From positions 5,332,001 to 5,396,000 of the forward strand of contig JAQQWL010000002.1 of assembly GCA_038363925.1 (NCBI GenBank): a DNA stretch of 64,000 bases. Direction: 5' to 3'. Position numbers and translations under genes: made by a program. The notes under the pieces are model-generated. The model saw only the letters and a program-made list of their open reading frames with translations, was not told where the DNA came from and did no database searches. This DNA comes from Apiospora phragmitis. Lineage: Eukaryota; Ascomycota; Sordariomycetes; Amphisphaeriales; Apiosporaceae. Below, in pieces: positions 1-64,000 of this stretch. Position 1 is the stretch's first letter; each line of letters begins with the position of its first letter.

Positions 1-271
1 TGAACTGGTCGCGCGACTCCTCGAGCAGGGCCTGCACCCGCTCCCGCAGGCGCGGCTTGTCCTGCCGCGTGCCGAGGCGGTCGATCTCGGTCCGCAGCTT
101 GTCGTTGTTGCCCTGCAGGTGGAAGAGGGCGTTGGTGAGGGTCTGGTTCAGGCGCGAGAACTCGGGCGAGTCGCTGTAGGCGCCGCCGCTGGTGCCGTTG
201 CCGCCGCCGCCGCTGCCGGATCGCCGGCCGCCGCCGCCGGATTCCATGTTGGAGAGCTGATCGAAGGACAT
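1..271 (-). CDS. pep12: Pep12-type syntaxin (endosomal t-SNARE), N-terminal part, runs off the window
   Basis: Reading leftward from an ATG at 271 gives 90 codons without a stop, open at the window edge. The protein begins MSFDQLSNMESG, continues through a Gly/Ser/Asn-rich linker, then a helix-rich stretch (SPEFSRLNQTLTNALF, then LRTEIDRLGTRQDKPRLRER). This matches the start and Habc-domain helix of fungal Pep12/syntaxin-7-like Qa-SNAREs, which drive fusion at the late endosome or prevacuolar compartment. The SNARE motif and C-terminal membrane anchor lie outside the window, so completeness cannot be judged. The Gly-rich linker is longer than I expect for the family. The gene is divergent from ndc1, with about 660 bp between the starts. 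The family call rests on the MSFDQLS start and the LGT(R/K)xD...RVRERV-like segment. Another endosomal syntaxin is the only real alternative. Confidence 0.85.
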   Translation of the reverse strand, partial: MSFDQLSNMESGGGGRRSGSGGGGNGTSGGAYSDSPEFSRLNQTLTNALFHLQGNNDKLRTEIDRLGTRQDKPRLRERVQALLEESRDQF

Positions 272-930
272 GGCGGTGGTTGTGTGGTTGGATTGAGGGT
301 ATCTCGGATGGATGATTCGAAGATTAGATAGACGGCGTCGCTGAAGAGAGTGGAATGGGGGGTATCAAAAAAAGAGAGATAGATTTTGATTGGTGGTGGC
401 AATAAAAATCAAGCAAAATACACACCTCGTTGACGTTTGAATGGTGAATGTTGCTCGACAAATGATCGACTCGGCCTATCTCGGGTTGGCTCAGGTGAGT
501 GTGATTGATTGCGCATTGATGGTTTCGGGGTTGGGAGAACGCTACGTAATGTGCACGGCCACACTGATGATCAGGCAACTGCATAGGCCGTCCTGGTCGT
601 TGTCAGCCACATCATCAAGACTGCCAGCAGTAAAAGGATCTAGCTAGATGTGGCTTAGCTGCTCTCATGCCTTAGCTCTAGCATTGTTGCTTGCAGCTGC
701 ACCTTGACATTTTGAAAGCTCCATTGCTTGTGCTGGAATCTTTTTATTTACTTTGCCCATCTTGGCCCGCCAGTTGTCAACGATTGTATAAAATCCACAG
801 CTGGACTCACCCGCTTGGCTTCCAGTCTGCCCCCCAACTGCTTTCCTTACGGGACTGGACCGATCGATATGAGCCTACGATAATCAATCGAACGCGACGA
901 AAGACAGACAGAGGAATTGCTACCATCATC
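272..930. other. Divergent intergenic region between pep12 and ndc1
   Basis: No coding feature is convincing here. It must hold both promoters and 5' UTRs. An ATG at 691 is in frame with ndc1, but the 80 residues it would add look like untranslated sequence and are absent from the family. Confidence 0.6.
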
Positions 931-2961
931 ATGCCTGCGCCGGCGGTGCGAAGGGCGCCCTACAAGGACTTCCTCCAGCCCTGCCTGCAACGACGATTCG
1001 CCTCGACCCTACTCGTCGTCCTCGCCATCTCCTACGCCGAAGCCCTCACACTATCGAGCTGGACCTCCGTCATATGGTCCTGGTTCCCGCTGGGCATAGC
1101 AGGCCTGCGCACCCTGGCCATCTTCGGCTCGGCGCTCTTGATCGTCGTTCTGCGGATCGCCCACCCTCACATCGGCCTGCGCTCCTCCAACTCGGGCTTC
1201 CACACCTTCCGCCAATACGCGCTCACCCTCGAGACGTGCGAGAACATTCTGACCTACACCATCTCGGCTTTCTGCTTCAGCCAGGTCTACCTGTACTCGG
1301 TCGGCGAGCATGCTGGTCTGCAATGGATCACCCACCACAGCGGCCGGGCTCGCCTCAACGAGCGCGCCTTGTTCTACACCGTCAGCCTGACTTTGTTGGG
1401 CATCTTTGAAGGCATCATGCACTCGGCCCTCGACTACGACCGGCTGCTGCTAGGATCCGTCAAGGCCAAGTCGGAGGAAAGGAAAATGGAGCAGCACAAC
1501 AACCAGCCAAGGAGGACCCCTTCGAGAAGCTGGTCAAGTGCGCCCCGCGGCTCGTCATGCGTGCCGCCACCAACTCCATCGGTGTCTGTCTGGCCAACTA
1601 CCTCACTCTCTACAGCCTCTTCTTCCGCCGCACCGCGTGGTGGTGGACCATGACCTTCTTCCGGCCGCTCTACAACCTCCCCAAGACCAACATCCCTCCG
1701 GCCAGCGGCCCATGGAGCGTCTGGATGCTCTCCCGATCCATCCTGGCCGGCTTCCTCCTGTGCTTGCTGTGGAATTTCGGTAATGCGACCTTGACTCTGC
1801 GCCTGTCCAAAGAGCCTCTCAAGAATGGGTGTCCCTTGACCGCCGAGTCCAAGGACCCCAATGGCAGTCTGTTGAATGGCTTAAAGGCAAAAAAGCCCCG
1901 CAACCAGGTATGTATTTCCTTGCGATTAGCATTTTACCTATTGGTTCTAACACGAGTAGGCCTTTGCCATGTGGGAGCTCGCTCTGATTGCTCGAGACTT
2001 TGACGCTCGCCGAAAGGGCATATTCGAGGACATTGATCGCAAGGATGGTCCCATGTGGTCGCAGTTCTACGTGATCTGCATCGACACCATCAAGCAGATC
2101 GAGAAGCGCGTCGATGAGTTCGGCAAGCCGCCTGCTCCGTCTCCTGCCGCTGTAAAGGCAGAGGTTGCTGCTGCCCAACCGCCGACCCGTCTTGTTGAGC
2201 CTCCCACGTCCGCCATGATCTGGCAGAATGCCCCGGCGCCCCAAACATTCCAAGACTCGTTATGCACTTCCCTTAGCGCAAAGGTGAGGGCCCCGGGCCA
2301 GAAGCCTGCCGAGATCGGGCCCATGGCCAAGCAGACGGTTACTGAACTCCGGGATTATCTTTTGACCGAGGAGCAGCAGCAGTATGCAAATCCCAACGGC
2401 ATTGCGGCTATGTGGACCAACATATTCTTGTACCTTTTGCAGTACCCGATCGGCTGGCCCTTCAAGCAGCTCTTCTCGCGCCGCCTCGCCACGGCCGTCC
2501 TTGGTGCTCCGCATGGAGAGGTCAGCATCTACGTCAATGCCGCCTTTGCTCTGTCCCAACTGGCGGTCTCGAGTCTGAGCGAGGATAACTACGGAAACGT
2601 ACACCGAGACGTGCCGGCTATAATCCGGACATTGACCACGGTGATCAAGAAGCTGGAGATCTTCCGCGACAACCTCGTTATCCATTGGACCGACTTGGAA
2701 GGCAGTCGGCAGTGCGGACCGGTGGAAGAACTGCTGGACGCCTTCAAGGAGGCCCTCGACAGGGTCGTGTCTGCCTTTGAGGTGTATAGCACGGACCTGC
2801 GTCTTAGTCGGACCGATCTTCGGTTGGCCAAGGAGGCGGCGAAGAAGGAGGTCGTCCCGGCTCCGGCGGAGAAGCCACAGAAGCGGCAGCAGGAGCAACG
2901 GCAGCATAGACGAGCGGCAGAAAAGGTACAGCAACAACCCGAGATGCAGCAAGTGGGCTAG
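931..2961 (+). CDS. ndc1: Nucleoporin NDC1 (integral membrane nucleoporin), one intron and one single-base frame break
   Basis: Ndc1 sits in the pore membrane, is part of the transmembrane ring of the nuclear pore complex and, in fungi, helps insert the spindle pole body. The start at 931 (MPAPAVRRAPYKDFLQP) matches the conserved fungal N terminus. Hydrophobic segments are visible near residues 26-42, 48-76, about 110-128 and 150-172, then after the frame break around NSIGVCLANYLTLYSLFF and ILAGFLLCLLWNFGNATL. The hallmark block EPLKNGCPLT...DPNGSLLNGLK precedes an intron at 1908-1959, followed by FAMWELALIARDF and the soluble C-terminal half. Frame 1 up to about 1476 (VKAKSEE) must switch to the frame read from about 1479 (KENGAAQQPAKEDPFEKL). 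One missing base in the GGAGGAAAGG stretch explains this. With it the CDS totals 1980 nt (659 aa). Stop TAG at 2961. Confidence 0.88.
1908..1959 (+). other. ndc1 intron
   Basis: 52 nt, donor GTATGT after a CAG codon, branch-like CTAAC near 1947, acceptor TAG. Removing it joins LKAKKPRNQ to AFAMWELALIARDF in frame. Confidence 0.92.
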
Positions 2962-4093
2962 TGGCGCACGAGAGTCTCAGCACGTTTGCCCGAGTTATGG
3001 CGCTTTGTGCGACAGAGTAATAGTATTCCGCCTACCCGGCAGATAGAACTGCTTGCTAAGGAGAGAGGTGCCGTGTCGAGCCTGACCATTGGAAGTTAGC
3101 AATCCCAGCGCAACCGGATGGGGATCATCGGCGTTGAGCATCATCAGGTTCACGTGTATCAGGTTGCAGGTAGCCGATAGAATATCAGCAACTATTCGCT
3201 AGAGCAGAATGCTGGCTACAGGAAGCAGAAGCGTCTACGTGGTACATGGCCACCGTCCGAGTGTAGCATTCAGTACCACGTCTGCAGAGACGGTCGCTGA
3301 ATTATCAGTTGCTATATAGTTCAAAAGTGGTGGTACATCGAACGAAAAATACTGATACGTAGTAAGAACACGATGCATGAAAACAAAGAAGTTGTCGTCT
3401 TTTTTGACTATCGAATTTCGAGTGCCAACCTGAGTGATGAGACATGTGCGATATTATTAGCTCAGGTCATTCCAACGCTTAAAGGAATGGAATAGGAAAC
3501 GTGTTGCTGCGCTACTAGCAATGTTTAGCGGGTTGCCACAGAACTGTGCCTTGAAGCCACTAATCTTGAATACTTCCGATCGGATATCTCTCATCGATCA
3601 GACCGTGAGTACGTATACACTATAAAGTAAGGGAATACAGCTCATCACAACAAGACGAGGCAACCAGTTGTACAGGTCTGACCTCCATGGTAGGCAAACC
3701 TGCATGTTGGAGCGGTGCATCTACTTAAATTTACAGGCCCCCCCCCCCCCCAACACCTAATTTAAAGCTCCGCCGGCCCTCACCCACTCCACGATCCCTC
3801 CCACCCCCCTTCCCTTTATTGCCTTCGCGGCTTCGTCATCTCCCTTTCTTGTCTCTCTTTTCGTTATCGCCTGTCACGAGACTCGAGTTCGCTCAGAATG
3901 TCATGGTTCTAATCGTTCACATAATTGATAGGATGCGATGATTCCGTCCTTCAATTCACAGCCATTGACTTCCGAAAGCGCGAACCCGGTCCAGCCAGCC
4001 AGTACCTTCTAATTCTAATAAAGCAATTGCTCCCCATTGTACTCCTTTGCGAACTCCTAATATGTTGACGCCCAGCCTCGCACCGCAGCAACC
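2962..4093. other. Intergenic region ndc1-dlt1 with a 14-base C tract
   Basis: No supported gene. It should contain the ndc1 3' UTR and the dlt1 promoter. A run of 14 C lies at 3738-3751, followed by a pyrimidine-rich stretch to about 3870, typical of a fungal core promoter. Confidence 0.55.
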
Positions 4094-5623
4094 ATGGCGC
4101 AGTCAAAAGCAAAGCTGCATACGGCCTTTCGCATCTTCTACAACTCCCTGTACTTCCTCTTCCAGCTCATCCTGCTCGCGCTGCTCCTCGCGGTGCCCGG
4201 CGACATCATCCGCCAGGCCTACCTGTTCACCTTCCAGTACTCCAACATCATCATCATCTCGGGCGTCTACCTCGTCTCCGTCATCATCGTCCTGTTCGTC
4301 TACTTCCTGCGGGCTGTACATCACGCGGACCGTCCTGGCCGCCATCCCGCGGAACACCATCCCCATCGGCAAGGGCGATGTCAAGAAGCAGGTGCGACAG
4401 ATGATTGCGAAGGACCTCGGGAGGAGCGCCGCCATCGCCTGGGAGGCGCGACCGAAAGTTACCGGCCCCAACGAAGAACCACTCGGTCTCGGCATCGTGG
4501 CGGAGGAGGACAACGAGTTCGAGCTGCAGCAAAACGAGAAGGCCGCCGAGAAGTTGCGCCGATCGCCGTTTTCCTGGCCCACGCTCAAGAAGTCGCCGAC
4601 GGTCGAGAGCAAGATGGGCATCGCGCTGCCCGCCGAAAACCCGTCTGGGGCGAGATCGAGCACAACGGCTGGGGCAGCCCCAACTCGCCCGACCTGCCCA
4701 ACCTGCAGTACAGCACCGTCCTGTCGGAGCTGCCGCACCTGATCGAGGCCAAGGCCGTCTCCCAGGCCCCGGCCGACCGGTACGCCGCGCCCGACCAGCC
4801 TGCGTTCGACCCGGGCGCCGTGGCGATGCTGCAGCGCGCGGTGCACATGGGCCTCCGCGACTACGTGCTCCACCTGACGTCGCTCGGCGTCATCCCGTCC
4901 ACGCAGACCGTGTCCGACTTCCTCGATGCCTACGAGCGGGGCCGCTTCTCGCCGCGGCCCATGTCGAACGCGGCGTTCCGGAACCTGATGCACCTGTTCG
5001 CCGAGGTGCTCCGCACCATGCAGCCGCTGGCGCCGTCCGCCCTCAACAGCGCGATGAGCAATGATGACGACGACCGCAACGGCGACATGAACAGCATGTA
5101 CACCGACAGCCACAGCAACATCGACGACGATGCGCCGCGGGAGTCGAGCCCGACCACGCCCGAGGGCGGGAGTATTCACAGCATGGCGAGCTCCTCGAGC
5201 CTCCGGACGCCCGTCGGCCGCAACACCAGCTCACGGCAGCCCTTGCCGCAGAAACGACCGGCGATGGTGGCGCGGAACTCGTCGGGGACGTTGGGGATCT
5301 CGTGGCGGCAGTACGGCACCGCACCGACGACCCCGGTCAGCCGCGCGGGGCGACGGTCGATTATCATGACGACAGCAGGTGGTGGTGGTGGTAGGATGAG
5401 GGACGTGTCGCAGAGTTCGAGCACGAACAGCGGCAACAGCAACTTCTTCGCGCAAACGCGGCCGCCCTACGCCGCGAGCAGCTACGGAGGAGGTACTGGT
5501 AGTGATGGTAGTAGTCTGCGGCGGTCGGCGAGCCAGCAGAGCGGGGGCAGCGTTATTAGACTGTCGCGGCGGGAGGATGGCGTGGATTTGCCGTATGTCT
5601 TACGGATTGGCGAATCGTTTTGA
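4094..5623 (+). CDS. dlt1: DLT1-family (defect at low temperature protein 1) membrane protein, two compensating single-base frame breaks
   Basis: The product has two N-terminal membrane segments (about residues 18-38 and 51-72), then the family block LYITRTVLAAIPRNTIPIGKG, a conserved VWGEIEHNGWGSPNSPDLPN motif followed by LSELPHLIEAKAVS, a helical region (MGLRDYVLHLTSLGVIP...FRNLMHLFAEVLRTM) and a long Ser/Gly/Arg-rich tail that looks disordered. Yeast dlt1 mutants grow poorly in the cold; the molecular role is not settled. The frame changes after YFL at 4310-4313, where CTGCGGGCTG has one G more than the expected CTGCGGCTG. It changes back near 4641, where AACCCGTCTGG lacks one C before VWGEIE. 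The total length (1530 nt) stays a multiple of three. The start at 4094 (MAQSKAKLHTAFRIFY) fits the family. Both breaks are in homopolymers, so sequence error is the simplest reading. Confidence 0.85.
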   Translation: MAQSKAKLHTAFRIFYNSLYFLFQLILLALLLAVPGDIIRQAYLFTFQYSNIIIISGVYLVSVIIVLFVYFLRAVHHADRPGRHPAEHHPHRQGRCQEAGATDDCEGPREERRHRLGGATESYRPQRRTTRSRHRGGGGQRVRAAAKREGRREVAPIAVFLAHAQEVADGREQDGHRAARRKPVWGEIEHNGWGSPNSPDLPNLQYSTVLSELPHLIEAKAVSQAPADRYAAPDQPAFDPGAVAMLQRAVHMGLRDYVLHLTSLGVIPSTQTVSDFLDAYERGRFSPRPMSNAAFRNLMHLFAEVLRTMQPLAPSALNSAMSNDDDDRNGDMNSMYTDSHSNIDDDAPRESSPTTPEGGSIHSMASSSSLRTPVGRNTSSRQPLPQKRPAMVARNSSGTLGISWRQYGTAPTTPVSRAGRRSIIMTTAGGGGGRMRDVSQSSSTNSGNSNFFAQTRPPYAASSYGGGTGSDGSSLRRSASQQSGGSVIRLSRREDGVDLPYVLRIGESF

Positions 5624-6657
5624 TGGATGAAATCGCTGGGAGAAAGTATATTATTATTACCTACTGTAAGATGACCAGGGAGAGAGGGCTCCACATCAAA
5701 GATGAGATGGAGGAGGCGAGAGGAGGAGAGATATTTGTACGATGGAAAAAAAGGCGACAGACACCTTGTGATACCCATAGAGGAAAACGGGGGGGGGGGG
5801 CTTAGTGGCACACTGCAGTACGAGCCTGTCAAGACAAACCACTTTGCATGGCATGGTATGGTATGGCGTTTCTTGGTGATACCCCCAGATAATACCCCGA
5901 TCGTGCGGAGGATTGGTAGCTGAAGATTTTGGGACAGGCTCGGGCCCGGATCGAAGAAACGGGACATTGTATATTGAAACCACCGGGCCTGTCTTGGTCA
6001 GGCCCTTCTTATAAGCAAAACTGAAAATAACGTAATTCCTTGAAGATCCAGTTCTTTCTCTTTTCCCTCCATAACTCATCCAGCGTTTTCCCGTTTCGTG
6101 TATCATGATGCCGTAGCCCCTTCAAAGCAGCCGAGATAGGAAATAAGGTAATAAGGGAAAATGATGGACCCCAAAACATGAACACAGAAATATGATGTGC
6201 CTCTCGCCACGCTCCATGCATCAAGCAAGCCACCAATGCTGTACAAGAGAGGTTCCGTCAAATGCGACAGCCACAGGACGGAGTGGCGAAGAGAGAAGGG
6301 GGAGAGGGTGGTAGAAGTCGTGTATGTTCAAAATACCACCAGTCCTTCAGGGGGGAGGGAAGTGAAGAAACAGAGATGAAAAGTAAAGAGGGCCAGAAGG
6401 AATCGGGAGGGGGGCCAAATGCGCTTATATCGCCAACTTGTCGAACAACCACCCTTGATCTTGTAACACTGACGACCATTTCCCCGTCGCGGCTAGTCAG
6501 TGGTATGTATCCTTGTCAAGGCGACCGGGCCTAATCTGAAAGTAGGTGGATCAGCCCCCGGCTAAGACCGCGGGGTAGATCAACTCTATTTGCTGATGCA
6601 GGAACACCATGTACTAAAGCACAGGAAATCGGGTCGTTCTCGCACTGTGTTGCCCAT
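5624..6657. other. Intergenic region between dlt1 and array copy A
   Basis: No supported gene. A run of 12 G lies at 5789-5800. From about 5990 it is similar to 11810-12330 (see the repeat entries), so it is probably the 3' flank of array unit A. Confidence 0.5.
5990..6480 (-). repeat. Diverged duplicated block, 3' flank of array copy A (pairs with 11810-12330)
   Basis: Matching words occur in the same order as in the partner, read on plus: TTCAAAATACCACCAGTCC against TTCAATATACCACCAATCC; GCGCTTATATCGCCAACTTG against CCGCTTTTATCATCGACTTG; also around CATGATGCC...CTTTGAAG and CCAAAACATGA. Indels break any shared reading frame, so it is annotated as duplicated flanking DNA, not a gene. Confidence 0.65.
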
Positions 6658-7415
6658 TTAGGTTAGCAGGTGTGTATATAAGAAGCTTCGCTTACACATC
6701 TCACGCTCCACCTTGCTTTGGCGACGGGCTATACCCTGTTCCACGGAACCGGGACGGAGGTGTCGAGCCGTGACGGGGTCTCCGCCGCTGTTCTCTTCCG
6801 ACATGTACGCTTTCACGGCTTCCTTGGACATGGACGCCTTGGATGGTGACTCGATGTTGGTGGTTATGGCGGGTGCAGACCTATCTGGAGTCTCTCTGTT
6901 GAACGCGGGCTGGGTATCAGACTGATGGGATATCAAGCAAGTCTTGCACCGTGGTTCGGTCAGACTGGCTCGTTATGAGAGAGAAGGGCATACGGAAAAG
7001 AGTTTGAAGAAGTGCTTCTCGCGGCCTTGAGATTGACGACCACGACCAGGAAAGAGAGCGAGAATTATGGTATAAGGAAAAAGGGGTTCAAGAAAATCTG
7101 CAACGTCTTTGGGGGTGACTTGCCCCCATTGACCGACTTCATCACAGTGGCTTCTATGCTTTGGGAGCCGAATGTAACGGGGTAGAGAAGGGAATGAAGT
7201 GAAGTTCGATAAGGTAATTCAATAATTGTTTTTGAATGCAGTGGTTCAACGCAGCTGAGGCAAAGGTTGGAATTTGTTATAACAGGTACGCCTTCGCCAT
7301 AAACATTGTGGAGCGGGCTTGATTAATAACGCTTGGAGATAACAGGCATAGATAAGATGAGGATGCACCACCGTACATACCCTCCATAGGTGCAGCGGTC
7401 TGAGGATCCGGCCAT
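6658..7415 (-). CDS. Array copy A: small two-exon protein of an unrecognised family
   Basis: Exon 1 is 7415-7381 (ATG in a good context, CCACCAATGG), encoding MAGSSDRCTYG plus two bases. The intron 7380-6896 starts GTATGT and ends CAACAG. Exon 2 is 6895-6658. The 273-nt CDS gives 90 aa with a junction reading YGGETPDRS. The conserved block SPSKASMSKEAVKAYMSEE and core NSGGDPVTA are present, then RQSKVEREM. After EREM the other copies read AASL..LN, whereas this copy diverges to CKRSFLYTHLLT. Right there a donor-like GTAAGC, branch-like CTAAC and CAG would allow a second 49-nt intron, so the 3' end is uncertain. There is no signal peptide, membrane segment or known domain; it looks like a soluble, partly disordered protein ending in a charged helix. 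I do not recognise the family and assign no function. The gene structure is supported by matching exon ends in all six copies. Confidence 0.72.
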
Positions 7416-9664
7416 TGGTGGAAGTGTTCAGCAGCTTGTGCGGCGAGTGTGATTGGTTGGGGGCTTCAAGGTAATGATGACAAAGCCTGGGCCTATACTT
7501 CGGAGGGAGAAAGGGAGAAATGGAGGATGGTACCTTGAAGAGAAACCATTTTTATACCTTTACGGTGTGCGCGCACTGAAAAACAGTATGTACTTGTTTT
7601 GTAGGTCTACAGGAGGTACGTTATGAGTGATTGCCTTTATGTATGCGGATCATGGGGACCGTCCGGCTCTGCGAAGTCGGTGGTTCCTAAGATGCATAAC
7701 ACGCGAACTATCACATCTGCCTTGGGCTGACTTGGGACTGCCTTGAAGCTGTTAACCATAAGTATTTCCCCCGCTCCATTTTTGCCTATTCGTTCCATCT
7801 TGCCTTTTCTCCCGCTCGCTGGAGCAAGATGAGCATTCTGCCTCCTCACCGTAAATATACGATCGCGTTGCGATGACAAGTTAAGAGAGTGGAATGATCG
7901 TGTATTTGACTGCCCTGTCCGGTATTATATCCCAAGTTGGATGTTGCGTGAAGAGTTTCATTTAGAAAGCTATATTACTAGGACAAGATAGAGAATAAAA
8001 GAAATAGGAAAGGTGAACATAAGCAGCAGCATGAGAATGGTAAAGATAGCGCATCCGACACAAGCACCCAAAATATGTCGGCTTCCTTTTTTCTTTCTTT
8101 TTTTCTCTTCAGAATAGCCGGCACCCTGGATGCGCAACTTTGCTCTCCAGCTTACCAGCGGCATGGGAAACTTCGGTAAGGAGGCCCATTGCGCTCTGCA
8201 CGCAGAACCACCGTTTTTCGATGAGTTCTTGCAACTGGCTGTGACTTCGGTCAAACCTGCTTCTCTTAAGATTCCGTCCAGCTGCTACGTGTTCGGACCT
8301 CGTACCAATCGCTGCTGGCTGGGCTGGGAAACGTACATGCATTCATTGGCGCGCGCTCTGGCACGGCAAGGGGTAGAGCCCAATACCTCGGCGACCGATC
8401 GGATCTCCGGTCTTTGTCCGAGTAGGAGGACGGATGGTGTCAGGGCAGCTGGCGGACGGACCGTCGTACGTGAAGTACGACATAGATTGATTCACTGCTT
8501 GCACTGAGCCAAAAGGCGGCCGGCTGTTGCCGCTGATGTTGCGAGTGCGTTCATATGCACATAGAAGGTCATTTTCGAAGCTTCTTAGGAAAACCTAACA
8601 CTGTCCCGAAGGAAGAACATAGGCTGGAAGAGATCAGGAAGTTGCCGCGTGTATTAAATGCCCAAGCCCCTTTTTCTGTTGTTGTGGCCACCCTCGTTAC
8701 CCCGCCGCCATTATCAGGAAACTTAACCCAGCATTTGCCGCCATTTCAATCGGTATTCCGTTGCCTCATCAGGAGAGCGATAGAGAAGCAATCAGCAGAG
8801 CATCGAATGCCCCTAGGTACTCTCGGTGTCCTGCCCAGGTCGAACGCCAACGATCTCCTATGCGGACTTTTCCTATTTTCGTGGCCAGTAACATCGTAAC
8901 CTCCGTTGAATCCCAGTCAAGGAAAAGCATTGAAAATAAGGGCTGGAGAGCGAGATAAGGAGAGGATAAAAAGAGAATAGGAACTGATATGGATGCCCTT
9001 CATTTCCTGCAACCTGAAAACGCCAACAGTAACTTCGTGAGAGCCGTGGAACGTGATGTAATGAAAAAGCTCTTCCGAGCAATCCTGAAAATTCAAAGGA
9101 AAGGTAGGGGGCCCAGGTGTGACCTTTTCCCTCCAAATCCTGCGCCCTACCGCTTCCCTGCACTCCTCGCCTGGAACCGTCAAAGAAAATCAAAATTCGA
9201 CGACCTCTTCAAGGCAGCGCAGCTTGAGATCCGAGGACGTGCAGGAACAGGTGTTGTGGCCAACCGGTTCGAATATTGGGGGGAGGGGTATCCATCTGCT
9301 CTATGTATCATGGCGGCATGAGACAGGTACATTGTGAGATTCGATCGCGCGCACTGGCTGGTATGGGAAGGTACCTAGCACAATGTGTCGGTTGCTGAGC
9401 CGTTAGGCCAGTTTGGTGTCAAATGGCGGGACCGATCAAGCTTAACCTTATCGGGTGGATTCTGACCCCACGCACCCATAGCGCGTCGGGACGGAGCAGC
9501 GAATCAGGCAAAGGCGTCTCGACTGTTTAAGTAGGTATGTCGGAGTGTCGCTCAAGGTTTACCGGACTAGGTTATGCATATTCTTGTTTCAGTGACATGG
9601 CTTGTTACTCATGTAGAGATCGAGGCACTCACACAAGATTTGACAATGGGATCGATCTTCTTAG
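7416..9664. other. Spacer between array copies A and B
   Basis: It holds the promoter and 5' UTR of copy A (7416-about 7700) and the 3' flank of copy B. Open frames at 8130-8507 (+, 125 codons), 8989-9321 (+, 110 codons) and 7970-8254 (-, ending in a hydrophobic stretch) show no recognisable domain and no repeat in other spacers, so they are not called. Sequence near 9385-9465 (CTAACGGC, AAGGTTAAGCTTG on minus) resembles the 3' flanks at 40185 and 45230. Confidence 0.5.
7549..7556 (-). promoter_or_regulatory. TATA box of array copy A
   Basis: TATAAAAA on minus, 134-141 nt upstream of the copy A ATG. The other copies have theirs about 230-320 nt upstream. Confidence 0.45.
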
Positions 9665-10189
9665 CTAAGCAGAAGTCCCATTTAACTTCTTGAGTGCCGC
9701 CGCGATCTCGCGCCCAACTTTAGCCTGCCGGTCGGCGCTGCTCTTCGAAATTGAGTCAGGTCGGAGGGCCAAGGCGGTCACGGGGTCCCCGCCTTCGTTC
9801 TTGGTCGACATCCAGGACTGGACCGGCTGGTGAGACGTCAAGTTCTTGGTCTTCATGGTTTCTCTAGAAACACTGGTGGTTGGTTAGAGAGACCCCTTCT
9901 GAGCCGTACACCACGGGTGCTCATGGCATGTCGGCCATGGGGATCCTCATGGATTAAGTATAATTCGCAGCGCGGATGGCGCCAAAGGAGCGATAACATC
10001 ACCTCGCAGACTAATAACGAACCAAAACTTAAAGAAGCTACTGGCTTCATCGGTTCTGACACATGAGGAGAGCTTGACAAAACATGTACTGACACGAGTC
10101 GGAATCAGAGAAGGTGGACATAGGTGGGAGACATAACCCTCAGGATATACATACCCGTTGCTAACGGATCGATCCGAAGTGCCACCCAC
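9665..10189 (-). CDS. Array copy B: small two-exon protein of the same family, start codon changed to GTG
   Basis: Exon 1 is 10189-10155: at the family start position it reads GTG GGT GGC ACT TCG GAT, giving VGGTSDRSVSN. The intron 10154-9864 has donor GTATGT and acceptor CTAG. Exon 2 is 9863-9665, continuing GGETMKTKNLTSHQPVQSWM, then core NEGGDPVTALALRPDS and C-terminal helix RQAKVGREIAAALKKLN, ending GTSA and TAG. Total 234 nt, 77 aa, in frame. All five other copies have ATG where this one has GTG, and I see no in-frame ATG just upstream. The copy may be silent, start inefficiently at GTG, or start inside exon 2 (ATG at 9856). Its second exon is shorter between the splice site and the core than in A, C, D and F. 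Function unknown. Confidence 0.65.
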
Positions 10190-12698
10190 TGCGGAAGATT
10201 TTGCGGCCAGGAACCGAGAGGATGGATATGAGATCCAACAAAGTGATAGAAAACGAATTGAATATTGCAAGAAGGGTCAAGATGCAGTCTGTATGGCTCG
10301 CTGACGTTTTCAATAGGTTCAGGTGGGGTGGCGGGGCCAATGGTGGTGAGGGCAAGACGGGCGAGACCGAGGATGGGTGTATTGGCCGATTCTCTAGTAA
10401 ATGACAAGAATACTCGAATGGTTTTCGTCGCAGAGCGTAAGGGTTTCATGGTGTTTAAATATATGACCATAGACTATATACTGGCACTGGTGGTTTGAAA
10501 ATGTTTCGGTGACGGGACTGATAGCTTGGGGTGAGTGGAGTGTTACAAGTCGGGTACCACGCTACATGCGGTCGAGGGGGGTTGCACGCTGCACAGGATG
10601 GGGTTCAATGCTCTCCAATGGAAAGGGCTGACTATGGTGGAGCCTGTAAATTACGCTTTCTCGGGGGGTATCTCGAACAAGCGCAGGGCAGTTCAGGGCG
10701 GCGAACATGCGAATGTTATTAAAGAGGCAGAGGGAGGGGGGCGTGTTATTAAAGAGGCACCTAACAATAATGTAACTTGTGCAAACTATGGGCAAATGGA
10801 AGCTGAACGGGTAAGGGACTGGGTCAAGACAACCAAACACCATCCCATCAGCTTGAGCCGCATGTATCCAATGTGGTTCGCCTGGTACTCCAGTCAATAG
10901 TTAATACTAGACGGAATTGGCGCAGGACTTTCTCATCTCATGTCTGTCTCGAGGAGCCATCATTTCTGAAATCTTGTGCGCGATCTCTGTTCACTGTTGG
11001 AAAAGCATCTTACACAGCTACAATGGAGATGTTCTCCCCATTCCGAAGAGCATCGAGCACACAGTCCAGAAGGACTTTTTAATATGTAAAGAAGGCGCCT
11101 GGATTGCATTCCGACATCACTTACTGACCTGTATGAGTTCTTCAACCCTGCTTACCCGAGCTGACGTTCAATGCATGTGTAGCTCAAACCCACCGTAAAT
11201 GTAAAAGTTCGGTGATATTGATAGGGCACTATCAATGCTTTCTGTCAGCACTAAAACTTTTGTCGTTTATATCGCTCAGGGTCATCTATTACATATGGCT
11301 TGACCGGACTGACAAGGGCGTGTTGATAGCTTTCCCAGGCGATAGCTGCGCCTTTTGCTGTCTGTAAGACGACCTGCAGCAGTGGCCGATTTTCTATTCC
11401 GCATACGGGTACTCTGTCGTCGATCGGACCACGGGGCTCAAGGCAACCATGACGCAAACACAATTCCAAAGGGGCGGCTCTATTTACGAATCAGCCGAGC
11501 TGCCTTCATCTTATCTTAACCTATTAGTTATTGCCAGTATCTATTCTATCTTTATCTGCCATCATGACAGAAAGGAAGTCGCCGATAGGATTACAGGACA
11601 CAAATAAGCACAACACAGGGCCATGACATCACGCAAAAGTCGGAAACACTCATGAAATGCACTTCACCGACTGTCATAGTCTATATTGATGATAAGTCAA
11701 GATGTGCAAGTTCGGACATGCAAAAGGATTGAGAGTCAATGTACTATCCAATCATGCGGGCTTGATAGCTAAGGCGGCATCTGGAAAGATTTGGGCTGCC
11801 GACCATAACTAACATAGTATTGCATTGCTGGGAAGATCGAGCTCTTTTTCCTTTCCCCCCCTCTGTAATTCATTCTTATCCCAACGTTCTCTTAGTAAGT
11901 AAAACATGATGCCCTCGTCTCTTTGAAGAAGTCAAGGAAAAGAAACCGAGCAACGAAATCAGACAAGGAGAACCAATGAGAACCAAAACATGACTGCGAG
12001 ATTTAGACGTGTCCTTCGCCTCGGTCCCAACATCATGCAGCCACTAATGTTGTATGAGTGAGATTCTTATGCTGTGGATCGTGTCATGCGGCAGCCAGGA
12101 GAGAGAAACGAGATGAAAAGGGGGTAATATTCAGGACATGTTCAATATACCACCAATCCCGTGCGACCGTATCTGGCACTTGTATCCTAGGGAAGGGAAG
12201 GATAAGAGAAGAAGCAAGAGAGGGGAAAGAATGTGGATGGGGGCATGCGACAGGGGACCAAGTCCGCTTTTATCATCGACTTGTCCAATAACCCCTGGTC
12301 TTCTGTGGCCATTTCTCCAAGGCAGCCAAGTGGATGCAATCAAATAAGCATAACGGGAACCGGTCGCTAAGCTTTGTTCATCTCTCCCCAACGGCGGCTG
12401 CTAGCTGCGCTAGGATCTCGTTGGAGAGCCGTTGACTCGCTCGGTGGATGATCGGGCATTTTTGACAGGCGTCCGAGCTTGTCCTGGGATGGGCTCAGAT
12501 GCCAAGCCCCATCTGCCAAAAAACGAGTCTGGGCCAATCAAACACCCCTGAAGTGCTCTTTGAAGTGAGCACCTCGTAAAACTGGAAAATCGCCTGGCGC
12601 TGTGCTCGGTGTGGATTTTCTATAGCAAGCCTTCACTTACACAACGCGAGACATGGTCAGTAACACTTCTCGGTCACCAGGAGAAATGGCTTCAAGGC
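10190..12698. other. Spacer between array copies B and C
   Basis: The left part is the promoter and 5' UTR of copy B, with a weak TATA-like ATATATTTAA (minus) near 10455-10464. The remainder contains no gene I can support. On minus near 12395-12500 an open stretch reads SSDACQKCPIIHRASQRLS and continues for about 15 more codons to TGA. It looks protein-like but has no start or partner exon that I can define. Confidence 0.45.
11810..12330 (-). repeat. Diverged duplicated block, 3' flank of array copy C (pairs with 5990-6480)
   Basis: Collinear similarity to 5990-6480, including GGTGGTATATTGAACATG on minus and the CATCATG and CCAAAACATGA words. It indicates that units A and C descend from one segmental duplication larger than the gene itself. 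Confidence 0.65.
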
Positions 12699-12991
12699 TT
12701 AGCACAGAACCGAACTTACAAAGTTCGAGAAGTAGGCATAGTTCGGTCCATGAGTTGATGTTTGCGTGGACGAACCCCCGTTCAGTTGCGTGAGAGATGC
12801 CGCCATCTCACGTTCGACCTGGGTGCGGCGGCTGCTCACGCTTTTGGAGGCAGAACCGTGACGGAGGGATAACGCAGTCACAGGGTCTCCGCCGCTGTTC
12901 TTCTTCGACATGTATGATTTGACTGTTTTCTTAGACATGGACGCCTGGGATGGGGACTTGGTGTGTGTAGCAATAGCATGAGATGGCTTGT
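12699..12991 (-). pseudogene. Array copy C, 3' part of exon 2, cut by retrotransposon element 1
   Basis: Downstream fragment of copy C. On minus from 12991 it reads HKPSHAIATHTKSPSQAS, then MSKKTVKSYMSKK, core NSGGDPVTALSLRHGS, helix TQVEREMAASLTQLNGG, and a tail ending SNFVSSVLC with a stop at 12699. The first five bases (12987-12991, CTTGT on plus) are the target-site duplication. The 5' part of exon 2 and exon 1 lie 22 kb away at 35149-35670. Exon 1 (35 nt) + 11 nt + 293 nt = 339 nt, exactly 113 codons, so the gene was in frame before insertion. Near the end a GTAAGT at 12719 could be a donor for a further intron, as in copy A. The frame is uninterrupted apart from the insertion, which suggests that the insertion inactivated a working gene or a recently working one. 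Confidence 0.8.
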
Positions 12992-13584
12992 TGTTACGAC
13001 CTAGCCTAATCATACGGCCTAGACCCACAATTTACCGGCACGGAACTACTATACCCCGACCAGGCTACGATACTACCGATACCTATAAGACCGCTAGCTA
13101 TATTAATATGAGCGTACCTATACTCCGCGACCGGCCGCCGCTTAACGCGATGCCGCCCCCGGACGGCTATGGGACGGATAAACATCCTCGTAAGGGAAAA
13201 CTAAGGGCGGAGGTTACGTGACGGATTTAGGGGATCTAGGATAAATCCGGCAGATCCAGGTTTGGGATCTAAAGGATCTAGAATAGATCTAATAGATCTA
13301 AAGAATTAATAAAAAAGGGATTAAATATATAACTACGAACGTTTTTTATATATTTTATATAAATATTCTTTATTTTAATAATTAATTTAAATATTAATTT
13401 TAATTTATTAATAAAGTATATTATTTTAATAATTTTATTATAAATATTTTTAAATTTTATATTTAATTACGATTAAATTACGGTTATTATTTATTATACG
13501 TTTAAATATTTTCTCGTATTATTAATATAAACCCCCGTATATTTTATTAAGGTTTTTATTAAACCTTTAATAATATTCGTTATA
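12992..13584 (+). repeat. 5' LTR of element 1
   Basis: Begins TGTTACGACCTAGCC; the end TTCGTTATA corresponds to TTCGTTACA of the 3' copy. The first 250 bp or so are lightly mutated, the rest heavily. Confidence 0.88.
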
Positions 13585-13679
13585 TTTTAATTATTTTTAT
13601 TTTTACGAGTTATTATTTAAACCTTTAAATAATAACCTTATAAGAAACATATTTACTTTAAGAAATAACGCCCCTCGCC

Positions 13680-14953
13680 ACGATAAGGACGTTACTTAAC
13701 CTGCTTTTAATATAAAAATCGAAAATAATAATAACGAAAACATCCTTATTAACCCGAGCGAGCTAGTTAAATAATTTAAGCGATTTTAATAAGCGAACGC
13801 TAATTATTAATACTACTATACTAAGCTTAAAAAAGAGCGCGACGCGCTCCGGGCTTAAGTAGCTTTTAAATAAATAATAAACGATATCGATAAGCTTCGT
13901 AAAAAGGTTTAATTTTTACGAACTACTATTAATATTATTAAAACCCCCGTCGCATTTAAAAACAAGGTTAAGATTAGCGTATTAACACTATTCGATAAAA
14001 CGAGCGGGAACTTCCGAGAATTCCTCGTCTAAGTTAAGGCTTACTAAAGATTTTATAAAAAAACGTTTAAAGATCTAACCTAGAAAGTTATTTATACGGC
14101 CTCCTTTTTTAAAAGAAAAACCCTCTTATAGTTTAAACCTTATTTAAACGAACTCGTAAAACGCGATTAGTAAGTTAAACTATACCGTATCGAGACCTAG
14201 TAAATCTTTAATAATTACGACAGCTTCGAGAACGCTCTCAAATTACTTTTTTAAGATCTCGACGAAAAACGATAAGCTAAAAAGGAACTCGAGCACCTTA
14301 AGTAAAAGGGATCCGTAATAACGTATATCGTAAAGTTTTAACGTATTATAGCTCGTTTAAATTATACCGAAGCTATTAAAATTATAATATATTACCGAGG
14401 ATTTAAAAAAGAAATTAAAAACGAACTTAATTAATTAAACGCCCCGATTACTTTCCTCGTATATATAAAACTTACTATTAAGATTAATACGCGCCTATAC
14501 GAACAACGCCGCGAGAAATAAGGCGGATAACCCCGGTAGAACGAACGAACCAGGGCTAATACGAGACGACTATATTAATAGGTTAATACTTAAACGAAAA
14601 TAATTACCGTATACGAACACTATAATAAACCTATAAACCTCGACGCTACTAAACACGATAAAAATAATAAAAAGTAGAACATTACTTGCTATAACTATTT
14701 AAAAAAGGGATACTATGCTAGGGAATACCGAGGACCGAAGAAGGTATTTTAACGTGTTTTAAAAGGACGACAAATTAACATTACTAGGAGTAAAGCTACC
14801 CTTATAACGGCTATTAACGGAAGTAGCGCTAACGACATGCTAAACGTGCCCCACGGCAGCCTATCCTGGACAGCCTATTACGATAATGGATGCACCACGC
14901 ACCTAGCGGACAAGGAAGGCACCGGATAGTTCCTAAAGGCCCCGAAAGGCAAG
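13680..14953 (+). pseudogene. gag remnant of element 1
   Basis: Plus-frame fragments read LFDKTSGNFREFLV and, near 14690, CYNYLKKGYYAREYRG. The latter is a CCHC zinc knuckle in which the second Cys, the His and the last Cys have all become Tyr (TGT/CAC to TAT/TAC), as RIP would do. The frame ends LSWTAYYDNGCTTHLADKEG, then is cut by element 2 at 14954. Not functional. Confidence 0.75.
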
Positions 14954-15592
14954 TGTTACGACCTAGCCTAATCATACGGCCTAGACCCATAAATCGTTAG
15001 CACGGAACTACGATACCCTGATCAAGCTACGATATTATTAGCGTTAACCGAACCGCTAGCTATACTAATATAAACTTACCTATACTCCGCGATCAACCGC
15101 CTAGTACGACGCCACCTCGATAAAACTATAGGACGAACGAAGCGCTTACGAAGGCTAAGGACGAACGTTACGGGACCGCGGCGTCCCGAGTAAGCCCGCT
15201 AAAATGGATTACCGTAATTTAAGGAAGGGATCACCGTAATCTAACCACGGGATTACTATAAATTAATAAGTAATTTAAAAAGATTAATAAAAAAAGAATT
15301 AAATATATAATTATAAACGTTTTTTATATATTTTATATAAATATTTTTTATTTTAATAATTAATTTAAATATTAATTTAATTTATTAATAAAATATATTA
15401 TTTTAATAATTTTATTATAAATAATTTTATTATTTATATTTTATATTATATTTATTTTTATAATTATTATATATTATATTAATAAAAATAAATTTTTATT
15501 ATATATTTAAATATTTTTTCGTATTATTAAATATAAACTTTTCGATATATTTTATTAAGTTTTTATTTAAATTTTTAATAACGTTCGTTATA
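14954..15592 (+). repeat. 5' LTR of element 2
   Basis: 639 bp, TGTTACGACC...TTCGTTATA. Same LTR family as element 1, but the sequence after about 15100 differs (GACCGCGGCGTCCCGAGT motif), defining a sub-type shared with element 3. Confidence 0.88.
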
Positions 15593-15669
15593 TTTTAATT
15601 ACTTTTATTTTTATAAATTATTATTTAAACTTTTAAATAATAATATTTATAAAAATTATATTTATATTT

Positions 15670-18600
15670 AAACTTTATAACACCCCTCGTTACGAAAAGG
15701 CCTTTATTATTACCGTAAATACCTTTTAACGAGATCTTGTTATAAAAATAAATAGCGATAATAATAACGACGGCTTTATTTATTAAATATTAATTAAACG
15801 AATTAAAGAATTTAAATAAAAAAGCGTTAATTATTAATATTATTACGCTAAGTTCGAAAAAAAACGTAATACCTTTTTAATAAAAGAAAACTTAAAATAA
15901 ATACCCGATATTAATAAGCTACGCGAAAAAGTACGTCTCTTTTATACCGCCGTTAATATTATTTAAACCTTTATCGCTTTAAAAAAAGGAATAAAGATTA
16001 ATTTACCTACGTTATTTAATAAAACGAGCGGGAACTTCCGAAAATTCTTCGTTTAAATTAAAACCTATTAACGGTTTTATAAAAAAATATTTAAAAACCC
16101 TATTTAACGAATTATTTACGCCGCCTTATTCCTTAAAAATAAAGTACTTACTTAATTCGAACCTTATTTCGATAAACTTATAAAAAGCAATTAATAAATC
16201 GAATTATACCGCACAAAAATATAACGTATCTTTAGAAGTTACGATAAATTCGAGGACGCCTTTAAATCATTTTTTTAAAACCCCGATAAAAAACGATAAA
16301 TAAAAAGAGAGCTTAAAACTTTTAAATAAAAAAGATTAGCCGTATTTTATACCGCCGAATTCCGACGTATTATAACTTAATTAAATTATACCGAAGTTAT
16401 TAAAATTATAATATATTACTAAAAATTAAAAAAAGATATTAAAAATAAACTTAGCTAGCTCGATACCCTTAATAATTTCTTTTCGTATATAAAGCTCACA
16501 ATTAAGATTAATACTCGTACATATAAATAACGCCGCGAAAAATAAAGCGGATAATAATAATAAACTAATCGAATTTAAACTAATATAAAATAACCGCGTT
16601 ATTATTATAATATACAGCCCCGAAATATTACCGCGTATAACTATTATAATAAACCTATAAATCTCGATACTATTAAACATAATAAAAACGATAAAAAATA
16701 AAACGTTACCTACTATAACTATTAAAAAAAAGGGTATTATTCCCAAAAATACCGAGCCCCGAAAAAAGACTTTTAAAAAGTCCCAAACGGACGATACATT
16801 AACGCTACGACGAGCGAAGATGTCCCTATACTAGCTATTAAAAGAAGTAACGCTATTACCGATTACGGGAGCCTATCCTAAATAGCTTACTACGATGATA
16901 GGTATACTTTCTACCGAGCGGATAAAGAAAGAACCGGATAGTTTCCTAAAGCTTTAAAAATAAAAAAAGCCTTAAGCGGAGCGTTATTATAATAAGTAAA
17001 GATTTCGCCTTAACTTATAATCTCGTCCTTAATAACCCTAATAATAATAATAAAATTATTAATTAAAAAAAACAACCCGCTAATTACGAATAATTAATCG
17101 ATATATTAATAAGAGAACTCGTAAACGAAATTACTAGGTTTAAAAACTTTAAAAATAATAAATAACTAATTATCCTAAACATTCTTTACCTAAATTTAAA
17201 ATATTTACGCTAAATATTTATTACGGTAAGATTCGTTTAAAAAATCCGCGGTAACTACGTAATAAGTAATAACCCCCGAATCTTTTTTATAAACGAAGTA
17301 TACTTTATGTTTTTATAAATCTTATATATATATAATATTTATATAAAATATTTCGTAAAAAAACTTAAAAATAAATAATTTCCTTAATAAATTAATAAAC
17401 GAGCTATTACGAACCTATACCCCGACTATATAATTAAAAAAATTAAAATATCGATCCTTAATAAACGACGCGCGTATTTATTAATATAAGAATATCCGAG
17501 GTAGTTACGAAAATATTACTTAAAAAAACGGGACTAAAAGGAGTATTTCGAAAATTAATACTTCGAATACGCCTAGAAAAAATCGCGAGCTTATAAACAT
17601 TTAAAAAAAAATACTTTATATTTTTAAAATATATAAGCGTACGTTTAATAAGAAAACCCCTTTATTATAATTAAAAACTTATAAAATATTTACGAATTTT
17701 AACGAACTTAATAAACCTTTAAGTTATTTAAAAAACCCGAATTTTAAGTATTAAAAATAATATTTTATACGGGGAAAAATATAAAAACACCTCCGTTAAT
17801 ATATTAAGAAGCTCCTTATAAAAATAAAAGGGAATAATAACGATAATAAAACGGTTAGTCGCGAGAATTTATTACTTACTTAAAAGAATATCGGTTAAGT
17901 AATAAACGCCGCCGAATATAAAAAGATAATATTAAGTAGACTAAAAAAGGTCCCTATATTAAATAATAAATAAATAAGATATTTATAAGTATATTATTTT
18001 AATAATAAATATAAAAAGAATTTATATTAAAGCGTTACTCGATAACGAAACGTAAAGAAATTATATCTTATTACGAATCGTTAACCGCTTAAAATTAAAA
18101 TAATAAAAAAAAGACGCCCTATACCGATTTAAAACCGTTAATAAAGGACTTATAACTTATAATAATAAAGAAATATAAAAAGAAGTCGCGAATTTTCCGG
18201 TTAATATCGAAAAACGTTACGAATAAATTATATATAATATTATAAACGTTATAAAATACGATATAATTTTAAAAATATTTTAATTATAAATAAATAATTT
18301 TAAAATTAATTAAAAAACAGGCTAACTTTAATAAAATATATTAAAAAGAGGTTTAATTAATAAATAACGGTTTAAAAAATAACTTTTTAATAAACTTAAA
18401 ATACTTAAAATATATATTATTATTAAAAAACTTAAACCGAACGTTATAAGGATTATACTAAAAAAGTATCGGTAATTCGAAGCTCTCTTTAATAAGAAAT
18501 TAAAAACAGGCTTACCGCTTTATACACAGTAGGATTACGAGATACCCTTTAAAAACGGGAAGGAACCCCTATTCATACTTTTATATAAATTTAATTAAGA

Positions 18601-21350
18601 ATATAAATAAGCTTTAAAAGAATATATTACGGAGAACCTCGAAAAAAGAGTTATACGATTATTTATATCGCTAATAGGCTTCCCTATCCTCTTTATTTTA
18701 AAAAAAAGTAAAAACGGGAAATCTAAGTGGCGTATATATATTAATTACCGAAAGCTTAACGAAATTATTGTTAAAAACCGGTACCTTTTATTTTTAATTA
18801 GCAACCTACGGAATAAGCTATTATATATTAAAATCTTTATAATATTTAACCTGTTTAATATATATAACTTAATTCGCGTTAAGAAAAGAAAAAAATAAAA
18901 AACCGCGTTCCGAATAAAGTATAAATATTCCGAATACTAAGCTATATTATTTAAATTAATTAATATACTAATTAGCTTTTAATTAATAATTAATTATATC
19001 CTACGTAAATACCTTAATAAATTCGTTATAATATACCTCGATAATATCTTTATTTATTCCGAGAACGAAAAATAGTATAAAGAGTACGTAAAATTAATAC
19101 TTTAAAAACTGCAAGACGCTAATTTATTAATAAACTTAGAAAAAAACGAGTTCTATTAACGAATAATTACGTTCGTAAAATATATAATATCCCCTAAAAA
19201 AATATAAATAAAGTAATTAAAAATCGTAATAATTAAAAAATAGCCTACGCTTATAAACGCTATAAAAATTAAATCTTTTTTAAAATTAACTAATTATTAC
19301 CGGATTTTTATCCCCGGATTTAACAGGTTAGCAACACCCCTTACGAACCTAACGAAAAAAAACGAACTATTTAAGTAAACGGAAGCGGAAGAAACCGCTT
19401 TTTAAGTAATAAAAAAGCGAATCCTTAATAAATTAATACTTCGCGTAATAAATTTAACTAAACCCTTTAAAATCGAAACTAACGCATCGGACTATACGAT
19501 CGGAAAGTAATTAAATTAACGGGACGATAACGAAAAATCGCACCTTATCGTATTATTTTCGAAAAAGTTAAATAAACCCGAGCTCAATTATTAAATCTAT
19601 AATAAAAAGTTAATAACTATTATTAAAGTTTTTAAAAAATAGAGATATTATTTTAATAAAATAATAAAGCTAATAAAAGTTTATATTAATTATAAAAACC
19701 TTATTACGTTTATTAATATAAAAAAACTAAATAAATAATAAATACGATAGTCCGAATTCTTATTAAAATTTAATTTCGTTATTATTTATAAAAAAAATAA
19801 CAAAAACGGAAAAGCCGACGCCTTAAGTTAACGACCGGACTATTAAAAAAAAGTGCTACCCGAAACGTATACTATTTTTATATAGGATTAAAATAATAAT
19901 TTAATACCGTCTCGATAATTAAACGCTATTAACTAAATTTAATACTATAATAAATAAGTTATTAAGTTTAAAAAATACGCCCTTAAAACCCCGAACTCTA
20001 TTAAGGAGGTAAAGAACGGACTTAATACTAAAAAAGGGATTATATATTACCGCGGTAAAATCTATATCTCGGAACTTTCGCGTAAAGAATTCGTTAAGGA
20101 ATTCTACGAATACCTTATATATAAATATTAAGAAGTTTTTAAAACCTAAAAGCGAATTATTAAATAATTCGATTATAAGAACTTAAAGCCCCTTATAGCC
20201 AAGGTAATTAGCGAATACAACCTATATAATAAAGCTAAGGCCGCTAAATATAAACCTTATAACCAACTATAACCGATTCTACCACCGAATAAAGTATAAA
20301 AAACTATTACGCTAAACTTCATAATTAAGTTACTAGCCTCTAAAGAATTATTAATTAAGGCTAAATACGATAATATTTTAATAATTACCGATAAGTTTAT
20401 AAAATATATTTACTTCCTCTTCTATATAGAATTAAATAATATTAATAACCTTACTTATACGTTCCTCCGTATTATTATTAATTAATACGGATTATTAAAA
20501 ACGATTATCTCGGATCGAAATAAACTATTTATTACTAAATTTTAAAAATCGCTTATAACGTAACTCGGTATTAAATATAAATTATTTACGGCCTACTATC
20601 CCTAAACGGATAATTAAACCGAACATATAAACTAAACCTTAAAATAATACTTATAATATTATATTAATTATAAATAAAATAATTAAGTATTATTATTATT
20701 AATAATATAATATATTTATAATAACGTAAAAAACGAGGTAACACGTATATCGCTATTCCGAACAAATTACGAATATAACCCCGAGATCGCTAAAAAACCC
20801 TTAAAAAGAGAATTAACACCGGCTACGACTATTTAAATTAAAAAACTAAAAGAATTCTAAGCCGCGTTATAATAAAACCTCGCTTTTTTTTTAAAAAAAA
20901 AATAAAAAAATACGCCGACTAAACAAAAATAAAGGGATTAATTTTTAAAAAAAGAAAAAAGGTTTACTTTTTACGGTAAAATATTAAAACTAAATAACCT
21001 AGCGATAAACTAAACTTTAAAAAAATCGGACTATTTAAAATCGTAAAAATTATTTTAAAAACTAATTATCGCTTATTATTATTTAAAACTATAAAAATAT
21101 ACTTAATATTTTATATTTTTTAACTCAAGCCAGCCTTAACACACATAATACTCGATACTTAACTAAAAATCGAAACAGATCAATACGAATACGAAATCGA
21201 AAAAATCGTTAATAAAAAAAAGATCGGCCGAAAATAAAAATACCTCGTTTAATAAAAAGGTTACTTATTAAAAAATAATATTTAAAAATTTAAAAAATAC
21301 TTAAAAAACGCCGTTAAAAAACTTTAAAAGTTTAAAAAAGAGCTCTTTCA
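15670..21350 (+). pseudogene. gag-pol remnant of element 2
   Basis: Order of recognisable parts on plus: gag (TSGNFRKFFV near 16020); zinc-knuckle relic near 16710; protease at about 18030, where the expected DSGA reads DNET; reverse transcriptase with YRKLNEI near 18750 and YLDNIFIYSEN near 19035 (catalytic YLDD with the second Asp changed to Asn); RNase H; integrase; chromodomain near 21190-21330 (KIVNKKKIGRK then YLV...KGYLL). Gln and Trp codons are replaced by TAA/TAG throughout. Not functional. Confidence 0.82.
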
Positions 21351-21439
21351 GCGGAAACTAATAAACCGGGCTCCGGAAAATCGCTTAAACTAAAAAATAA
21401 TTAATTAACGTTCCCGGAAATACTTAAAGAACATAAATT

Positions 21440-21960
21440 ATTTAAAACGAAATCCTTTTAATTAATAATCGAAAAAGAAATACCGTCCTCTTCGTTTAGC
21501 TCTTATATCTCTCGACGAAACGTTTCCGAACGCTTTTCCGCTATAACCTTTTTTATCCGACGAAAACGGGCTAGCCGGCCTAAAGTAATAAATAATTAAG
21601 TCTATAATAAGAACAGAGCCTCCTCTATATCTACCTTTTCTAACTCTAGCTTTTTTTATTAAATAATTAGCCGTATTAAAGCCGATATAATAAAAATATT
21701 ATCGTAAAAACGATTAACCCGAATATATTTTATATAACGGAACGATATCTCGTTTATATAATAAACCAGGTTTTAACGAAAATAGCGAGTATAAAATATA
21801 CCGGTTAAATCGTCTATAAATTCTACGTTATTAATAAGAACTAAACGCGTAATAATTTTTTTTAATCGAAATTTTTCGATATAATTAAATATTATAATAA
21901 ATATATATTATAATAAGAAATAATAAAAAAGAATTTATTAAAACTTAACGAAATAACGAA
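21440..21960 (-). pseudogene. Antisense open-frame relic in element 2
   Basis: On minus, opposite to pol, between the chromodomain and the 3' LTR. Fragments read IDDLTGIFYTRYFR, RYIKYIRVNRFYDN and IRLII..KKLELEKVDIEEA, followed by RFRRIKKVIAEKRSETFRRE. RYIKYIRVNRFYDN would be RCIKCIRVNRFCDN if RIP turned Cys into Tyr. It corresponds in position and layout to the frames at 24880, 34260, 52171 and 56197. Confidence 0.55.
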
Positions 21961-22021
21961 AATAAAGGTATTTATAAAACTTAACGCTTTAAAAATAAAA
22001 TAATTAAAAAAAAGAGAATAA

Positions 22022-22716
22022 TATTATAACCTAGCTTAATTATACGGCCTAAACTTATAAATCGTCGATACGGAATTACGATACCTTAACTAAATTACGA
22101 TATTATTAATATTAATTAAACCGTTAATTATATTAATATAAATTTACTTATACTCCGCGATCGACCGCTTAATATAATATTACCTCGATAAGACTATAAA
22201 ACGAACGAAGCGCCTACGAAAACTAAGAACGAACGTTACGAGACCGCGGCGTTCCGAGTAAGCCCGTTAAAATAAATTACCGTAATTTAAAAAAAAGATT
22301 ACCGTAATTTAACTACGAGATTATTATAAATTAATAAATAATTTAAAAAAAAGATTACCGTAATTTAACTACGAGATTATTATAAATTAATAAATAATTT
22401 AAAAAAATTAATAAAAAAAGGATTAAATATATAATTATAAACGTTTTTTATATATTTTATATAAATATTCTTTATTTTAATAATTAATTTAAATATTAAT
22501 TTAATTTATTAATAAAATATATTACCTTAATAATTTTATTACGAATAATTTTATCGTTTACACTTTATATTATATTTATTCTTACGGCTATTATATATTA
22601 TATTAATAAAAACGGACTTTTATTACACGTTTAGATACTCTCTTATATTACTAAATATAAACCCTTCGGTACGTCTTACCAGGTTTCTATTTGGACCCCT
22701 AATAGCGTTCGTTACA
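22022..22716 (+). repeat. 3' LTR of element 2, with an internal 56-bp tandem duplication
   Basis: 695 bp against 639 bp for the 5' LTR. The 56-bp difference is a perfect-looking tandem copy at about 22288-22399 (AAGATTACCGTAATTTAACT...AAATAATTT twice). The last 90 bp or so are scarcely mutated. Confidence 0.85.
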
Positions 22717-22721
22717 GCAAG

Positions 22722-24061
22722 AGGAACCACGACCGGACCCTCGCAGCGACCAGCCAAGAACTCACGCTCACATATGCCCTGGAGACCGACGACTCCAGTA
22801 GCGACGAAGAAGCGGTTGAACAAGGACACCAGGCGGGACTAGAACGGTCCTTATGCCAGACCTTGGATAACCAAGGCCTTCACGAGCACATTGTGTTAAT
22901 AATAGACATAAAAGGAGTCTATATTAGAGCGCTACTCGATAGCGGAGCGTAAAGAAACTATATATTATTACGAATCGTTAATAAGCTTTAATTAGATTAA
23001 ACGGAGAAAAACGCCTTATACCGACTTAAAACTGTCGATAAAGGATTTATAACTTATAATAATAAAGAAGTACGGAAAAAAGTCGCGAACTTTTTAATTA
23101 ATATTAAAAAACGTTATAAATAAATTACGTATAATATTACGGACGTCGTAAAATACGATATAATTTTAAAAATACCTTAATTACGGGTAAATAATCTTAA
23201 AATTAATTAAAAAACAGACTAACTTTAATAAAATATATTAAGAAGAGGTTTAATTAATAAATAACGGTTTAAAAAACGACCCCTTAATAAACTTAAAGTA
23301 TTTAAAATATATATTATTACTAAAAAACCTAAACTAAACGTTACGATAACCGTATTAAAAAAGTATTAACAATTTATAAACCTCTTTAATAAGAAACTAA
23401 AAACAGGTTTACCGCTTTACATATAATAAGATTACGAGATACCTTTTAAAAAAGGGAAGGAACTACCCTTTATACCTATATATAAGCTTAATGAGGAATA
23501 CAAGACAGTATTAAAGGAGTATATTACGGAAAACTTCGAAAAAGGAGTTATACGACCATCCATATTACTAGCTGGATTCCCTATCCTTTTTATTCTAAAA
23601 AAGAGTAAGGACGAGAAGCTTAAATAACGTATATATATCGACTATAAAAAGCTTAACGAAATCACTATTAAAAACTAATACCCCCTACCTTTAATTAATA
23701 ACCTACGGAATAAACTACTACACGTTAAAATCTTTATAACACTCGATCTCCCTAATATATATAATTTAATCCGTATTAAAAAAAGAGAGGAATAAAAAAC
23801 CGCGTTCCGAACTAAATACGGATATTTCGAATATTAAGCTATACCGTTTAACTTAATTAACGTATTAATTAACTTTTAATCTATAATTAATTACGTATTA
23901 CGAAAATACCTCAATAATATCCTTATTTACTCCGAAAACGAAAAATAGTATAAAAAGGATATAAAGCTAGTACTTTAAAAGCTATAGAACGCTAATCTAT
24001 TAATTAACCTAGAGAAAAGCGAATTTCACCAGACTTAAGTCACTTTTATAAGATACGTTAT
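22722..24061 (+). pseudogene. Protease and reverse-transcriptase part of element 1
   Basis: From 22722 to about 22930 the sequence is unmutated and reads openly on plus (LTYALETDDSSSDEEAVEQG), leading into the aspartic protease motif LLDSGA at 22932-22949. The next codon is TAA where Gln is expected. RT follows (YKKLNEI near 23635). Compared with element 2, 24 nt are missing between two ATACC repeats just before the YLDD site, removing residues of the catalytic palm strand. Element 3 interrupts at 24062. Confidence 0.75.
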
Positions 24062-24699
24062 TGTAACGAACGTTATCAGGGGTCCAAATAGAAACCTGGT
24101 AAGACGTACCGAAGGGTTTATATTTAGTAATACGAGAGAGTATTTAAACGTGCGATAGAAGTCCGCTTTTATTGATATAATATATAATAACCGTAGGAAT
24201 AAATATAATATAAGGTATAAATAATAAAGTTATTTATAATAAAATTATTAAAATAATATATTTTATTAATAAGTTAAATTAATATTTAAATTAATTATTA
24301 AAATAAAAAGTATTTATATAAAATATATAGGAAACGTTTATAATTATATATTTAATCCCTTTTTTATTAATTTTTTTAAATTATTTATTAATTTATAGTA
24401 ATTTCGTAATTAGATTATAGTGATCCTTTTTTAAATTACGGTGATTTATTTTAACGGGCTTACTCGGGACGCCGCGGTCCCGTAACGTTCGTCCTTAACC
24501 TTCGTGAGCGCTTCGTTCGTCTTATAGTTTTGCTGAGGTAGCGTTGTATTAGGCGGTCGATTATAGAGTATAGGTAAGTTTATATTAGTATAATTAGCGG
24601 TTCGGTCGATATTAATAATATCGTAGCCTGGTTAAGGTATCGTAATTCCGTACCGACGATTTATAAGTTTAAGTTATATAATTAAGCTAAGTTATAATA
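24062..24699 (-). repeat. 3' LTR of element 3
   Basis: 638 bp; the first 120 bp or so at the outer edge are nearly unmutated (ATCAGGGGTCCAAATAGAAA), the inner part strongly AT-shifted. Confidence 0.87.
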
Positions 24700-24879
24700 T
24701 TATTCTCTTTTTTTTAATTATTTTATTTTTAAAACGTTAAGTTTTATAAATACCCTTATTTTTATTATTTCGTTAAGTTTTAATAAGTTCTTTTTTTTAT
24801 TTTTTATTATAATATATATTTATTATATTATTTAATTATATTAAAAAATCTCGATTAAAAAAAACTATTATATATTTAG

Positions 24880-25265
24880 TTTTTATTATTAACGTAGAAT
24901 TTATAAGCGATTTAACCGGTATATTTTATACTCGCTATTTTTATTAAAACCTAACTTATCGTATAAACGAGAAGTCGTCCCGTTATATAAAATATATTCG
25001 AATTAATCGTTTTTATAATAATACTTTTATTATATTAATTTTAATACGGCTAATTATTTAATAAAAAAAGTTAAAGTTAAAAAAAGTAAATATAAAAGAG
25101 GCTTTATTTTTATTATAAACTTAACTATTTATTACTTTAAGCCGGCTAGCCCGTTTTCGTCGGATAAAAAAGGTTATAGCGGAAAAGCGCTTAGAAGCGT
25201 TTCGTTGGGGGATATAAAAGCTAAACGAAGAGGACGGTGTTTCTCTTTTAATTATTAATTAAGAG
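24880..25265 (+). pseudogene. Antisense open-frame relic in element 3
   Basis: Plus strand, opposite to element 3 pol, next to its 3' LTR. It aligns with the minus-strand relic of element 2 (same ...EFISDLTGIFYTRYF... and RRIKKVIAEKRLEAFR fragments). Many CAA/TGG codons have become stops. Confidence 0.5.
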
Positions 25266-25379
25266 GATTTCGTTTTGGGTAATTTACGTTCTTTAAGTGT
25301 TTCCGGGAACGTTAATTGGTTATCCTTTGGTTTAGGCGACTTTCCGGAGCCCGGTCCGTTAGTTTCCGCCGAAAGAGCT

Positions 25380-28300
25380 TTTCTTTAAACTTTTAAAGTT
25401 TTTTAGCGGCGTTTTCTAAGTATTTTTTAAATTCTTAAGTATTATTTTTTAATAGGTAACCTTTTTATTAAACGAAGTATTTTTACCCTCGGTTAATCTT
25501 TTTTTATTAACGATTTTTTCGATTTCGTATTCGTATTAATCTATTTCGATTTCTAATTAGGTATCGAGTATTACGTGTATTAAGGCTGGCTCGAATAAAA
25601 AAATATAGAATATTAAATATATTTTTATAATTTTAAGTAATAATAAATAATAATTAGTTTTTAAAATAATTTCTACGATTTTAAATAATCCGATCTTTTT
25701 AAAGTTTAATTTATTATTAAATCGTTTAATTTTAATATTTCGCCGTAAAAAGTAAACTTTTTTTCCTTTTTTAAAAGTTAGTCCTTTTATTTTTATTTAG
25801 TTAGCGTATTTTTTTATTCTTTTTTAAAAGAAAGCGAGGTTTTATTATAGCGTAGCTTAGAGTTTTTTTAATTTTTCGACTTAAATAGTTATAGCCGGTG
25901 CTAATTCTCTTTTTAAGGGTTTCTTAGCGATTTTAAGGTCGTATTTATAGTTTGTTCGAAATAATGATATACGTGTTACCTCGTTATTTATATTATTATA
26001 AGTATATTATATTATTAGTAATAATAATATTTAATTATTTTATTCGTAATTAATATAATATTATAAATATTATTTTAACGTTTAATTTATACGTTCGGTT
26101 TAGTTATCCGTTTAAGGATAATAAGCCGTAGATAGTTTATATTTAATACCGAGTTATATTATAAGCGATTTTTAAAATTTAATAATAAATAATTTATTTC
26201 GATCCGAAATGATCGTTTTTAATAATCCGTAATAATTAACGATAATACGGAGGAATATATAAGTAAAGTTATTAATATTACTTAATTTTATATAGGGGAA
26301 AAAGTAAGCGTATTTTATAAGCTTGTCGGTAATTATTAAAATATTGTCGTACTTAGCCTTAGTTAGTAGTTTCTCGGAAGCTAGTAGCTTAATTATGAAG
26401 TCTAGCGTAATAGTTTTTTATACTCTGTCCGGTGGTGGAATCGGTTATAGTTCCCTATAGGGTTTATATAGTCGAATTACTTAGTAATTCGCTTCTAGGT
26501 TTTAAAGACTCCTTAATATCTATATGTAGGGTGCTCGTAAAATTCTTTAACGAATTCCTCGCGTGAAGGTTCTAAGATATAAATCTTACCGCGGTAATAT
26601 ATAATCCCTTTCTTAGTATTAAGTCCGTTCTTTGCTTCCTCGGCGGAGTCCGGGGTTTTAAGGGCGTATTCTTTAAACTTAGTAACTTATTCGTTATAGT
26701 ATTAAACTTGGTTAATAGCGTTTAATTATCGAGACGGTATTAAATTGCCGTTTTAGTCCTATATAAGGATAGTGCGTATCTTAGGTGGTATTTTTTTTAA
26801 TGGTCCGGTTGTCGGTTTAAGGCGTTAGCCTTTCTGTTCTCGCTACTTTTTCTATAAATAATAACGAAGTTAAATTTTAATAAAAATTTAAACCATCGTA
26901 CTTATTATTTTTTTAGTTTTTTTTATAATAATAAACGTAATAAGGTTTTTATAATTAATATAAACCTTTATTAATTTTATTATTTCGTTAAAGTAATATC
27001 TTTATTTTTTAAAAGCTTTAATAATGGTTATTAATTCCTTATTATAGATTTAATAATTAAGCTCGAGTTTATTTAATTTTTTTTTAAAGAATATAATAGG
27101 GTGCGATTTTCCGTTATCGTCCCGTTAGTTTAATTACCCTTTGATCGTATAGTTCGATACGTCGGTTTCGATTTTAAAAGGTTTAACTAAATCTGTTATA
27201 CGAAGTATTAATTCGTTAAGGATTCGCTCCTTTATTATTTGAAAAACGGTTTTTTTCGCTTTCGTTTATTTAAATAGTTCGTTTTTTTTCGTTAAGTTCG
27301 TAAAAAGTATTATTAACTTATTAAATTTGGGGACGAAAATCCGGTAATAATTAGCTAATTTTAAAAAGGATTTAACTTTTATAGCGTTTATAAGCGTAAG
27401 CTATTCTTTAATTATTACGATTTTTAATTACTTTACTTATATTTTTCCGGGGAATATTATATATTTTATAAACGTAACTATTCGTTAATAAAACTCGCTT
27501 TTTTTTAAGTTTATTAATAAATTAACGTCTTATAGCTTTTAAAGTATTAACTTTACGTATTTTTTATACTATTTTTTATTCTTAGAATAAATAAGGATAT
27601 TATTAAAATATATTACGATAAATTTATCGAGGTATTCGTATAAAATATAATTAATTATTAATTAAAAGCTAATTAGCACGTTAATTAATTTAAACGGTAT
27701 AGCTTAATATTTAAAATATTTATATTTCGTTCGGAACGCGGTTTTTTATTTTTCTTTTTTTTTAACGCGGATTAGGTTATATACGTTAAGGAGGTTAAGT
27801 ACTATAAAAATTTTAACGTATAATAGTTTATCCCGTAGGTCGCTAATTAAAAATAAGGGGTACCGGTTTTTAATAGTGATTTCGTTAAGCTTTCGGTAAT
27901 CGATATATATACGCCACTTAGATTTCCCGTTTTTACTCTTCTTTAAAACAAAAAGGATAGGGAAGCCTGCTAGCGATATAAATGGTTGTATAACTCCTTT
28001 CTCGAGGTTTTCCGTAATATATTCTTTTAAAGCTTGTTCGTACTCCTGGTTAAATTTATATATAAGTATAAATAGGGGTTCTTTTTCGTTTTTAAGGGGT
28101 ATTTCGTGATCTCACTGTGTATAAAGTAGTAAGCTTATATTTAATTTTTTATTAAAAAAAGCTTCGAATTACCGGTACTTTTTTAATATAATCGTCGTAA
28201 CGTTCGGCTTAAGTTTTTTAACGATAATATATATTTTAAATACTTTAAGTTTATTAAGGAGTTATTTCTTAAACCGCTACTTATCGATTAAACCTCTTCT

Positions 28301-30970
28301 TAATATATTTTATTAAAATTAACCTATTTTTTAATTAATTTTAAAATTATTTACCCGTAATTAAGGTATTCTTAAAATTATATCGTATCTTGCGACATCC
28401 GTAATATTATACGTAATTCGTTCGTAACGTCTTCCGATATTAACTAAAAAGTTCGCGACTTTTTTCGTACTTCTTTATTATTATAAGTTATAAGTTCTCT
28501 ATTAACGGTTTTAAGTTAATATAGGGCGTCTTTTTCTTACTATTCTAATTTTAAACCGTTAACGATTCGTAATAAGATATAGTTTTTTTACGCACCGTTA
28601 TCGAGTAGCGCTTTAATATAAACTCTTTTTACGCTTATTATTAAAATAATATACTTATAAATATTTTATTTATCCGTTATTTAATATAAAGACCTTTCTT
28701 AATCCGCTTAATATTATCCCTTTATATTCGGCGGCGTTTATTTCCCGACTAATATTCTTTTAAATAAGTAATAAATTCTCGCGACCGACCATTTTATCGT
28801 CGCTATTATTCCCTTTTATTTTTATAAGGAGCTTTTTAATACGTTAACGGAAATATTTCTATATTCCTCCCCGTATAAAATATTATCTTTAATACTTAAA
28901 ATTCGGGTTTTTTAAATAACTCGGAGGTTTATTAAGTTTATTAAAGTTTATAAACGCTTTATAAATCCTTAATTATAATAAAAGGGTTTTCTCGTTAAGC
29001 GTACGCCTATACGTCTTAAAAATATAAAATACTTTTTTTTAAACGTTTATAAGCTCGCGATTTTTCCTAAGCGTATTCGAGGTATTAGTCCTCGAAATAC
29101 TCTTTCTAATCCCGTCTTTTTAAGTAGTATTTTTATAGCCACCTCGGATCTTTTTATATTAATAAGTATACGTATTATTTATTAAAAATCGATATTTTAA
29201 CTTTCTTAATTATATAATTAGGGTATAAATTCGTATAATTCGTTTATTAATTCGTTAAAAAAACTATTTATTTTTAAGTTTTTTCGTAAAATATTTTATA
29301 TAAACGTCGTATATATATAAAATTTATAAAAACGTAAAGTATATTTCGCTTATAAAGGAGATTCGGGAATTATCGCTTATTACGTAGTTACCGCGGATTC
29401 TTTAAACGAATTTTACCGTAATAAATATTTAGCGTAAATATTTTAAATCTAGGTAAGGAACGCTTAAAATAATTAATTATTCGTCGTTTTTAAAGTTTTT
29501 AAACCTAATAATCTCGTTTATAAATTCCTTTATTAATATATTAACTAGTTATTTATAGTTAACGGGTTATTTTTTTTAATTAATAATTTTATTATTATTA
29601 TTAAAGTTATTAGGGGCGAAATTATAAATTAAAACGAAATCTCTACTTATTATAGTAACGTTTCGTTTAAAGCTCTTTTTCGTTTTTAAGGCCTTAAGAA
29701 ATTATCCGGTTCTTTTTTTATCCGCTTAATAAAAGGTATACCTATCGTTATAATAAGCTATTTAAAATAGGTTATTATAATTAGTAATAGCGTTACTTTT
29801 TTTAATAATTAATATAGGGAAGTCCTCGCTCGTTATAATATTAACGTGTTATCCGTTTAAAACTTTCCGAAAATCCTTTTTTAAAGCTCGGTATTTTTAG
29901 AAATAATACCTTTTTTTAATAATTATAATAAGTAACGTTTTATTTTTTATTATTTCTATTATATTTAATAATATTAAGATTTATAAGTTTATTATAATAA
30001 TTATACGCGGTAATATTTCGGAGCTATATATTATAATAATAACGCGATCGTTTTATATTAGCCTAAATTCGATTAATTTATTATTATTATTCGCTTTACT
30101 TCTCGTAACGTTATTCGTATATATAAGTATTAATTTTAATTATAAACTCTATATATAAAAAGAAATTATTAGGGGTATTAAGCCGGCTAAGTTTATCCTT
30201 AACGTTTTTTTTTTAATTCTCGATAATATATTATAATTTTAATAATTTCGGTATAATTTAATCGAGCTATAATGCGTTAGAATTCGGCGGTATAGGAGGT
30301 GGCTAATCCTTTTTACTTAAAAGTTTTAAGCTCTCTTTTACTTATCGTTTTTCGTCGAGGTTTTAGAAGAGTGATTTAAAGGCGTCCTCGAAGTTATCGT
30401 AACTTTTAAAGATACGTTATACTTCTGTGCGGCATAGTTCGATTTATTAATTATTTTTTACGAGTTTATCGAGGTAAGGTTCGAACTAAGCGAGTATTTT
30501 ATTTTTAAAGAACGAGGCGGCGTGGATAACTCGTTAAGTAAGGTTTTTGAATATTTTTTCGTAGAACCGCTAGTAGGCCTTGACCTGAACGAGGAATCCT
30601 CGGAGGTTCCCGCTCGTTCCGTTAAATAGCGTGGATAAACTAATCTTTATTCTTTTCTTTAAGGCGACAGGGGTTTAAATAATATTAGCGGCGGTACGGA
30701 GAAGACGTACTTTTTCGCGTAATTTATTAATATTAAGTGTTTATTTTAAGTTTTTTTTTATTAAAAAGGTATTACGTTTTTTTTCGAGCTTAGCGTAGTA
30801 GTGTTAATAATTAATATTTTTTTACTTAAATTCTTTAATTTATTTAATTAATACTTAGCGGGTAAAGCTATCGTTATTATCGTCGCTATTTACCTTTATA
30901 GCGGAATCTCGTTAAGGGGTACTTACGGTGGTAATAAAGGTTTTCCCGTAGCGAGGGGTATTATAAGATT
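25380..30970 (-). pseudogene. gag-pol remnant of element 3
   Basis: Minus-strand counterpart of the element 2 gag-pol, in the order (right to left) gag with zinc-knuckle relic, protease near 28590, RT with the KLNEI region near 27880, RNase H, integrase and chromodomain. Dense TAA/TAG from RIP. Not functional. Confidence 0.78.
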
Positions 30971-31048
30971 TAGGTATAAATATAATTTTTATAAGTATTA
31001 TTATTTAAAGATTTAAATAATAATTTATAAAAATAAAAATAATTAAAA

Positions 31049-31687
31049 TATAATAAATATTATTAAAAATTTAAATAAAAACTTAATAAAACGTACCGAA
31101 AAGTTTATATTTAATAATATAAAAAAATATTTAAATATATAATAAAAATCTGTTTTTATTAATATAATATATAATAATTATAAAAATAAATATAATATAA
31201 AATATAAACGATAAAATTATTTATAATAAAATCGTTAAAATAATATATTTTATTAATAAATTAAATTAATATTTAAATTAATTATTAAAATAAAAAATAT
31301 TTATATAAAATATATAAAAAACGTTCGTAATTATATATTTAATCCTTTTTTTATTAATTTCTTTAAATTACTTATTAATTTATAATAATCCCGTGGTTAA
31401 ATCACGGTGATCCTTTCTTTAGATCACGGTGATCTATTTTAACGGGCTTACTCGGGACGCCGCGGTCCCGTAACGTTCGTCCTTGGCCTTCGTGGACGCT
31501 TCGTTCGTCCCATAGTCTTACCGAGGTAGCGTCGTACTAGGCGGTCGATCGCGGAGTATAAATAAGTTTATATTAATATAACTAGCGGTTCGGTCGACGC
31601 TAATAATATCGTAGCCTGGTCGAGGTATCGTAGTTCCGTACCGACGATTTATGGGTCTAGGCCGCATGATTAGGTTAGGTCGTAATA
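31049..31687 (-). repeat. 5' LTR of element 3
   Basis: 639 bp. Inner edge heavily mutated (TATAATAAATATTAT for TGTAACGAACGTTAT); outer 250 bp much less so. Confidence 0.87.
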
Positions 31688-31692
31688 GTTAT

Positions 31693-33840
31693 ATCCTTAA
31701 GAGAAATACGAATAAAATCCTCTAAAGTAATAATAGTTAAGGAGTAGCTAACGCCTATAAGCGCTATAGAAATCAGATCCTTCTTAAAACTAGCTAACTA
31801 TTACCGGATTTTTATCCCCGGATTTAATTAGTTAACGATACCCCTAACGAACTTAATTAAAAAAGATATATTATTTATATAAATTAATAAAAAAGAAGAA
31901 ACTTTTTAAGCTATAAAGGACCGAATTATTAGCGAACTAATACTCCGCGTAATAAATCCTATAAAACCCTTTAAAATCGAAACCGACGTATCGAATTATA
32001 CAATCGGAAGCTAGCTAAATTAACGAGATAATAACGGAAAGCTACACCCCGTCGTATTCTTTTTGAAAAAACTAAATAAATTAGAGCTTAATTATTAAAT
32101 CTACCATAAAAAATTAATAAATATTATTAAAGCTTTCGAAAAATAGAGATATTATTTTAACGAAACGGTAAAGCTAATAAAAGTTTATATTAATTATAAG
32201 AACTTAACTACGTTCACTATTACGAAAAAGCTAAATAAACAATAAATACGATAGTCTAAGTTCTTATTAAAATTTAACTTCGTTATTATATATCGTAAAG
32301 GTAGCGATAACGGGAGGGCTAATACTCTAAGCTAACGACTAAACCACTAGGAAAAAGTTTTACTAAAAACCCGGACTATCCTTATATACGATAACGATAG
32401 TAACCTCGTATTATTACGACACCTACACGTAACTAACCATGTTTAGCACGACGATAAATAGGTTATACGCTTTAAGGAATACTACGGACAAATAGATATA
32501 GCCACTTTATAACTACCGTATAGAGTTTCGAAGAACGGGCTAATATATTATTAAGGCAAGATCCTTATTCCTAAATAATACCGATAAGAATTTATCCAAG
32601 AATTTCACGCACACCCCGCGTATAAATACTAAAGAGTATCTAAAACGTGGAAGCGATTTACACAGCTATTTAACTACGAGGACCTAAAAAGTTAAGTCGC
32701 GCGAATTATTAATAAATACGACCTATATAATAAAGCTAAAGCCGTATAATACTGACCGTATAGGAAACTATAACCTATACCACCACTAAATAAAGTATAA
32801 AAAACTATCGCGCTAGATTTTATCGTAAAGCTATTACCGTTTAAAGAACCCTTAATTAACGCTATTTACGATAATATCTTTATTATTATAAATAAGTTAA
32901 CGAAGTATATATACTTTTTATTATATAAAGAAGTAAGTAATATAAAAGAATTAATATATACCTTCCTTAAAACTATCGCTAATTAATATAGTTTACCGGA
33001 ATAGATTATCTCTAATAAAGATAAACTGTTCATAACTAACTTCTAGAAATCGCTCATAACACAACTAGGCGTTAAGTACAAATTATCCACAGCCTATCAT
33101 CCATAGACGGATAAATAAATAGGACGAATAAACTAGATATTCGAGTAGTATTTACGCTATTATATTAATTACGAATAAAACAATTAGGTCAAGTTATTAC
33201 TAATAGCCCAGTTCGCCTATAACAACTCCAATAACGAAACACTCAGCATATCACCATTTAAAGCCAACTACGGATTCGATCTAGAAATCATACGAGCACC
33301 TCTATTAGGAGAACTCGCCCCGATAGCGACTATTATAATTAATTACCTCAAAGAACTATAGCAAGGATTATAAAAAGATCTAGTATTCTTATAAAACAAG
33401 ATAAAGACGTATTATAACCAGTTAAAATTAAAGGGACTAATCTTTAAAAGAGGAGATAAAGTTTACTTACTTTATAAAAATATTAAAATAAAAAAACTAA
33501 GCGATAAACTCGACTTTAAAAAGATTAAACTATTTAAAATAAGAGAAATTATTTTAATAACTAATTATCGCTACTTAGTAATATAAAGATATACCCCGTA
33601 TTTTATATTTCCTTACTCGAACTAATATTTAAAAACGCTTAGATTAAAACTAACCTAGAAATCGAAATAAATTAACATATTTACGATATCGAAATAATCC
33701 TCGATAAAAAGAAATTCGGAAATATTTAGAAATACTTTATTAAATAAAAGGGGTACTTATTAAAAAAAAACATATAAAAACTTATTAATTATTTAAAAAA
33801 CCTAAAAAAAGAGCTAGAATTCTTTTATTAATAAGGCTAA
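31693..33840 (+). pseudogene. RNase H, integrase and chromodomain part of element 1
   Basis: Continues pol of element 1 after element 3. Integrase zinc-finger relic near 32610-32740 (EFHAHPAYKY...KYDLYNKAKA, where CDLC has become YDLY) and the catalytic core near 32850-33300 (KLTKYIYFLLYKE, SNKDKLFIT, STAYHP, AQFAYNNSNNETLSISPFK). This core is among the least mutated parts of the nest. Chromodomain relic about 33670-33830. Confidence 0.78.
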
Positions 33841-33849
33841 ATTAGGCTA

Positions 33850-34260
33850 ATACCGAGGGGTCCAGGTCGACCTCCGGGAAAGTATTATCTTAACCGTTTA
33901 TAAAGCCATCGGAGGAAATCGGAGGAACGGAGGGACCCGGAAGAGCCTCTACCGCATAACGACGCTCTTCCTCGGCAGCCTCTTTACGCTCCACCTTCTC
34001 TAACTCCTCTACGTTATTAATACCGCGACGAATAGCCCGTTATATTTTCTCTAACCATATCTTCTTCTACTTTCGAACTAGACGAACCTTCGTAACAGCC
34101 CGTTCCGACTCTTCTTTTACCGCGTCTAGCTCTGCTTCGACCTTAATATATTTCTTTTTAATCGAGCGGATTTAAATAATAAATAAACTTTATACGTTAT
34201 AATAAGACTAGTTATAGCGAATATATAGCTCGTAACGAGAAAGGTTTCGGGCTAAAACTT
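33850..34260 (-). pseudogene. Antisense open-frame relic in element 1
   Basis: Minus strand, opposite to pol. Fragments include RYELYIRYN.SYYNV (RCELCIRCNQSC before RIP), KVEAELDAVKEESERAVTKV, a basic stretch RK.KKIWLEKI.RAIRRGIN and an acidic coil NVEELEKVERKEAAEEERR ending in a Pro-rich tail. Same layout as the 159-codon frames of elements 4 and 5: Cys motif, coiled coil, Pro/Ser tail. Confidence 0.55.
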
Positions 34261-34528
34261 TATAAAAAGCGATACTATAGCTTTTATAATAAAAATAAAA
34301 AGGTATAATAATAAAGTTTTAAAGAAAGAATAATAATAAGGCGTTATATTTTTTAATCTTCGGAGTACTCGATTTTCGTTTCTTAATACGATTTAACATA
34401 ATAAATATATATTATAAAAATATAAAAAAAAAGGAAGGATTTATAATAATATACGCTACGCGTAAATAAATTAACTTATTTATAAAACTTAGCGCTTTAA
34501 AAATAAAATAATTAAAAAAAAAGAGGAG

Positions 34529-35143
34529 TATTACGACCTAGCTTAATTATACGGCTTAAACTTATAATTTACCAGCACAGAACTATTATACCTTAACCAG
34601 GCTACGATATTATCGATACTTATAAGACCGCTAGCTATACTAATATAAACGTACCTATACTCCGCGACCGGCCGCCGCCTAACGCGATGCCGCCCCGGAC
34701 GGCTATAGGACGGATAAATATCCTCGTAAAAGAAAAGTAAGGGCAGAGGTTACGTAACGGATCTAAAGGATCTAGGATAAATCCGGCAGATCTAAGTTTA
34801 AGATTTAAAAGATCTAAAACAGATTTAATAGATCTAAAGAATTAATAAAAAAGGGATTAAATATATAATTATAAATATTTTTTATATATTTTATATAAAT
34901 ATTCTTTATTTTAATAATTAATTTAAATACTAATCTTAATTTATTAATAAGGTATATTATTTTAATAACTCTATTATAAATACCTTTAAATTCTATACTT
35001 AATTACGATTAAGTTACGGTTATTATTTATTATATTAATAGGCAACTACTTGTTATACGTCTAGATACTCTTTCGTATTGCCAACATAAACCCCCGTACG
35101 TTCTACCAAGGTTTCTATTAGACCCTTGATAGCGTTCGTTACA
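34529..35143 (+). repeat. 3' LTR of element 1
   Basis: 615 bp, TATTACGACC...GTTACA; the last 100 bp or so are barely mutated. The purine tract AAAAAAAAAGAGGAG sits immediately upstream. Confidence 0.88.
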
Positions 35144-35148
35144 CTTGT

Positions 35149-35670
35149 GCGGCATCTTTCTGTTGAATAGGGGTTGGATGTCAGAGTGAGAGGTCTAGCA
35201 AGTAATGTGCCTCCCGTTACGCCGTCTGCATCCTTCTAAAGGTAGGGGCATACGCAAAAGACAACTCTGCCCTTGCGACCTTGGATTGCCATCACGAACA
35301 GGAAGGAGGGAAATGCTGAAGCAGCCGGCACAAGGAGCGCGCAGAAAGGAATCGTCAGAACGGAATCGTCCCAGGAGTGACTTGCTCCATTGACTGACTA
35401 CACCTGGCTAGGTACAAGACGAGTTGACAGCCGAACTTCAAAACGAAGAGAACATGGGATGTAGGTTTCCACCATGGGCAGGCTGTGGTCCCAAGCAAGT
35501 AGATAGTCGAGGCCGGTGACAGATGTTAAAAGTGTAGCGACGAAGTAAAAAGATACGTCGGTAATCGCACAGCAGGTTAGACAAGAAAATGTTGAAGACG
35601 ATGAGAAAGATAAAATGCGAGTGCACTATACGTACCCTGCGTGCACACTGCATTCTGAAGAGCTACCCAT
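35149..35670 (-). pseudogene. Array copy C, exon 1, intron and first bases of exon 2
   Basis: Upstream fragment of copy C. Exon 1 is 35670-35636 (context CAGCAATGGG), encoding MGSSSECSVHA plus two bases. The intron 35635-35160 starts GTACGT and ends CAACAG, like copy A. Exon 2 begins at 35159 and runs 11 bases (completing GG, then K M P and the start of H) to 35149, where the CTTGT duplication and the LTR follow. The rest of exon 2 is at 12991-12699. Intron sequence shares words with copy A (plus strand: GTGACTTGCTCCATTGACTG against GTGACTTGCCCCCATTGACC), so A and C are close relatives. Confidence 0.78.
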
Positions 35671-37445
35671 TGCTGATAACTTTTCCGGATTGTTTAGGCA
35701 AGGCTCGATTCGTTAGAAGATCAGAGGTAATGGCAGCCGGCCATACGTCTGTACCATGGAAAAGAAACAGAATCCTAAGTAAATCAGGCTGTATTAAATC
35801 GGAAGAAAGAGCAGTTCCTTTTGACCTGCCCTTGACTATCTAAGTATTGTATAAGTAAGTAGGATACGATGTTCTATTTTTTAACGCCGCAAAGGATATT
35901 TATAGTAGAGAAACCGTTATTGAGAGCCGGATAGATGAAAGATTGATATAATTTTCTAGCGGAGAGGGAAAGAGAAAAAAGAAGAGAGTCAGTCAAGTTG
36001 GAATGGCCCTGGAAGCGTGCGCCTCGAAAAGCATTCGAGGTGTGTTACAAAATGTAGAACGTAGGCGCGCACTGTCGGAATCTATGCTGTTATCACTTAT
36101 TCATACATAGCATTCTGTACTGGTTGCCTAAATTACTTAAACTGGCAACTATAGGTACATGTACCTTCCCGCGAACCATTTCTCACAGAACCGCAGAGGA
36201 GAACCGCGCCCCCCGCCTCCCCCGCTCATTCCTTTTAACAGTTCTACGCATTCTGCCTGCGCAACCCAATTCATGCATATCCTGTCCAATCAGCGCCTTG
36301 ATGTCCAATTTCTACATAAGATGACATAGGACGTAAAAGGTGGCAAACCGTACGATGCAGCATGGAAGACTGGCCCCATTCGGACGGCACACTGGCATGA
36401 GCTGAGAAACAAAATGTTAGTCGGATAAGCTTGTTTCAAAACAACACGTATTTTCTCTTTGGGCTACCTCTTAGGTGGGCAGCTTGGGCGTATGTCACAG
36501 ATGCGTTGAATGTGTCTCTCACGCCCCCTATCGGGGTAATTCGAAGACCAGGCACCCTAAGCATTGTGTGAATACGGGTACTAGCGATGACGAGGCACAA
36601 TTTCCCTTCCGTAATCCAAGGGCCTTGGCAATAAGTTCCGAGCGTTGCCTTTTGCGCATACTCTGGCCACGCCGCCAACGTGCTATTCGCGCGCACCGTT
36701 TAATTCACGAAATGGCCTGAGCATGTCAGTATCTGGCATCATCCCATACGCTGTGCACAACCCGGATGAATCGATCCCGAGCCCAGGGCTCTTTGCTGGG
36801 GAGGCCTGGTATAGATGGTACAATCATACTAATGCGAAAGGATGCGGCTGCTCATTGCTGACTAGACCAGGAATGCTCGCTCACGTAACTCAATCTCGGC
36901 GACCCGGCTGGTTTCCGATCTTTCCGAGTTGGGATACAACGGCAAGGACTGAGGGAGCTGGCGAAAAAAAGGCAGCACGGGGTAATTGGCCGTGGTTACT
37001 GCTCGGTATTGCCAAGATTTATTACTGACAACCGCGAAACTGCAGACTGTCGCGTGCGCATTAATAGGCAGACAAGTCGTTCTCTCGATTTGGGCATCGT
37101 AGATGAGAGAAAATGATTCGGAAATTGGGGCTCTTATATAAATATTCCGTGTCCCTTCTCCTCCCCTTGTAGCCATTCCTTGAGCTCTAGGCCACCCGTC
37201 TCTGTCTGTAGGGAAGATGCTGGATTAAGCCGAGGACAGACTAAGGCACCGATCCGAGCACATGGATCTCGTGCGGGCCGCCCGTGGGGCTGCTGACCTT
37301 ATTAAGTGGACCACCTACCAGCCCTGGTCGTGAGATCGGACGCACTGCATCCTTTGTGTCAGTCAAACCTATGTTGCATCGTTTAATCCGTCGCACTCCA
37401 CTATAGCAAGGTACCATTTAACACTGATCCCAGTACGCGTGCAGC
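35671..37445. other. Spacer between array copies C and D
   Basis: It contains the copy C promoter and the 3' flank of copy D. Sequence near 37265-37325 (CTTATTAAGTGGACCACCTA) resembles 40850-40890 downstream of copy E. No gene is supported. Confidence 0.45.
35897..35904 (-). promoter_or_regulatory. TATA box of array copy C
   Basis: TATAAATA on minus, about 230 nt upstream of the copy C ATG. Confidence 0.4.
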
Positions 37446-38159
37446 TCACGAAGTTCTGTACAGCTTCAGTGATGCAGCCATCTCGCGCTGGACCCTGGCC
37501 TGCCGCTCGGCTGCGCTTTGGGACGAAGAGTCGGGTCTCAGGGCCAAGGCTGTCACAGGATCTCCGCCGCTGTTCTTGGTGGCCATGTACGACTGTACAT
37601 TGTTGCGGGAAATTTCGGTCTGAGGGGGGGGGCTGGGTGTTTGCGGTGATAACATTGGGGGACTTGGATAGAGCCGCACTGTTCCGTGTAAGCTTCGATA
37701 TACTTACCTAAGTAACAGGAAATGTGGAATTTGCTTGGACGTTAATTTTCACTGTGGTCCTTGGAGGGGAGATGTCTGTTGAATGCGGAAGGGGGCAGCT
37801 GAAGATTATGTCATAACGTGACAAGGGTGCAGATGGTTAATCGATAAGGTAACGATTGGGCAAGGTACTTGGGTACTTAGTGGCAAGCTCACTTGAGAGC
37901 GCTGAATCCATCATACCACTAACACGGCTGCTGCCCATAACGGGAAACCGCGCGTTCTAGATTTGGTGGGAAGTGAGAGAACAACGAATAGCAATCTAAT
38001 CTACGAATACATAGGCAGATGATCTTGCAATTGAGGCGGAATAATCCACACTTGGACTGGCGTCGATATTAAAGTTACGTAGGGATTAAGAAAGATCGTG
38101 AAACATGGAAAACATGCAGCATACCCCTTATAAACACTTTGATCCAATGAGCCAACCAT
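37446..38159 (-). CDS. Array copy D: small two-exon protein of the same family, one-base frame break in a C9 tract
   Basis: Exon 1 is 38159-38125, encoding MVGSLDQSVYK plus two bases. The intron 38124-37679 has donor GTATGC and acceptor GAACAG. Exon 2 is 37678-37446. The start of exon 2 reads GGAALSKSPNVITANTQ, which aligns without gaps to copy A; the core NSGGDPVTALALRPDS and helix RQARVQREMAASLKL follow in another frame, ending YRTS and TGA. The two frames meet at nine C (minus strand; 37624-37632). Eight C would give one open frame of 88 aa, the same length as copy F. The break is either real or a homopolymer error. If real, the product stops early or needs another start. Function unknown. 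Confidence 0.68.
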
Positions 38160-38448
38160 TGTTAGGCGGGGCGAGGGTATACCTATGTAGTAGACAGGTA
38201 GGAGATGTGCGAGACAGCTAGGATCAGTTTGAACCGGTGTATGAAGAAAGACGAGTCTTGAACAACTGCCAGACTGTATTATCGACGTAGGTCCTGGGTG
38301 TATCAGTCTCGATGAATGCACCGGGAAAAAGAATAATGGGTGAAGGAATGGGTAAAGTAGCAAAGGAAGTTGGTCCGGCGTGCTCTTGGTCTTCGATGAG
38401 AACGTCCAACAAAAATATAGTAATGTGCTCCGGGGGCAGCATGGTGGC

Positions 38449-38456
38449 TTTATATA
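38449..38456 (-). promoter_or_regulatory. TATA box of array copy D
   Basis: TATATAAA on minus, about 290 nt upstream of the ATG. The flanking AAGATGAT is shared with the copy E promoter. Confidence 0.5.
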
Positions 38457-39774
38457 TCATCTTCCTTGGATTGGAGCCTTGATGGTCGACTTTCAACATC
38501 TGGTGACCCCGGAAATGGAATCGGAATCGCGACATGTTGGGCTTCTAGCAAAGGGATACTTACTACTTGGTCTTGGTAGCACAAATCGAGAAGACATGGG
38601 TGGCAGGAGTCTGTCTACATGCTGAGCCCCGCTTTGGGGGTGATGGTGGCTGTTAGGGAGTGTTCCTGAGCTACGTACTTTTACTAACAGAGTGCATTAA
38701 GGTTAAGGCATATATTACTGGTTAGGGGCTATGCATCGCGGGTTGAGGCAGTGTAGATTCCTGTCGTGCGTTGGCTTCTACAATTCCAGGTGGGGCCTCA
38801 AGAATAATATTAGCCAATAGCCCGTTTTCCCGGATGCATTCTATGCGGGGGCAGCTTTAGTGACTGATAACACCTTTTCTACCCCCTCCCCAGGCGACCT
38901 TGACCGTGCAAGTCAGCAAATGATACGCACCTAGGTCGCCCGAGCATCCCCGTAAGCTTATCCCCTAAGCTGCCACAACGCTGCTTTCCACCACATTTGA
39001 CGGTACTGTACTAGCCAGGGATGATTTTAGTACGACCGGAGTGGCGTTTTGAGCATCCGTTGTGCTCGGTGTGTTATTTGATTGGTCAAGCTTACCTGGT
39101 TACGGAATGCACGGCCGTGTTGATCATTTATCGAAAGTATTGTACGAAAAGCAGCGTTATGGCAGCTTAGGGGATAATATTATCATAGGCGTCCCCGGAT
39201 ATTTTTATTCCCTTACTCAGCATTTTTTCATTTCCATAACACGGGATGAACGAGAAGGCCTGGTGCGATCGTCGTCATCGCCGGTTCTAGTTGCCCCAGC
39301 TGCTGGCTGATTCGATATCCTACATGCATAATCTAACGCCAGGTCGAGCAAGGGCAAGGATCACAACTCTTGCTCTAAGGAAAGGTCACAGCATTACGCC
39401 GAATAAGCTACTCGAGTTGGTTACCTTTCGAGGTTAAGGCCGAGCGGGCAATTAATCTACGGGCTGGCCGCCTGAGAAAGACTTGAGGAAAGTTCTCAGC
39501 GCACCAGGCTTGTTTGCTTGCCGGGTTTTGAGAGGGCCGGAACTCTCCGGGAACACGAGGCCTGTCGTTTTGAAAGTGCAAAGCTCTTTACGCAGGAAGC
39601 AAGGAAATATGCACGACGCTCTAAAAACAGGGGAGGTAAAGTTTACCTCGTGCATATGAGACTAGCAAAGAGACTGCTATTAGGCATAGGACTGGCGCTG
39701 CGGATTCCGACACCGACACCCATGCGACAATCCGCAATGCGAAACCCCGCCATACAAATCCCCAGATGCGAAAA

Positions 39775-39840
39775 TCCGCAGTGCCACTACTTTTCCATCC
39801 TTACCTGCCAGACTTGCAGAGCATGGGTGTCTCATAATAC
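39775..39840. repeat. Short duplicated block (pairs with about 44615-44680)
   Basis: CACTACTTTTCCATCCTTAC and CTTGCAGAGCATGGGTGTCT against CACGCCTTTTCACCATCACT and ATTGCAGGGCATGAGTGGCT. It precedes the 40185/45230 block in both spacers. Confidence 0.5.
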
Positions 39841-40184
39841 AAGAGCTTGCACCGACTGAACTGAGATAATTGATGAAAGAGCCTGAGAATGGGTGCGATT
39901 CATGAGAATTAAGGAAGACAGATGTCACTCGCGGTTCTCCGCAGTAACCCTCTGTCCCGTTGCTTGTAGTCCAGCAGAAACCCTATCTGGATGATACGAA
40001 ATAACGAGTGCAGGATTCGGGTCGGGGAATAGGTGTACCCTATGTTCTCAATTGCTCAAGTGCCTGGATGGGGCTCCAACGCCATTTTGAATATGCGACA
40101 AATTGAACACTGCGATACACAGAGTAATGGAGGCGACAGAATATTGCATCCTTGTCCATCACGGAATTTTCCGCCTGGGACACT

Positions 40185-40330
40185 AATAGCCCTATCCGTT
40201 AGGCACTTGTCCACTTTACTAGATCCCGTCGGTTACTGCCGGCTGGGAGACTTCGAGATTCAGCTAAGCCTTAACTTCACCATCGTAGATTTAGGACGAC
40301 TAGGAGAGATGAGCCGGTGCAAGATTAGCT
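40185..40330. repeat. Duplicated 3' flank of array copy E (pairs with 45230-45335)
   Basis: CCCTATCCGTTAGGCACTTG and CCACTTTACTAGATCCCGTC against CCCTATCCGTCAGGAGTATA and CCACTCTACTGGGTCCCGCC, collinear. Confidence 0.55.
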
Positions 40331-41188
40331 TGGATGGCACTGGCACTGTACTTAGTAGTAACTAGGTCTTCGAGCTCGGATCGAAGAATAGAATATAAAT
40401 TTTAAAACCTAATCATAACCTCAAAATGACCCTGTAGCACCTTCTCGTATGCACTTCCCCTGCCATGCGCATCGTAATATCTTAACCTCTGTGGACCAGC
40501 CAGGAGATGCAAGGGAAATAGATGTGAAGAAATCATATAGAAACCGTATGTGTCCTTTTGCTCCTCCAATTGCCAAGCACCCTCCAGGGTTCATCGATAA
40601 AAAACATAGCAAGAGCTTTCAAGCAATCATGAAGTAGAGAAAACGTAGCGAATAAAAAAAAAAAAAGGGGGGGGGGCGAATATGGGGTGTGTGTGCTCTT
40701 CTTCCTTCCTAAACCATACTTGTACACCGTTAGATCCCTGTAGCCATCTCCCGGAGAAGCTGTTCAGGAGACTCGAAAGAACTCTCCATTGTTTCAATTG
40801 GGAGCTGTCAAACTAGGCCGGCCTGCCGACAGCTCTGGCCAAGCCGCTGATTGGATTAAGCTTATTCAGTGGGTCATGCTACTGCTGGCTTCAGGCCCCG
40901 GGCGTTATCGGAGATTTTGATTGCACTAATATGCCTCCAGGTTGTCAATAGTGAGCTGAACCAAGATTGCGTCAACTTGCTTAAACTATAAATGGTTCTA
41001 GTTAGTCAAAACTTTCAAGGTGTAGTCTCATCGTCAACCATACTTCATCACGATGCGATACGTACCATTTTCGTCTTCTCCAACACATGTTTCTGTCCCC
41101 AAATACTCATAAGAGATGGACTGAGATGTTCTGGCTCATATATGAATGCACATGGTGGAGCTCTTGAGATCAAATGCTTCCAAGATGG

Positions 41189-41562
41189 TTACACCCGGGA
41201 GAGTGCTTCGGCCACCTCGCGCGCGACTCTATCTAGTCTTTGGGCAGTACTCTGAACAGATGACTCGGGTCGAAGAGCCAGCGCATGTACAGAGTCGCCG
41301 CCGCCGTTTTTGGTCGATATGTATGATCTCGTCTGTTGTTTGGCCATCGAATTCTTGGGTTATGCATACACTTGATGGAATTGGAGGGACATCACACATG
41401 GCAAACCCGCATTGCTATCGAAGAAAACAATACAACTGATGATTGTGCGGTCATGGAGAAGAAACCAGACGCTTAACTGGCGTAGACATTGGAGGAGTGA
41501 GAACGTAAGAGGATCAGGACAACGCACCCTCCATGAAGACTTTGATCAGATGAACCAGCCAT
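41189..41562 (-). pseudogene. Array copy E: same family, in-frame stop in exon 2 and short intron
   Basis: Exon 1 is 41562-41528, encoding MAGSSDQSLHG plus two bases. The intron 41527-41415 is only 113 nt, with donor GTGCGT and acceptor GATAG. Exon 2 is 41414-41189. Exons total 261 nt, in frame, but codon 41362-41360 is TAA. The following PKNSMAKQQTRSYIST aligns to the SPSK.SMS..VKSYM block of the others, so TAA probably replaced CAA, a C-to-T change at CpA. Downstream the frame is open: core NGGGDSVHALALRPES and helix RLDRVAREVAEALSRV, then TAA. Translation could start at the ATG 41347, giving 52 residues. The core is the most diverged in the array (DPVT to DSVH). The first part of the intron resembles copy D (ACGCCAGT word), and most of the rest has been lost. 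Confidence 0.65.
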
Positions 41563-41836
41563 TGTTTGGGCGAGGAAGGTATGCAAGCTGAACTGTAGTG
41601 GACAAGCCGGAGATGTCGAAGGGAACTGTGATTAGTCAAGCAACTGGGCAGCAAGACAGACAGGTGGAGGCAGAGGCGATAGTATATTCTGTGTTGAGTT
41701 CTGGGACCTGGAGCATTCGATGCATGTAAGTGTGTGATGGGCGGAATGAGTAGCCAAGGAAGCTGGTTTCTCTCGCTCTTCGGTGATGTGAGAGCTTACA
41801 GAAGCATTGTGGGAAAGAGCTGGGAAATCTGTGGAG

Positions 41837-41843
41837 TTTTATA
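41837..41843 (-). promoter_or_regulatory. TATA box of array copy E
   Basis: TATAAAA on minus, about 278 nt upstream of the ATG, in a context (AAGATGATGGTTTATAAAA) like copy D. Confidence 0.5.
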
Positions 41844-44800
41844 AACCATCATCTTCGGACTGGGCTTGCACTTTGTTGAACTTCGCCCTCAAGCTTGCCT
41901 ACCTGCCTACGTCAGGAAGAACATGCACAAGAGGCTACTAACTCCCACCTGCGGCCTGCAAATTCCAGTTGGTAACATGAACAGATCCCCCCTGGCGGAT
42001 CCCTGCTAGTATCCGGTACTCTAATCGATTCCCACTGTGTAGGTATGCATGTATGGAACAAATGGAAGCCAATAGTCAGAGAAGGAGGAGCCACGCTTGG
42101 GAGAAGATCTGCGCCAAGTCTGTATGCTATCGGGCGATGTGCACCCCCCAGTGCGGATAGTTGCTTTTAGCCTTGTTTTGACATACCCATGAGGTGCGTG
42201 TACCTGGTTTTTGAATCTACTATGCGCCCGCATTACATACATATACAATCACATACCATGCTAACTTGGGAGAGGCAGGGCCCTAGGTCCCTGTGTTGTG
42301 CCGGCTGTCTTGCCTCTTTAGGCTGGGTAGCATGGTGCTGGCACCTGATTCGCTATCCATCCAAACTGCTACAAGGGTCTATCTCGAGTACTTCCGGTAT
42401 CTTACCAACCAAACGTATAGGATTGTGCAAGTGGATGTTGATGTACCGGACGGATACGCTAGATCCAATCCGCACTGTCTTACCAATCTTCAGACACTCC
42501 TGACGTTGCATTGTAGCATTTCTGGCTGACTTGCAGCATCGCATTCGGCGCTACTGGTGTAGGCCTGAAAACCAGAAACTCGATAAGTCGACAGCCAATT
42601 GATGGGTTCGCTCTAAGCTGGGAACAGGAGTGAAGCTATTCTTCTCTCTCGGTCCCCTCATCCTGCATTCACCCTTCACCGAAACAACGAAACTAATGAA
42701 GGAACGAGAGACAAGAAGAGGTCGCAAGACACATCCTCGAGCGTCGGTGCAATTCGGGCGGAGCCCTTTGCGAACAGCAATGCAATGAGATACTTCTTGC
42801 CGTCGCGGATTGACTGAGCCTTGACACCGATTTGCTGAATGCTATTAGATTTCCCTCTGATTGGAGAGCCCACTAACCGTAGACATGAACTCCTCTCCAG
42901 GCACCAAGACTGAGCCGCAGAACAGCATCATCATCTCCGAATTCGAGCTTGAAAGCCAACTACCGAAGGTACTCACTCTGTCGTATCGATCGATGTTAAG
43001 TGTTCCCACCCTAGTTGGTTGCTAACCAGATATCCTAGCCGGACTTTGTTTCCTTCCCGTCCCCGTGGCGTCCTTCCTTTCCTTCCCGTTTGGCGCCGAG
43101 ACTTGTCGACATTCAGTTCGTTGGGTAGCTAGCCGGAGATGGTTAGACAAGCCCGCCGTTTTGCTGCGGATGAAACAAAGTACCGACATCGAATGGTTGG
43201 CAGAAAGCCACTGGAGCACACCGCAGCAGGTGAATGCGTATATTTGCTAGGGCATGCGCAATTGACGCGCTGGACCGGCAATTTCTGGTTCCCTGAATTA
43301 TACGGCAGTGACTTGATCACAATTCATTCCAGTAGGTTAGACGTATCGTTCAGTGGCAGCAGACTAATCAGTCAACCGTTCTCCGCATGAGGTGGGAGCT
43401 GAGATGCCATGCTCCATGTAGAGCCTCTTCATGTAGCCTCTAGTGAGTATTTGTGTTTACATCAGTGATATTAGGAAATAGACTGCAAAGATAATGCAAG
43501 TTCATTCCAAAGATTTCAAGATGTAATCTTCGAGGTCGCCAGCTGGGGGAAGGCAGGTAGGCAAGGGGCTGACTAAGACCACTTTAGGCTAAACAGAGGT
43601 GGTGCTCAGGAGAAGGAACTTGTAAAAAACATTTATTGGGAGGGAAAAGATGGACGATCACTCATCTTTCGCCTTATGTTACCGGGCGAATCGTTTAATC
43701 TCTTTGCCAGGAGTGCTGGTAGGTGGTCAATGTCTACTGACTCCTCACGCTTCGCTATGTAACGCGACGGAGTTCTCCATGGTCCCTTGTTTACGTAATC
43801 CCCATTTAGATGGCGAAGAGTTTTCGTGTTTCCTGTGTTGGGGCCTGGACCAACTTAGGACTTTTCGACGTGGAAGCAAAAGAAGCATAGAAGACGCCTC
43901 ATGCGATCGGGAAGGAAATTTGAAAGACCCCGGTTAGTAACCCTTTGCCGTTGCCATTGGCTCCAGCCCCTGCAGCAAGCTCAACACTCGAGGACTACCA
44001 CACCCGATAAGCTTTCTTTCGATAGGAGAGCTGTCTGCAGGTCCAGACTGATGACAGGCAGACGGACGGGCTTCGTGCATAAACAGACACACTTACCCAA
44101 CGATCACGAATCACTTCATATTACGTATCTTTCTACACCAACCACCAAAATTTGAGTAGGCACACAAGGTTGGGTGTCTGGGTTTCAGTAGAGCCGGACT
44201 CTCACTTATAGGACCAAGCCAGGAACGTGTGGATGTAGAAGTGGCCAGGCACTCGTCGCTATAGGAGCCGCTGGCTTGGCCATAAGGGAAAAGAATAATC
44301 GAATAGGTAAAGAAAAAGAAAAGTGCCCAAAAGCATCCTTAGAATTGCGTCAGTCAGGACGACTCTGGGCTGAAGGACTCGCATGGTATCGTGTACGAAT
44401 CCAGTGGTCCCTATTGGCCTACCAGCCGTAATAGATTTTTACCCCTCACTGTGTCCTCAGTCAAGAGCTGTTCCTAGAGCAGATCCTAGCCGAGTCGTAC
44501 CGTGACAAGGTGCTCGTCGAGGACCGACAGCGGACGACTTTGGATGTCTCACTTCAATTACGCTCGAGTACCTGCAGTGGCGGTCAATTAGATATGGTCC
44601 GGATGGCAATGCCGGAGTACGTAATATCGCACGCCTTTTCACCATCACTGCCAAAATTGCAGGGCATGAGTGGCTGATGTTAACGTTAGTATACATTGAT
44701 ACGTTGGGCGAGGCGGCCGAGTTGACAGCCAGTAGAAGAAACTCAGTTCTAGGGTCAGGAGCAATCCCCGAGCATCCTTCTGGGCTCCTGGACTTCCACC

Positions 44801-45229
44801 AAAACAGGGCGTGGGCTATCAAAGAGAGTCGACAGTAGCGCACGATCTCGGCTGAAACATTGACGAGGAGCATCCGGGAATTATATGCTATAAAACAAAT
44901 AGGTGAATCAGAAGAGGATATATCAATTTAACTAATGCAGAAATCAATTAGAAAGACGGCCAGAATGTACAAAACGGAAGCCTGGAAACGAAAACCGAAG
45001 TGTGTCCCACATACCCAATTGCCCAGTGGCCTCGCCGGGTGCTCCAAAGATATCGAAGCGATATGGTGAACCACGACAAAGTTATGTCTCCAGGTTTTAT
45101 TTAACTCCATCGAATATCTTTCTGATCTAACAGCGACACTCGGCCCGTTGTGGCAGGTAGGCCCCAGCTGGTAGATCACGTACGTCTGCAGGCAGGCAGG
45201 CAACAAAGGATGGCCCAGATGCGACGATG

Positions 45230-45335
45230 CTAACAGCCCTATCCGTCAGGAGTATATCCACTCTACTGGGTCCCGCCGGGTGCTACCGAGAATGGCAAGC
45301 TTAACCTTGTACCTATGTATCGTCGGAGATCTGTA
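45230..45335. repeat. Duplicated 3' flank of array copy F (pairs with 40185-40330)
   Basis: See the partner entry. A fainter relative lies at 9385-9465, downstream of copy B, at a similar distance (about 200 nt) from the stop codon. Confidence 0.55.
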
Positions 45336-45506
45336 ACGCCCGTGCTGTAGATGCAGAAGCAGTGCTCTGATGATACGCGCACTGTATACGTGTTAGTTCC
45401 GTTAGCCAACGATGATATTAGATAACAGGTAGTGATCTCAGCCGAGAGCCCAACTTCTGGCCATGCCACTTACATCCAATTCGAAACAATGCCCGCTGTA
45501 CTTGTT

Positions 45507-46192
45507 TTACTGGGTTTTGTTGAGCACAGCCAGTGATGCTGCCATCTCGCGCTCAACTTTGGCCTGGCGGTTGGCGGCGCTCGTGGACGAAGAGGGGCGA
45601 AGCGAAAGAGCTGTGACAGGGTCTCCGCCACCATTCGTGGTCTTCATGTACGACTTGACATTCCTCTGCGACATCGACGTCTTTGAAGGAGATCTGGTGT
45701 TTTCGGAGACGAAGTGTGAGGGCTTGGAGTGGGTTTCACTGTTATGTATAAGAATTCGTACAGCGAAATGGCCCGAAAGTGTTACTGGCGACTTGATGGA
45801 TATGGTAACGTGCTGGAAGGCAAATCGTGCCAATTGAGATTGGGGAAGAGTGGAGGGGTGAATGTTAGGGGGGATATTTTCCATCAAGGCTTTGTGATCC
45901 GGAAGCCGGGGACAAACTACCATCGACAGTGGGGAGGGCTTAAGTAAGTATGTACATGTAGGTAGTGTTGGCTAGGTACCTTTTGAGGCTTGGCACTTGT
46001 GGTAGCTCGGAATGTACCGAGATGGAGGAAACAGTAGGTATGTACCCGAAAAAGGAAGGGGTTGCATGTCCTATTAGAAAATGACCTGTAGCACACGCCC
46101 ACCGTCGAACTTTTGAAGCAGAGAGGTCTATAAGAAAGAACATATTAGGCAACATACCCTCCGTAAACATAACGATCAGATGAATCACCCAT
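45507..46192 (-). CDS. Array copy F: small two-exon protein, the only undamaged copy
   Basis: Exon 1 is 46192-46158 (GCTGCAATGGG), encoding MGDSSDRYVYG plus two bases. The intron 46157-45739 starts GTATGT and ends ATAACAG. Exon 2 is 45738-45507, ending TAA. Exons total 267 nt, 88 aa, with no interruption. Layout: residues 1-12 are the conserved SSDR.VYGG start; about 13-35 a variable Ser/Thr/His-rich linker ending SPSKTSMSQ; about 36-46 NVKSYMKTTN; about 47-60 the core GGGDPVTALSLRPSSS; about 63-84 a helix RQAKVEREMAASLAVLN. There is no signal peptide, membrane segment or cysteine pattern, so a soluble intracellular protein is likely. The family is unknown to me and no function is assigned. 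It is the natural reference for the array. Confidence 0.78.
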
Positions 46193-48647
46193 TGCAGCGG
46201 TTCCAGTTGATAGGATCTGGAATGGCGGACAGTCAGGTGGTTATTAAGTTCAAATGGGCAAGGGTGTATGGAGGTAGACCAGTATCGGGCAAGGGAGACT
46301 CGGGGGTGAATCTCTTAACAAAGGTGACAAAGGGGAAACTCGGGACAGGATAACAACTTTATGTGATAACAACGGTGATAGCTGATAGAAGACAAAGAGG
46401 TGCTTTGATCTCGAGAGGGAGAGAGGGAAGCTTGCTTTGCCCTTGGTTTCCGACGAGAAAATCTCAACACAATGATTATAGCAGAAGCTGGCGAAGTCGT
46501 AGTGGTTTATATAGTGTTGAATATATCAACATCCCCCCATATTGTATTAAGATACATGGACGTGATGCGGGAAGGATGTATGCTTCGAGGTGGTTGTATG
46601 AATGGCTGTTACAGTCCGTCATGTCAAGCGATTTCGGTAAGTATATCAATGGATTTCGGTGAGTAGTGAGTAATTATTCCAACTAAGTACCTACCCAAGC
46701 TGCATCTTGCTTGTGAGCCTAGAAGGAGTAAGCAAGCTACCTCTTGCTGTCGGCATGGTATCAAGGTATTCCCCCTCCCATAATCACCCAATCCATCTGC
46801 CATGTTCCTCCAGCCTGGTTTCCCGCCAATCCAAATCTTGTAAGGTGTGGTGGAGGTTTGTCAGTCGAATGTCTGAAACCTGTGCAGGTATCTGGAAAGC
46901 GCAAGCGCAAAGAGGCATGGTTGCGTGTAGAACCATCGTGCAACTTCACCGAAGTAAAGGCGTACCGGAATGATTAGGAAGCAGACAAATCCGTTGGCAA
47001 TATTGAAAGCAGTGAAAATAGACCACAGAGCCGCATGAGAAATGAAAATAACTCCCCAGGGATCGTGATTTGGGCTTTTCGTTAGAAGCATCAACACTGT
47101 TGGATTGATGAAAGACGCGCATCGCGAACCACTTCAATTCTCCAACTACAGTACGGTACACCGACGACCCGAGTCGCCAGTAAAAATTGGTCCTGTATTC
47201 CGACCTCAGATCCGAGCGGACATTCACGACCAGCTACCTTTTTCCATTGATGCCACTGTCACACTTGATTATAGATGAGCGACCAATTCAGCTCCGCCAC
47301 TCGACCCTGGGGTAAGATGACAAAATTAGTGCGGCGTCATGTAGTATCCCATCATTCCACTCCTTCCTAACCCGCCCGAGTTGGAGAATTGTCGCCTCAC
47401 GGGACCCTAATACATCGTCTCTCTCATCGGTTTCGATCAGTAATTACGGTCGCTCTCTACTCGTTTTCCATATAGCATTCCCCTCCTGTGTGCAGTCGCG
47501 CCTTACGCCTTATACATACTGTACTGCATGCAGTACAACCCCCAAGCAGGTAGCCAGCGGGCCGTCTGGCTACGAGCCAGGATTGCTGTGTGCTTCCCTC
47601 CCATCCTCGGGGCCGTGGCGAGGACTGAAGGCAAAACCAGATAGCACAGGTGGCGACGGCCTCGTCTCGCCCTTCTGACAAATCGCATTCAGTTTCCACC
47701 TTCTCAATAACATTCGGCTTGGCTTATTCGGTGAAGGCACATCATGTCGAAACTGACAAGATTCTAACACGTCGGAAAGAGTCTCTGCCCTTTTACTTCT
47801 TCGAGAGGAACACTCCTTTGCGGACGCAGTGGCGATGACAATGGTGGGACGCCGGCGACATCATTGCGGCAATTGTAGATTCTGAGAAGTGTTCTAGCCA
47901 AGCACGTGTGTGACGTGGCGTTGATGTAAGCTTACATAAGAGCACTTGGGAAGTTCCCAGGAAAGTGGGAGGCTCGAAGTAACGATGCGACTCAGCAACC
48001 TTTTTCATATATGAGGGACAAGAGTCGAGATGACCCGTCTTTAAATTGACTGCATAGTCCACCCCAAAGCCCTGTTTGGCCAGTTGCCCAATCCATTCGA
48101 TATGGGATGAAACACAATCGCAAGGCCCATACCTTTATTTTAACCGAACAGGAAGAGAAACCAGCGGCTGGCCTTCGCGCCCCTCTTGCCTTGGGACGGC
48201 TAGTAGGGAGCGTATCATCCGAGTCGGAGAGAACCATTCGTGATTATCTCCTTGGTCCTTGGTTGTCGTGATATCCAACAGTACACTAACGCTTGAAAGC
48301 CCTACTTCGGATTCAATCCCACTCGATAGTTTCTGTTGGGAGGGAGTCTCGGCTCCAATTCGCTTCCAGCCCAAGAACGGCTCGAAGTGACTGCGAGACG
48401 GCAGAGCATGGGTATTTGACTTCGACATGGTATGTTGATGAAATTGGCGAAAACGCTGGATTAATCATAGGACCTTCTATCTAAGCCCGCCCTGGTCGCC
48501 TGCTTCAGCCGGAACGTCGCGACCTCTATTCTAGTGGGAATTCTGAGAGCTCCGTGGAGCCGCTATGTGCCTCCCAGACGGCCGCAGCCATCATCGTCTA
48601 ATTCGATCGTCGTCGTCCCCAAAGCCCGCGTTGTTCCCGGCCCTGCC
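46193..48647. other. Region between array copy F and the thioesterase gene
   Basis: The left part is the copy F promoter. Minus frames at 48135-48428 (97 codons, MSKSNTHALPSRSHFEPF) and 47992-48237 overlap and show no known domain. The first could be a small gene, but nothing beyond its openness supports it. Confidence 0.4.
46506..46513 (-). promoter_or_regulatory. TATA box of array copy F
   Basis: TATATAAA on minus, about 318 nt upstream of the ATG. Confidence 0.5.
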
Positions 48648-49308
48648 CTACAACTTGGGCGCCGGCGGATCCGAGTTGAACTTGCCGTGCTCGCAGATGG
48701 TCAGGATGGGGCCCAGCGAGCCGTCTTTCTCGACGCGGCGCATGACGCCGCGCGCGACACCCATCTTCTGGCCGGCCTGGACGAGCTCGCAGTGGATGTC
48801 GACGGTGGTGCCGATGGGGACGGGCCGCAAATAAGTGCAGTTGAGCGTGCGGCTGACCCCCAGGTGCTGCCAGAAGCCGGGCTTCGCGATGAGGTGCAGG
48901 GGCCAGCTGGTGCAGAAGTCGAAGAGCGTCGCGGTGCAGCCGCCGTGCAGGTTGCCGCTGCCGTTGGCGTGCACGGGCTGGGTCGCGAGGCGGAAGGTGA
49001 TGGTGGGAGTCGGCGTTGTCGTGTAGGAGTGCACGGTCAGGTACGGCTCGATGTACGATTGCCAGTCCTAGGAGAGGGTGGGCAGAGAATCAGTCAGTCC
49101 GTCTATCTGCTTCGGGAAGAAGGGCGAGCGGTGCACTAGGGCAGAAAGTCGCCTCCAAAGAAAGCACCTTTCCACTTGTTCTTCTCACTTACCTTAGGGT
49201 CTCGGGGTGAGTGCGCCCCCATTCCAGGAATCCCTTGAGCTTCTGTACCCTTTCCTCCACGGTTGCCTTCTCGCTCGTTCTCCAATCGAACTGCTCGACG
49301 TACGACAT
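48648..49308 (-). CDS. PaaI-type hotdog-fold acyl-CoA thioesterase, two exons, probable one-base gap in a G tract
   Basis: Hotdog thioesterases hydrolyse acyl-CoA thioesters; fungal members of this size are ACOT13/PaaI-like. Exon 1 runs 49308-49193 ([20 protein letters not shown]...), the intron 49192-49068 (GTAAGT...CTCCTAG), exon 2 49067-48648. Exon 2 has the family signature [18 protein letters not shown] (HGG motif), then [31 protein letters not shown] and [10 protein letters not shown], ending [10 protein letters not shown]. Exon 1 as written ends in phase 2, whereas exon 2 needs phase 0. A sixth G in the G5 tract (49224-49228 region) gives [10 protein letters not shown] joined to [10 protein letters not shown], which fits the family (DPK.W before the hotdog fold). 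I therefore infer one missing base. Total would be 537 nt, 178 aa. No targeting signal is obvious. Confidence 0.85.
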
Positions 49309-49809
49309 TTTTGGCGGTGGTTGAAAGAAAATATGCTGGAAATGCTGGCTCGTCGTTTGTCCGCGCTGTGCTCGCTAGCTTGCTGGCTTGCTGGCTTGCT
49401 GGCCTCACTGGCTATTTATTCTCAAGGTGATCTCCGGCCTCGTATCATTGTGACGGTAACTAAATTAAGTTCTACTTTAATATGGCACCGGCGACGATCG
49501 TTCGATAACGAGGTGACTTCGGGTCGCTCGCTCTACTGTTTCAGTACGTTCGTGGGCCTTGCCGCCCACAACAGACGAACGATGAGATGGAATTTGCCGA
49601 GGCTCGGTCGCTAACGATAATTGCCGGGTCCGCCAAGTCAGGGGCAGGCCAGGGCAGGGCTGTTGTAAAACGGCAAAACCTGCTGCGGCAGGACCCTCAC
49701 CGTTGAGGTTACCAGTGGGGCGGTTCAATGCTGCTTTTTTCTTCCTCTTTTTTTCCCCCTCTGCGATAGGCAACATGACACGACCTTCACGCAGACGAGG
49801 TCAAAAACC
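49309..49809. other. Upstream region of the thioesterase gene
   Basis: Promoter and 5' UTR. A tandem GCTTGCTGGCTTGCTGGC run lies at about 49376-49402. No gene is supported. Confidence 0.45.
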
Positions 49810-49985
49810 GAAGAACGACTAGCGCTGTTGAGAATTGAACTCAACTCAGTAGATATACGACACCCAGTCACGCCTCGAACTGATAGGCCATGCGCCTAAT
49901 CGCTAACCTGCGGGAGCGCGTCCAGCATGCCGGGTCTTAGTACCGGAAAATAACCCTTCGGCAATCGAGCTATGCCACACTACCA
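49810..49985 (-). repeat. tRNA-like / SINE-like sequence
   Basis: On minus a T-arm-like hairpin TTGAG-TTCAATT-CTCAA (box B-like) is followed by CAGCGCT. A D-arm-like GCCT...AGGC with TGGCCTATCAG (box A-like) lies about 50 nt upstream, and GCGC acceptor ends pair only partly. The anticodon stem does not form, so it is not a working tRNA as read. The part further upstream (GCCGAAGGGTTATTTTCCGG) resembles the head of the repeat at 53945-54455. Confidence 0.4.
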
Positions 49986-50532
49986 ATGCTTGTCATGCGC
50001 CGTTGCAGTCGTGACGTGGCGTGGGCATGTAACCAAGTAGGTAGGTGCCATTGCCCCGGAGAGCGCCCCGCTAAGAGATAATGCGCCCGCCTGCCCTGGC
50101 AAACCTTAAAGACCCTCTCGTACTCGTCAAAAGCGCTTACATATGTACGACGCTGCTCTTGATTTGTCTACATTGGGATCCTCAGGGTCGCAAGCTGGGG
50201 TTGCGAGGTTTGATGTGGTAGTGGCCCTCCATCCAAATGACTCGCGCAGGTGTCAAGGTGTGCAGACCTGTCTGTCATCCCTACATTCAGTACATAGCGG
50301 TCTGAGCCAGCCGGGTAGATCCGGGTGACCCGGGCGATCAGTGCCGCATTGTCCATCCCTATCACCAAGTCACTGGAGCAGGCGCAGATCGCGAGAATCC
50401 GTTATCGAGCTGGATCTTCATCGACATTTCCATCTTCGACAACACAACTTCGGTAGTCCTCCAGCGACCAAGCACAATACCAGTCAAATACAGCAAAGAT
50501 GATGATGCAGGTACAGACTTCGCCCACGAACC
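49986..50532. other. Unassigned GC-balanced sequence
   Basis: No feature supported. The plus frame 50143-50328 and the minus frame 50168-50368 overlap and show nothing recognisable. Confidence 0.4.
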
Positions 50533-50814
50533 TTACGAGAAGCCAAGTAGGCGGGACGATCCGAAGGTAGGGCGCGTTCCTTGCTGACAGCTTGTAATAC
50601 AGCGGAAAGGCGGCTGTCGCTGAGGGGAAACCTGATTTCCTTCTGTATCTTCCATTGGTTCATGGTTCACTCCTTCGAAAGGGGGATAGTCGGCCACGCC
50701 AGCGATCTTCCCATGAATGGCTGGAGCAAAGGATTGAAATACCCTGCACCACCCCTGTAAAGATTTATCTACCCTATCAACTTTTCTGCCGGATTTTAAC
50801 GCTTTGGCCACCAC
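50533..50814 (-). other. Possible coding fragment at the edge of the AT-rich block
   Basis: A 93-codon minus frame reads KVDRVDKSLQGWCRVFQSFA, then GVADYPPFEGVNHEPMED and NQVSPQRQPPFRC. The composition looks protein-like and the frame begins within 25 bases of the AT-rich boundary, so it might be the broken end of a larger gene. I do not recognise it and cannot exclude chance. Confidence 0.25.
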
Positions 50815-50835
50815 TCATCTCGTTGAAAAAATAGG

Positions 50836-51308
50836 TGACTTATTTAAGGATAGTTTAATCTAAGAGATTAGTAATACTTATTAATTATAATAACTTTATT
50901 ACTATTACTTTAAGTTTTAATTAATAGTTTTAAGTTTTTTAACTTTAATATTATAACTTTTACTTTTAATAGTTAAGCTATTAAAGAAAAGTTTAATTAA
51001 AAAGTTAACTATTAAAATATAACGCGTATAATATAAGCTTATCTTTTTATTAAAAAAGAATGTTTATAATATTATAAAGCGTCTTATAACGTTAAAGAAG
51101 ATCTTTAAAGTTTAAATATTAGTAAAATTAATTATAACTATTTTTATAATATTTAATAAAAGCATTTAATAACCTCTTATAAAAAGTAATTTAATTAAAC
51201 TATACTTATTTATTATATTATTACTTAATAAACTATATTATAAAACATCCTTGACTTTTTTATATTTAATTCGTTAAAAACTTTAATTATAAAAAAGCTT
51301 AAGAATAT
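50836..51308. other. AT-rich segment left of element 4, unclassified
   Basis: Almost purely A/T with TpA-rich texture, so probably a RIP-mutated repeat, but no LTR or coding relic is recognisable. Element 4 inserts at its right edge. Confidence 0.5.
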
Positions 51309-51920
51309 TATAACGAACGCTATCAGGGGATCTAATAGAAACCTTGGTAAAACGTACAGGGTTTATATTAATAATATAAGAGAATATCTAAACGTATAAT
51401 AAGTAATCGCCTATTAATATAATAAATAATAACCGTAGCTTAATCGTAATTAAATATAGAACTTAAAAGTATTCATAATAAAGTTATTAAAGTAATATAC
51501 CTTAGTAATAAGTTAAAATTAATATTTAAATTAATTATTAAAATAAAAAGTATTTATATAAAATATATAAGAAACGTTCGTAGTTATATATTTAATCCCT
51601 CTTTTATTAATTCCTTTAAATTTTATGGATTTACCCCGATCCTTTAAATCCGGCGCGGGATCTTAGGATTTATCCCAGATCCCTAGATCCGTTACGTAAC
51701 CTCCGCCTTTAGTTTTCCTTTATAAGGATATTCATTCGTCCTATAGCCGTCCGGGGCGGTATTATATTAAGCGGCGGTTAATCGCGAAGTATAAGTAAAT
51801 TTATATTAATATAACTAATAGTTTTATTAATATTAATAATATTATAGCCTAGTCGGGGTATAATAATTCCGTACCGGTGAATTATAAGTTTAGGCCGTAT
51901 AATTAGGCTAGGTTATAATA
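51309..51920 (-). repeat. 3' LTR of element 4
   Basis: 612 bp; TATAACGAACGCTATC for TGTAACGAACGCTATC at the left, GGCTAGGTTATAATA at the right. It matches the element 1 LTR, including the GGGGCGG...GGCGG region. Confidence 0.85.
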
Positions 51921-52170
51921 TTATCCTCCTTTTTTTAACTGCTTTATCCTTAAAACGCCAGGTCTTATAAATACCCTTATCTTTCTATTCTTTCGGGTTT
52001 TTAATAATTTCCCTTTTTCTTGTTTTTATTATAATATCTATTTATTATAATATCCATTTATTATAATATCTAGTCGTATTAAAAAGCGTCGTATATTAAA
52101 ATATTTTAAGATTAAAAAGTTTCGTAATTACGATCTTTTTATATAAGTTATTTTTAAAAGTTTTATAGAA

Positions 52171-52647
52171 ATGCCGGACGGTTACTCTTATTATATTCGC
52201 CGCGGTTTTACTTATCGTGCTTCTCTAAACGACTCGTTTCGTTATAACGAGTACGTCGCTAATTACTAGTTAAGTTACGATATAAGGTTTTCTGCTAAGG
52301 TCTTAATAAACGCCGCCCTTTAATACTCGAAGTTAAAGGCTAAAATCGAAAAAGTTAAAGAGCGTCGTTAAGAAATAAACGCGAAGGTGCAGCGTCTTTA
52401 GAAATAGAAGAAGCTATAGTTTAAAAAGATAATACGGGCGGTTTAGCGTAGCCTTAACTCCGTTAAGGAATTAGAGCGTATAGAGCGAGAAGAGGCCGAG
52501 GAGGAGGCTCGTCGAAGGGTAGCGGCCGAACCGTCGCCTAAGGTTACTCCTGTACTATTATCGGGCTTCTCCTTCGATTAGGACGAGGTATATCCTAACG
52601 TTCCGCTAGAGCCGTCGTTATTAGCCGAGTTTAGGGTTATTCTTTAA
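52171..52647 (+). pseudogene. Antisense open frame of element 4, 159 codons, RIP stops
   Basis: ATG at 52171, TAA at 52645-52647, 477 nt without indels relative to the element 5 copy. It starts MPDGYSYYIRRGFTYRASL, then RYNEYVANY.LSYDI (Cys residues C..C...C...C expected, now Tyr), a long charged coil (KLKAKIEKVKERR, then KELERIEREEAEEEARRR) and a Pro/Ser tail (LSGFSFD.DEVYPNVPLEP). About ten Gln/Trp codons have become TAA/TAG. A YYIRRG-start, Cys-motif, coiled-coil protein of this kind recurs near fungal retrotransposons as hypothetical protein, in my recollection. Its function is not known to me. Confidence 0.65.
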
Positions 52648-52659
52648 ACTTTTAAAAGC

Positions 52660-55372
52660 TCTTTAATAACGTTTTTTAAGTATTTTGTAAGTTCTTAAGT
52701 ATTATTTTTTAATAGGTATCTTTTTTATTAAACGAGGTATTAAAAGCCTTGCCTTTTTCTTCGTTTATTAATAATCTTTTCGATTTCGTACTCGTATTAA
52801 TCTATTTCGATTTCTGGTTATATATCGATTTTCGTGTTTTCGGGGGCTAGTTTAAATAATAAGATATAAAATATAAGGTATATCCGTATTATTTTAAATA
52901 ATAATAATCGATAATTAATATTTAAAAAAACCTCTATAATTTTAAATAGTTTAATCTTTTTAAAATCTAATTTATTATTAAGTCGTTTAGTTTTAATATT
53001 ATATCGTAAAAAGTAAACTTTTTCTCCCCTTTTTAAAGGTTAATCCTTTTAACCTTGTTTTATCGACGTATTTCTTTATTTGTTTTTAAAAAAAGTAAGG
53101 TTTTATTATAAAATAGTTTGAAATTCTTTTAATTTTTTAATTTATACGGTCGCGATTAATACTAACTCTTTTTCTAAAGGTTATTTAATAATTTCCGGAT
53201 CGTATTCGTAATTTGTTCGAAAGGGTAAAATATACGTAGTTTCGTTATCTACGTTATTATATGCGAATTACGTTATAAGTAATAATATTACTTAATTTTC
53301 TTATTTATAATTAATATAATATTATAAGTACTATTTTAAGGTTTAGTTTATTTACTCGGTTTATCCGTTTATTTATAAGTAATAAGTTATAAATAATTTA
53401 TATTTTACGCCTAATTACGTTATAAAGGATTTTTAGAATTTAGCCGTAAATAACTTGTCCCGGTCGGAAATAATCGTTTTTAATAACCTATATTAATTAA
53501 CGATAATTCGGAAAAAACGTATACGCGAAATTATTAATATCGCTAAACTCCTTATATAGGAAGAAGTAGGTATATTTCGTGAATTTATTCGTAATTATTA
53601 ATATATTATCGTATTTAACTTTAATTAATAGTTTTATAAATAGTAATAATTTAATAATAAAATTTAATACGATCGTTTTTTATACTTTATTTAGTGGTAG
53701 TATAAATTGGAGCTCTTTGTATAGTCGGTATCGCGCGGCTTTAACTTTATTATAAAGGTTGTATTCGTTAATAACCTTTATAATTTAATTCTTTAAACTT
53801 TCTTAATTAAATAGCCGTATAATTCGTTTCTATATTTTAAATACTCCTTAGTATCCGTGCCCGGGGTGTGAATAGAATTCTTAGATAAATTCTTATCGGT
53901 GTGGCTTAGAAATAAAAATCTTGCTTTAGTAATATATTAACCCGTTTTTCGATACTTTGTACAGTAATGTTGCAGTACGTGTAGACTAACCACTGCGCCA
54001 TGAAGCTAAAAGCTTCGGAAATAACTGGACAGGTCATTTCTATCCAATTTTACACTATAAGCGTTACCCCGTACGGGAAATAACCGTCGGCCGTAACACT
54101 ATGCCTCCTCTCTAAAGGCATACCCTTATGCCTTAAGGTGACAAGTCCTAGGCGCACATGATTTAGGCTAAGTATAAAAAAACCCCAGGGTTTTTATATA
54201 AGGGATGTATAAGGCCCTGCCCGCTTATTAACGATCTTACCTAGGCAGCTAAAGAGAGCCCCTGTCCGGCAAGTGTGGGAATCGAACTTACGTCTCTTAT
54301 TTAGTAGGTTTATTTAATTATTATATTATAATACGTATAAATTAATTATTACGTTATAAAGTTAAAAGTTTCGGAAATAATTAAACAGGTTATTTTTATC
54401 TAATTCTATACTATAAGCGTTACCCCGTACGAGAAATAACCGTCGGCCGTAATAAGTAATTATAAAGTAGCTATATCTATCTATTTATAATATTCTTTAA
54501 AACGTGTAACCTACTTATTATTATATTAAACGTGGTTAATTATATATAAATATCGTAATAATATAAGGTTATTATCGTTATTATATATAAGGATAGTTCG
54601 GGTTTTTAATAAAACTTTCTCCTAATAGTTTAATCGTTGGTTAAAGGTATCGGCCCTTCCGTTATCGCTACCCTTACGATATATAATAACGAAGTTAAAT
54701 TTTAATAAGAACTTAGACTATTATATTTATCGTTTATTTAGCTCTTTTATAATAATAAACGTAGTTAGGTTTTTATAATTAATATAAACCTTTATTAGTT
54801 CTACCGTTTCGTTAAAGTAATATCTTTATTTTTCGAAGGTTTTAATAATAGTTATTAACTCCTTATCGTAGATTTAATAATTAAGCTCTAATTTATTTAA
54901 CTTTTTCGAAAAGAATACGACGGGGTATAGCTTTCCGTTATTATTTCGTTAATTTAGCTGGCCTCTGATTATATAATTCGATACGTCGGTTTCGATTTTA
55001 AAGGGTTTTATAAGATCTATTACGCGAAATAGTAGTTCGTTATTAATTCGATCTTTTATAGCTTAAAAAGTTTCTTCTTTTTTATTAGTTTATATAAATA
55101 GTGTGTCCTTTTTAGTTAGGTTTATTAAGAGTGTTATTAACTTATTAAATCTAGGGACAAAAATCCGCTAATAATTAGCTAGTCTTAAGAAGGATTTAAC
55201 TTCTAGCGCTTATAGGCGTCGGCTACTCCTTAATTGCTACTACTTTAGAGGATTTTATTCGGATTTCTTTTAAAGATATAATGTATCCTATAAAAATGAC
55301 TTAAGTCTAATAAAATTCGCTTTTCTTTAGGTTAATTAGTAGATTAATGTCTTATAGCTTTTAGAATACTAG
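52660..55372 (-). pseudogene. pol remnant of element 4
   Basis: Minus-strand chromodomain, integrase, RNase H and partial RT relics, collinear with element 5 (56690 onward). RIP stops throughout. Interrupted at 53945-54455. Confidence 0.7.
53945..54455 (-). repeat. SINE-like (tRNA-related) repeat, one full and one truncated copy in tandem
   Basis: On minus, copy 1 starts near 54097 and copy 2 near 54452, both with TTACGGCCGACGGTTATTTC then GTACGGGGTAACGC. Copy 1 keeps box A TGGCGCAGTGGTTAG; copy 2 has the same site RIP-mutated (TAACGTAATAATTAA) but keeps box B AAGTTCGATTCCCAC 68 nt further on. A and B boxes at this spacing are the polymerase III promoter of tRNA-derived SINEs. An alternative is a tiny LTR element (TRIM), since each repeat could read TGTTACGG...TGTACA. 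Much of it escaped RIP, unlike element 4 around it. Confidence 0.55.
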
Positions 55373-55966
55373 TATAACGAACGGCTATTAGGGTTTAAAA
55401 GAAACCTAGTAAAACGTACTAAGTTTATATTAATTAAAACGAGAAAGTACTTAAATATATAAAAAGTTTAACTTTTTAATATAATAAGTAATATTTTAAT
55501 TAATTTAAATAAAATTTAGTTTAAAAGTATAATAAGGTCGTTAAAATAATATATTTTATTAATAAATTAAATTAATACTTAAATTAATCGTGAAAATAAA
55601 AAATGTTTATATAAAATATATAGGGAACGTTTATCGTTATATATTTAATCCCTCTTTTACCGATCCCTTAGATCTCGCGGTTTTCGCGAGATCTATTCGA
55701 GCCGGATCTTGGGATCTCGTTAAGGTCTGAAGATCTATTACGTGACCGCCGTCCTTTGCCTTTTTAGTTTAAGAGCTTATCCGGCTTATTATTAATCGTA
55801 AAGTATTTATATAAGGCGTTAATTAATTATAAGGTATAGGTAAATTTATATTAATATAATTAGCGGTTTTATTTATAACTATAATATCGTAACCTGGTCG
55901 GGGTATCGTAGTTTCGTACCGTCGGTTATAAGGATTTTAGCCGTATAGTCAGGTCGGGTTATAATA
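55373..55966 (-). repeat. 3' LTR of element 5
   Basis: 594 bp, TATAACGAACGGCTATTAGG...GGTTATAATA, a diverged member of the same LTR family. Confidence 0.83.
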
Positions 55967-56196
55967 TTATCCTCTCTTTTTTTAATTACTTTATTTTTAA
56001 AGTATTAACTTTATAAATACGTTAATTACCCGTAACGTTAGGTCGTAATAGGTTTCCTTTATTATTATTTTTATTATAATATATACTTATTATAAATAGC
56101 CGTGTCGAAAAACGTTATATATTAAAATAGTTTAAGACTAAGAAGTCCCGTATTTACGATCTCTTTACGTAAGCTATTTTTAAAAGTCCCGTAGAA

Positions 56197-56673
56197 ATGC
56201 TAAACAGTTATTTTTATTATATTCGTCGCGGCGTTTCTTATTATACTTTATTTATTAATTTATTATATTATAATAAATACGTCGTTAATTATTAATTTAA
56301 TTATGATATAAGTTTTTTCGCGAAGGCTTTAATAAGCGCCGCCTTTTAGCACTTTAAGCTAGAGGCGGAGATCGAGGAAGTCGAAAAGCGTCGTCGAGAA
56401 ATAAACGCGAAAATATAGCGTTTTCGTAAATAAAAGAAATTATAGTTTAAAAAAATAATGCGGGCGGTTTAGTATAGTCTTAATTCCGTTAAGGAGTTAA
56501 AACGCGTAGAACGGGAGGAGGTAGAGGAGGAGGCTCGTCGTAAAGCGGCTGCCGAGCTATCCGCCGAAACTACTCCTACGTTACTTTCCGATTTTGTTTT
56601 TAATTAGGACGAGGTATATTTTAACGTTCTGTTAGAGCCGTCGTTGCTAGCCGATTTCGGACTTATTCTTTAA
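56197..56673 (+). pseudogene. Antisense open frame of element 5, 159 codons, RIP stops
   Basis: Same length (477 nt) and layout as 52171-52647: Y.YYIRRG start, Tyr residues at the former Cys positions (YNKYVVNY.FNYDI), coil KLEAEIEEVEKRRREINAK and KELKRVEREEVEEEARRK, and the tail LLADFGLIL before TAA. Equal length without indels in two separately inserted elements supports a frame that was maintained before RIP. Confidence 0.65.
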
Positions 56674-56689
56674 AGTACTAGAGTTTTTA

Positions 56690-59600
56690 AGCGGCGTTCT
56701 CTAAGTGCTTTTTAAGTTTTTAGGTATTATTTTTTAATAAGTAACTTTTTTATTTAACGAGATACTTTTATTTTTATTTTACTCGTTTTTTATCGAGGAT
56801 GGTCTCGATTTTTAGCTATATTTCGGTTTCTATAGTACTAGGGGCTGGTTCGAGTAATAAAATATAAAATATGGGATGTATCCGTATTATTTTAAGTAGC
56901 GATAATCGATAATTAATTTTTAAAATAACTTTTACGATTTTAAATAGTTCGATCTTTTTAAAGTCTAGTTTATCGCTTAATTGTTTAGTTTTAATATTTT
57001 ATCGGAGGAGGTAAACTTTTCCTCTTTTTTTAAAAATAGGTTCTTTTATTCTTTTTTTGTTTACGTATTCCTTTATTTGTTTTTAAAAAAAGGTGAGGTT
57101 TTTTTATAACGATATCTAGAGTTTTTTTTAGTTTTTCGACTTAAATAGTCGTTATCGGTGCTAATTTCTTTTTTAATTAAGGTCGGGTAATGTTTAAATC
57201 GAACCCGTAATTAGTTTTAAAGGGCAATATATATATAGCTTTATTATCCGCGCTGTTATAAGCGAACTATATTATAGGTAATAGCCGTACTTAATTATTC
57301 TATTCGTAATTAATATAGTATCGTAGGTATTGTTTAAGCGTTTAGTTTATGCGCTTGGTTTGTTCGTCGGTTTACGGGTAGTATATTATAGATAATTTAT
57401 ACTTGACTCTTAATTAAGTTATAAGGGATTTTTAGAATTTAGCGGTAAATAACTTGTTTCGGTCGGAGATAATTACTTTTAGTAGCCCGTGTTAATTAAC
57501 GATCGTTTTAAGGAAGGTATACGCTAAGTTATTTATATCGCTCGCTTTTTTATAAGGTAAGAAATAAGTATATTTTATAAGTTTATCGGTAATAATTAGT
57601 ACGCTGTTATATTTAGCCTTAATTAGTAGTTTTTCGGATAGCGGTAATTTAATAATAAAATTTAGTGCGATCGTTTTTTAAGCTTTATTTAGTAGCGGTA
57701 TAAGTTGTAATTCTTTATACGGTTAGTATTGTACGGCTTTAATCTTATCATAAAGGTCGTAATTATTAATTATTTATGTAACCTTGTTTTTAAGGTTTTT
57801 ATAGTCGAATTACCTAGTAATTCGCTTTTAGGTTTTAAAGATCCCTTAGTGTCTATACGCGGGGTATGCGTGGAATTCTTTAATAAACTTATCCTAGTAT
57901 CGTTTTAAGATATAGATCTTATTGTAACGGTACGTGAGTCCGTTTTTATTATTAAGCCCGTTCTTGGCTTAACTTATAAAGTCTAGGGTGCTGAAGTATT
58001 CCTTAAATTTCTTAATTTATTCCTCGTAGAATTGTACTTTATAGGTGGCCTATAGGTATCGTGACGGTATAAGGTTTCCGTTCTTATTATACGTTAAGAT
58101 TATTCGTATCTTTAATGGTACGTTTTATTAATGGTCCGGTTATCGGCTTAAGGTATCGGCCCTGCCGTTATCGCTACCCTTATAATAGATAATAACGAAA
58201 TTAAATTTTAATAAGAATTTTAACTATTATACTTATCTTTTATTTAACTCTTTACTAATAGTGAACGTTGTAAGGTTCTTATAGTCGGTATAGACTTTTA
58301 TTAGTTCTACCGTACTACTTAAGTAATATCTTTATTTTTTAAATATTTTAATAATAGTTATTAACTCTTTATTATAGATTTAATAGTTAAGTTCTAGTTT
58401 ATTTAGTTTTTTCGAAAAGAATGCGACTAGGTGCGACTTTTCGTTATTATTTCGTTAATTAAGTTACCTTCCGATCGCGTAATCCGACGCGTCGGTCTTT
58501 ATTTTAAAGGGTTTATTAAAATCTGTTACGCGAAGTATTAATTCGTTAAGGATTCTCTTTTTAATAGCTTAAAAGGCCGATTCTTCCGTTTCTATCCACT
58601 TGAATAGTTCGTCCTTCCGTGTTAAGTACGTAAAGGGTGTCATTATCTTATTAAACCCGGAATAAAAATCCGGTAATAATTAATTAATTTTAAAAAGGAT
58701 CTAATTTTTATAACGCTTATAGGCCTCGGCTATTCTCTTACTGCCAATATTTTCGAAGGTTTTATTCGGATTTTATCGGGGATACTACGTATCTTACAAA
58801 GGTGACAGACTTCTAGTGGAACTCGTTTTTCTCGGGGTTAATTAAAAGGTTAGCGTTTTAAAGCTTTTAGAGTACGAGCTTAACGTACTCCTTATATTGT
58901 TTTTTATTTTCGAAATAGATTAAGATATCGTTAAGGTAAATTATTACGAATTTATTAAGGTATTCGCGTAATACGTAATTAATTATACTTTAAAAGCTTA
59001 CTAGTACGTTCGTAAATCCGAACAGTATAGCTTGGTACTCGAAGTTTTTATACTTAGTACGAAATACGGTTTTTTACTCTTTTCTTTTCTTAATATAGAT
59101 TAGGTTATATACGTTAAATAGGTCGAGTATTATAAAGATTACTACCTTATAAAGTTTATTACGTAAGTCGCTAATTAAGGGAAATAGGTATCGGTTTTTA
59201 ATAGTAATTTCGTTAAGCTTCCGGTAATCGACGTATAGTTTTTATTTTTTTATTCCGTCTTTACTTTTACGGGGTACGAAAGAGGATGGGATATTTTATT
59301 AATAAAGTAGATGGTTATATAACTCCTTTTTCGAGGTTCTCGGTAATATACTTTTTAAGTACTTCTTTATATTCCTAATTAAATTTATATATCGGTATAA
59401 ACTAAAGTTACTTCTCTTTTTTAAGGGGTATTTCGTAATCCTACCGTATATAAAGCGGTAAACCGGTCTTTAATTTCTTATTAAAGAGGTTTTTAAATTA
59501 TCGGTACTGTTTTAATATAATCGTTAAGATATTCGGCTTAAGCGTTTTCGTAATAAGGTATGCTTAAAATACTTTAGGTTTATTTAGGGGTTCTTTTTTA

Positions 59601-61824
59601 AAACGTTATTTAAAAGTTAAACCTCTTTTTAATATATTTTATCAAAGTTAACCTGTTTTTTAATTAATTTTAAAATTATTTACCCGTAATTAAGATATTT
59701 TAAAATTATGTCGTATCCTGCGACGTCCGTAATGTTACACGTAATTCGTTTAGGGCGTTTTCCGATATCGATAAGACAGTTCGCGATTTCCCTCTTAATT
59801 TCTTTATCTTCGTACGTTATAAATCCTTTATCGACGGTTTTAAGTCGGTATAAGGCGTTTTTCTCTTACTATTCTAGTTTTAAGCTATTAATAATTTATA
59901 ATAAAATATAGTTTCTTTATACTCCGTTATTTAATAGCGCCTTAATAGTAACTCTTTTAATATTTATTATAAGCACGATATACTCGTAGATATCTCGTTT
60001 ATTCGTTACGAGGCATAGGGACTTATCTTGTCCCGTCGGGTGTCGTCCCGTTATAGCCGGCGGAAATCGTTTCCCGACTATTGCTTTTTACGACCGGGGT
60101 TTTTTCGCATCCCTTATTATTAGCGTAAAGTCGCTCGTTATTCGAAGGTAAGTGTAAGCGTGGGCGTATACGCTAATAGTGGTATAGGTTCGGGTTTAAT
60201 AATTAGTGCTAGCCTTTATATTTAAGATTTTAATTCGTTAATAAACCGTAGCTTATTTCTTTACTAATAAATAATAACGACTTTTTTATCGTTATTAATT
60301 TAGCTCTTAACGATCTCGTTAATATATAATATAAGTCCGTCCGTTATATAGAAACGGCGGTTTTAAAAGTCCTCGCCTTTCATTAATCGTGGCTCGTACG
60401 TTTCGTACTGCCGAAATAACGTTACCCTCGCTTTAAGGTCGCGTTATATTTAATTAGAAACGTTATTTCGCAGCTTTTATAATACTCGTACTTTTGGTCC
60501 TGTACGGATAAGGTATTAGTTTTACTTATAATTAATTTATTCTTATTATTTTAGGTAGTATGCTCGTAATTATTTAAGGTTTTTTAATATAAATAAGTAT
60601 GCGCGTCGTTTATTTAATATAGTCGTTTTAACCTTTTTAATTATATAGTCCGGATACGGTCGAGGGATAGGTTTTCTACCAATCCTTCGGGGAAACTAAT
60701 CGTGCTCGAGTTTCTCCGCTAGGTATTCCGTATATCCGTTATGGATATATAAGATTTATAAAAGGGTGAAGTATGTGTCGTTAATAAGGAATACTCGTCG
60801 GTTATCTTTTACGGCGTAATTACTTCTAATTCTTTATTCGAATTTATAGTTAATAAAGACTTGTCGTAGTTTCCGGGAGTCGGGGTACGGAACTCCTAGG
60901 ATGGCGAGCTATCCGTTTATATTAAGGTTTCGAAGTTTAGCGATCTTTTCGATAGGGTTATTTATAGGTATATTAACGAGTTTCTCGTATTTTTCGAGAT
61001 ATTTTTCCTCGGGCTCTTTATTTTCAAAGCCGTTTAGGTTAAGCTCCGAGCTTTTATTAAGTTCTCGGCGGGTTATAACGAGTATTTGCGTCGCCTTACC
61101 TTTTTTTTAAGAGGTTTAAAGAATTATCCGGTTCTTTTTTATCGGCTAAATAAGTAGCGTAATTATCGTCGTAATAAGCTATTTAGGATAAGTTGCTGTA
61201 TAGTATTTCGGTAATATTATTAGCGTTATTATTTTTAATAGTTATTAAGGTTAGTTTTTTATTAGGAGCGTTAATATAGGGTTTTTCGGGGATAAGAATA
61301 AATATTTTCTTAGGACTTTTATAATTACCAATAAAGTACTTGTCCTTATCGTAATTATAATAAGTAACCTTTTTCTTACGGTTATTTTTACTTTATTAAG
61401 TAGTATCGAAATCTATTAGTTTATTATAATAACCGTGGGCGGTAAAATAGAACTTATTATTAATCTGCCGGGGTTATCGTGGTTATTCTATATTAGCCCG
61501 GTTAGTATATTTTTAGGTGCGATTATTTTACCGTAATTGTTCCCTTTATTTCTCTCGGCGCCTTTTATAGAGCTTAGTGTTAATCTTAATAACTAATTCT
61601 ATATAATTAAAGAAATTTATTAGCGCATCGAGTCGGCTTAGTTTATTTTTAACCTTTTTTTTAAAGCTTCGGTAATATATTATAATTTTAATATCTTCGG
61701 TATTATTAAGGCGTATTATAATACGTCGGAACTTGACGGTATAATTAGTTATAAACCTTTTCTGTTAGAGGGTCTCGAGTTCCCGCTTCGCTTATCGTTT
61801 TTCGTTTAGGTTTTAAAAGAGTGA
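56690..61824 (-). pseudogene. gag-pol remnant of element 5
   Basis: Minus-strand relics in the usual order; integrase near 57400-57900, RT near 58700-59650, protease near 59930, gag from about 60000. Some gag portions keep CpA and are only lightly mutated. RIP stops elsewhere. Confidence 0.7.
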
Positions 61825-62452
61825 TATTACGACCTAGCCTAATTATGCGGCTAGACCTATAAAAAGTATCGGTATAAAACTATTATACCCCGGTAAGGTT
61901 ATAATATTATTAATATTAATAAAACTATTAATTATATTAATACGAACTTACTTATACTCCGCGACCGATAAGCGTTTAATATAGAGACCTTATAGTGAAC
62001 TATGGGGGGGATAAGCACTTAACGGGAGTCACGTAACGAGCGACAGGATTACGACGCTCCCGGTAAACCACGAGCTACGGGATCACGACGCTCCCGGTGA
62101 GCTAACCGGAACGGATTATTAATCCGCGATATGATCTAAAGAAATTAGTAAAGAAAGGATTAAATATATAATTATAAACGTTTTTTATATATTTTATATA
62201 AATATATTATTTTAATAATTAATTTAAATATTAACCTTAATTTATTAATAAGGTATATTATTTTAATAACCTTATTATAAATACCTTTACGCCTATACCT
62301 TTACGTTATATTTATTCTTACGGTTATTATATATTATATCGATAAAAGCGGACCTTTATCGCACGTTTAAATACTTTTTCGTATTATTAAATATAAACCC
62401 TTCGGTACGTTTTACTAGGTTTTTATTTAAACCCTTAATAACGTTCGTTATA
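61825..62452 (+). repeat. 5' LTR of element 6
   Basis: 628 bp, TATTACGACCTAGCC...TTCGTTATA. Its middle (GTCACGTAACG, GGATTACGACGCTCCCGG) differs from the other LTRs, so it is a separate sub-type. Confidence 0.83.
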
Positions 62453-62519
62453 TTTTAATTACTTTTATTCTTACGAGTTCCTACTTTAAACCTTTAAATA
62501 ATAATACTTATAGGAACTA

Positions 62520-64000
62520 TATCTACACCTAAACCTAATAACACCCCTCGTTACGGGAAAGCCTCTATTATTATCGTAAACACCCCTTAGCGGGACCCCG
62601 CTATAGAAGTAAATAGCGATAATAGCGACGACGGCTTTACCCGATAAACGTTAATTAAACGAATTAAGGAACTTAAGCAGGAAAGCGCTAACTATTAATA
62701 CTACTACGCTAAGCTCGAAAAGGAACGTAACGCCCTCTTAATACGGGAAAACCTAAGATAAATACCCGATATCGATAAGCTATATAAAGAAGTACGTCTC
62801 CTCCGTACCGCCGCTAACATTATTTAAACCCCAGTCGCCCTAAAGAAAGGGATAAAGATCAGTTTACCCACGCTATTCGACGGGACGAGCGGGAACCTCT
62901 AAAAATTCCTCGTTCAAATTAAAACCTATTAACGGTTCGACGAAAAAATATTCGGGGACCCCACTTAACGAGACGTCTACGCCGCCTCGTTCTTTAAAAC
63001 TAAAACGCTCGCTTAATTTAAACCCTACCTTAATAAACTTATAAAAAATAATTAACAAATCGAACTATGCCGCACGGAGGTATAACGTATCTTCGGAAAT
63101 TACGATAGCTTCGAGAACGCCTTTAAGTCACTTTTCTAAGACCCCGACGAAAAACGATAAGTAAAAAGAGAGCTTAAAACTTTTAAGTAAAAAGGATTAG
63201 CCGCCGCCTATACCGCCGAGTTCCGACGCATTATAGCCTGACTAAACTATACCGAAGCTATTAAAATCATAATATATTACCGAAAATTAAAAAAGGACGT
63301 TAAAAATAAACTTAGCCGGCTCGATACCCCCGATAATTTCTTTTCGTATATAAAGCTTATAATTAAGATCGATACTCGTATATATAAACGACGCCGCGAA
63401 AAATAAAGCGGACAGTAACGATAAATTAATTAGATCCAGGCTAATATAGGACGACCACGTTACTATTATAATATATAGCTTAAAAATATTGCCGCGCATA
63501 ATTACTATAATAAACCTATAAATTTTAACGCTATTAAATATAATAAAAATAATAAAAAATAAAGTATTACCTGCTATAACTATTAAAAACAAAGGTATTA
63601 CTTTTAAAAATATCGAGCCCCGAGGAAGGATTATTAGAAAATCCTTAAAAAACAACATATTAACGCTATACGAAGCGAGGACACCCCTATATTAATTAGT
63701 AAAAGAAATAATACTATTATTAACCACGGCAGCTTATCTTAAATAGCCTATTATAATAATAAGTACACCTTTTACTTAGCGGATAAAAAAGGAACGGAAT
63801 AATTCCTTAAAACCTCGAGAAATAAAGGCAGCTATAACCGAAGCCTCGTAATAATAAGCCGAGAACGCGCCCTTATATATAATAAAGGAAGCGATTCTAC
63901 CGAAAACATTACGAGCTAGCCAAAATAGTCGACGAGCTACGAACGTTTAATTAATATATTAATAAACGAGCTTATAAAAGAAATTACCGAATTTAAAGAT
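62520..64000 (+). pseudogene. gag remnant of element 6
   Basis: Plus-strand relic with TAA/TAG at Gln/Trp positions. Its mirror on minus gives open frames (63287-63658) that are artefacts. Confidence 0.7.

Follow-up and report, generated by a model that had tools for sequence, protein, structure and literature searches.

Introduction

Taxonomically restricted tandem gene families of fungi are limited to a clade, clustered and small, and their products have no known domain. The microprotein genes described here, which lie in a 64-kb window (the whole stretch of DNA that was analysed) of Apiospora phragmitis, resemble such families in being clade-limited, clustered, small and domainless. They differ from them in keeping their order within Apiospora and their site near ndc1 across the subclass Xylariomycetidae, which we infer to be unusual for families of this type. 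A literature search found no publication on the microprotein family. The closest counterparts are unnamed hypothetical proteins of Apiospora (e.g., PG991_011905-011909) and Xylaria (e.g., EKO27_g5458), which have the same core and an exon-1-like N-terminus, and whose genes bear consecutive tags or lie near ndc1. The reading that we favour, and hold only tentatively, is that the genes form an ordered tandem array of long standing, from an undescribed Xylariomycetidae family that usually lies near ndc1, which may encode intracellular regulatory adaptors and is decaying in A. phragmitis to one clearly intact copy, c7.

The array and the anatomy of its genes

Six copies of one two-exon gene lie on the minus strand of the window, as the initial annotation had recognized; the parts numbered c3 and c4 belong to one split gene.

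46158..46192, minus strand: c7 exon 1, 35 nt, MGDSSDRYVYGG (exon-1 pattern)
45507..45738, minus strand: c7 exon 2 (open frame)
41528..41562, minus strand: c6 exon-1-like sequence, MAGSSDQSLHG (exon-1 pattern)
41189..41353, minus strand: c6 exon-2-like ORF, GGDSVHAL (ORF and acceptor check)
38125..38159, minus strand: c5 exon 1, MVGSLDQSVYKG (exon-1 pattern)
37446..37632, minus strand: c5 exon 2 (by-eye comparison with P0041 and P0010)
35636..35670, minus strand: c4, split-gene exon 1 (exon-1 pattern)
35144..35159, minus strand: first 16 nt of split-gene exon 2, ending in ACAAG
12992..35143, minus strand: AT-rich LTR-retrotransposon nest, 22,152 bp, within exon 2 of the split gene
12699..12991, minus strand: c3, the rest of split-gene exon 2, beginning with the second ACAAG
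10155..10189, minus strand: c2 exon 1, GTG instead of ATG, VGGTSDRSVSNG (exon-1 pattern)
9665..9863, minus strand: c2 exon 2 (intron 291 nt)
7381..7415, minus strand: c1 exon 1, MAGSSDRCTYGG (exon-1 pattern)
6658..6895, minus strand: c1 exon 2, core GGDPVTAR

In all six copies the first exon is 35 nt long and ends in ...GG, where a phase-2 intron would begin. A pattern of [AG]TG-N30-GG and then GT[AG][CT]G[CT], without a stop, was run over both strands of the 64 kb and matched exactly these six first exons; it puts no demand on the peptide and was devised after the copies had been seen. The splice junctions proposed at the outset, 46157/45739 for c7 and 7380/6896 for c1, both give a phase-2 intron and leave an open frame, with c7 having an intron of 419 nt and a spliced product, predicted from the splice sites, of 88 aa. 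With the split gene c3/c4 left unjoined in this check, an in-frame junction was found at the expected place in c7, c1 and c2, via shifted acceptors only in c5, and not at all in c6.

The core and tail that the copies had been said to share are shared in part: GGDPVTAL is carried by c2, c3, c5 and c7, but c1 has GGDPVTAR, c6 has GGDSVHAL, and the AASL tail is absent in c1. The core that defines the family (N-x-GGDPVTAL-x-x-R together with an S...R...V helix start) is present, in c6 only partly. Start-to-start spacing, taken from the coordinates with the inserted element removed, is about 2.5-4.6 kb, so that the low end of the 2.5-4.3 kb first put forward stands and the upper end becomes ~4.6 kb. 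Both a protein search of the A. phragmitis genome with the exon-2 product of c7 (six matches) and a search of it with the core pattern (five matches) led only to places inside the array. No RNA families or tRNAs were found in the 64-kb window.

Apparent decay and the split gene

The six copies of the initial annotation are six loci, but not six intact genes; the array looks mostly broken in A. phragmitis, and c7 alone reads intact, having the one clearly intact frame of the six. No CTRAY branch-point match occurs within 60 nt of the c7 acceptor. The first exon of c2 opens with GTG, and an internal in-frame ATG in its exon 2 begins a 63-aa ORF (P0001). In c1 the sequence after EREM is unlike the family. 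Copy c5 is open solely via acceptors 37632, 37662 or 37692, none of which keeps the family linker; the linker frame known from relatives is interrupted at a run of C, and an acceptor before 37632 leaves the core open. No AG acceptor of c6 joins in frame with at least nine residues ahead of the core, and c6 is probably a pseudogene.

The proposal that 12699-12991 and 35149-35670 are parts of one split gene proved right, as ACAAG is present at both 35144-35148 and 12987-12991 in the form of a 5-bp duplication. The inserted nest has a GC content of 0.22-0.36 and termini TGT..ACA, and its two ends align over 505 bp at 89% identity, the limits of the alignment suggesting an LTR of ~615 bp. AT-rich transposon blocks also flank the array. 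In contrast to the one clearly intact copy of A. phragmitis, five proteins with an exon-1-like start, 82-88 aa in length, are present in A. marii PG991.

Range of the family

A wider protein search brought the family to 101 listed proteins, with all of the named ones falling in eight Xylariomycetidae genera or among unnamed Xylariaceae. Two orders of the subclass are represented, the family has so far been seen in Xylariomycetidae only, and, judged by this range, it is not young. Among named A. phragmitis proteins only PG994_002447 and 002448 were matched, c7 not being one of them, and several of the family's short hypothetical proteins are probably mis-modelled. Members that now sit scattered under such names can be annotated as one coherent family for the subclass.

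No significant relative was found in Pfam, NCBIfam or the PDB: the best profile E-values were 0.11, 0.02 and 0.063 (the last two from scans of 68 of the 101 proteins), a PDB sequence search gave no usable relative, and no transposon domain or transposon family was matched in the profile scans. The database names DUF3606 and phage-integrase SAM-like, attached to P0045 and P0039, have no counterpart in the Pfam scan of 68 members, both of these included, at an E-value of 0.1; the likeness lies in the attached name alone. The description of an unrecognised, single-orientation, diverged tandem family with neither a signal-peptide-like stretch nor a known domain thus agrees with the hydropathy and profile scans.

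Location near ndc1, gene order and constraint

The array lies between the following flanking genes.

691..2961, plus strand: nuclear-pore gene ndc1 (PG994_002444), left flank
4094..5623, plus strand: ORF with a hydrophobic N-terminal part, flank
48648..49034, minus strand: 4HBT thioesterase, right-hand flank (PF03061, 4.1e-12)

The ORF at 4094-5623, which we take to resemble Dlt1, had no PDB match; PAP2/NICE-3 was considered for it and rejected, the matches falling under the cut-off.

In 15 of the 17 organisms listed with both, the family and ndc1 are on equal-sized contigs and in 2 of 17 on contigs of differing size, a count that takes equal size to mean the same contig and in which, for multi-sequence clusters, the listed contig may be that of another member. 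In all six numbered pairs (four from Apiospora, one each from Monosporascus and Xylaria) ndc1 and the family gene closest to it are 2-4 tags apart, and nine further organisms have a family gene and ndc1 on equal-sized contigs. One TS-2023a relative, with tag 005379, sits apart from its series, at a distance of 18 tags from ndc1.

Gene order in seven Apiospora assemblies agreed with that of the window in 20 of 20 pairs (49 of 20,000 shuffles), where orientation was free for each block and three one-pair blocks therefore agree by construction. With doubtful rows removed and blocks of three or more rows, 17 of 17 pairs agreed (46 of 20,000 shuffles), and in the strictest subset 12 of 12 did (226 of 20,000). 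The arundinis and kogelbergensis blocks held no comparable pair. Copy types were assigned by hand from a 66-row tree, which omitted P0003, P0050, P0068, the window ORFs P0001 and P0005, and all non-Apiospora proteins except six; TS-2023a 005408 was counted as c6 despite not belonging to the five rows of the supported c6 set, and the c7 of the window joins the adjacent c7b set with weak support (85/58). The copies thus typed have same-type relatives in the same order in other species, c7 sharing 80% identity with its relative from A. hydei across 74 columns, and the location of the array looks ancestral from these comparisons.

Of 15 copy pairs, 11 allowed core dN/dS to be computed and none of these exceeded 0.24, the other four being saturated; these are within-window copies compared over 24 codons with dS close to saturation. 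Across the family the N-x-GGDPVTAL-x-x-R element is near-invariant, column conservation being quoted from separate counts, as one pattern missed 36 of the 101 proteins, most of which have N-S-GGDP or N-E-GGDP. Of the outcomes named beforehand as speaking against such a family, neither appeared: dN/dS was not near 1 in the computable pairs, and no transposon domain was matched. What had to be given up is the view of simply fast-evolving, lineage-specific genes, because relatives occur in two orders, order is kept, the site is near ndc1 and core dN/dS is low.

Alternative explanations

Several other accounts of the array deserve weighing. All six A. phragmitis loci could be non-functional relics, with c7 intact by chance, as five of the six copies have lesions or doubtful frames and c7 is without the branch-point match; this we consider unlikely, given that c7 retains splice sites at both ends of its intron, an open frame, a TATA element upstream and its similarity to the A. 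hydei protein. Small, diverged tandem genes whose copies decay between AT-rich transposon blocks also bring to mind a diversifying array of host-directed effectors of a plant-associated fungus, released by an unconventional route. This is a still less probable reading, as the 101 proteins have no 19-aa stretch with hydropathy above 1.6 (signal peptides being judged by hydropathy only), the 48 full-length ones contain 20 Cys altogether, the core is constrained where dN/dS is computable, the array adjoins a housekeeping gene, ndc1, and the family occurs in Xylaria as well. Xylaria are largely wood-decay fungi.

A selfish element, such as a spore-killer-like meiotic driver in tandem copies, would suit the decay seen, with several copies broken in one species, but order, type and site are kept between species and the proteins have neither membrane-like segments nor a known domain, which makes this account very improbable. 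Least credible, and already disfavoured, are transposon-derived coding fragments that mimic a gene family: the array does lie between transposon blocks, but the core occurs in the A. phragmitis genome at the array only, exon 1 has a common length, no transposon family is matched, and a retroelement has itself inserted into a copy. The decaying array of putative adaptors remains our preferred reading. A bolder version, which we think doubtful, would have a regulatory family kept near ndc1 through the history of Xylariomycetidae and, in Apiospora, a Hox-like linear series in which each position has its own orthologs and job, collapsed in A. phragmitis to one member. If so, A. phragmitis would be a natural experiment in which a series of paralogs is reduced to a single one. 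The stable, ordered orphan array lends itself to asking how small proteins confined to one clade acquire distinct roles and hold on to them, A. phragmitis being the reduced case.

Protein features, promoters and proposed function

The product of an intact gene would be a soluble protein some 85-95 aa long, the N-terminal half of which (exon 1 and the start of exon 2) is Ser/Thr/Pro-rich and probably disordered. Three helices are predicted for the core: one ahead of GGDPVTAL, a short one at this element and a long one after it. AlphaFold returned the same three helices from Apiospora and Xylariaceae queries, at low confidence (pLDDT 70 and 69; pTM 0.30 and 0.31), and a search of the PDB by fold turned up two matches with E-values of 4.4 and 9.2, neither of them usable. 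The N-x-GGDPVTAL-x-x-R element and the long helix may bind either a partner or another copy of the protein.

Sites of the form (S/T)-P-x-(K/R) occur within the first 50 residues in 33 of 55 Apiospora proteins as against 5.7 after shuffling, with a small excess outside Apiospora (7 of 42 against 2.6), in a count that dropped P0001, P0005, P0026 and P0055 and in which related sequences are not independent. Proline-directed kinases might tune binding through (S/T)-P-x-K sites in the tail, and the paralogs, with their TATA-type promoters, could work under different conditions. No upstream 8-mer is common to four or more of the six copies. TATAWAW is found within 420 nt upstream in five of the six, where 0.13 is expected per copy from control DNA that contains the copies' own upstream regions; it stands at -141 in c1 and at -234 to -321 in the others.

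Structure and Uniqueness of the Array

The array is real, and all six of the two-exon microprotein genes that the initial annotation had placed on the minus strand of the window were found there, as set out here with two flanking genes:

691-2961 (+), ndc1, nuclear-pore gene, PG994_002444
6658-7415 (-), copy c1
9665-10189 (-), copy c2
12699-12991 and 35149-35670 (-), copy c3/c4, one split gene
37446-38159 (-), copy c5
41189-41562 (-), copy c6
45507-46192 (-), copy c7
48648-49034 (-), thioesterase gene

Their first exons are the sole matches (n = 6), on both strands of the 64-kb window, to a scan for [AG]TG, 30 nt and GG, then GT[AG][CT]G[CT], without a stop, which is peptide-blind but was designed after the copies were known. 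A DNA pattern for GGDPVTA, from the family's core, has five matches in the 52.7-Mb genome, all inside the window, and the exon-2 product of c7 used as a query returned six places in that genome, 6/6 candidates lying within the window, which itself lies less than 0.2 Mb from the end of its contig. The spliced product of c7 is 88 aa long, with a phase-2 intron of 419 nt (45739-46157), and the acceptor proposed earlier for c1 yields a 90-aa product and a 485-nt intron (6896-7380). Together with the first intron of c2, 291 nt (9864-10154), these are long for a filamentous ascomycete, where introns normally stay below 120 nt. Visual comparison shows stretches common to the introns of c1 and c4.

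State of the Copies in A. phragmitis

The array is more broken in this species than was at first thought. Copy c7 has an open frame with donor and acceptor and a TATA box upstream, with no CTRAY match in the 60 nt next to the acceptor. In c2, GTG stands where other copies have ATG; its frame is otherwise sound, and exon 2 contains an in-frame ATG that opens a 63-aa ORF. Exon 2 of c3/c4 is interrupted after 16 nt by an AT-rich element of 22,152 bp, flanked on both sides by ACAAG and with ends 89% identical over 505 bp. The frame of c5 is open via acceptors before 37632, 37662 or 37692, each at the cost of the relatives' linker; in c6 an in-frame acceptor was looked for and none found, and GGDSVHAL replaces GGDPVTAL; c1 has lost the family tail after EREM. 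An assembly error is possible among these lesions, most of all at the C run of c5. The element in c3/c4, an LTR retrotransposon nest that lies within an exon and has a clean 5-bp duplication (12987-35148), is a datable gene insertion.

Family Range and Gene Order

Searches covering predicted proteins whose length was 0.55-1.75 times that of the query found 72 family members with a six-row profile (E of at most 1; 2,866 candidates) and 97 with a 22-row profile (6,936 candidates), 101 combined, some rows coming from other sources without an organism name; longer core-bearing proteins and unannotated genes would be missed because of this scope. PG994_002447 and PG994_002448 of A. phragmitis are among the matches. 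Named carriers are Apiospora, Xylaria, Nemania, Biscogniauxia, Monosporascus, Rosellinia, Poronia, Pseudomassariella and unnamed Xylariaceae, and all eight genera belong to the Xylariomycetidae (orders Amphisphaeriales and Xylariales). No relatives were found in Pfam, NCBIfam or PDB (68 of the 101 proteins scanned or in a profile), precomputed Pfam assignments are empty for 101/101, and literature searches did not find the family described.

In a tree of the core, which spans 66 rows and 76 columns and leaves 16 of its 63 inner branches open, c7, c6, c5, c3 and c2 each group with copies of other species, and c1 is placed within the c3 set. When copies were typed by hand from this tree, locus-tag order in eight blocks from seven Apiospora assemblies agreed with the window in 20/20 pairs, three of them by construction, a score equalled by 49 of 20,000 within-block shuffles. 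Blocks of at least three rows gave 17/17 (46 of 20,000), and 12/12 (226 of 20,000) once A. marii PG991 and the doubtful row of A. sp. TS-2023a were removed. The array is not rigid: a gap of about 200 tag numbers divides the series in both A. saccharicola PG996 and A. marii PG985, and in TS-2023a the relative 005379 stands apart from its own series, 18 tags away from ndc1. The same split in PG985 and PG996 suggests a shared rearrangement.

The left neighbour of the array is ndc1 (Pfam Ndc1_Nup). Seventeen organisms were named both among the family matches and among the best 120 of 377 Ndc1 matches, and among those listed, 15/17 have both genes on contigs of equal size:

Apiospora: A. phragmitis, A. 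sp. TS-2023a, A. rasikravindrae, A. arundinis, A. kogelbergensis
Others: P. vexata, Monosporascus GIB2, B. marginata, B. mediterranea, R. necatrix, X. acuta, X. grammica, X. arbuscula, X. telfairii, P. punctata

In the two exceptions, Xylariaceae FL0594 and X. palmicola, the contig with the family gene measures 46 and 25 kb. A common contig is by itself a weak argument where contigs are multi-megabase, and the linkage is carried by the short contigs (40-94 kb, four organisms) and by the tags, ndc1 lying 2-4 numbers from the nearest family gene in 6/6 numbered cases among the Ndc1 matches listed. The array, at first pictured as fast-evolving and lineage-specific, is older and more ordered than that, as judged from gene order within Apiospora and from the ndc1 site across the Xylariomycetidae. 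Hypoxylon, Daldinia, Pestalotiopsis, Microdochium and others have ndc1 among the matches listed and no matching family protein, which may reflect loss or missed annotation. The ndc1 frame of the window seems to shift between its first two segments (691-2003), perhaps through a short intron or an assembly error.

Protein Features, Selection and Expression

AlphaFold models of two queries place the same predicted helices, at 31-46, 52-57 and 63-87 in A. marii and 27-43, 48-54 and 59-86 in Xylariaceae sp. AK1471, with a non-helical, low-confidence N-terminal part and low pTM (0.30, 0.31). DP-x-T and S-x-x-(D/E)-R resemble helix-capping steps, and no 19-aa stretch with hydropathy above 1.6 occurs in the 101 proteins. 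The CDK-type consensus (S/T)-P-x-(K/R) is present in 33/55 Apiospora N-termini against 5.7 expected by shuffling, and in 7/42 against 2.6 outside the genus; P-x-(K/R)-x(1,2)-H exceeds expectation inside the genus (18/55 against 1.0) and outside it (19/42 against 0.9). From this anatomy we infer the mechanism proposed for the family.

Core dN/dS (24 codons) is 0.01-0.24 in the 11 computable paralog pairs, where dS ranges upward from 0.95 and approaches saturation; dS is infinite in the remaining four. This speaks for past constraint and not for how the broken copies stand today. TATAWAW occurs within 420 nt upstream of five of the six copies, against 0.13 expected per copy from the window's non-transposon DNA; besides it, no 8-mer is common to four copies' upstream regions. 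The genome annotation of A. arundinis is described as having drawn on RNA-seq (PMC10999098). A second AT-rich block (51000-64000, GC 0.24-0.36) follows on the contig-end side of the thioesterase gene.
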